From IMG/VR virus record IMGVR_UViG_3300041809_000463, positions 1 to 30,521 of that record: DNA of 30,521 nt. One strand, written 5' to 3'. Source of the DNA: a virus. Positions 1 to 30,521 of the stretch are shown piece by piece; position 1 is the stretch's first letter; each line of letters begins with the position of its first letter. The notes beneath the pieces are model-generated. The model worked only from the letters and a program-made list of their open reading frames with translations. It was not told where the DNA came from and did not search any database. Made by a program: the position numbers and the translations under genes.

Positions 1-98
1 CTGAGGCTGCGCCACTCCAGCCCGTTGCTGAGGCTGCGCCCCTCTCGCCCGTTGCTGAGGCTGCGCCACTCTCGCCCGTTGCTGAGGCTGCGCCACTC
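1..98. repeat. 27-bp in-frame tandem repeat, about 3.6 copies
   Basis: Units begin at 1, 28, 55 and 82 with the core CTGAGGCTGCGCCACTC; the last unit ends at about 98. The period of 27 is nine codons, and on the minus strand each unit encodes SGAASATGE, with E to W and S to R changes in individual copies. The array continues beyond the left edge. Confidence 0.9.
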
Positions 99-496
99 GC
101 GGCGTGGTGAACCCATGCCATCTGTCCCGCTAAAACGAAATCAGTAGCCTCATTCCACGAGCCAGTGAAGCGCAAGACGCCAGTGCGGAACTTAGCTTTT
201 CCTCGCAGATTGCCTTCCCCGCCCACGATGTCTTTTGCAGCAACGCCGTAGACTTGCCACAACGCCGACCAATCGCACTCTTTTCCTTCGCCCAAACCGA
301 TAGCCCACGGCCAGCCGTGAATTCCTCCGCCACATCTCATGTCGTCGCTCCAATCAGGAGCAGTAACGGTTTCGCCTACATTCATCGGGTGCTGAAATCC
401 GCCGTAAGACTTGCCGTCCTTCGACACAAAGCGCACGACCAGAACTTCATCGCCGCCATTTGTCCATTGATGGACAGGAACCACGTTCTCGCTCAT
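1..496 (-). CDS. DUF7666-like protein with nonapeptide repeats (3' partial)
   Basis: The frame is open from an ATG at 496 and runs off the left edge, giving 165 codons without a stop. A strong ribosome site (GGGAGAGGAT) touches the start. Residues 1-130 form a compact domain rich in Gly and Trp (RCGGGIHGWPWAIGLGEGK at about 54-72). From about residue 134 the chain becomes tandem SGAASATGE units, encoded by the 27-bp DNA repeat. A globular head followed by GAASATG repeats is typical of DUF7666-type phage proteins, whose function is not known. It lies 22 bp behind the HTH gene on the same strand, so the two are probably co-transcribed. Family assignment is from memory of the repeat pattern; the reading frame itself is secure. 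Confidence 0.75.
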   Translation of the reverse strand, partial: MSENVVPVHQWTNGGDEVLVVRFVSKDGKSYGGFQHPMNVGETVTAPDWSDDMRCGGGIHGWPWAIGLGEGKECDWSALWQVYGVAAKDIVGGEGNLRGKAKFRTGVLRFTGSWNEATDFVLAGQMAWVHHAASGAASATGESGAASATGERGAASATGWSGAAS

Positions 497-517
497 ATCC
501 TCTCCCTTTGCCGCCGC

Positions 518-721
518 TCACTTGACGCGCTTCTCGATCTGTATGTGCATGGCAACGACCAGCAGCACTAGCTTAGATGGCTGATTGTCACCATTGTGCC
601 ACTGCTCCACAGCCTGCCGCGTCACTCCCAGATCGTCGGCAATAGCCTTGAACGACTCCTTAGAGTGTCGCCTGGCTAGATACTTTCGGAATTGCGCTTT
701 GGTCAACGCCTTGACTGGCAT
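518..721 (-). CDS. Small XRE-type HTH repressor
   Basis: This 67-residue protein begins MPVKALTKAQ. Its helix-turn-helix is at about 20-45 (FKAIADDLGVTRQAVEQWHN), a Cro/C1-like DNA-binding fold with almost nothing else attached. The frame stays open upstream to 805, but those codons cover the -35 and -10 boxes of the promoter, so the ATG at 721 is preferred. It lies only 6 nt downstream of the -10, which implies a leaderless message. It reads away from the early operon across a shared operator, the classic position for a phage switch regulator that represses rightward transcription, its own, or both. Repressor versus activator cannot be told from sequence. Confidence 0.8.
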   Translation of the reverse strand: MPVKALTKAQFRKYLARRHSKESFKAIADDLGVTRQAVEQWHNGDNQPSKLVLLVVAMHIQIEKRVK

Positions 722-727
722 ACTGGA

Positions 728-756
728 ATAATGCGCCTCAAAATAAATCGTGTCAA
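728..756 (-). promoter_or_regulatory. Leftward promoter for the HTH gene
   Basis: On the minus strand a perfect -35 TTGACA (756-751) is followed by a 17-bp spacer and a -10 CATTAT (733-728, 4 of 6). The expected start of transcription coincides with the ATG at 721, so the transcript would be leaderless. Confidence 0.6.
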
Positions 757-767
757 GGGGCTTGACA
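751..767. promoter_or_regulatory. Candidate operator, perfect palindrome between divergent promoters
   Basis: TGTCAAGGGGCTTGACA is a perfect inverted repeat with 7-bp arms and a GGG centre. Each arm contains the TTGACA -35 box of one of the two divergent promoters, so a dimeric protein bound here would cover both. The adjacent HTH protein is the obvious candidate ligand. Confidence 0.6.
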
Positions 768-790
768 AATATATTTCGCGGGCTTATCGT
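762..790 (+). promoter_or_regulatory. Rightward early promoter
   Basis: A perfect -35 TTGACA (762-767), a 17-bp spacer and a -10 TATCGT (785-790, 4 of 6) lie 26 bp before the first early gene. Its -35 is half of the palindrome at 751-767. Confidence 0.6.
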
Positions 791-816
791 TATCTTCGTC
801 AGCAAAGGAGACGCCG

Positions 817-1005
817 ATGGAGCCGATGGAAGAAATCAGGGTGCTGATGGAAGCGAAGAACGCAATGGCCGTGGCATTCCGCAATGACGTCCCGTTTTGG
901 GCGCGGTCAAAGGTCCAGCACGCGCAGAACTATCTCGATGCGCAGGCGAGTCAGATCGCCGCCGACCTTTGCGCCGACGACTCCGCAGAGCCTGAATCAG
1001 TTTAG
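817..1005 (+). CDS. Small hypothetical early protein
   Basis: This 62-residue, mostly helical protein (MEPMEEIRVLMEAKNAMAVA) has an acidic C-terminus. AAGGAG at 805-810 is 6 nt before the ATG. It is the first gene after the rightward early promoter, a position often held by a regulator or host-takeover peptide, but I recognise no family. Being real is well supported by the ribosome site and promoter; function is unknown. Confidence 0.7.
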   Translation: MEPMEEIRVLMEAKNAMAVAFRNDVPFWARSKVQHAQNYLDAQASQIAADLCADDSAEPESV

Positions 1006-1014
1006 TAACAAGTT

Positions 1015-1090
1015 TCCCGCCGTCCACAGGCTAAGGTGTTGCAGGCTGGCCGATTGGCATACAGTCCCCGGATACCAGCAGACGGCGGGA
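1015..1090 (+). promoter_or_regulatory. Structured leader RNA candidate
   Basis: TCCCGCCGTC (1015-1024) and GACGGCGGGA (1081-1090) form a perfect 10-bp closing stem around 56 nt. The enclosed segment can form a further small hairpin around GCCGATTGGC. The structure fills most of the gap between two small genes and ends 13 nt before the next ribosome site. There is no T-run, so it is not a typical terminator. Confidence 0.45.
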
Positions 1091-1113
1091 TTCAACTTTG
1101 ATTGGAGAAAAAC

Positions 1114-1332
1114 ATGGCAAAGAATGAGACAGTAGAAACGCTTCACGCGCCGCACGGGACGCCCATCGTTCCCAAGCGGCCCCGGCATATCGCCATCGGC
1201 ATCAACCACCTGGTCATCCAGCGCAACAAAGCTATGGCTGTCCGTGACAAGGCTGCTCAGGAAGTGAAAGAACTTGAGGCGGCTCTCTCGGCTCTTGGCT
1301 GGTCTGATCTTCCGCTGTTCGAGGGCAAATAA
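1114..1332 (+). CDS. Small hypothetical early protein
   Basis: This 72-residue protein begins MAKNETVETLHAPHG. GGAG at 1104-1107 supports the ATG at 1114 rather than a TTG at 1102. The middle is basic and hydrophobic (PRHIAIGINHLVIQRNKAMAV) and the C-terminal third is a likely helix (AAQEVKELEAALSALG). Its stop abuts the ERF start, so it is translated with the recombination genes. No family is recognised. Confidence 0.7.
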   Translation: MAKNETVETLHAPHGTPIVPKRPRHIAIGINHLVIQRNKAMAVRDKAAQEVKELEAALSALGWSDLPLFEGK

Positions 1333-2124
1333 ATGACTGACACAGCCATCCAACGCGCCCCGAGCGGCATGGAGTTGCTTGACAGGCTCTCCCGCAATGT
1401 TACCGATCCACAGGCGGCTATCGAGATTGCGAGGCAGGTTGTCGAGCTTGAAACCAAGCGCGAAGAGTTTCTGCAAAACCGGGAACGCTTCGAGTGGGAG
1501 AAACTGGACCGTGAGGCACGAGTAGAGTTTGCGAAAGCGTTTAAGACGTTCAAGGACGATGCGCCGACGATCCTCAAGACCAAACATGTATCGTTCCCCA
1601 GCAAGGATTCCAACAAGCCCGCAACAAGCTACTGGCACGTTGAATTAGACAAAGCCTGTGATTTGCTGATTCCTGCACTCCTTAAGGTGGGGATCACACA
1701 CCGCTGGAAGTCAACAGATTTGCCGGACGGCCGGGTTCGAGTTACCTGCTTCCTCAAGCACCACCTGGGGTACGAGGAAGAAGGGGCAACACTCGCCGGA
1801 CCGTCAGATACCAGTGGTGGTAAAAATCCAATTCAGGGCGTTGGCTCTGCAAACTCCTACCTCGAACGGTACACGTTCTTGGCTTCGTGTGGCATCGTTC
1901 CGAAGGGTGTGGACAATGACGGCAACCCTCCCGGCATCACACAGGAAGAGGGGGGTGGATTTATCGACGCTATCAACCAGGCAGAGAGCCCAGCCGACGT
2001 AATGGTTGAGTGGTCCAAAGCTCTTGACGCGGCAAAGAAACTGACGCCGCCCGATTATCGCTCAATGACGCTTTTCACCGAAGCACGCGACGAACGCCTG
2101 AAAGCGTTCAAGAGGGCAAAATGA
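1333..2124 (+). CDS. erf: ERF-family single-strand annealing recombinase
   Basis: This 263-residue protein belongs to the ERF superfamily, which anneals complementary single-stranded DNA during phage recombination and genome circularisation or repair. Hallmarks are the conserved core at about 100-190: YWHVELDKACDLLIPAL, a beta segment ending in VRVTCFLKHHLG, and GVGSANSYLERYTFLASCGI at 169-188, the signature Gly/Ser plus aromatic block. An N-terminal charged helix (about 30-75) precedes it. The start codon follows the previous stop directly and its own stop overlaps the exonuclease ATG, giving the usual annealase-exonuclease pair. The ERF call is strong; activity on this phage's DNA is inferred. 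Confidence 0.9.
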   Translation: MTDTAIQRAPSGMELLDRLSRNVTDPQAAIEIARQVVELETKREEFLQNRERFEWEKLDREARVEFAKAFKTFKDDAPTILKTKHVSFPSKDSNKPATSYWHVELDKACDLLIPALLKVGITHRWKSTDLPDGRVRVTCFLKHHLGYEEEGATLAGPSDTSGGKNPIQGVGSANSYLERYTFLASCGIVPKGVDNDGNPPGITQEEGGGFIDAINQAESPADVMVEWSKALDAAKKLTPPDYRSMTLFTEARDERLKAFKRAK

Positions 2125-2828
2125 GCAGAATCATCGAATGCACGCAAGGCGACGACCTCTGGACCGCCGCGAGAGTCGGACGCATCACAGGCTCGAACAT
2201 CGACGCTCTCTTGGCTCCTCCGACCACCCGCCAGTCCACCCGCAAGGGCGTAGTCTGTCCAGCCGGCACGGAAGCTCTTGAGTACGCTGAGTACCGCCAG
2301 AAACTCATCGTGGAGCGCATCTACGGCAGAGCGGTGAACAACGTCACCACGCAGTACATGAAGGACGGCAGCGACAGAGAGCCTTTCGCTCGCATGATCT
2401 ACGAGGCGGAAGTGCAGATGCCCGTAGAGTTGGTCGGCTTTGTTCTGCATCCTCTCTGGGATTGGTTCGGTTGCAGCCCGGATGGCCTGGTGGGCGACAA
2501 GGGTGGCACTGAGTTAAAGTGCCCGACTGAGATGGTTCACCTGGCCTACGCTGACAATCCCGAGACGCTGGCCGAAGAGTACAAAGGTCAGTGTCTCTCG
2601 GGGCTTATCTGCTATCCCGAGCGGGATTGGTGGGACTGCTCTACTTTCCAGCCTTACGCTCCAGATGCAATTAAGCTCGTCAAGGCTCCCCGTTTCTGGC
2701 GTTCCGATTGGGCGCAAACGATCGCAGAGATCGAGGACAAAGCTCAGGTGCTCAACGCTCAGATTGAAGAGGCGATAGCCAAGCGCGGCTTGCCGCCTAC
2801 TCAATGGAAGATCATGCCGAACAACTAA
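2121..2828 (+). CDS. YqaJ-family (lambda Exo-like) recombination exonuclease
   Basis: This 235-residue protein matches the YqaJ viral recombinase family, PD-(D/E)XK exonucleases that resect double-strand ends to feed an annealing protein. Visible elements are RVGRITGSNIDALL near the N-terminus (about 18-31), REPFARMIYEAE at 86-97 with a catalytic-type Glu, and CSPDGLVGDKGGTELKCP at 118-135, holding the metal-binding Asp121, Glu131 and Lys133. Its ATG overlaps the stop of the ERF gene, so the pair is translationally coupled. Length is normal for the family and all expected active-site residues are present. Confidence 0.92.
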   Translation: MSRIIECTQGDDLWTAARVGRITGSNIDALLAPPTTRQSTRKGVVCPAGTEALEYAEYRQKLIVERIYGRAVNNVTTQYMKDGSDREPFARMIYEAEVQMPVELVGFVLHPLWDWFGCSPDGLVGDKGGTELKCPTEMVHLAYADNPETLAEEYKGQCLSGLICYPERDWWDCSTFQPYAPDAIKLVKAPRFWRSDWAQTIAEIEDKAQVLNAQIEEAIAKRGLPPTQWKIMPNN

Positions 2829-2844
2829 GCGAGAGGACAGCACA

Positions 2845-3996
2845 ATGGCAGACACAAGTTTGATGGTAATTCCGCCCACGATGACAGGGGTTATTCTCTT
2901 TGCTCCCGGCAAAGCTGACGAAGTGATCGCAGAGATCAAAGCCAAGGCCCGCGCAGAAGCAGCCGCGCTCGATATTTCAACCAAAGAAAACCGGGATGCT
3001 CTCGCGGCGCTCGCCTACAAGATCGCCCGCACTAAGACCGCGACCGACAAAATGCGCCTGGAATTGGTCGCAGATCGCAAGAAAGAACTCAAGGTGATTG
3101 ACGCTGAAGGGGCGCGGATTTGGGACGAACTGGAGGCGCTTCAAAAGGAAGTGCGCCAGCCGCTGACTGAGTGGGAGAACCGGGATAAAGAGCGCATCGC
3201 CAAGCACGAGGCTGCGATTGCCGATCTCGACCTCGTAGGTACTCAGACTCTTCAAGAGTGGCATTGCCTTCCTCTGGAGGAAATGAAAGAGCGCCTACAG
3301 GAGATCGTCGGTGAATATCCGTCAGACCACGACTGGGGGGAATTCGGATCGCGTGGGGCACTGGCGGTGAAGACGGCTACGGCGAAGATCAGCGACGCTA
3401 TCCAGAAGCGGGAAACCCACGACGCCGAACAGATCGAGTTGGCCCGTCTGCGGGCGGAAGCTGCCGAGCGTGCGCAGAAAGAACGTGAGGAAGCGGCTGC
3501 GGCCAAGGCGAAGGCCGAGGCCGAAGAAAAGGCCCGAATCGCTGCGGCTGAGGCAGAGCGCGCGGCGAAAGCGGAAAGGGAGCGCATCGAGCGCGAGGCT
3601 CAGGAGCGCGAAACCAAGGCCGCGAAGGAAGCCGCTGAAAGAGAGGCCGCAATCGAGCGTGAGCGCAAAGCTGCGCAAGAGCGCGCGGAGCAGGCCGAGC
3701 GGCAGCGGATCGAAGCGGAGGCGAAAGCCAAGCGCGACGCGGAGGCTGCTGCGAAAAAGGCAGAGGAAGATAAGAAGGCGGCGATTCGTACCGAGCAGGA
3801 ACGTGCGGAGCGTGAGCGCAAAGAGGCGGAAGAGGCGGAACGGAAACGTGCGGCGAACCGCGCTCACTCAGCCAAGATCAACAACGAAGCGAAAGCCTGC
3901 CTGCTCAACCATACCAATCTGACCGCTGAGAACGCGGAAGAAGTCATCAAGGCCATCGCCAAAGGTCTGGTGTCGCATGTCTCAATCCAATACTGA
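2845..3996 (+). CDS. Long coiled-coil protein of the recombination operon
   Basis: This 383-residue protein has a ribosome site (GAGAGGA) before the ATG. Residues 20-120 resemble a helical domain seen in phage recombination loci (NRDALAALAYKIARTKTATD, then WDELEALQKEVRQPLTEWE). Residues about 190-345 are an almost uninterrupted Ala/Glu/Arg/Lys coiled coil that makes similarity searches hit TolA. The C-terminus (NEAKACLLNHTNLTAENAEE) is a short helical cap. Homologous arrangements next to an annealing protein and YqaJ suggest a recombination partner or scaffold rather than a true TolA. There is no signal peptide, so it acts in the cytoplasm. The role is inferred from context. Confidence 0.75.
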   Translation: MADTSLMVIPPTMTGVILFAPGKADEVIAEIKAKARAEAAALDISTKENRDALAALAYKIARTKTATDKMRLELVADRKKELKVIDAEGARIWDELEALQKEVRQPLTEWENRDKERIAKHEAAIADLDLVGTQTLQEWHCLPLEEMKERLQEIVGEYPSDHDWGEFGSRGALAVKTATAKISDAIQKRETHDAEQIELARLRAEAAERAQKEREEAAAAKAKAEAEEKARIAAAEAERAAKAERERIEREAQERETKAAKEAAEREAAIERERKAAQERAEQAERQRIEAEAKAKRDAEAAAKKAEEDKKAAIRTEQERAERERKEAEEAERKRAANRAHSAKINNEAKACLLNHTNLTAENAEEVIKAIAKGLVSHVSIQY

Positions 3997-4399
3997 TGTC
4001 TGGGCGGCGGTGCTTGAACTGATTCCCTCAGTCGAGGTCTGGAATCAGAACCTCGCCGAGTTCAAGCGCCTCACTGAGCAGTACGGGCCAGAGTGCCGCG
4101 AGTTCATCAAGGCGGAGGCAGAGCGCCGGGGCTACCTGTGGAGCAAGGAATCGAAGTGCTATACCCATCCTTGGCGCATGATCGCCTGCAACCAGCCCGG
4201 CAGGTTGATTGGAGTGGGCTGGAGGTCGGGGCAGTTGGCTTGCGTGTTCGGCTCAAAGAATGGCCCGGTGCGGTACGAGTCGGAGAGCCACGAGATACCG
4301 CCAGAGACGGCGCAGAAGTTGGTTAACTCGCTTTACTGTGATGCGCTCTACGCGAAGATCATCAAGAACAAAGGTATCGTCATGCAAAAGGTGGGGTGA
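3977..4399 (+). CDS. KTSC-like domain protein
   Basis: This 140-residue protein overlaps the preceding gene by 20 bp. Residues about 75-130 (GRLIGVGWRSGQLACVFGS followed by EIPPETAQKLVNS and ALYAKIIKNK) follow the KTSC pattern: a beta-rich segment, an aromatic or Pro-containing turn, then a helix and a basic tail. KTSC domains are short modules common in phages and found near replication or recombination genes; their biochemical role is not established. The N-terminal 70 residues are helical and unassigned. The domain call rests on pattern only. Confidence 0.55.
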   Translation: MSQSNTDVWAAVLELIPSVEVWNQNLAEFKRLTEQYGPECREFIKAEAERRGYLWSKESKCYTHPWRMIACNQPGRLIGVGWRSGQLACVFGSKNGPVRYESESHEIPPETAQKLVNSLYCDALYAKIIKNKGIVMQKVG

Positions 4400-4605
4400 T
4401 GGCATTCCCGAAAACACTAAACGAAATGAAGGCGGCAAACTACCGCTTTGACAATGACGCCGTTTGCCGTGGCTGCGGCGACGACATTGAATGGTGGGAA
4501 ACCCCGAACGGGAAGAAGATTCCGATGAACCCGATGACCAGTGGAGATTCAGAGGCTGTCGCGCATTGGGCAACCTGCACCGAACAGGATAGCTTCCGCA
4601 AATGA
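4399..4605 (+). CDS. Small zinc-binding protein
   Basis: This 68-residue protein (MAFPKTLNEMKAANYRFDND) carries CRGCGDDIEWWETPNGKKIP followed by a His and a Cys (HWATC) near the C-terminus, a likely one-zinc ribbon of the CxxC-H-C type. The ATG at 4399 overlaps the previous stop (TGATG), and the stop overlaps the helicase ATG. A GTG at 4396 is an alternative start. Function is unknown, but the position suggests an accessory to the helicase. Confidence 0.7.
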   Translation: MAFPKTLNEMKAANYRFDNDAVCRGCGDDIEWWETPNGKKIPMNPMTSGDSEAVAHWATCTEQDSFRK

Positions 4606-6251
4606 GTGAGCAGATGACGCTGTTGCGGCCCTACAACAATCTGCGCCTGCGCCCCTTGCGTCCACGGCAGGCTCAAGCCATCGCGGACATTCGCCAGGCC
4701 ATCAAGGATGGACATAAGCGCATCATTCTGGCTGCTCCGTGCGGATTTGGAAAAACTTTGCTTTCGGCTCATCTTATCGGTGGGGCGCTGTCAAAAGGAA
4801 CCAGACCTCTTTTCACTGCTCCGGCTATTTCTCTCATCGACCAGACCGTGAAAGCGTTCGAGTTTGAGGGCATCCGCGACATCGGAGTGATGCAGGCCCA
4901 GCACGCGAGAACCGACCGCGAGGCGCAGGTACAGGTTGCTTCCGTACAGACGCTCATCAAAAGGGCATTGCCTGATGTGGATTTTATGATGCTCGACGAA
5001 ATTCACAGAACCTACAAGGGCTTGAACGAAATGCTCGACGGGCCGTGGAAAGACAAGATCGCCATCGGCCTGACGGCTACGCCTTGGGTAAAGAGCATGG
5101 GGCTGCGCTGGACGAAGCTCATCATCCCGGCGACTATTCCGCAGTTGATCGAGGAAGAATTACTGACGCCAACTGTTCTCTACGTGCCAGAGCAAATTGC
5201 CGATCGAGGCAACATCGCAGTGCAGAAAGGCGAGTTCACCGAAGCATCAGCATCACAGGAGATGCGCCAGCAGAGGATCGTCGGGAACGTTGTCGAGACT
5301 TGGAAGAAGCTCGGACCCGGCGAAAAGGCATTCATGTTCTGCGTGAACCTGGACCACGCCAGAGCGCAGATGGCGGCGTTCATTGACTCTGGAGTTCCGT
5401 TTGGCTACATCGACGCGCAGACACCGAGCGAGGAAAGGACGCGACAGTTCCGCAAGATGTACCACGGGGAGATCGCGGGCATCGCCTCCGTCGGATGCTT
5501 GATTGCCGGGGTGGATGAGGATGTGCGCTGCATCATCGACGCGGCGCCTACCAAAAGCGAAATCAGCCTGGTACAGCGGTGGGGGCGTGGAATCAGGACG
5601 CATGTAGGGAAAAAGCATCTCATTGGCTTGGATCATGCTGGAAACAACACTGAGCAGGGCCTTGGCTTGTTCTGGGAGATATTCCACGATCACCTGGACA
5701 CGCACAAGCCGCACGAGAAGGGCGTAGCCTACGAAGGCGAGAAGCGGCCGGCGAAGCCCCGCAGGTGCGCCGCCTGCCATGCTCTTATCCCGGCAGGCAC
5801 GGCAGCCTGTAAGAACTGCGGCCAGCCCGTGAAGGCAACGGGCATCGAGCACGAAGAGGGCGAGTTGGTGGTTTATGGGACGCAGCCGAAAGACCACGAA
5901 ATCGGGGCAGCCGTGGCGTTTCTCGAAAGCAAGGGGCTGACATTCGGCGGTCAGTTCGGCTATGACAACGCCATCGCCGAGGCGGTAAAGCGTGGATTTG
6001 TCCGCAAGGGCAAGAAGCGCGAGTATACGATGCAGGAAAAGCAGGACTGGTACTCTGGCTTCCTGTGGATGGTGCGTGAGCGCGGGAAGGCTGAGGGCGC
6101 GGCTGCTCACCGATATAAAGAGAAGTTTGGAGTCTGGCCGAACAAGTTGCTCAAGGTTGCCCGTCCACCATCGTTCGAGGTCGAGCAGTTCGACAGGCAT
6201 TGCCGCATCAAGTACGCGAAGAGCAAGGCACAGGAGGCCGCGAAAGCGTGA
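4602..6251 (+). CDS. Superfamily 2 DEAD/DEAH-type helicase with zinc ribbon
   Basis: This 549-residue ATP-dependent helicase has all main SF2 motifs: Walker A APCGFGKT at 45-52, DEIH at 132-135, GLTATP at 156-161 and motif VI QRWGRGIR at 325-332. A four-Cys ribbon follows (C389, C392, C403, C406), then about 140 residues of helical C-terminal extension. It most resembles phage UvsW/RadD-like branch-migration or repair helicases. With ERF and YqaJ upstream it probably remodels recombination or fork intermediates. The start is coupled to the previous stop (ATGA), with no separate ribosome site, and the stop overlaps the GTG of the GIY-YIG gene. Confidence 0.92.
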   Translation: MSEQMTLLRPYNNLRLRPLRPRQAQAIADIRQAIKDGHKRIILAAPCGFGKTLLSAHLIGGALSKGTRPLFTAPAISLIDQTVKAFEFEGIRDIGVMQAQHARTDREAQVQVASVQTLIKRALPDVDFMMLDEIHRTYKGLNEMLDGPWKDKIAIGLTATPWVKSMGLRWTKLIIPATIPQLIEEELLTPTVLYVPEQIADRGNIAVQKGEFTEASASQEMRQQRIVGNVVETWKKLGPGEKAFMFCVNLDHARAQMAAFIDSGVPFGYIDAQTPSEERTRQFRKMYHGEIAGIASVGCLIAGVDEDVRCIIDAAPTKSEISLVQRWGRGIRTHVGKKHLIGLDHAGNNTEQGLGLFWEIFHDHLDTHKPHEKGVAYEGEKRPAKPRRCAACHALIPAGTAACKNCGQPVKATGIEHEEGELVVYGTQPKDHEIGAAVAFLESKGLTFGGQFGYDNAIAEAVKRGFVRKGKKREYTMQEKQDWYSGFLWMVRERGKAEGAAAHRYKEKFGVWPNKLLKVARPPSFEVEQFDRHCRIKYAKSKAQEAAKA

Positions 6252-6670
6252 TTGTCTATCTGTTGCGGAATGAGATCAATGGCTTTTGTTATGTGGGCAA
6301 GACGCGGGGCGTACTAAAGTCCCGTCTCCGCCAGCACCGCACCGAGATGCGGATCGGGCGGCTGGATAGCCTGCTTTACCGGGAAATGCGCCATTACGGA
6401 TGGGAGGCGTTCACGGCGGAAATACTCGGCGAACGGTCATGCGAGCGGGATCTCAACCGCCTTGAGCGCAGGATGATTAAACTCCACAACACTGTCGCCA
6501 ATGGGTACAACGAAGCGGAAGGTGCCAACGGCGGAAGGCCGATTTTCACACGCAGCAATCCGAAGATAAAGCTCTCCGCCGTGCATAAAAAGCGCATCGC
6601 CGAATCGGTGCGAGAGTCTTGGAAAGAGCGCAAGAAGAAACCGGGGGGGGCAAGTGTCGAGTTCCCGTGA
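6248..6670 (+). CDS. GIY-YIG homing-type endonuclease
   Basis: This 140-residue protein starts at a GTG overlapping the helicase stop (GTGA). The GIY-YIG signature is split as usual: IVYLL at 2-6 and CYVGKT at 14-19. The catalytic-type Arg lies in SRLRQH (about 25-30) and the Glu in LERRMIKLHNT (E73), followed by GYN at 86-88. The C-terminal 35 residues (SAVHKKRIAESVRESWKERK) look like a NUMOD3-type DNA-binding helix, typical of free-standing homing endonucleases. It lies between the helicase and DnaB-N genes and overlaps the latter by 17 bp. An 8-G run (6643-6650) sits just before its stop. Confidence 0.85.
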   Translation: MIVYLLRNEINGFCYVGKTRGVLKSRLRQHRTEMRIGRLDSLLYREMRHYGWEAFTAEILGERSCERDLNRLERRMIKLHNTVANGYNEAEGANGGRPIFTRSNPKIKLSAVHKKRIAESVRESWKERKKKPGGASVEFP

Positions 6671-7199
6671 CAAGCTAGATTCCCTCTACGTCATTTTTCG
6701 TGGCATGATCCGCGAGGAGATCGACCAGACGCCGGGCTTCCGAGAGTTGACCGGGAGTTCAGAGTTGCCCGCGAGCGTGGATGCGGAGCGGACCATTATC
6801 GGCGCTATCATGCTCGACAACGCGGCGCTGGATCAGACAAAAGAGATCAAGCCCGATGATTACTCTCTTGATTCACATAGGCGCATATTTTTAGCGATGA
6901 ACCAATTGAAAGACGCGGGGAGCACTATCGACATCGTGACGCTATCGAACCATTTGGGCGAGGATGGCTGCAAGGAGATCGGGGGAGTTGCATACCTGGC
7001 ATCACTGACTGAGGGGCTTCCGAGGCATCTAGTCACTGTCGATTACATCGCCATCGTGAAAGAGAAGGCCAAGCTGCGATCGATCATCGGCGGCTGCGAG
7101 GCTGCTATCAAAGCGTGCATGGAGCAGCAGGTGGCGGCGGCCGACATCGTGGGTGGGTTGGGCGTGGCTTTGAAGGGCATCCGGAAGGTCGGCAAATGA
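6654..7199 (+). CDS. DnaB N-terminal-domain protein without helicase motor
   Basis: This 181-residue protein matches the DnaB N-terminal helical domain: LPASVDAERTIIGAIMLDN at about 38-56, DSHRRIFLAMNQLKDAGSTI, and GGVAYLASLTEGLP. It ends just after the interdomain linker, with no RecA-like ATPase core, whereas full DnaB is about 450 residues. No continuation is found in the following genes. In DnaB this domain forms the collar and binds primase and loader, so a lone copy might recruit or poison host replication proteins; that is inference. The start is GTG at 6654 and overlaps the GIY-YIG gene; the only upstream purine tract is the 8-G run. Confidence 0.85.
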   Translation: MSSSRDKLDSLYVIFRGMIREEIDQTPGFRELTGSSELPASVDAERTIIGAIMLDNAALDQTKEIKPDDYSLDSHRRIFLAMNQLKDAGSTIDIVTLSNHLGEDGCKEIGGVAYLASLTEGLPRHLVTVDYIAIVKEKAKLRSIIGGCEAAIKACMEQQVAAADIVGGLGVALKGIRKVGK

Positions 7200-7534
7200 G
7201 CAGACCACCGGAAGCTACTACATTGCTGGCGAAGCAGTACGGCGTATCGAGACGCACGATTCAGAGGATTGGACGCTACCAGTTTGAGCGCATGACGGAA
7301 TTGGGACGGGAGTTGATGATCCTGGTGTGCAAGAACGAGCCTACATCTGTACAGGTGAGCGCTGCTATGAGGCGACTAGCCAACCATCACCCTGGCCGGA
7401 CGTTCGCGCAGCGGTGGAAGAAGCGCATCGCTGAGATTGAAGCGCGGTCGGCATGGAAAGAATCGCCGATGTTGTGGGAAGAGGAGCCAACGGAGCGGGT
7501 GAACCGTATGATGCGCTTGGTGAGGGCTGCATGA
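7196..7534 (+). CDS. HTH-containing hypothetical protein
   Basis: This 112-residue protein has a clear helix-turn-helix near its N-terminus (ATTLLAKQYGVSRRTIQRIG, about 7-26) followed by charged helices and a Trp-rich stretch (RWKKRIAEIEARSAWKESPM). The ATG overlaps the DnaB-N stop and its own stop overlaps the next ATG. The motif and the location beside DnaB-N suggest a DNA-binding replication accessory or regulator, but I do not recognise a family. Confidence 0.65.
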   Translation: MSRPPEATTLLAKQYGVSRRTIQRIGRYQFERMTELGRELMILVCKNEPTSVQVSAAMRRLANHHPGRTFAQRWKKRIAEIEARSAWKESPMLWEEEPTERVNRMMRLVRAA

Positions 7535-7923
7535 TCGACAAGCGACCAGGCGTTTGGATATACCCGGACGGGCGGGAGGTCATACGGCGCACCGAGGCAG
7601 GCCGGGCGATTCTACAGGAGCGCTGGAATATCGCTTGGCAGGTCTGCAGGGGCGTTTGCTGCCTCTGTGAGCAGCCGGTTGACCGTTTTCAGGCCACCCT
7701 CGAGCACAAGACCTCCAAGGGCTCAGGAGGCGGGAAACACGACGACCGGCAAGCGAACCTCGGGATCAGCCATTTATCCGGAAACGTCGCAAAGGGCTCT
7801 ATGAGCCTTGAGCAATACCTGAGGCTGCCGTTAGAGGTTCGGAGGCGCAACTGTTCGTCTGAGGGAAATTCTGGTCGGTCTGGGGGCATTTTAGGCGTGC
7901 AGGCGATGAGGGAGGAAGCATGA
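7531..7923 (+). CDS. HNH-type nuclease-like protein
   Basis: This 130-residue protein contains a probable HNH (beta-beta-alpha metal) core at about 43-90: CxxC at 43-46 (CCLC), EH at 58-59, N76 within RQANLG, and H81 followed by GNVAKGS. The Cys pair before the EH motif fits the zinc-stabilised HNH subgroup. The C-terminal 30 residues are basic and probably disordered. It lies in the ATGA-linked early chain between a HTH protein and a small zinc protein. It may be a homing-type enzyme or a recombination nuclease; the single CxxC could also mean a degenerate copy. Confidence 0.65.
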   Translation: MIDKRPGVWIYPDGREVIRRTEAGRAILQERWNIAWQVCRGVCCLCEQPVDRFQATLEHKTSKGSGGGKHDDRQANLGISHLSGNVAKGSMSLEQYLRLPLEVRRRNCSSEGNSGRSGGILGVQAMREEA

Positions 7924-8087
7924 GCAAGGAACGGAAGTGCAAGTATTGCGGAGAGCCTATCGAGGCGATCTCTTACCACGGCCACACGTGGCGTCACGTC
8001 AAAACCTGCCTGTTCATGTGCTTCAAAGACCGCAAACCGCGCCGGGGCGATAAGAACTACTTCGAGGCAGAACCGGAGGAACCATGA
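7920..8087 (+). CDS. 55-residue zinc-ribbon peptide
   Basis: A short frame begins MSKERKCKYCGEPI, with GGAGGAA at 7911-7917 before the ATG and ATGA overlaps with both neighbours. Cys7 and Cys10 (CKYC), His20/His22 and Cys31/Cys35 give a plausible single zinc site. It is the last small gene before the terminal nuclease of the early operon. Function is unknown. Confidence 0.7.
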   Translation: MSKERKCKYCGEPIEAISYHGHTWRHVKTCLFMCFKDRKPRRGDKNYFEAEPEEP

Positions 8088-8392
8088 AGCGCGAGTCACG
8101 CGGCGAGCGCCTATTCGCCTTCCACTGCCAGGTGAACAAGCTGACGCCGGAGCGTGAATTTCGCTTCGATCAGGCGCGGCGCTGGAGGATCGACTTTGCG
8201 TGGCCCGATAGAAAGCTGGCTGTCGAGGTCGAATCGAGCGTGCATCGCATCAAGGGCAGGTTCGCCCGCGACATGGACAAGTACAACGCGCTCCAGATGC
8301 AGGGCTGGTTACTACTCAGGTTCACCTACAAGATGATTCAGACGGGGCAGCCGATATTGGACGTGATTGCGGCCCTGAATAGCTCCGTGTGA
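8084..8392 (+). CDS. Vsr/DUF559-like PD-(D/E)XK endonuclease
   Basis: This 102-residue protein has the compact pattern of Vsr/DUF559-type nucleases common in phage replication operons. EREFRF (about 24-29) precedes RRWRIDFAWPDRKLAVEVES at 32-51, with Asp37 and Glu48/Glu50 as likely metal ligands. A helix with RDMDKYNALQMQGWLLLRFT follows, the usual conserved C-terminal block. Possible jobs are nicking branched or mismatched DNA, or Holliday-junction processing; the family is diverse. Its ATG overlaps the preceding stop, and it closes the early rightward operon. Confidence 0.75.
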   Translation: MKRESRGERLFAFHCQVNKLTPEREFRFDQARRWRIDFAWPDRKLAVEVESSVHRIKGRFARDMDKYNALQMQGWLLLRFTYKMIQTGQPILDVIAALNSSV

Positions 8393-8890
8393 CGTTTCCA
8401 GATTAAAAGCGGGTCAGACGCACGTTCCCCTAGAGGGATCAGGGGACGTTCACTGGGAGTGATTTGGTGAACCGGGCCCCTCATGTTTGGCCGTGTTCTG
8501 GAGCCTGCCGATTCGAGCAGACTCAAACCCTGACGACAGTTCACCGTCGCCGGAAGTCCACCGAATCCTCGAAGCTGCCTATGAGCGCCTTGAACCAAGC
8601 TGCATCCTGAGCATGTCGCTCCCCCGCCGGACGGCAGACCACAACGGGCACGGCCCAGGCGCACGAATGCGGAGTCTTTGACGCGCGAATTGTCAGAGAA
8701 TTTACCCTCATGTGACCCTGGACTCTTGCAGAGTAGCACGGGTTTTGGTAATCTACAAGTGCTCTCGTGGCCTGGACTCCAAGAGTGCAATGCTCTAAGT
8801 GGAAACCCCCGGACTCCTTCACAGGAACCGGGGGTTTGGTTTTGGTGGGAGTTTGTCTTGCAGACGTTGGAGCGAGGGGGTGTTGCGGAA
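8393..8890. other. Gene-poor zone between convergent operons
   Basis: About 500 bp separate the end of the rightward early operon from the end of the leftward ParB-like operon. Two hairpins lie near the left end: ACGTTCCCCT pairing with AGGGGACGT (8422-8449, one bulge), and GTTCAC/GTGAAC (8448-8453 and 8467-8472). A strong hairpin is at 8803-8837. A 64-codon plus-strand frame at 8487-8681 has a plausible helical stretch (EVHRILEAAYERLEP) but a weak start and no ribosome site, so it is not called. No tRNA is visible. Confidence 0.5.
8803..8837 (+). terminator. Hairpin terminator between convergent operons
   Basis: AAACCCCCGG (8803-8812) and CCGGGGGTTT (8828-8837) form a perfect 10-bp stem with a 15-nt loop, followed by GGTTTTGG. 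It lies between two facing operons, where a bidirectional terminator is expected. The T-tract is interrupted, so its efficiency is uncertain. Confidence 0.55.
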
Positions 8891-9667
8891 CTAAAGTGTC
8901 TGACCGGCAGCGGCAAGCACCTTATCGGCCAGTGCTTCCAGCTTCTCAAAAATCAAGTCGTCGTGGATCACGTGGCGGGCTAGGTCGCAGGCAAGTGTGG
9001 CCAAGCTACTCGCTTCTTTCGATGGTTTCGTTGGTTTGCCTGTCTCGCGTTCAATGTCTGCCTTGGTGACCTTGCCCGTCTTTTCGGCAACCTCCGCCAA
9101 CTTCTTCTGGTGCTCCTTTGAGAGCTTGGCGACAGCCTTCGCGGCCGGTCCCTTGATGGTGCCTTTGCGGATCTGCTTCTCGACTTCCGGCGTGGCCTCG
9201 ATAAGGGTCAGCCTGCTCTTCACCCAAGAGACTGATGCACGATAGGCGTCCGCGCACTCCTGCTCGGTCATCTGGTACACATTGACGAGACGCTGCAGGT
9301 TGTAGGCGTCATCCATCGGCGTCGTCGCGTTCCTGACCCGGTTCTCTTCGATGTTGGCGAGGAAGGCTTGCTTCTCGGTCAACTGGGTGTAGGAGCAGCG
9401 CAGAGAGAGCGGCTTTTCGGTGAGCTTGTCTTTGTTGATCTTGCTGATGGCCCGCCAGCGCGAGAACCCGGCGACCAGAACAGGCTTACCGGCTGTGCGG
9501 CGGATCGTGACAGGTTGTAACTGGCCGTGGCGCAGAATGGAATCGACAATCCAGCCGATGTCGGGAAGGTCATGCCTTCCGTTCATCGCGGGGTCTACGT
9601 CCAACTGCTCGGGCAGGAATAGGTATTCGGATGTGCGGGTGCCTTTGACTTCAAATTCAACAGCCAT
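8891..9667 (-). CDS. ParB/Srx-like DNA-binding protein
   Basis: This 258-residue protein has ParB N-domain features: LPEQLDVDPAMNGRHDLPDI (about 18-37), PVTIRRTAGKPVLVAGFSRW (52-71) with the GxxRW nucleotide-box pattern, and IEENRVRNATTPMDDAYNLQ (107-126). A HTH follows (MTEQECADAYRASVSWVKSR, 133-152), then a Lys/Ala-rich helical tail. ParB proteins bind specific DNA sites and CTP. No ParA is present, so it may be a phage regulator or a genome-segregation relic rather than a partition system. AAGGAAAA precedes the ATG. It is the last gene of the leftward operon. Confidence 0.85.
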   Translation of the reverse strand: MAVEFEVKGTRTSEYLFLPEQLDVDPAMNGRHDLPDIGWIVDSILRHGQLQPVTIRRTAGKPVLVAGFSRWRAISKINKDKLTEKPLSLRCSYTQLTEKQAFLANIEENRVRNATTPMDDAYNLQRLVNVYQMTEQECADAYRASVSWVKSRLTLIEATPEVEKQIRKGTIKGPAAKAVAKLSKEHQKKLAEVAEKTGKVTKADIERETGKPTKPSKEASSLATLACDLARHVIHDDLIFEKLEALADKVLAAAGQTL

Positions 9668-9686
9668 CGGGTTTTCCTTTCGTCGG

Positions 9687-9863
9687 TTATGGTCGGAAGA
9701 AGGGCGCGAGCAGCATCAGAACTAAGCACACGATGGCCCCAATGACCGCCCAAATTGTAAAGTCGTGGAATGGATCAGCGTGCGGAATGACGTAGGGGTG
9801 ATATGAGTCATCGCCGGCGCACTCCTGCTCTTTGTCGTAGCTGCCTGTGATCTCGATTTTCAT
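9687..9863 (-). CDS. 58-residue single-span membrane peptide
   Basis: A short frame begins MKIEITGSYDKEQECAGDDS and ends in one strong transmembrane segment (FTIWAVIGAIVCLVLMLLAP, about 35-54) followed by FFRP. The N-terminal part is acidic and polar. It overlaps the neighbouring gene by ATGA. A membrane-anchored accessory such as superinfection exclusion is possible; a holin is not supported because no lysis genes are nearby. Confidence 0.65.
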   Translation of the reverse strand: MKIEITGSYDKEQECAGDDSYHPYVIPHADPFHDFTIWAVIGAIVCLVLMLLAPFFRP

Positions 9864-10036
9864 GGTTCGTCGCTTTCCGCCTGGAGCATGGCAATAATCC
9901 GCTCCTGCTTTGCAGTGAAGGTTCGTGTGGATTCGTTGGCGATTTCTTCGGCTTCCTCATCGCTGTAAAGTGCTCCACAGCAAATACAGGCGAGCTGATT
10001 CTTCCACCAATCCGATGTGTGCGTGCATTTTGTCAT
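9860..10036 (-). CDS. 58-residue Cys-rich zinc peptide
   Basis: A short frame begins MTKCTHTSDWWKNQLACICC, with Cys4, His6, Cys17 and Cys19/20 able to bind one zinc, followed by an acidic helix. Both ends overlap neighbours by ATGA (10033-10036 and 9860-9863), which strongly supports its being real. Function is unknown. Confidence 0.65.
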   Translation of the reverse strand: MTKCTHTSDWWKNQLACICCGALYSDEEAEEIANESTRTFTAKQERIIAMLQAESDEP

Positions 10037-10236
10037 ATCCCCACCCCATGTATTGCGTAGACAACTTCTTTCACTGCTTCGATTTCCGCGAGCGTGGCAA
10101 GCTGTAGATTACGATAGCGCACAGCTCTGATTTCCAATTCTTCGCGTTCGCGGTCGGTGATGTCGCGGTAGCACGATTCCACGTCGCAAACGGCCGCAAA
10201 GTACCCCAACTCTTCGGCTTCCTGTTCGGCCGTCAT
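10033..10236 (-). CDS. 67-residue acidic helical protein
   Basis: The protein begins MTAEQEAEELGYFAAVCDVE and is Glu/Arg-rich and helical (DITDREREELEIRAVRYRNL). It is tied to both neighbours by 4-bp overlaps. No family is recognised. Confidence 0.65.
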   Translation of the reverse strand: MTAEQEAEELGYFAAVCDVESCYRDITDREREELEIRAVRYRNLQLATLAEIEAVKEVVYAIHGVGI

Positions 10237-10460
10237 AGCGCCTCACATTCATCGTCGTAAACGCATGTATGGCGGAAGCGTTCATCGGCAGGATCAGGAA
10301 AACTCCTGCAATTCTCCGGTAAATCGGCGTCGGCTTTAATCCACGCCTTGTGCGGGCTTCTGATAAGCGGACGCACGACCCTCCCTGTTACTCCATTCAG
10401 TTCAGGACGCGAACCATGCGCCACTATTCGGACGCGCTCTCCCTGCTTAAAGCCAATCAT
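10233..10460 (-). CDS. 75-residue SH3-like small protein
   Basis: The protein starts MIGFKQGERVRIVAHGSRPE and has a KOW/SH3-barrel look: GERVRIVAHGS, NGVTGRVVRPL, then AWIKADADLP. AAGGAG is placed 5 nt before the ATG. Small beta-barrels of this type bind nucleic acid or proteins, but there is no specific match. It lies in the leftward operon of small genes. Confidence 0.65.
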   Translation of the reverse strand: MIGFKQGERVRIVAHGSRPELNGVTGRVVRPLIRSPHKAWIKADADLPENCRSFPDPADERFRHTCVYDDECEAL

Positions 10461-10475
10461 ATCTGCTCCTTTTGC

Positions 10476-10622
10476 TCATGGTCGTCTCCAAGATGCGTCG
10501 TAGCAGCACGACGGATCGGGTTCAGGTGCGGGTTCCCAGATGTGCCTCTTCTGGCTCCAGTAGGCATTGCAGAGCGACAGGGTGAGTATCTGAACGCCGC
10601 ACGCGATGATTTGAATAATCAT
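10476..10622 (-). CDS. 48-residue hydrophobic peptide
   Basis: A short frame begins MIIQIIACGVQILTLSLCNA, a single hydrophobic segment, followed by a Pro/Cys/Trp-rich polar tail (PAPEPDPSCCYDASWRRP). GAGG lies just upstream of the ATG. It is probably a membrane peptide. Support is the ribosome site and tight packing with neighbours. Confidence 0.5.
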   Translation of the reverse strand: MIIQIIACGVQILTLSLCNAYWSQKRHIWEPAPEPDPSCCYDASWRRP

Positions 10623-10643
10623 GCTAATCCCTCGTTTTACCGC

Positions 10644-10853
10644 TCATAGTGCCGTTTCTGTTTCCGGTGAGTAAGTCCATTCGCTTCGGATGCGCTCGAC
10701 TTCAGCCCACGGGATTCGATAGTCACGTCCCTTTTCCCCGCCAAGCCGATAAGCCTTGATCCTGCCCTTTTTGATCCAGTTCTTGACCGTGCCAGGTGAG
10801 CAGGAAAACTCCTTTGCAACTTGCGGCACGGTGTAGTCGCGTTTCTCGGTCAT
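10644..10853 (-). CDS. Excisionase-family (MerR-like) HTH protein
   Basis: This 69-residue protein fits the winged HTH_17/excisionase family: YTVPQVAKEFSCSPGTVKNW at 7-26, then IKKGRIKAYRLGG and RIPWAEVERI. Such proteins act as recombination directionality factors or small regulators. AAAGGAG lies 4 nt before the ATG. No integrase lies in the window, so an excisionase role is unproven and a transcriptional role for the leftward operon is equally possible. A short stem (GCCGG/CCGGC) sits just upstream of the ribosome site. Confidence 0.8.
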   Translation of the reverse strand: MTEKRDYTVPQVAKEFSCSPGTVKNWIKKGRIKAYRLGGEKGRDYRIPWAEVERIRSEWTYSPETETAL

Positions 10854-10937
10854 GTGCTCCTTTTTCCGCCGGGTTACGTACCGGCACCAGCTACCACGCT
10901 GGACGCTCCGCTTACCGTGGAGACGGCGCGGCGAAGG

Positions 10938-11336
10938 TTAGTAGCACGAGTCGTAGCGAGTCTCCATGTGCTCCATGTAGCGCTCATCCTCGTTCCAGTG
11001 CTCATAGGGGCGCATCATGCGCGCGCCGTGACGGGCCAATATCTCTTCGATGATTTCGAGTTTTACTTCTTTGGCTTCGTGGCGCTGCTGGGCGACCTGA
11101 AGCGCTTCCCGGCATTCCGCGCATGGGCGGCGCCACGAACAATCTTCCGAGTCGCAATCAGGCTCATAATCGTATCCATCCTCACGGTCAGCCTGTCTAC
11201 TAAACGACTCGTTTTCAATCTCTTGTGTGATGGCGCTCCACTCTTCAGCGAGAGCGTTAAGGCGCGGCGTCAAGCGGTCCATTTCTTCTTCAGACCGCTC
11301 ACTATCCTCTTCGATCCAAGTCCACGATCTTGACAT
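10938..11336 (-). CDS. Acidic hypothetical protein, first gene of leftward operon
   Basis: This 132-residue protein is very rich in Glu, Arg and Asp. It begins MSRSWTWIEEDSERSEEEMD, with a central CDSEDCSWRRPCAEC that gives four closely spaced cysteines (possible zinc site), then a helix and an Arg/Met/Tyr-rich tail. GGAG 6 nt upstream favours the ATG at 11336 over one at 11348. A promoter is visible upstream. High acidity is typical of phage DNA mimics or host-inhibitor proteins, but that is only a guess. Confidence 0.65.
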   Translation of the reverse strand: MSRSWTWIEEDSERSEEEMDRLTPRLNALAEEWSAITQEIENESFSRQADREDGYDYEPDCDSEDCSWRRPCAECREALQVAQQRHEAKEVKLEIIEEILARHGARMMRPYEHWNEDERYMEHMETRYDSCY

Positions 11337-11378
11337 GCGATTCTCCATGGGTCTGGTTGACCCCCATCTGTTATATCC

Positions 11379-11406
11379 ACCCTACCACTTTTACCGTCAT
11401 TGTCAA
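11379..11406 (-). promoter_or_regulatory. Promoter of leftward operon
   Basis: On the minus strand, TTGACA (11406-11401) is followed by 16 bp and TAGGGT (11384-11379), a weak -10. TAGTTGAC occurs twice with a 13-bp period (11422-11415 and 11409-11402), so the -35 box lies in one copy of a short direct repeat that could be an operator. Confidence 0.45.
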
Positions 11407-11725
11407 CTAAAACCGTCAACTAGCGGCAAAACTTTTGTAATACGGCAATGCCGCCTGTATCGCCTACCAATCTGCCCGGTGATGTGAAGTTATCCCGGTC
11501 CCCCTCCCTCGTCCCCCGTGTTCAATATGTAAGGTCCACGAGACTGACCGGAAATCGTCGTAAGGCGTTCAATCGGCGGGTGATCGGAGGTGAATCGGCG
11601 GGTAGGGTGATCGGCGATTCTGGCGACCAGGCGCGGCGGGCCGGCCGGATTAGTTGTCCCGATGCGGGCGGGCGTGATGGCTGGGACTACTTTTCCGGCC
11701 CAACCCGAGAAAAGCGAAAAAGGGC
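11407..11725. other. Non-coding control region between divergent operons
   Basis: About 320 bp carry no convincing gene. They hold an inverted repeat GCGGCA/TGCCGC (11423-11428 and 11449-11454), a pyrimidine-rich stretch near 11495-11518, the repeat cluster at 11571-11614, and a GGCCGGCC palindrome near 11640. Frames open here in either direction have poor composition and no ribosome sites. Confidence 0.5.
11571..11614. repeat. Iteron-like repeat cluster
   Basis: AATCGGCGGGT occurs at 11571-11581 and 11593-11603 (22-bp period), and GTGATCGG at 11580-11587 and 11607-11614 (27-bp period). The two motifs interleave between divergent operons, as expected for regulator or initiator binding sites. 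Confidence 0.5.
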
Positions 11726-11754
11726 TTGACATGGTGGTGGTGGTGGATTATGGT
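11726..11754 (+). promoter_or_regulatory. Promoter with a (TGG)5 repeat spacer
   Basis: Perfect -35 TTGACA (11726-11731), a spacer of exactly 17 bp made of five TGG units plus AT, then -10 TATGGT (11749-11754, 4 of 6). The predicted start of transcription coincides with the ATG at 11762, implying a leaderless message. Confidence 0.55.
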
Positions 11755-11761
11755 GGTGGTG

Positions 11762-12115
11762 ATGGTGATATGTCCGAAGTGCGGATCGGCAAACGGGCAG
11801 CGCAATCCTGATCCTGTGAAGTGCTGCCGGTGCTGGTACCAGTTCAAGCGCGGCAAGGCGCAGGCTAATGAGGGTGAAGAAAATGAAGGCACGAATACTG
11901 GCGGGTCCGGGCGGCGGGGTGTCGGTAGAAGCGGAGACGGAGGCCGAGAGCGAGTTCCTAGGGTGGCTCGTCAGGCCGACAGTGGAAAAGGGAGTGAGTC
12001 GGGAAAATTGGACGACCTTGGTAGTCAGCGGCAATCCGCGGGTAGACCCGCTCACGCCGCCGGATGCAAGTGTTTGATGTGTAAACCGCCCGAGCGGGCA
12101 TCAAAAGTGGTGTAA
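11762..12115 (+). CDS. Zinc-ribbon protein, leaderless
   Basis: This 117-residue frame begins MVICPKCGSANGQRN. CPKC (4-7) and a second Cys group (CCRCWYQFKRGK) form a classical four-Cys ribbon. The middle is Gly/Arg/Ser-rich and low in complexity, and the C-terminus has another Cys group (GCKCLMCKPPERASKVV). The ATG lies 8 nt after a -10 box, so the transcript is probably leaderless. A better-composed frame at 11883-12077 overlaps its middle, and a repeated 36-bp leader covers its end. The true protein may therefore be shorter or may coexist with the nested gene. Confidence 0.55.
   Translation: MVICPKCGSANGQRNPDPVKCCRCWYQFKRGKAQANEGEENEGTNTGGSGRRGVGRSGDGGRERVPRVARQADSGKGSESGKLDDLGSQRQSAGRPAHAAGCKCLMCKPPERASKVV
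11883..12077 (+). CDS. Nested small protein in alternate frame
   Basis: This 64-residue frame begins MKARILAGPGGGVSVEAETE and continues SEFLGWLVRPTVEKG. GAGG lies 8 nt before the ATG. Codon use here looks more protein-like than in the overlapping frame, with strong G/C bias at third positions and a balanced beta-then-helix composition. It lies wholly inside the larger 11762-12115 frame, so either the two genes overlap or the larger one ends its useful coding near 11880. No family is recognised. Confidence 0.45.
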   Translation: MKARILAGPGGGVSVEAETEAESEFLGWLVRPTVEKGVSRENWTTLVVSGNPRVDPLTPPDASV

Positions 12116-12127
12116 GGCGAAATGAGG
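12092..12127 (+). repeat. 36-bp leader repeat, copy 1
   Basis: GAGCGGGCATCAAAAGTGGT and the following 16 bp recur at 12739-12774 with 33 of 36 identities. The right end provides the GAGG that begins the ribosome site of the next gene, so the repeated unit is a gene leader. Confidence 0.8.
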
Positions 12128-12138
12128 AGCGAAGTAAA

Positions 12139-12468
12139 ATGAGTGAGCAAGAGACGAAAGAAATGTGGGCGCTGGTCGAACTGTTCGGCCACAATCGGAT
12201 AGCAGGAAAAGTGACCGAAGCTGAAATCGGAGGCGGTTCTCTGATTCGCGTCGATGTGCCAGCAGTCAAAGACCGCGATCCGCTCACAAAGTATTACAAC
12301 GTCAAGGCTATCTACGGCATCACTCCAGTCGATGAAGAGACTGCGAAACGGATGGCTGAGAGTATCGATTCCGCCCCGGTCAACGCATATTCGCTTGATC
12401 GTGAAGTCGAGCGGAGAAAACTTCTGGCAGCAGGCGATGAAGATGGCGGGGAAGACCTGGACATTTGA
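12139..12468 (+). CDS. Conserved phage-type hypothetical protein
   Basis: This 109-residue protein (MSEQETKEMWALVELFGHNR) has a central pattern I have seen in other phage accessory regions: WALVELFGHNRIAGKVTEAE, a beta segment IRVDVPAV, and YYNVKAIYGITPVDEETAKR. It is probably a small beta-rich domain with a helical tail, and its role is not known. The ribosome site GAGGAG is at 12124-12129. It is preceded by the 36-bp leader repeat. Confidence 0.75.
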   Translation: MSEQETKEMWALVELFGHNRIAGKVTEAEIGGGSLIRVDVPAVKDRDPLTKYYNVKAIYGITPVDEETAKRMAESIDSAPVNAYSLDREVERRKLLAAGDEDGGEDLDI

Positions 12469-12499
12469 GATTTTCTATAAATGAAGAGCAAAAGCCAAA

Positions 12500-12538
12500 G
12501 CGGTCCCCGCAAGACCTTACTAGTGGGATGGGGACCGC
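12500..12538 (+). promoter_or_regulatory. Leader hairpin with perfect 9-bp stem
   Basis: GCGGTCCCC (12500-12508) pairs perfectly with GGGGACCGC (12530-12538) around a 21-nt loop containing ACTAGT. It ends 5 nt before the ribosome site of the zinc-ribbon gene at 12555. No T-run follows, so a leader or processing element is more likely than a terminator. Confidence 0.5.
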
Positions 12539-12551
12539 AGAGGCGAGGATT

Positions 12552-12686
12552 GAAATGATCTGCGCAATGTCCAATCTTGTCTGTAGCTGGTGTCTTGGCA
12601 CGCCGACGCGGTTCTGTGGGGATGTGCAGTTCTGCGAGAAGTGCTGGGCGCTCTACGTGTACGAGATGCGCAAGGCGGAGTGGAGG
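12552..12686 (+). repeat. 135-bp gene duplication, copy A
   Basis: This segment recurs at 13592-13726 with 132 of 135 identities; all three differences lie in the first 30 bp. It covers the start and the zinc-binding core of a small gene, while the 3' ends differ completely. Confidence 0.9.
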
Positions 12687-12740
12687 CGGAGGGGGTCGCT
12701 TTGGACAAGCCCGAAAGCTGTCCAACCTGAGGTTTGCTGA
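12555..12740 (+). CDS. Zinc-ribbon peptide, paralogue A
   Basis: This 61-residue protein begins MICAMSNLVCSWCLGTPTRF. Cys10/Cys13 and Cys27/Cys30 (CSWC and CEKC) form a treble-clef-like zinc site with a Trp/Tyr-rich helix (CWALYVYEMRKAEW). AGGA precedes the ATG by about 6 nt. It is almost identical over residues 1-43 to the protein at 13595, but its C-terminal 18 residues (RGSLWTSPKAVQPEVC) are unrelated. Such peptides often bind host proteins or nucleic acid; the target is unknown. Confidence 0.75.
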   Translation: MICAMSNLVCSWCLGTPTRFCGDVQFCEKCWALYVYEMRKAEWRRRGSLWTSPKAVQPEVC

Positions 12741-12774
12741 GCGGGCATCAAAAGTGGTGTGAGGGGAAGTGAGG
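12739..12774 (+). repeat. 36-bp leader repeat, copy 2
   Basis: Second copy of the leader at 12092-12127 (33 of 36 identical). It starts inside the stop codon of the upstream zinc-ribbon gene and again supplies the GAGG ribosome site for the next gene (ATG at 12778). Confidence 0.8.
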
Positions 12775-12777
12775 GAT

Positions 12778-13173
12778 ATGAGCGGAGTTTTGGAAGTCGA
12801 CACTAACGGTAACGGTGAAGTGGTAGTCAACCATCCCGATTTGCAGCCTGACGAAAACGGCGTCGGTCATATCGTCTTTTCGGTGGAGCAGGCGCGCAAC
12901 TTGGCCAACTTGCTCATGTCGAAAGCGGCGGATGCGGCTGTCGAGCGTGGGGACTTCAAGACCACTTTCACCAACTATTCGCGGCGGCTATGGTCCGAGG
13001 AAGAATGTCGGATCATGGTAAACGCCTCCATTGCCAAACTGATTGATGATGCTGGCGGAAGTCTCACCGTTGCGGTAGCAGATATGTTCGCCGCTGCTCA
13101 GAAAGGCACACTAGCAATGAGCCTTTCTGATGACGACAAAGTGCTAACCCTGACCAGAGTAAAGGAGTCGTGA
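12778..13173 (+). CDS. Hypothetical accessory protein
   Basis: This 131-residue protein begins MSGVLEVDTNGNGEVVVNHP. It has an N-terminal beta-rich part, a helix VEQARNLANLLMSKAADAAV, and a C-terminal domain with SLTVAVADMFAAAQKGTLAM. GAGGG lies 5 nt before the chosen ATG; a GTG at 12769 is an alternative. Its stop overlaps the next ATG. No family is recognised. Confidence 0.7.
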   Translation: MSGVLEVDTNGNGEVVVNHPDLQPDENGVGHIVFSVEQARNLANLLMSKAADAAVERGDFKTTFTNYSRRLWSEEECRIMVNASIAKLIDDAGGSLTVAVADMFAAAQKGTLAMSLSDDDKVLTLTRVKES

Positions 13174-13598
13174 TGGAAGACAAGGAACTGACCTCCGATG
13201 ACAACTGGTGTCCTGATTGCGGGGAACCGCGTGAGGCTTGCAAGTGTATTCCTCCCGTGGACCGCTCAAAACGCTGCATGTTGAGCGGGAAACCTGAGAC
13301 GCCTGAGCACCGGGAAATTGACCCCGCAACCGGAATGCAGAAAGACTATGTTGTGCTCTGTCCGCAAGAGAGAGCCAAAGGATTCGTCAAGCCTGTTAGG
13401 CGATCATACCGGCATCTGACTTGCGGCTCGATTACTACGATGGGACTCGCGCTAGCCGAGACATACGCGCGCGATCCGAACTTCTACTCAGGAACCATGT
13501 GCGTGAACTGTCACGCTCATTTCCCGCTCAATCAGTTCAAGTGGGAAGATGGCGAACCAATGGACCCGGCGTTACAAGAGGAACCTGAGGCGAAATGA
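13173..13598 (+). CDS. Two-zinc phage-type protein
   Basis: This 141-residue protein has an N-terminal CPDCGEPREACKC group, a central HLTCGSITTMGLALAETYAR, and FYSGTMCVNCHAHFPLNQFK near the C-terminus, so two zinc sites are likely. The HLTCG...ETYARDP...CxxC layout recurs in siphophage accessory regions as a conserved protein of unknown role. AAAGGAG at 13161-13167 favours the ATG at 13173; a GTG at 13170 overlaps the previous stop. The stop overlaps the start of the paralogue B gene. Confidence 0.8.
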   Translation: MEDKELTSDDNWCPDCGEPREACKCIPPVDRSKRCMLSGKPETPEHREIDPATGMQKDYVVLCPQERAKGFVKPVRRSYRHLTCGSITTMGLALAETYARDPNFYSGTMCVNCHAHFPLNQFKWEDGEPMDPALQEEPEAK

Positions 13599-13726
13599 TC
13601 TGCGGAATGTTCAATCTCGTCTGTAGCTGGTGTCTTGGCACGCCGACGCGGTTCTGTGGGGATGTGCAGTTCTGCGAGAAGTGCTGGGCGCTCTACGTGT
13701 ACGAGATGCGCAAGGCGGAGTGGAGG
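13592..13726 (+). repeat. 135-bp gene duplication, copy B
   Basis: Copy of 12552-12686, displaced by 1,040 bp, 132 of 135 identical. It runs from the start codon region through the zinc core and stops abruptly at codon 43, where the two C-termini diverge. Confidence 0.9.
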
Positions 13727-13741
13727 AAGAAGGCAGCATGA
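13595..13741 (+). CDS. Zinc-ribbon peptide, paralogue B
   Basis: This 48-residue protein begins MICGMFNLVCSWCLGTPTRF and keeps the CSWC/CEKC zinc core of paralogue A, but ends in KKAA instead of an 18-residue tail. Its ATG overlaps the preceding stop and its stop overlaps the next ATG, so it is embedded in a tightly coupled chain, unlike copy A, which has its own leader hairpin. Confidence 0.75.
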   Translation: MICGMFNLVCSWCLGTPTRFCGDVQFCEKCWALYVYEMRKAEWRKKAA

Positions 13742-13884
13742 GCGGGACTCTCTGGAGACGGCAGGACGGTCGATATCGCGGATGGATCGGCGGTGCGGTG
13801 TGGTGGTACTGGCCGGTGATTTTGCTTTGGGAGTGGCCGCGCAATTCGATTCGCAACAGGTGGTCGGAGTGGAGAGAGCGATGA
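13738..13884 (+). CDS. 48-residue Trp-rich membrane peptide
   Basis: A short frame begins MSGTLWRRQDGRYRGWIGGA, with one hydrophobic Trp-rich segment (VWWYWPVILLWEWP, about 21-34) and a basic tail. Both ends overlap neighbours by ATGA, which supports its being real. It is probably membrane-inserted; function is unknown. Confidence 0.55.
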   Translation: MSGTLWRRQDGRYRGWIGGAVWWYWPVILLWEWPRNSIRNRWSEWRER

Positions 13885-14261
13885 GCGAGACGAAGATCAA
13901 AGTGCCGGAAGCAATGAAGGCTGCTTCGTATGTGGCTGCGGTAGAGAATCGCGGCAAAGAGTTCATTGAGCCGTTTGTCTTGCGAGTAATTTCCGAGAAG
14001 TGCATCGAAGCCGCCCTGCGCTGGCTTTTAGAGCGTGGAGTTTCGCAAGATGAAGCCCGCGATTTGATGCGAAGAATTCCGCATGGGCTATTGCTCGATG
14101 AGATTCCTGGTTGGTTCATTGGGGAGTGGCAGCGCCGCGTGTTCCTCGCGCCGGAGCCGGAATACGTTGGTGAAGAGGAGATAGGAAGGTTTTGCGCAAG
14201 ATTTCAGCGTATTGACGACGCCGTGCGCGAAGCCTTCCGTCGCGGCCAGCAATCGAAGTGA
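13881..14261 (+). CDS. Helical hypothetical protein
   Basis: This 126-residue, mostly helical protein begins MSETKIKVPEAMKAASYVAA. Central helices include RVISEKCIEAALRWLLERGV and EARDLMRRIPHGLLLDEIPG, and the C-terminus is basic. It is coupled to the upstream peptide by ATGA. No recognised family. Confidence 0.7.
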   Translation: MSETKIKVPEAMKAASYVAAVENRGKEFIEPFVLRVISEKCIEAALRWLLERGVSQDEARDLMRRIPHGLLLDEIPGWFIGEWQRRVFLAPEPEYVGEEEIGRFCARFQRIDDAVREAFRRGQQSK

Positions 14262-14316
14262 GCAAAACAGGCTTGCCGTAATTGGGCAACAGGATTAAGT
14301 TTTCAGCAGGTGCCAA

Positions 14317-14751
14317 ATGTCTCACAAAAAGCATCGCAACCCGGATAGAAACAAGCTCGACGAAATTCTGCGCGAAGAGTCTGAGATTCTTCGCATTCTC
14401 GAAACCAGACGGATCGAAAGATTCGTCATCACCAAGGAGAACCCCATGCTTGCTATTGCCCCCGGAAACTCGCCGGTCTTTACCGCGACCCCGGTTCCTT
14501 CGACCTCGGTCCCTTCGACGCCCCCCACGTGGGAGAGTTCGGACACGACCAATGCGCCCATCACCGTAGACCCAACCGGCCTGATTGCCACGGTCGATAT
14601 TCCAGCGTCCGCGACGGTCGGAGCCAGTTTCACGCTGACCATCAGTTACACGAACGCTGATGGCACCGTGGCTACTGGTACGACTTCACAGACCATCGTG
14701 GCTCCTCCCTCGCCCGACATCACCAGCTTCACAATCGAGCAGACGACATAA
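14317..14751 (+). CDS. Ig-like protein with possible internal second start
   Basis: This 144-residue frame begins MSHKKHRNPDRNKLDEILRE, a charged helix. From about residue 68 it becomes a beta-sandwich-type sequence (ESSDTTNAPITVDPTGLIAT, then SATVGASFTLTISYTNADGT), typical of bacterial Ig-like modules on phage particles. An internal ATG at 14446 has a perfect AAGGAG 6 nt upstream and would give the Thr/Pro/Ser-rich and Ig part alone (101 residues). The first ATG has only a weak AGG. Probably a virion decoration or secreted adhesin-like protein; role inferred. Confidence 0.65.
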   Translation: MSHKKHRNPDRNKLDEILREESEILRILETRRIERFVITKENPMLAIAPGNSPVFTATPVPSTSVPSTPPTWESSDTTNAPITVDPTGLIATVDIPASATVGASFTLTISYTNADGTVATGTTSQTIVAPPSPDITSFTIEQTT

Positions 14752-14773
14752 CGAGTTCCCTTCAATGGGAATA

Positions 14774-14836
14774 TGCGCGGGGTGGGAAGCTCGGCAATTT
14801 CGTCCCGCCCGACGCTTCCGGGGAACGCCCCGCGCA
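14774..14836 (+). promoter_or_regulatory. Nested leader hairpin
   Basis: TGCGCGGGG (14774-14782) pairs perfectly with CCCCGCGCA (14828-14836). Inside, GGAAGC (14785-14790) pairs with GCTTCC (14814-14819), and TCGG with CCGA can extend it with one bulge. The structure ends just before AAAGGGA, the ribosome site of the signal-peptide gene. No T-run is present. Confidence 0.5.
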
Positions 14837-14853
14837 GAAAGAAAGGGAAAATC

Positions 14854-15141
14854 ATGAAATTAGCAGTGTTGCTTGCCCTCGTTTTCGCGCTTCCGATCCA
14901 GGCGAAGGACAAACCTCAAGACGCTCCCGCCGTAAGCGATTCACACAAGGCCGCTTACTTCAAGGCGCAGGTGGAGATCGACAACGCAGCTCCCGCGTGG
15001 CAGAAGGCCAATGCCGACATGCAGAAGGCTGTCGCGGACCTCGGTTCTGATTGCGGCGACAAGTTCCAACCGCACCTGGACAAAGACGGAAATATCATGT
15101 GCGCCGCCAAACCTCCGGCTCCAGAAGTTCCCAAGAAATAG
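14854..15141 (+). CDS. Secreted small protein
   Basis: This 95-residue protein begins with a clear signal peptide, MKLAVLLALVFALPIQAKDK: a short basic start, a hydrophobic core and an AxA-like end at about residue 18. The mature part is helical and charged (AAYFKAQVEIDNAAPAWQKA), with two Cys that could form a disulphide and a Pro-rich tail (KPPAPEVPKK). AAAGGGA precedes the ATG; the frame is open further upstream through the leader hairpin, but that part is not expected to be translated. Candidate for periplasmic host modification; no family is recognised. Confidence 0.7.
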   Translation: MKLAVLLALVFALPIQAKDKPQDAPAVSDSHKAAYFKAQVEIDNAAPAWQKANADMQKAVADLGSDCGDKFQPHLDKDGNIMCAAKPPAPEVPKK

Positions 15142-15154
15142 GGGAGTCATCCCC
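15141..15154 (+). promoter_or_regulatory. Short hairpin after the secreted-protein gene
   Basis: GGGGA-GTCA-TCCCC is a 5-bp stem with a tetraloop starting in the stop codon, 30 bp before the next gene. No T-run follows. Confidence 0.35.
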
Positions 15155-15183
15155 CGCGAAAAACGTCCCAGATAGGAAAACAA

Positions 15184-15423
15184 ATGGCAATTCCTCAGTA
15201 CAACATCGACGAGTGGTTCGCGGCTCCAAAAACCGACAACGGCCAGCAGGATGCCGCGAGGGTCATCTGCGAGGACGCAAAGAGACTTGCGGACACGATC
15301 AATCGGCTGCTTCCTGATGGCGACGGCAAGATCAACGCAATCGGAAGCCTTCGGCAAGTAGTTTTGCAGAGCGAGCAGGTAATCAGGTGGCAATGGCCGG
15401 CAGGGAAACTCTCGATTGTGTAG
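15184..15423 (+). CDS. Acb2/Tad1-like hairpin-domain protein (candidate anti-defence sponge)
   Basis: This 79-residue protein begins MAIPQYNIDEWFAAPKTDNG. The helical hairpin ARVICEDAKRLADTINRLLP (25-44), DGDGK and NAIGSLRQVVLQSEQVIRW (51-69) follows the pattern of the Acb2/Tad1 domain (AK-LA--I---PD--K--AI--L---V---I), including the D/E-W/H-F start. Acb2 and Tad1 proteins sequester cyclic-nucleotide signals of CBASS and Thoeris defence systems. The match is by remembered consensus; ligand-binding residues were not checked. It sits in a block of accessory genes, overlapping a HTH gene by 31 bp, which is a typical position for an anti-defence protein. Confidence 0.55.
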   Translation: MAIPQYNIDEWFAAPKTDNGQQDAARVICEDAKRLADTINRLLPDGDGKINAIGSLRQVVLQSEQVIRWQWPAGKLSIV

Positions 15424-15617
15424 AGCTGCGCCGTCTGCGCCGTGCGGCCAGAATGACGCAGCATGATCTGGCGCGTCTGCTCGGCCTGAGTCGGGAAAGT
15501 GTTTGCAGGATCGAGGCGGGGCGCTTGCCCCACAAGCGTAAACTGGCTGTAATTCAAGTGTGGATGGAGAGAGAGCGACATGCCCATCGGGTTCAGAAGG
15601 ATTTGCACGGGATGTAA
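15393..15617 (+). CDS. XRE-type HTH regulator
   Basis: This 74-residue protein has a full helix-turn-helix: VELRRLRRAARMTQHDLARL (about 10-29), then LGLSRESVCRIEAGRLPHKR, a Cro/C1-type fold. The ATG at 15393 is favoured over GTG 15387. It overlaps the end of the Acb2/Tad1-like gene, so both are probably one message and the HTH may autoregulate it, as with anti-CRISPR-associated regulators. That functional parallel is inference. Confidence 0.75.
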   Translation: MAGRETLDCVELRRLRRAARMTQHDLARLLGLSRESVCRIEAGRLPHKRKLAVIQVWMERERHAHRVQKDLHGM

Positions 15618-15756
15618 AAAGCCGGTTGGATGGGCGCAGTTGGACCCGAACGACGAAGATGGATATTTCTTCCATCTCGATGACCATTCTTCACTCTGTC
15701 AGGGGTGCACTGTCGATCTGGAAATTAAGGAATTTCAGGAGGAAAAACATGCCTAA
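15580..15756 (+). CDS. 58-residue zinc-ribbon peptide
   Basis: A short frame begins MPIGFRRICTGCKKPVGWAQ. Cys9/Cys12 and Cys42/Cys45 (CTGC and CQGC) give a four-Cys zinc ribbon around an acidic, aromatic middle (DEDGYFFHLDDHS). GGAGAGAG precedes the ATG. It overlaps the HTH gene start-side and the next gene end-side. Function unknown. Confidence 0.7.
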   Translation: MPIGFRRICTGCKKPVGWAQLDPNDEDGYFFHLDDHSSLCQGCTVDLEIKEFQEEKHA

Positions 15757-16138
15757 AGAAGCGATTTTGAACGATCCCCTAGCCGCTGAGGAAATCAAGG
15801 CCATCATTCTCGCCAAGATCGAAGCGGCGATGAACGCGAACGGAACGCTGGTGGACGACATCACCTATGCCGGGTTCCGCGTGAAGTTCGACATCAAAAT
15901 CGAGTTCATCAACTCGCCCACTCCGGGTACGCTGGTATGGGGTGTCGGGCAGCAAGGTGAGCAGCAAGGTGAGGCGGTTGAGAAGCCGGTCAGCGGCGAG
16001 TATCAGTCGGACCCGTCTCCCAACAAGACCCGCGAGGACAACGATCTGCCATTGCCGGTCATGGTACAGACGCCCTCGGGACCGCAGAAACGCCGCGTGA
16101 GGATTCAGAATGCCAAGGCCTCAGCCAAGAAAAAGTGA
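15749..16138 (+). CDS. Hypothetical protein
   Basis: This 129-residue protein begins MPKEAILNDPLAAEEIKAII, with the strong site AGGAGG 7 nt before the ATG. The first 75 residues look like an alpha/beta domain (ITYAGFRVKFDIKIEFINSP); the rest is polar and disordered, ending in a Lys-rich tail. No family recognised. It closes the accessory block before the packaging genes. Confidence 0.7.
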   Translation: MPKEAILNDPLAAEEIKAIILAKIEAAMNANGTLVDDITYAGFRVKFDIKIEFINSPTPGTLVWGVGQQGEQQGEAVEKPVSGEYQSDPSPNKTREDNDLPLPVMVQTPSGPQKRRVRIQNAKASAKKK

Positions 16139-16409
16139 CCCTCTGGATGCCATCGCCGCCGCGTTAAACCGCATCGCGGATCAAATGGTGCGCTACAATA
16201 ACGCCAATGAGCCGCCCGTCGTCAACGTCGAAGAAGCAGAAGCATTCCGGGCAAGCTACGAGCGCGAAGACCCCGAAAGGCGCGAACTGCACAACTTCCT
16301 CACGGGCGAAGAAGCCGCGGTGTCTCGGAGACGGGCATCTCGACTCCCGAACCGTGGCGGCAAGAAAGCGGCTCGGGGTGACGGCGAAGATGATGGAGGG
16401 CGTGCCTGA
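16110..16409 (+). CDS. Hypothetical protein before the terminase genes
   Basis: This 99-residue protein begins MPRPQPRKSDPLDAIAAALN, has an N-terminal helix (RIADQMVRYNN), an acidic helix (VNVEEAEAFRASYEREDPER) and a basic, Gly-rich end. It overlaps the preceding gene by 29 bp and the probable small terminase by about 20 bp. No family recognised. Confidence 0.6.
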   Translation: MPRPQPRKSDPLDAIAAALNRIADQMVRYNNANEPPVVNVEEAEAFRASYEREDPERRELHNFLTGEEAAVSRRRASRLPNRGGKKAARGDGEDDGGRA

Positions 16410-17031
16410 TGTTACCCGCAATATCGTTCGTGCGGTCGGGAGTGTGGATTTGGCAGTCAAGGCACTGGCTGCAGATGAATCGGAAGATGCCCAAACGTTT
16501 ATCCGATTCCGTGAACGAATCAGTCCGTCAGATTTACGCCGCACCACTCTGGAAGAACAATTCACAGCAGCAGGTATTAGTGCTCGCCGCTTTATCGAAG
16601 TCTTGACGGGCGCCCTCATGCAGCAATGTCAGGACGTGACCAAGATGATGGTCGCCGTCGCCCAGCCCAAGGTGGTGCAGGCTACCATCAAAGCGGCCAC
16701 CGATCAGGTGCCAATCGTTGCCGACATCGGCGACCGGCGCGTAGTAGTCGGCCACACCAACGGCGATACGAAGGCTATGGAAATCTTCCACAAGGCCACT
16801 GGATTCCTGCCGACGCCTAAGGGATCGAATACCACCATCAATCTGAACCAGAATAATCTCAATGCCAACGTGGAATCTGGGAATGATGGTGAACCGGGAG
16901 AACTTCAGAGTATGGATGATTTTTTACTCGACATGCAAGACGTGGTGGCACCCCAAGCGCAGCTTCCCGCTCCACGAGAAACGGTTCCAGTGATCGTTCC
17001 AGAGGTCGAATATCTAGATGCGGAGGTATAA
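16390..17031 (+). CDS. Probable terminase small subunit
   Basis: This 213-residue protein begins MMEGVPDVTRNIVRAVGSVD; GTG 16378 and ATG 16207 are alternative starts, the latter overlapping the neighbour by 203 bp and judged unlikely. It is helical through the middle (EEQFTAAGISARRFIEVLTG, then DVTKMMVAVAQPKVVQATIK), then has DTKAMEIFHKATGFLPTPKG, a segment seen in proteins just before large terminases, and an Asn-rich acidic C-terminus. Small terminases recognise packaging sites and form rings that load TerL. Position, size and composition support the role, with no definitive motif. Confidence 0.5.
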   Translation: MMEGVPDVTRNIVRAVGSVDLAVKALAADESEDAQTFIRFRERISPSDLRRTTLEEQFTAAGISARRFIEVLTGALMQQCQDVTKMMVAVAQPKVVQATIKAATDQVPIVADIGDRRVVVGHTNGDTKAMEIFHKATGFLPTPKGSNTTINLNQNNLNANVESGNDGEPGELQSMDDFLLDMQDVVAPQAQLPAPRETVPVIVPEVEYLDAEV

Positions 17032-17032
17032 T
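17027..17032 (+). promoter_or_regulatory. Possible promoter -10 before the HNH-AP2 gene
   Basis: TATAAT is a perfect -10 hexamer, overlapping the stop of the preceding gene and 55 bp before the nuclease ATG. No good -35 exists 16-18 bp upstream. A GGGCG/CGCCC hairpin follows near 17043-17058. Confidence 0.3.
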
Positions 17033-17086
17033 AGGGGGACAGGGCGTTGTCGCGCCCCATCACGTCACACCGGAGGCAAGTCCGAT

Positions 17087-17596
17087 ATGAGCACCCCTGA
17101 TTCATCCTACCGCAAAATCCCACTTACGCAAGGGCAAGTGGCTCTGGTCGATGCCGACCTCTATGAATTTCTTAATCAGTGGAAATGGCACGCTGCATGG
17201 TCCGAAAAGACACAGAGCTTTTATGCTCGTCGTAATGGTCCTCAAGTTGGTGGTCGTAGGAGTCCTTGGATTTACATGCATCGTCTGGTCTTGGGCTTGG
17301 AGCACGGCGACCCGCATCAGGGCGACCATCGAGAGCCGAGCGAAACGCTCGATAACCGCCGGGCTAACCTGAGGAAATCGACTGGCGGACAAAACAGGAG
17401 TAATACTAGAAAAAGGAAAAACACCGCCTCTAAGTTTAAGGGGGTTTGCCGTTCGCGCCAGAAATGGGCTGCCTATATCACCGTAGGGGGAAAGACGATA
17501 TATCTAGGAGTGCGAGACACAGAAGAAGCGGCCCATTTAGAACTTTACGTACCTGCCGCTGAAAAGTATCACGGTGAATTTGCGAGGATGGCATGA
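17087..17596 (+). CDS. HNH homing endonuclease with AP2 DNA-binding domain
   Basis: This 169-residue protein has the layout of free-standing HNH-AP2 homing endonucleases. The N-terminus (IPLTQGQVALVDADLYEFLN) is followed by the HNH core with MHRLVLG (H65), GDH (80-81) and LDNRRANLRKST (89-99, N90/N94). An AP2 domain runs from about 117 (SKFKGVCRSRQKWAAYITVG) to 166 (GEFARM). It probably cuts DNA lacking this insertion and so spreads by homing. GGAGG lies about 10 nt before the ATG. It sits between the probable small terminase and the large terminase. Confidence 0.9.
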   Translation: MSTPDSSYRKIPLTQGQVALVDADLYEFLNQWKWHAAWSEKTQSFYARRNGPQVGGRRSPWIYMHRLVLGLEHGDPHQGDHREPSETLDNRRANLRKSTGGQNRSNTRKRKNTASKFKGVCRSRQKWAAYITVGGKTIYLGVRDTEEAAHLELYVPAAEKYHGEFARMA

Positions 17597-17787
17597 GTGT
17601 GTGGCGTCGTTTTCTTTCGATCACTATTTGTCGCATTGTCGGTCACACTAAACCTGCGTGGCAGAATTTTTTCATTCCGTGGAGTGGCGGATGGATTAAG
17701 CAGAGTGGACAATGCAAACGCTGTTGGATGGTTATCGACGAGCGCGAAGTATGGGCTGGTGTTGATCGAGGGGATGCGCAGTTGTAG
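17593..17787 (+). CDS. Small zinc-like protein before TerL
   Basis: This 64-residue protein begins MSVWRRFLSITICRIVGHTK, with a His and CKRC (41-44) that could bind zinc, and several Trp. The ATG overlaps the nuclease stop, and the next gene begins 10 bp after its stop. Possibly a hitch-hiker moved with the nuclease gene; function unknown. Confidence 0.6.
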   Translation: MSVWRRFLSITICRIVGHTKPAWQNFFIPWSGGWIKQSGQCKRCWMVIDEREVWAGVDRGDAQL

Positions 17788-17796
17788 AATCCGTGC

Positions 17797-19911
17797 ATGT
17801 ACAGCCCGCGAATAGTTCTGGAGAAATTAGCGAGGTTTAAACAGAAATATTCATGGCTCCCCGTCGAGCACTCCATCGAAGAAATAGATCGCGTCAACGC
17901 CCACATGAAAACGCTCTACCGCAAGGATGCGAAGGGCGACCTGATCTTCGACGATTCGCAACTGACAAAGCCTCTTGAGCGGTGGATTCAGAACGAGCGT
18001 GCGATGTGCGCTCTGAGTTTTGAATACTACGTCACCCGCTACCACTACATTTCTGCAAACAACCGGATTTTCCGCTTCAAATTCCGTGGCGGTCAGCGCG
18101 TCCTCTTCAATGTCATTCAGGACTTGGAGGATCGTGGTCTTTCCATCGAAATCATGCTGCTCAAGGCGCGGCAGGGCGGTTTCTCAACGTTTGTTGAAGC
18201 GCTGATGACCCACCGGGCGCTGTTTGTCCCCGGCGTGAAATGTACCATCGGTTCCGCAAACGATCAGAAAACCTACGTGATGATGGGCATGATGTACACG
18301 GCGCTTGAGAATCTGCCGTGGTGGTTGCCCCCGCAGCAGACGAAAGACAAACGCTCCGGGGCAGCTCTCTTGGAGTTCGCGCACGTAGGCTCGCAGATTG
18401 TCATTCAGTCCGGCTCGATTCGCACCGGCATCGGCCAGGGCACGTCGCCAACGGCTGTACATCTTTCCGAAGTCTGCGATTACACGGACCCGGTGGAGCA
18501 GATTGAAGAAGGTCTGTTTCGTGCCGTCCATCCGGGACCGGAAATCCTGATGATCCTGGAATCGACAGGAAACGGAAACGATACCTGGTGGGCGAAGCTG
18601 TGGCACAGCACGCGCAGGCTGGTGAAAGTCTTTATTCCGTGGTTTATGACGCCTGAGCTTTACCCGTCGCCTGAATGGTTGAAACAGTACCCCATGCCTG
18701 CCGACTGGATGCCGAACACACGCACGTTGGCGACGGTTGCGAAGTGCGAGGCGTATGCCCACTGTACCGAGGTTCTGAGCCGGGTGCTCGGGGCGAAATG
18801 GAAGATGCCAAAAATTCAGCAATGGTTTTGGGAGTTCAACTACGAAGAGGCGCGGGACCGGGGGTTGGATAAGTCATGGACGCGCCACATGCCCTGCGAT
18901 GCTTACGACGCTTTGATCGGCGAGAATGATCTTCAGTACGATCGCAAAGCTGTTGAGGAAATGAAGGAACGTCGAGCGAAGACCGTAGATGTGTACGGCC
19001 TGATCGGTGAAGGCATCGCCGAGAGGCACGATCCGCCGGCAGTCGAAGGCGTAATCGACCCCGACAAGCCGCGCATCGTCATCGAGTGGAAAACGCCGCA
19101 CGACATCAGACTTGAGTGGGTGATGATGCCGCTGCTGGGGGATTACGAATCTCCGGCCTTCGACCCGATGAACAAGGTTCTGATTTTCAAGCACCCGGAA
19201 GAGGGGGCACGGTATTCAATCGGCGTCGATACCGGAACAGGCGTGGGCGGCGACCGGAACGCGCTGTGGGTCAACAAGTGTGGCGAGGATGCCATGCCAG
19301 ATGAGCAAGTCGTGGAGTTCGCTTCCGACACAATATCGAACGTGGAAATCTACGCATGGGCTCTGGCTCTCGGAGCATACTACGGAATTTACCTCGAAGA
19401 ATCTCAGGTGCGGTACGTGATCGAGCAGCGCCGGAAGTATGGAGATTCCTGCTATCACGCTTTGAAACTCCACGGCATGAGGTCGCACCATCATTTCAGG
19501 GAGTACGACAAGCGAACCATGCGACCGAAACCAAGCGTAAATGCTCGCGAGGGTTGGTGGACAAACGAATGGTCACGGCCTTTGCTCTTGGGAGTGTTCC
19601 AGCACGCCACGGAAAACGGCTGGTGCATTGTCAATTCGAGGTTTGCTATCGAGGAGATCGAAGCGTCTGAGCAGCGCATGACGAGCGGCGGCAAGACCCG
19701 TGAAGATCATCGTTCCGACATGCACGATGACCGCAAGTTTGCCGGGGCGATGGCCTATTTCACCTTCCACGATAACGATCTTATGGGCGAAAGGTCAAAA
19801 GCGCGGTACAATTCTTCGCAGGACGAGGGCTACGAAGTGGACTATCGCCCTTGGGTGCAAACGGTGCCGAATACACTTGCAAAAGAATGGTTTGAAAGGT
19901 ACGCGGAATGA
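17797..19911 (+). CDS. terL: Terminase large subunit (TerL)
   Basis: This 704-residue packaging motor and nuclease has a Walker A-like motif LLKARQGGFST at 121-131, a Walker B/catalytic strand AVHLSEV at 220-226, and a coupling motif LESTGNG at 254-260. The RNase H-like nuclease domain shows YSIGVDTGTGVGGDRNALWV (473-492, Asp478 as first metal ligand) and, near the C-terminus, DMHDDRKFAGAMAYF. Both domains appear intact. No clear ribosome site precedes the ATG at 17797, so the exact start could be a little downstream. It is preceded by a homing endonuclease and followed by portal-region genes in the usual head-gene order. Confidence 0.93.
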   Translation: MYSPRIVLEKLARFKQKYSWLPVEHSIEEIDRVNAHMKTLYRKDAKGDLIFDDSQLTKPLERWIQNERAMCALSFEYYVTRYHYISANNRIFRFKFRGGQRVLFNVIQDLEDRGLSIEIMLLKARQGGFSTFVEALMTHRALFVPGVKCTIGSANDQKTYVMMGMMYTALENLPWWLPPQQTKDKRSGAALLEFAHVGSQIVIQSGSIRTGIGQGTSPTAVHLSEVCDYTDPVEQIEEGLFRAVHPGPEILMILESTGNGNDTWWAKLWHSTRRLVKVFIPWFMTPELYPSPEWLKQYPMPADWMPNTRTLATVAKCEAYAHCTEVLSRVLGAKWKMPKIQQWFWEFNYEEARDRGLDKSWTRHMPCDAYDALIGENDLQYDRKAVEEMKERRAKTVDVYGLIGEGIAERHDPPAVEGVIDPDKPRIVIEWKTPHDIRLEWVMMPLLGDYESPAFDPMNKVLIFKHPEEGARYSIGVDTGTGVGGDRNALWVNKCGEDAMPDEQVVEFASDTISNVEIYAWALALGAYYGIYLEESQVRYVIEQRRKYGDSCYHALKLHGMRSHHHFREYDKRTMRPKPSVNAREGWWTNEWSRPLLLGVFQHATENGWCIVNSRFAIEEIEASEQRMTSGGKTREDHRSDMHDDRKFAGAMAYFTFHDNDLMGERSKARYNSSQDEGYEVDYRPWVQTVPNTLAKEWFERYAE

Positions 19912-20408
19912 GGGGCCAGATAAGTGACGCGCAGGCTACGGTCTATTGGGTGCATCCAAGCGGTGAGCTGATGCTGGCTCCCGACACTCGCATGAGGCCG
20001 TTCCGGGGCTGGCGGCGCGTGGAGTGTAAGACGGTTGCCGAGACTGAGCAATTCTCCCGGCGCATGGCGGCGCAGGAGTATAAGAAACAAAGGTCGCTGA
20101 CCGTCGAGCAGCACATGCGCTCTCAGGCGTACCGGGACCGGATCAAGGCCAACTGCAAATTGCGTCTTGCCTCCGGCTGCATCTCCGCCTACGATGAGGC
20201 CATGACCCGTAGGACACTCGAAAACATCGAGCGCGGCGAAGAGGCATTTTACAAGATGCTGGTCGCGGAGCCGGACCTGAGCCGGGCAAGTCTGGTGATT
20301 GAGCGGCAAGAGGATGTAATCGGCAACGCGAAATACGCGCGGAAGCGGCGCGGATTGGCCGATGACGAAGTGAACCCAGTCAGTAAACTCGCAGAGGCGA
20401 CGGCATGA
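19908..20408 (+). CDS. Hypothetical protein between TerL and portal
   Basis: This 166-residue protein begins MRGQISDAQATVYWVHPSGE. It is basic and helical in the middle (RRMAAQEYKKQRSLTVEQHM) with a Lys/Arg tail (YARKRRGLADDE). ATGA overlaps couple it to TerL and portal. No family recognised. The position suggests a packaging or head-assembly accessory. Confidence 0.7.
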   Translation: MRGQISDAQATVYWVHPSGELMLAPDTRMRPFRGWRRVECKTVAETEQFSRRMAAQEYKKQRSLTVEQHMRSQAYRDRIKANCKLRLASGCISAYDEAMTRRTLENIERGEEAFYKMLVAEPDLSRASLVIERQEDVIGNAKYARKRRGLADDEVNPVSKLAEATA

Positions 20409-22462
20409 TCGAGCAAGACGACCGACACTGGCAGCCTCCCGCGCGAGACGCGAAGCCATCCGACAAGATGGGGTGGCTCAATGATGTTATCTCTTCCGGG
20501 GAGCAATACAATTCTTCGCTGCTCAGTTCCCGCGACATCGGCACGGCCATCAATCTCATCTCCGGGCGCGTGGCGGAGAATCTTAACCAATCGCGCTCGA
20601 ACCTGAACATGAGCCGCGAGAAGCGGGCGCTCCGCGAAGTCGTAGCGAACATCGCCGACATCCGCGCCGTCGATGCGTACACCTCGGACAATCCGGCCTA
20701 CCAAGCGTTCCTGACGATGATGAACAAGGTCTGGAAGGCTGTCTACTTCGAGAGCAAGTTCCCTACGGCTTTCAAAAAGGCAACGCAGTGGCTCGTGGCG
20801 GGCGGGTTTTCATTCATCTCGCCGGTCTATCGAAACATGCGGCTGCAAGCCAAGTCCGCTCGCCGGATTGACTTCGACGTGTACTCCTGCAACGATTGCC
20901 TCCCGTTCCAGATGCCCGACGACAATAAAGTGCAGGGCGCTTATGGCTGGACGCGGATCAAGTTTATGCCGCTCTACGAGGGCGCCAGCAAGTTCTCGCG
21001 GAATGCTTCTGAATTGCGTCCAGTGGCTCGTAGGCGCTACTCCGGCAATGCGGCGAAGGATCGTATTAGTCTCGCCCAGCGACTTCGCATGGGGGCAGCG
21101 GACACGTCCTGGGGCAACTGGGCGGCGGAGATGTATGAGTTCCGCTACACGACCGTTCGTGACTTGAGCCTGAACGACACGAAGAAGCCGATCCCGATGG
21201 GCAAGGCGGGGTCGATTGAATCCTACGTGGTGCCTTATCTTGGGCAGGAGTTTCCGACTGCCGAGTTTGTGCAGCCGGGGATCAGAAAAACGCGCAAGGC
21301 AACGGAAGAAGATTGCTACCTGTACCCGAATCTCCGCATCTTCGTCTCGCAGTCGGGGATGCAAAAGCCGCTGATTGACGAACCATTCTGGGATTGGCAT
21401 GGGATGCACCCGCTAGCCCGTTTCTCCGCCGATGAGTGGCCGTGGGATCCTGGTTATTCTCTGGCTGGCGACATCACATCGCTTGGAGAGGCGCGGAAGG
21501 CATTGCTGCGCGGCATGGATCAAACACGGGCGGCAAGGCTCGATCCGGGGTTCATGTACGACAAGAGCGCAGGCATCAACCGCAAGACGATGGAGCAGAT
21601 GGACCCATACGAAGAGAGGGCGCGTCTTGGCGTTGATGGTCCTGTAGGCAAAGAGGACGTAATGCGCCCAATGATGCCCGCCGAGTTTTACAACCTGCCC
21701 GAATGGATTTTCAATTTTCACAAACTGCTATGCGACGAGCAGGACTACATGCTCGGCCTCGACGCGCTAAAGAATCTCGCCAAGGCCAAGATCGCGTCTG
21801 CTGACAACGCGATTGAAAAGGCGCAGGAAGAAGCCGGTCCCATTGCCACGGACATCTCGCACGGCATGGAAGAGCCGATGGGCGAGATCATGGAGATGGT
21901 TCTGGCCGATGTGATGCAGTATTACCCCACAGGCAGGATCATGCAGTATGTCGGACCGGGCGGCGTGGCGAAAGAAGTATTCGACTTCAAGCCGCAGGAG
22001 TTGATCCCGTCGCACGGGCCGGAGGAAGATCCCGCCAAGGGCGGTTCAATCTATTCCCGCATGGACCGGACGAAGATATTTCTCTCGAACATTCACGCCC
22101 AGGTCGCTCCGGGTTCGCTGCACGGCGAAGTGCAGACCAAGCAAAAACTGACGTTGCTCCAATACCAAAGGTCGGGTGGCATCATTTCTTCGGAAACTGT
22201 CGCCAAGGCTCTGGACATTGCGAACTGGGGAACCTTGGAAGGCAACACCGAAGTTGAGAAGTGGCAGAGCGAGCAGAAGATGAAAATCGAGTTCGCCGAA
22301 AAGATGAAGGAACTGGCGACGGCCTTGCAGCCACAGGGCGCGGGTGGACCGCCGCAACCGGCAGGAGCAAAACCGGGAAGACCGCCGACAGGTAATAAAC
22401 CCCCGCACATGGAAACGAAAGGGAGCGCAGAGGGACAGCGCTCAACGGTAACAAGCTCGTGA
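20405..22462 (+). CDS. Portal protein
   Basis: This 685-residue protein is the best portal candidate: it directly follows TerL and precedes scaffold and capsid, and its length suits large (P22-like) portals, which form the 12-fold DNA gate at one capsid vertex. It has a mixed N-terminal and central part (TSWGNWAAEMYEFRYTTVRD), a crown-type stem region with KIASADNAIEKAQEEAGPIA, and long C-terminal helices followed by a Pro/Gly-rich tail (GGPPQPAGAKPGRPPTGNKP). No short catalytic motif exists for portals, so the call rests on order, size and general similarity. Confidence 0.8.
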   Translation: MIEQDDRHWQPPARDAKPSDKMGWLNDVISSGEQYNSSLLSSRDIGTAINLISGRVAENLNQSRSNLNMSREKRALREVVANIADIRAVDAYTSDNPAYQAFLTMMNKVWKAVYFESKFPTAFKKATQWLVAGGFSFISPVYRNMRLQAKSARRIDFDVYSCNDCLPFQMPDDNKVQGAYGWTRIKFMPLYEGASKFSRNASELRPVARRRYSGNAAKDRISLAQRLRMGAADTSWGNWAAEMYEFRYTTVRDLSLNDTKKPIPMGKAGSIESYVVPYLGQEFPTAEFVQPGIRKTRKATEEDCYLYPNLRIFVSQSGMQKPLIDEPFWDWHGMHPLARFSADEWPWDPGYSLAGDITSLGEARKALLRGMDQTRAARLDPGFMYDKSAGINRKTMEQMDPYEERARLGVDGPVGKEDVMRPMMPAEFYNLPEWIFNFHKLLCDEQDYMLGLDALKNLAKAKIASADNAIEKAQEEAGPIATDISHGMEEPMGEIMEMVLADVMQYYPTGRIMQYVGPGGVAKEVFDFKPQELIPSHGPEEDPAKGGSIYSRMDRTKIFLSNIHAQVAPGSLHGEVQTKQKLTLLQYQRSGGIISSETVAKALDIANWGTLEGNTEVEKWQSEQKMKIEFAEKMKELATALQPQGAGGPPQPAGAKPGRPPTGNKPPHMETKGSAEGQRSTVTSS

Positions 22463-22695
22463 CGCCATTTGACAGTAAGCAGTTTGAAGTCAAGCGTGAA
22501 GATCAGGCTATAGCCACATGGAAAGGGCCGAAGGATGCGGCGACACTGGCGCAGTTGATCGAGTTGTTTCTGCGCGAGAAATGGCGGGGGCAGTTCGTGG
22601 TTTCTTTCCCTGGCAATGGTGGGATAAACGACGTGATTTTCACGGAGCGCAAGACGCGGAAGATTGTCGAGGAGCGCGAAGATACCCCCTACTGA
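22459..22695 (+). CDS. Small hypothetical protein after portal
   Basis: This 78-residue protein starts at a GTG overlapping the portal stop (GTGA). It is a compact alpha/beta sequence (MTPFDSKQFEVKREDQAIAT, then FVVSFPGNGGINDVIFTERK). No family is recognised. It lies before a promoter that separates it from the next genes. Confidence 0.65.
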   Translation: MTPFDSKQFEVKREDQAIATWKGPKDAATLAQLIELFLREKWRGQFVVSFPGNGGINDVIFTERKTRKIVEEREDTPY

Positions 22696-22706
22696 AAAGA
22701 AAAAGT

Positions 22707-22737
22707 TTGACAGGCGGGGTGCGATTGGGTTTATAGT
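22707..22737 (+). promoter_or_regulatory. Promoter before scaffold/capsid genes
   Basis: TTGACA (22707-22712), a 19-bp spacer and TATAGT (22732-22737, 5 of 6). The spacer is longer than ideal but the boxes are excellent. It lies 111 bp before the 38-residue basic peptide and would drive scaffold and capsid. Confidence 0.5.
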
Positions 22738-22848
22738 GTTCGACAGACGAGATTCTGATTCGTGCCCTACTCGGGGATACGCGACATGGCTCGGGAGCGA
22801 AGAGGCTTCCGGGCCTTTTCTATTTCAGTCAACCGAGAGGAGAGAATC

Positions 22849-22965
22849 ATGGCAAAGCATCGCGTGAAAAAGCACAAGGGCGGACACAAGAAGGGTCATC
22901 GTGGCCTGAAAATCCACGGCGGCTTCAAGGCGATGGAGCACAAGAAGGAACGGCGCAAGCGCTAA
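22849..22965 (+). CDS. 38-residue Lys/His/Arg-rich peptide
   Basis: A short frame begins MAKHRVKKHKGGHKKGHRGL and ends with HKKERRKR; about half of its residues are basic. GAGGAGAG precedes the ATG by about 4 nt, and its stop shares a base with the next ATG. It lies directly upstream of the scaffold/capsid genes and behind a promoter. A nucleic-acid neutralising or capsid-interior peptide is likely; no named family. Confidence 0.65.
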   Translation: MAKHRVKKHKGGHKKGHRGLKIHGGFKAMEHKKERRKR

Positions 22966-23204
22966 TGGCCGCTGGTCCCCAGATCGCACCACCGCAACAG
23001 GGCGCTCCGCCACAACCGGCAGGGGCACCCAGCGGTGCGGTGGTGCAGATCATTCGCCAGCTTGACCAGCTTTCGCAGGCGCTAGGCCAAGTCTTTCCGG
23101 CGGCTTCGGAAGAGGCTTCCGGGATTCAGAAACTCGTTCAGCAAATCCAGTCCAAGGTAGCGCAAACGGTGAAACCGACCCAGCCGCAAGCGCCGCCAAT
23201 CTAG
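22965..23204 (+). CDS. Pro/Gln-rich small head-region protein
   Basis: This 79-residue protein begins MAAGPQIAPPQQGAPPQPAG (disordered) and continues with an amphipathic helix (VVQIIRQLDQLSQALGQVFP) and a second helix to a Pro-rich end. Its ATG overlaps the preceding stop. Similar disordered-plus-helix proteins occur beside scaffolds; role unknown. Confidence 0.65.
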   Translation: MAAGPQIAPPQQGAPPQPAGAPSGAVVQIIRQLDQLSQALGQVFPAASEEASGIQKLVQQIQSKVAQTVKPTQPQAPPI

Positions 23205-23211
23205 GAGAGAA

Positions 23212-24021
23212 ATGCCTGATATTCGAGAAATTCTGAAAGAACGCGGCATGGCCGACGCCGAAGCCGAAGCGATGATTGGCAATCCCGCCTACAAAACCAT
23301 CCTCGAAGCGTTCGTAGCGGACGCGGAGGCTGGCAAGACCTCTCTCCTCAAAGCGCAGGAGATCGAGACGAATCTCAAGAAGTGGAAAACCGAAGTGGTC
23401 GATCCCCACTACCTCAAGAAAGATCAGGAGTACGCGCAGGCTCAGGCGAAGTTGGCCGAGCGCACAGCGTATCTCAAGAGTTTGAAGGAACAGGGCTACG
23501 AAGTTCCCGATGCGTGGCTGGCTGACGGTGCGCCGCCCCCGGACCCCAAGAATCCCCCCGTTCCCGTGATCCCCGAAGGCACCTACGTCAAGCCCGACGC
23601 GCTCGATCAGCAGGGCAGGGCCTACATGAGCCTGATGTCGATGTCGGAGCGTGCCAGAGACCTCTTGGGTCATGGCCTCGATGTCGAAGCCGAGTATGAC
23701 GATTTCGGCAAGAACAAGCGCCCCGGCGAGAAGCTACGCGAGTACATCGACCGCAAGTACGACCTGTCCACGAAGCAGCGCGAGAAGGATGCGGCCGCCG
23801 CCGCTGCCGAGAAAGCAAGGATTAAGGCCGAAGGTGTTGAGGAGTACAAAGCGGCGCATCCCGAATCGGCCAGCCCCGAACTTGCGCGTCCCGCTGCAAC
23901 CAAGTTTGACAAGTTCCAATCTCTACCCGAGGACAAGAAAAACTCGTGGCAGACCGAAGTCGGGCGCGAGGCGGCAACGCTTGCGCGGCAGAAGAAGTAC
24001 GAGAGTTTGTTGGTGCATTAA
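23212..24021 (+). CDS. Probable capsid scaffolding protein
   Basis: This 269-residue protein lies in the scaffold position, just before capsid (with a homing gene between). It is helical and charged: an N-terminal domain with MPDIREILKERGMADAEAEA, coiled segments at about 60-100, a Pro-rich hinge (PPPDPKNPPVPVIPEG), then an Ala/Lys/Glu-rich coil (KQREKDAAAAAAEKARIKAE) and a basic C-terminal helix that would contact capsid. GGAGAG precedes the ATG. No protease motif is seen. Assignment is by position and composition. Confidence 0.7.
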   Translation: MPDIREILKERGMADAEAEAMIGNPAYKTILEAFVADAEAGKTSLLKAQEIETNLKKWKTEVVDPHYLKKDQEYAQAQAKLAERTAYLKSLKEQGYEVPDAWLADGAPPPDPKNPPVPVIPEGTYVKPDALDQQGRAYMSLMSMSERARDLLGHGLDVEAEYDDFGKNKRPGEKLREYIDRKYDLSTKQREKDAAAAAAEKARIKAEGVEEYKAAHPESASPELARPAATKFDKFQSLPEDKKNSWQTEVGREAATLARQKKYESLLVH

Positions 24022-24032
24022 CAAGGAGCGGT

Positions 24033-24581
24033 ATGGCAAGCAGTTATTCATCCGAAGTAGCCCGTAATATTCCGCCTACGCGGACGCCAAGCGAGTTGGA
24101 TATCGCGTGGATGGCGGGTATCTACGAGGGTGAGGGCTGTGTGGCCGGAATTAAGGGTCGGACAATCGCCAACGTGCATCAAAAAGACCCTGAAATCCTA
24201 TATCGCATCCGCGAAATGTTCGGTGGAAGCATCACCGAAATTCGTAAAGGAACTCCGAAAAACTGCCACGTATGGAAACTTTATGGCGACGTGGCGCGGT
24301 CCATGTTCCACGCGATATTCCCGTACCTGTCGACTCGCCGCAAGATGCAGGTCGAGAAGTCCGGTGGTTTGCGGTTTACTGGGATGCCTTGCTATCGGGA
24401 AATGAAAATCAGCGCCGAACGCAAGGCAAAACGTGCGGGGATGACTCAGAAGCAAAAGATGGTCGAGAGCCAACTTTACTATCAGAGCAAGAACCGCGAA
24501 AAGGTTTTGGCCGCGAATCGTAAGTACGCCGCAGCGACCCGGCAACGGCACAAGGAACAAGTGTCGCAAACGATTCAGTAA
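24033..24581 (+). CDS. LAGLIDADG-type homing endonuclease
   Basis: This 182-residue protein has one LAGLIDADG-like motif, WMAGIYEGEGC at 26-36 (Glu34 as the catalytic-position acid), followed by a beta saddle (IANVHQKDPEILYRIREMFG, then CHVWKLYGDVARSMFHAIFP). A single motif implies a homodimer. The C-terminus is basic and helical (SKNREKVLAANRKYAAATRQ). AAGGAG lies 5 nt before the ATG. It sits between scaffold and major capsid genes, leaving both uninterrupted, so it is free-standing rather than intron- or intein-borne. Confidence 0.8.
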   Translation: MASSYSSEVARNIPPTRTPSELDIAWMAGIYEGEGCVAGIKGRTIANVHQKDPEILYRIREMFGGSITEIRKGTPKNCHVWKLYGDVARSMFHAIFPYLSTRRKMQVEKSGGLRFTGMPCYREMKISAERKAKRAGMTQKQKMVESQLYYQSKNREKVLAANRKYAAATRQRHKEQVSQTIQ

Positions 24582-24594
24582 CAGGAGATAAGTG

Positions 24595-25782
24595 ATGCCT
24601 GATCCTACATTTAACGGGGACATCCAGAGCTCGACGTTCAACGATTACATCGCTGATGTTGCCTACGACAATTTCTTCGTGAAGACGGCCTACCAGCAGC
24701 ACATGCGGGCCATCGGCGCTGTCGATCCATTCACGGGCGGCAAGTTGATGGAGGAGCCCTTCATCATGGGTTCCCCGGCCTCCGGGTTCGCGGCTCCGGG
24801 CACGAACTTCGAGATTGAGCATGTCCAGCAACTTGCGGCGATGGCCTTCCCGCCTCGCCTCTGCACGTCGCGGGATATGTTCGAGACGTTCTCGCTCCAG
24901 GTGCAGAACAAGGGTCCGAACGCGCGAATCAAGCTCAAGGATTTGTACTACCGCAACGCCATCGCTTCGATCTCGACCAACGTCGAAGTTGCGGCCTACC
25001 ATCACGGCCAAGCTGCTATCGCGAACCAGATTTCCGATGACGGCTCACTGCGCATCAACGGCATGGCTGAGGCGCTGAACGATGGCAAGAACAACTCCTG
25101 GGATGGGAACTACTACCTGAACTACGGGTATCAGCTTCGCAACGGCAACATCGGCCCCGCGAACAACTCCATCCCTGTGTTCTTTGGCAATGCGGACGGC
25201 ACGGCGGCGGCAATCTCAGTGCGTCAGCTCATCAACTTCCTCGTGCGCCAGCGCAAGTTCTGCGAGGGCAAGTCGCCGGAAATCACGATCACCACGCCGA
25301 ACGGGTGGGGATACATTCTGTCCGCTCTCCAGACGCAGCAGCAATTCACAACGGCGTGGGATGGCAAGTTCAAGAACCTTCCCACGGTTCCCGATACCGA
25401 AGGCATCGCGTTTCTCGGCACGGTCATCTACGACGACATCCTGACGCCGGGCGCGGCCTGGGGTGCTGACTTCGACACCGCCTACATCACGGCGGGCAAC
25501 AACCTCACAACGACCTTCAGTTCAAGCTCTACTTGCACGGGCGTAACAAGCCCGTCGAATATGCCGGCCTCGACCACTCTGACCGTGGGCGAGACGCTGT
25601 GGGCGCTGACAGGGCGGGCATGGAAGTACCGCCCCACGGACGACCCGGATTTCCTGTTCGGCGCACGCGAGAATCAGGTGTACAACAACAACACGAACGA
25701 TGCCTGCCTGATTAACTTGGCGCTAAACGTGTACTCGCCGTCGCCGCGCATGTCGGGACAGGCATTTGGTTTCAATGGGTGA
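24595..25782 (+). CDS. Major capsid protein
   Basis: This 395-residue protein follows the scaffold locus and is the best major capsid candidate. AGGAG at 24583-24587 supports the ATG at 24595 (a GTG lies 3 bp upstream). The sequence begins MPDPTFNGDIQSSTFNDYIA and is Asn/Gly/Ala-rich with a mixed alpha/beta pattern consistent with the HK97 fold, including a long helix region (LINFLVRQRKFCEGKSPEIT) and TTPNGWGYILSALQTQQQFT. No delta-domain or protease site is evident. HK97 fold is inferred from context; a structure prediction would settle it. Confidence 0.75.
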   Translation: MPDPTFNGDIQSSTFNDYIADVAYDNFFVKTAYQQHMRAIGAVDPFTGGKLMEEPFIMGSPASGFAAPGTNFEIEHVQQLAAMAFPPRLCTSRDMFETFSLQVQNKGPNARIKLKDLYYRNAIASISTNVEVAAYHHGQAAIANQISDDGSLRINGMAEALNDGKNNSWDGNYYLNYGYQLRNGNIGPANNSIPVFFGNADGTAAAISVRQLINFLVRQRKFCEGKSPEITITTPNGWGYILSALQTQQQFTTAWDGKFKNLPTVPDTEGIAFLGTVIYDDILTPGAAWGADFDTAYITAGNNLTTTFSSSSTCTGVTSPSNMPASTTLTVGETLWALTGRAWKYRPTDDPDFLFGARENQVYNNNTNDACLINLALNVYSPSPRMSGQAFGFNG

Positions 25783-25811
25783 CGCAAGTATTTGATTTAA
25801 TTGGAGATAGC

Positions 25812-26375
25812 ATGAAGAAGGCATTCAAGACGCACTCGCAGGGAATGGCAGGAGTTTACGCCGTGGCCTCGCGTCTGTGCCTTCTCGGTCATACTCCGTT
25901 CTTTCCGTCTGTCGATTTTGGCGTGGACATCATGCTGGATAACGGATTGAAGTTGCAGGTGAAATGTGGTCGTCTCCGCAAACATAAGGCTTATCCGAAC
26001 GGGGCATACAGTTTCGATGTTCGGAAGGCATTCACAATTGTCGGCCATACCGTTATCAAGCATCAAAAGGAGCGGACCTACGTCGGGACGTGCGATTTCA
26101 TTGTGTTTTGGGGTATTGACGAAGATAGGTTCTTTGTCATCCCATGCGCTTCGATGGAGGGGGCTGTATGGATACCCCCGAAGCATTCACACCGAGGGAA
26201 CCAGCGCAACCCAACCACTGTCGGGAGAATGCTTCAATGTGAGGAAGCGTGGCACTTGCTCGACGTGAACGGCACTATCGAGCAGCAAGAACAGGTTGAA
26301 TCTCAGGACGGGGCGGATGTGGTCATGTGCAATGGCGCTCTCATTCGACTTATTCCTGAGCTGAGCAACGGCTAA
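25812..26375 (+). CDS. PD-(D/E)XK nuclease-like protein after capsid
   Basis: This 187-residue protein has a plausible PD-(D/E)XK core: a helix SQGMAGVYAVASRLCLLGHT (9-28), then VDFGVDIMLDNG (34-45, Asp39) and LKLQVK (46-51) with Gln49 and Lys51, followed by CDFIVFWGIDEDRFFVIPCA (94-113). This Asp...QVK layout matches intron-associated or free-standing homing-type enzymes such as the I-Ssp6803I group. GGAG before the ATG at 25812 favours it over 25779, which would overlap the capsid gene. It is wedged between capsid and the next structural gene. Confidence 0.65.
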   Translation: MKKAFKTHSQGMAGVYAVASRLCLLGHTPFFPSVDFGVDIMLDNGLKLQVKCGRLRKHKAYPNGAYSFDVRKAFTIVGHTVIKHQKERTYVGTCDFIVFWGIDEDRFFVIPCASMEGAVWIPPKHSHRGNQRNPTTVGRMLQCEEAWHLLDVNGTIEQQEQVESQDGADVVMCNGALIRLIPELSNG

Positions 26376-26401
26376 CGATTTCTGTTTCAAGGAGATAGGA
26401 T

Positions 26402-27076
26402 ATGTCGAGTCGCACATGGACAGGCTACATCCCTTCGGGGTATCTCAACAGTGCTGCATCAACGAGCCCGAGCGGTTCGGTCGATGCCGAAACCGGTGCG
26501 ACGATCCCAACCGGCTTGGTTGTGGGCGCGTTTCAAGAGTTCGGAGACGATGAGGCAAAGAGCTATTCGAATCCCAACGCGACCACGTACCCGAACCAAC
26601 TCTACTCGGGCACCTATGAGTGGGTGCAACTCGATCCGGCCGTTGTGGGGACTGCGGTTGTTGTGGGCGCCTCTCTCTGGTGGCTCCAGACCAACATTGG
26701 CAAGGTCGTCACAACCACGCAGAGCGCCAACGCTCCCGATTTTGCAGGTGTGTCTATTGACCCGAATTTCGGCCTCGTCAACAACTACGCCTTCATTCAG
26801 GTCAACGGCAAGACTACCTGCCAGTTCCGGGGAACGCTGACCAAAAGCGCCGGGGCGGGTTACGGCGATTCCGTGTTCCTCTATGTCGGAGGCACCACAA
26901 CGGATCTGAACACCTTCGACATCATGGCGGCAACCTCATCGGTTGTGGCCGGCGGCTTGGCAACGGCCAACATCAATATTTCGCTGTATGTGGGTTATGT
27001 CGTGGCAACTGGGACAATATCCACAGGCGGCGGAGCCGGACTCGTTCGCATCACCCGCGCACCTTCGAGGTACTAG
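26402..27076 (+). CDS. Structural head protein (possible decoration)
   Basis: This 224-residue, beta-rich protein begins MSSRTWTGYIPSGYLNSAAS and includes VVGASLWWLQTNIGKVVTTT and DFAGVSIDPNFGLVNNYAFI. Gly/Ala/Thr/Val dominance resembles DUF2190-type capsid decoration or cement proteins. AAGGAG with the start at 26402. It lies after capsid, so a head-decoration role is reasonable but unproven. Confidence 0.6.
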   Translation: MSSRTWTGYIPSGYLNSAASTSPSGSVDAETGATIPTGLVVGAFQEFGDDEAKSYSNPNATTYPNQLYSGTYEWVQLDPAVVGTAVVVGASLWWLQTNIGKVVTTTQSANAPDFAGVSIDPNFGLVNNYAFIQVNGKTTCQFRGTLTKSAGAGYGDSVFLYVGGTTTDLNTFDIMAATSSVVAGGLATANINISLYVGYVVATGTISTGGGAGLVRITRAPSRY

Positions 27077-27077
27077 C

Positions 27078-28319
27078 ATGTCGGACACGAAGCTCGATTC
27101 ATTCACAGTCGGACAGGGCAAGATCATTCCCGTTGACCACACCGGCCCTGCGTCTTACACGGCTGGCGGCGAAACCATCGGAACGCAAAACAACCTGACG
27201 GGAATCGCGTTGCTTGGGATGGACAGCGTGGACATGATTGAAGGGTCCGGCAGTCTCAGCCTGAGCGGGAACTATCTTGTGCGGGCCATGCAGACCGGGA
27301 CTGGAGTGCGTAAGCAGACCAAGTTGGCATGGTTCAACGCGGGAGCGAACGAGACCCAGCCAAATGTTCCGCTGTCTTTGGGAACCCTGTCGGGGGCAGC
27401 AACCAAATCCAGCTACACGCAAACCGGACTTATTACGGTCGTGGGCGCGAATACGCTCAAAGCCGGGCAGTTCATTGTTTTCTCGAATGGTGCTTCTTCG
27501 TATGGCATCATTTTTGATGGCGTGATGGCGATGGTGGTCAGTGCGACCAGTTCGCAGTACACTGCCTACTTCGGCCAGAACGCTGCTGCATCGGCATGGA
27601 CCTCGCAAACGGATACCCTGAAGTATCAGGTTGTACAGGCAGGGTCGGGGAATCTATTGCAGGCTCAGGCTCTGGCCTCTCCGATCACCGGCGTTCTGGC
27701 GACAGCGAACCTCCTGACCATCACGCAAGCCAACTCGCTCCAAGTGGGCCAGTTCGTGTATCTCAACGGGCCATTCAAAACAGCATCCGTTTACGCTCTC
27801 GGAGCCATCGTGCAGGTCGCGTCGGCAAGCTCGACGGGCTGGACGGCGAACTGGCAGGGAACGGTCATCAATCAGACCACGCTGGAAACAGCGGTTGCAT
27901 CGCTGCTTGTGACCAATGGCGGCGTTCCGGTGATGGCCTTTCCGTACATTGCCGGGCCAACCTCACAGATTACCAACTGCCTGGCAGTGGCTTCGGCTAC
28001 AACTGCGGCTGGTCTGCTTACGTTGACGGCGGCGCAGTCATACCAGCCGGGGATGATTATCGTAGTGCAGAACTGCACTGGAAGCGGCAATTCGCCGCTG
28101 GATGGCACTCTGGCTACTGTGATTTCAAGCAGCTTGACAGGGGCAACAATCAAGGCGAATGGCTGGACGGTAATCATAAGCACTTCGGCAGAAACTACAG
28201 GCTATGCCTCTGTGTTGGTCACAGGCGTCAAGGGTGGCGTAATCAGCGGTATCGGAGATGTTCTTGCGGGGACCAATCTGAGCGGCGAAACGGTGCGATT
28301 GGCGTATGTAGGCAAGTAG
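27078..28319 (+). CDS. Beta-repeat structural protein
   Basis: This 413-residue protein begins MSDTKLDSFTVGQGKIIPVD. Three internal beta modules recur: about 117-165 (TVVGANTLKAGQFIVFSNG), 211-259 (TITQANSLQVGQFVYLNG) and 312-362 (TLTAAQSYQPGMIIVVQN). Each has an ANxLxxGQF-like turn, followed by strands ending in SxSxxTA. This repeated strand pattern is common in virion surface or tail-associated proteins. GAGG lies 7 nt before the ATG. A long alternative frame overlaps its second half but has no matching signals. Probable particle surface protein. Confidence 0.7.
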   Translation: MSDTKLDSFTVGQGKIIPVDHTGPASYTAGGETIGTQNNLTGIALLGMDSVDMIEGSGSLSLSGNYLVRAMQTGTGVRKQTKLAWFNAGANETQPNVPLSLGTLSGAATKSSYTQTGLITVVGANTLKAGQFIVFSNGASSYGIIFDGVMAMVVSATSSQYTAYFGQNAAASAWTSQTDTLKYQVVQAGSGNLLQAQALASPITGVLATANLLTITQANSLQVGQFVYLNGPFKTASVYALGAIVQVASASSTGWTANWQGTVINQTTLETAVASLLVTNGGVPVMAFPYIAGPTSQITNCLAVASATTAAGLLTLTAAQSYQPGMIIVVQNCTGSGNSPLDGTLATVISSSLTGATIKANGWTVIISTSAETTGYASVLVTGVKGGVISGIGDVLAGTNLSGETVRLAYVGK

Positions 28320-28347
28320 GGTCTTTCGTAGTTTGGCCTTCGGGCGG

Positions 28348-28378
28348 GGGCGGGGATTCCGCTTCCGCCCTTTATTTT
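28348..28378 (+). terminator. Intrinsic terminator between structural genes
   Basis: GGGCGG (28348-28353) and CCGCCC (28365-28370) form a 6-bp G/C stem with an 11-nt loop, followed directly by TTTATTTT. It lies between the beta-repeat gene and the next gene, whose ribosome site (TGGAGTGAG) abuts the T-run. Confidence 0.6.
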
Positions 28379-28387
28379 GGAGTGAGC

Positions 28388-29407
28388 ATGTCGTTGAGCA
28401 CGATGGTGGCCGAGATGCGGGGCGCGGTTCCGGGGTACTCTGCCGGGCTCGCCCGGACGCACATCAAAAATGCCTGGGACGACGTGCGGAACATGAAGGG
28501 CTGGAGCTTCCAGTTGGGCAATGGAGGCTTCGGTACACCGCCTCTAATCAACGCAGGGAGCGTCACGGTGGTTTTCGGGGCTACTACCATCCTCGGAGAC
28601 GCAGCGGCCTCGGCAGCGTGGGCTACAGCTTCGCAGCCTGGCAATCTTTTGACGCAGCAGCAATTCCGTATCGGCGGAACGGGGACCATCTACAACATCA
28701 TTGCGGCTGACTTCACGAATCCCTCGGCAGTGGTTTTGACTCTGGACCGTCCGTACTACGACACGACTGCCGGGGCTACGCTGGGTTACTCGATCTACCG
28801 GTGCTACTATCCGACCCCGGTTGCAGACTTCCTTGCGTGGGAATCAGTGCTGGATGTGAACAACGCGATTGATCTTGTGACAGGAACGGCGAAGAAGAAC
28901 AAAGACTGGGTGGACGCGAACGATCCGCAGCGGCAGATATTCTCGAATCCCGGCTCGATCATTCCCTACGGAACGGACCAGCGTGCAGGATCGTCGACCG
29001 CCGGATGGATGCTCTATGAGTTGTATCCGCAGCCGCAAGCACAGTATGCCTACCAGACGTGGTACTCGCGGCGCGGCGCGGATCTGGTATTGAACTCCGA
29101 CACTCTACCCTTCCCGATCACTGAGCACGTAATCAAAACGCTCGCTCGGGTAAAAGCGTATGAATGGTTGATCGTAAAACTGGAAGTACAGAAGGGCAGC
29201 ACGGGATATGTGTCAAGCACAAGCGGGATTCAGTTCGCGATGGGTGCCGCTGCGAAAGAGGCGGCGGCTCAGTTGAAGGAAATCCGCATGGAAGACCGCG
29301 ATAGAGTCGATATGTGGTACAGCGTTCTCAACAGGGTTAAAGGGTACGGCGTGGTCACAACTTTTAATCCGAATACGGGAAAAGTAAACTCGAACAACAC
29401 AAATTGA
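28388..29407 (+). CDS. Head-completion / head-tail connector-like protein
   Basis: This 339-residue protein begins MSLSTMVAEMRGAVPGYSAG. The N-terminal helices (ARTHIKNAWDDVRNMKGWSF) suggest a P22 gp4-like or similar neck protein that binds under the portal. The middle is beta-rich (IYNIIAADFTNPSAVVLTLD), and the C-terminal half is helical (EHVIKTLARVKAYEWLIVKL). GGAG lies about 6 nt before the ATG, after a terminator. The call is by position and architecture only. Confidence 0.55.
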   Translation: MSLSTMVAEMRGAVPGYSAGLARTHIKNAWDDVRNMKGWSFQLGNGGFGTPPLINAGSVTVVFGATTILGDAAASAAWATASQPGNLLTQQQFRIGGTGTIYNIIAADFTNPSAVVLTLDRPYYDTTAGATLGYSIYRCYYPTPVADFLAWESVLDVNNAIDLVTGTAKKNKDWVDANDPQRQIFSNPGSIIPYGTDQRAGSSTAGWMLYELYPQPQAQYAYQTWYSRRGADLVLNSDTLPFPITEHVIKTLARVKAYEWLIVKLEVQKGSTGYVSSTSGIQFAMGAAAKEAAAQLKEIRMEDRDRVDMWYSVLNRVKGYGVVTTFNPNTGKVNSNNTN

Positions 29408-30024
29408 TGGCGAGCAGACCTCCAATTCCGCTGAATCATCCGCTGGCTCAAGCGCCGCAAACCGATCCTCGTCTCGCTGAAGTGGCGAAGATGTTTCCGC
29501 GCCTATCGCCATATCTTTCTCAAGTGCAGATTCAAGATGGAAAGAAAACGAATCCGCATGATGATCGCGGGTTAGAGTTCTATCCACCGTGGGAGAGTCA
29601 GAACCCCAACAAAGGGAGAATCACGCTAGAACTGTTCGACCAGATGAAAGGACCAGCTCTGACTAATGCTTTAGGCGGCGACATGCTTCACTATCTGGGG
29701 GCTGTTAATCCGCAGACGAAACAACCGATTGACCCTAAGTATTATTCGATGAAGCAGCAAGTGTTGAATGCAAGAACGGCCCATCAAGACGCTGTGGACC
29801 GGAGCATTTATCAAAGCGCGGTGAAAAATGGAGGCGAGAAGCGATCCTATCAGGATTGGCTAATGCAATCCCGGATCGACGCTTACATTCGCGGATACGT
29901 CACGCCGGAAATGGGTGGACGGTATCCTGATGAGTGGCGCAAGAATGGTTGGTATAACGATCCGAAAATGAAGCAGGCGGTAGAAGGTATCCGGCAGTAC
30001 GTTACGACCGGAGCAAGTCAGTAG
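29407..30024 (+). CDS. Hypothetical structural-region protein
   Basis: This 205-residue protein begins MASRPPIPLNHPLAQAPQTD, overlapping the previous stop (TGATG). It is polar with helices (MLHYLGAVNPQTKQPIDPKY, then WLMQSRIDAYIRGYVTPEMG). No family is recognised. The location suggests a virion or assembly component. Confidence 0.6.
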   Translation: MASRPPIPLNHPLAQAPQTDPRLAEVAKMFPRLSPYLSQVQIQDGKKTNPHDDRGLEFYPPWESQNPNKGRITLELFDQMKGPALTNALGGDMLHYLGAVNPQTKQPIDPKYYSMKQQVLNARTAHQDAVDRSIYQSAVKNGGEKRSYQDWLMQSRIDAYIRGYVTPEMGGRYPDEWRKNGWYNDPKMKQAVEGIRQYVTTGASQ

Positions 30025-30033
30025 GGGTGAGCG

Positions 30034-30207
30034 ATGCCAACAGAGCATTTCAAATCGGAAGAGGCGTACAGGAAATCGAGAGCGTACACGCACATCCGCG
30101 GCATCCCGACTCATGCCAAATATGTCGTGGTCGCGGGGAAGAAACACAAAGTCGATCACAGCAAGAAAAAGGCCAAGAAAAAGAAAGCAGCGAGGAAGCG
30201 CGGATAG
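30034..30207 (+). CDS. 57-residue Lys-rich peptide
   Basis: A short frame begins MPTEHFKSEEAYRKSRAYTH and ends with KKKAKKKKAARKRG. AGGGG lies about 7 nt before the ATG. It is highly basic like the peptide at 22849 and lies among structural genes; its role is probably nucleic-acid binding inside the particle, though this is a guess. Confidence 0.6.
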   Translation: MPTEHFKSEEAYRKSRAYTHIRGIPTHAKYVVVAGKKHKVDHSKKKAKKKKAARKRG

Positions 30208-30521
30208 ATGTCACAGAATGCCCCATACAGTTACGCCACATCGCTCCAAGTGGAGCAGGCGCTTGCGCTGCGCCTTAACGACACGGCGAACGAGCATTGG
30301 ACAAAGGCCGAGTTAAATTTGTATATCGCGGAGGCGCTGCGGGAGTGGAATTGCATCGCTCAACCGGCAACGTGGATTCAGGACGCAAGTTTCGTCTACA
30401 CGCAGCCGAGCACGCCGAACCTTCCCGCGTGGCAATCGACTGGCAACTCAGTCAATGCGCTTGTTGGCTCCAATCCGACTTCGCCCCGGACACAAACGCT
30501 CAACGACAGCTATTGCTATAC
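30208..30521 (+). CDS. Structural-region protein (3' partial)
   Basis: A frame starts at the ATG directly after the previous stop and runs off the right edge (104 codons). It begins MSQNAPYSYATSLQVEQALA, then has a helix HWTKAELNLYIAEALREWNC and beta-like segments. The N-terminal helical layout resembles neck or head-completion proteins. Identity cannot be confirmed from the fragment. Confidence 0.6.
   Translation, partial: MSQNAPYSYATSLQVEQALALRLNDTANEHWTKAELNLYIAEALREWNCIAQPATWIQDASFVYTQPSTPNLPAWQSTGNSVNALVGSNPTSPRTQTLNDSYCY

Follow-up and report, generated by a model that had tools for sequence, protein, structure and literature searches.

Four unrelated folds of probable free-standing homing endonuclease genes in a soil phage, three of them in its head module

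Free-standing homing endonuclease genes (HEGs) of T4-like phages are optional genes located between conserved genes and spread by intronless homing (PMC2988022, PMC6083498). Collaborative homing requires an intron at the target (PMC6083498). In ICP1 and related phages, several classes of free-standing endonucleases bracket essential loci, including capsid morphogenesis, and constitute the HEG-islands; multiple classes occur per phage, and one PD-(D/E)XK gene is found in a tail operon (Barth et al. 2023, PMC10448857).

The DNA analysed here (the window, 30,521 nucleotides) comes from a soil phage whose host probably belongs to the Acidobacteria (Acidobacteriota). No annotated phage matched the window by megablast, and tblastn of its capsid protein matched only the distant Tunturi phages. 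As originally predicted, it carries four free-standing nuclease genes, three of them at junctions between head genes; all the open frames are present and those of the neighbouring genes are intact:

6248..6670, + strand: GIY-YIG endonuclease gene (140 aa), preceded by a DEAD/ResIII helicase gene and followed by a DnaB N-terminal-domain gene
16420..17031, + strand: probable small terminase gene (TerS), left neighbour of the HNH insert
17087..17596, + strand: HNH-AP2 endonuclease gene (169 aa), between probable TerS and TerL
17593..17787, + strand: gene of 64 aa after the HNH gene, with no assigned function
17797..19911, + strand: large terminase gene (TerL)
23212..24021, + strand: probable scaffold gene
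24022..24581, + strand: probable LAGLIDADG insert, beginning immediately downstream of the scaffold stop and ending right ahead of the capsid Shine-Dalgarno
24033..24581, + strand: LAGLIDADG endonuclease gene of 182 aa with a single motif (WMAGIYEGEG), between the probable scaffold and major capsid genes
24592..25782, + strand: major capsid protein gene
25783..26380, + strand: approximate PD-(D/E)XK insert, occupying the space between the capsid stop and the Shine-Dalgarno of the next gene
25812..26375, + strand: PD-(D/E)XK endonuclease gene, I-Ssp6803I-like (187 aa), after the major capsid gene
26402..27076, + strand: head-module gene downstream of the capsid gene, bordering the PD-(D/E)XK insert on its right, at the same position in most relatives

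Similarity supports the identification of TerL (phrog_2, 2.4e-14) and of the major capsid protein, a homologue of the Tunturi major head protein (26.5% identity) that is conserved in 43 loci and matches NF033394 at 3.9e-7, below the cut-off. The labels TerS and scaffold are probable and are based on position and conservation (45 and 48 loci, respectively), together with composition for the scaffold; a Pfam profile search with the probable TerS gave no match. Since further IMG/VR contigs (L002, L005, L067 and L068) show the arrangement again at more than 99% identity, misassembly is excluded.

The four unrelated family assignments hold on the basis of profile searches, family-level matches and structure models. 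The GIY-YIG gene, which starts with a GTG overlapping the helicase stop, carries the catalytic domain, with matches above cut-off to PF01541 (1.1e-9, 38.9 bits, cut-off 22.6) and NCBIfam TIGR01453 (58.4, cut-off 56.05), and matches phrog_314 (6.7e-20). The HNH-AP2 gene matches phrog_99 (1.8e-29) and associates an HNH nuclease with an AP2 DNA-binding domain; its own match to the AP2 profile is sub-threshold (0.0038), and its homologues in L009 and L150 match AP2 and HNH_3.

Taken alone, the LAGLIDADG protein of the window matches Pfam PF14528 weakly (0.0014). This profile is matched by 11 of the 19 members of the family, in which G-x-Y-E-G-E-G is invariant, and the AlphaFold model resembles I-CvuI, I-MsoI and I-CreI (best E 7e-6; 39 chains below 1e-3), so that both the helix with its acidic residue and the fold were found. 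As the fold and the single motif are those of these three enzymes, the protein is probably a homodimer. The LAGLIDADG genes are under purifying selection (dN/dS 0.08-0.19). The PD-(D/E)XK protein of the window, taken alone, gave no match in a Pfam search, its profile match being at the family level: PF11645 (PDDEXK_5) is matched by 6 of 10 members (best 4.9e-7). The top PDB match of its model is I-Ssp6803I (2OST, E 4.8e-8), and D39 and Q49-x-K51 are invariant in the 10 members; the D...(D/E/Q)xK site and the fold are thus both present. A PDB sequence search with this protein yielded spurious matches only, such as ribosomal L13, and a fold search was needed. The member from L019 has an additional helix-turn-helix.

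Comparison of about 80 distinct related head modules indicates that the genes of three of these families are optional and mobile, as had been proposed. Between sibling phages that are 94-99% identical, LAGLIDADG, PD-(D/E)XK or HNH genes are precisely present in one and missing from the other. The window itself is compared with empty relatives (capsid 85%, TerL 69% protein identity) rather than with siblings: none of the three head inserts is present in its sister L003/L007 (85% capsid identity), its nearest relative, and a search of the 48-kb L003/L007 record for the four nuclease families gave no match. Relatives differ strongly in nuclease content, contrary to the refuting case in which all close relatives would share these genes and their positions.

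About 79 scaffold/capsid junctions were surveyed, of which 52 are empty and 27 contain one LAGLIDADG gene, no other family being found there; the LAGLIDADG-directed scan inflates the filled count, the unbiased one being 16 filled and 52 empty. The gap is 690 nt in L124 and 29 nt in L125, with flanks 98.8% identical, and 577 nt in L107 and 22 nt in L055, at 94% identity; other pairs of alike genomes also differ. The LAGLIDADG gene of the window can be compared only with empty relatives such as L007, in which the Shine-Dalgarno of the capsid gene, CAGGAGATAAGT, is kept; the insert brings its own. Occupancy of this junction changed at least 20 times on the capsid tree, and the gap of L097 holds a truncated LAGLIDADG remnant.

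At the capsid/next-gene junction, 67 of about 79 loci are empty and the others carry PD-(D/E)XK genes, apart from one HNH gene; the unbiased count is 10 filled and 57 empty. The L055 and L107 genomes also differ here (560 versus 2 nt, flanks 94.0-94.4%), and at least 10 changes of occupancy are found on the capsid tree. The Shine-Dalgarno of the next gene, AAGGAGATAG, is kept in the empty relative L007, and the leader TTGATTTAATTGGAG is common to the PD-(D/E)XK inserts of the window and L076. The local divergence expected at an insertion distinguishes filled/empty pairs on the 3' side of the capsid gene (deficit 0.127 versus 0.035), which gives modest support to co-conversion, the pairs being not independent. 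Divergence at the capsid 5' end was rejected as proof of co-conversion, since same-state pairs show it too.

The TerS/TerL junction is devoid of HNH gene in L007, L008, L015, L017 and most relatives, the filled/empty comparison at this site being made only against diverged relatives. Across relatives, HNH-AP2 genes occupy seven or eight different junctions, on either strand. Between alike genomes, an HNH-AP2 gene separates L150 from L151 at the capsid/next-gene junction (588 versus 20 nt, 98.8% identity) and also L039 from L041. The 64-aa gene that follows the HNH gene is found only in this phage population and gave no match in family searches; it is perhaps part of the HNH insert. For the GIY-YIG gene, L069, a distant relative (74% nt), is the only one that lacks it after the shared helicase gene, and its downstream gene differs too; the GIY-YIG gene may be mobile at this site.

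The combination of four folds is unusual, as had been anticipated: none of 30 large related records has all four and 3 have three. The mutual exclusion suggested as its cause is not supported by LAGLIDADG and PD-(D/E)XK genes, which are found together no less often than expected (both in 4, only one in 10 and 6, neither in 45; OR 3, p 0.2). The original prediction also invoked collaborative homing. As this requires an intron at the target and an Rfam search of the window and five relatives found none, intronless homing is the right term.

The best explanation, with a probability of about 0.88, is that all four are free-standing HEGs, unrelated in fold, that spread by intronless homing. Each enzyme would most likely cut a conserved sequence at or near a core-gene junction in co-infecting phages lacking the gene, and repair from the intact genome would then copy the nuclease gene into the gap, with presumably super-Mendelian inheritance. 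The insertion would leave the genes on either side intact, along with the ribosome-binding site that follows. The head module of these probably acidobacterial phages would offer several homing sites: scaffold/capsid for LAGLIDADG only, capsid/next gene almost only for I-Ssp6803I-like PD-(D/E)XK, and many junctions for HNH-AP2. Occupation would be transient, from gain through maintenance under selection to decay and loss. More tentatively, each head-module junction could be a long-lived homing locus of one nuclease family, the nucleases acting as weapons that decide which capsid and terminase alleles survive mixed infections. If so, a phage with several unrelated folds could overwrite its siblings at several points at once.

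The genes could instead be domesticated nucleases serving the phage, the HNH protein in DNA packaging and the others by cutting rival phages (interference competition). This is unlikely. The position of the HNH gene between TerS and TerL would fit, as terminase-linked HNH proteins can be packaging parts (PMC5304195); purifying selection would fit too, as would the competitive advantage that an intron endonuclease gives in phage PhiPA3 (PMC11620839). However, its absence from TerS/TerL in the relatives cited above indicates that packaging does not require the HNH gene, which is a member of the HNH-AP2 group of many junctions. Phage-phage competition is compatible with homing.

Old residence in the head operon, with vertical inheritance, many independent losses and no active homing, is still less probable. 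The same sites are used in distant relatives, and the LAGLIDADG tree broadly tracks the capsid tree (Mantel rho 0.69), which suggests that much of the movement is among near kin and that part of the pattern could be inheritance and loss. Against this stand the repeated occupancy changes at both capsid junctions, siblings already unlike at 98.8% identity, and the dispersal of HNH-AP2 over many junctions and both strands. Furthermore, the LAGLIDADG protein of L115 clusters with that of L143 (84% aa) and not with that of L107 (69%), whereas the L115 and L107 capsids are 99% identical; this conflict (AU p 0.016) is one supported case of transfer between lineages. Finally, nuclease-like or misassembled sequence without function is very improbable: the weak LAGLIDADG score and the lack of PD-(D/E)XK match taken singly would suit it, but it is already contradicted for both families by family-level matches, confident core models resembling homing endonucleases, intact frames, dN/dS well below 1 and the same arrangement in other metagenome contigs.

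Homing genes of this kind are already known from HEG-islands (Barth et al. 2023), and the before/after pairs are here unusually clear. Several elements are new: each site strictly has its own nuclease family, genes of the I-Ssp6803I type adjoin a capsid gene, and 30 kb contain four folds. A further one is a plus/minus pair in culture, Tunturi_1 and Tunturi_2, which allows direct study of homing and phage-phage competition. The phage group compared here, from hosts of a little-studied bacterial phylum, provides a large natural data set of free-standing homing genes occupying, holding and leaving fixed conserved head-module sites, with I-Ssp6803I-type PD-(D/E)XK and LAGLIDADG genes apparently mobile as free-standing phage genes, as seen in sibling pairs 94-99% identical.

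As in the HEG-islands of ICP1, essential loci are bracketed by free-standing endonuclease genes of several classes, the capsid gene lying between the LAGLIDADG and PD-(D/E)XK genes. However, interchangeable classes fill cognate positions in HEG-islands, whereas one family holds all, or almost all, filled sites at each capsid junction here; the LAGLIDADG gene is free-standing and not in an intein, and the phages differ. In T4-like phages, optional genes also lie between conserved genes, the T4 free-standing enzymes being GIY-YIG and HNH. F-CphI acts with an intron, by collaborative homing, in contrast to the sites here, at which Rfam gave no intron. HK97 gp74-like packaging HNH proteins were rejected as a counterpart, as the HNH gene is not a constant companion of the terminase. 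I-CreI, I-MsoI and I-CvuI are intron-encoded, whereas the LAGLIDADG gene here is free-standing and its product has a long helical C-terminus (residues 139-181). The best structural match to the PD-(D/E)XK protein, I-Ssp6803I, shares its D...QxK catalytic pattern. I-Ssp6803I is intron-encoded, whereas the genes here stand alone beside the capsid gene, between two intact genes and without Rfam intron; this lowers the likeness in context, not in the way of working. Lastly, the Tunturiibacter phages Tunturi_1 and Tunturi_2 have a homologous head module with the same gene order, a distant capsid and an HNH gene of another subfamily; infecting the same host strain, Tunturiibacter psychrotolerans X5P2, and 98.7% identical in this module, they differ by one HNH gene, carried by Tunturi_1, after the portal gene.

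The coordinates of the four open frames named in the original prediction were confirmed:

6248-6670: GIY-YIG nuclease gene
17087-17596: HNH-AP2 nuclease gene, between the putative TerS gene and the TerL gene
24033-24581: LAGLIDADG nuclease gene, between the putative scaffold gene and the capsid gene
25812-26375: PD-(D/E)XK nuclease gene, between the capsid gene and the next gene

The predicted GIY-YIG and HNH-AP2 assignments are plain from profiles: the former protein scores 38.9 bits against PF01541 (cut-off 22.6) and 58.4 against TIGR01453 (cut-off 56.05), and the latter matches phrog_99 (1.8e-29). The LAGLIDADG and PD-(D/E)XK assignments are weak singly but clear at the family level. As a single sequence, the LAGLIDADG protein matches PF14528 weakly (0.0014), while its model (pLDDT 80.9) matches I-CvuI, I-MsoI and I-CreI. 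The PD-(D/E)XK protein alone gave no match in a Pfam-type profile search. Six of ten relatives match PF11645 (PDDEXK_5; best 4.9e-7), D39 and Q49-x-K51 are invariant across the family alignment, and the top PDB match of the AlphaFold model (pLDDT 76.6) is I-Ssp6803I (E 4.8e-8, TM 0.72 on target). The profile check proposed with the prediction did not fail for two of the four, two families succeeding only via their relatives. One PD-(D/E)XK homologue (L019:11771-12427) carries an additional helix-turn-helix within the C-terminal half, plausibly a swapped DNA-binding module.

The window comprises a complete IMG/VR contig of 30,521 bases. Its arrangement is real, since it is repeated at >99% identity in contigs L002, L005, L067 and L068. 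The TerL and capsid identities are backed by similarity; "TerS" and "scaffold" are putative names, from position and conservation only. The cultured relatives of the window are Tunturiibacter phages, described as podoviruses (PMC11924767), and one capsid relative is located in an Acidobacteriaceae MAG; the host is therefore probably an acidobacterium.

About 200 related loci (L numbers) were gathered by TerL, capsid, LAGLIDADG, PD-(D/E)XK and helicase scans. The scaffold-capsid gap, compared in 79 distinct versions, is empty (≤253 nt) in 52; each of the other 27 contains a single LAGLIDADG gene, always in plus orientation, and no other family occurs in these 79 gaps. In the same way, 67 of 79 gaps between the capsid gene and the next gene are empty (≤116 nt) and the remainder carry a PD-(D/E)XK gene, except that of L150, which holds a minus-strand HNH-AP2 gene. 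Counted from capsids of scans not aimed at nucleases, filled and empty sites number 16 and 52 for LAGLIDADG, 10 and 57 for PD-(D/E)XK. The HNH-AP2 sites are scattered (TerS-TerL, TerL-next gene, both sides of the portal gene, after the capsid gene), and such genes also lie further downstream on the minus strand. The head module of L010 has three HNH-AP2 pieces (5664-6128, 6201-6413, 9166-9651): at TerS-TerL, where the gene looks split in two, and upstream of the portal gene. A further site in the head module lies immediately past the portal gene, where L029 (14927-15571) and about five other relatives have GIY-YIG plus NUMOD3 genes.

For the window itself, empty sites were compared in relatives, not siblings. 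The nearest one, a 48-kb record behind L003 and L007 (capsid 85%, TerL 69%), is devoid of the HNH, 64-aa, LAGLIDADG and PD-(D/E)XK genes at all three junctions, and a search of it for all four nuclease families gave no match. The LAGLIDADG insert begins directly past the scaffold stop and finishes ahead of CAGGAGATAAGT, which also stands immediately upstream of the capsid gene in L007; the PD-(D/E)XK insert finishes ahead of AAGGAGATAG, common to L007. The 64-aa gene (17593-17787), between HNH and TerL, overlaps the HNH stop, is known only from the window's phage population and could be cargo carried by the HNH insert.

Near-identical phages differ in the same manner. The LAGLIDADG site spans 690 nt in L124 versus 29 nt in L125 (flanks 98.8%), with further filled/empty pairs in L107/L055, L059/L036 and L173/L121; the PD-(D/E)XK site spans 560 nt in L055 versus 2 nt in L107 (flanks 94.0-94.4%). 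Complementary nuclease genes occupy neighbouring sites in L055 and L107. HNH-AP2 distinguishes L150 from L151 (98.8%), and a LAGLIDADG relative at a different junction distinguishes L017 from L020 (98-99.9%). The cultured siblings Tunturi_1 and Tunturi_2, from one host strain and with head modules 98.7% identical, have after the portal gene 691 nt with an HNH gene (L220:4970-5660) versus 122 nt (L221:4970-5091), flanked by 98.4% and 99.3% identity. Insertions are intergenic and retain the downstream ribosome-binding site.

On a capsid tree of 83 phages, occupancy of the LAGLIDADG site changed at least 20 times and that of the PD-(D/E)XK site at least 10 times. LAGLIDADG distances are correlated with capsid distances (rho 0.69), hence most movement is among related phages. 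Although the L115 capsid is 99% identical to that of L107, its LAGLIDADG is nearer to L143 (84%) than to L107 (69%). This grouping (AU test p 0.016) was picked after the tree was seen and therefore gives moderate support to at least one transfer between lineages. The dN/dS is 0.08-0.19 in LAGLIDADG pairs. The L097 gap keeps only the last ~39 codons of the gene, abutting the capsid gene (E 1.8e-4), and is, by this remnant, a formerly occupied, decayed site. Identity falls within 100 nt of many insertions. With controls, the drop is specific to filled/empty pairs at one place only, the PD-(D/E)XK site on its capsid 3' side (deficit 0.127 versus 0.035, p 9e-4, from pairs that are not independent). 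Near the capsid 5' end it was rejected as an insertion signature, since same-state pairs show it as well.

These nuclease genes, perhaps with the GIY-YIG gene among them, most likely move by intronless homing (defined in PMC6083498), in which the nuclease would cut a gene-less allele near the junction and repair would then copy the nuclease gene into it. The "collaborative homing" first proposed is unfit as a term, because PMC6083498 reserves it for cases in which an adjacent intron protects the target of the nuclease, and an Rfam search found no intron. The suggested mutual exclusion was not seen between LAGLIDADG and PD-(D/E)XK (OR 3, p 0.2). The nucleases may also confer a competitive edge, as PMC11620839 describes for a nuclease in PhiPA3.

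Other elements lie nearby or in relatives:

1-98: 27-nt tandem repeat, 3.6 copies, contig end
6654-7199: DnaB N-terminal domain gene, 181 aa, adjoining GIY-YIG (PF00772, 2.5e-23)
7453-7923: HNH-like protein gene near GIY-YIG (phrog_5718, 2.7e-5)
8084-8392: DUF559/REase-like protein gene near GIY-YIG (PF04480, 1.2e-5)
8891-9667, minus strand: ParB-like protein (HTH_ParB, 2.9e-11)
12552-12693 and 13592-13733: direct repeat of 142 nt, 96% identical, 1,040 nt apart
L050:8969-13000, L052:8249-11512, L047:10061-13012, L045:3979-6924: TerL genes with in-frame inserts, Hint/intein-splicing signatures

The HNH-like and DUF559/REase-like genes bring the window to more than four nuclease genes. The DnaB gene encodes the N-terminal domain only, without the ATPase part, and, near-identical copies aside, was not found in 16 related records searched. 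The 27-nt repeat has extra copies at the L067 start and a similar array in L069. The TerL inserts are predicted inteins, those of L050 and L052 with LAGLIDADG_3 signatures (intein/LAGLIDADG_3 scores sub-threshold to moderate). What looks like another intein divides a helicase homologue of G015, the record of L150 (46178-48802), by ~1.1 kb of in-frame sequence within a single 896-aa frame. One protein of the portal-scaffold inserts of relatives is TnpB/OrfB-IS605 (Cas12f-like TNB domain; PF01385, 4.4e-29), likely borne by ~400-aa minus-strand genes (e.g., L121:1885-3093, L134:969-2171).

A search of 30 large related records found LAGLIDADG in 10 (including the L097 remnant), phrog_99 HNH in 18, PD-(D/E)XK in 5 and above-cut-off GIY-YIG in 2; three folds meet in three (L019, L029, L047) and all four in none of the 30. 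This rarity is a description, not a test, because the window was selected for having four. Published HEG-islands (PMC10448857) surround replication, tail and capsid genes; nuclease classes substitute for one another in them, and PD-(D/E)XK is represented by one case. The window is another member of the same kind. However, whereas classes are interchangeable there, two sites in the window's group each hold one family. What is new is this site fidelity, together with the association of a free-standing I-Ssp6803I-type gene with the capsid gene.
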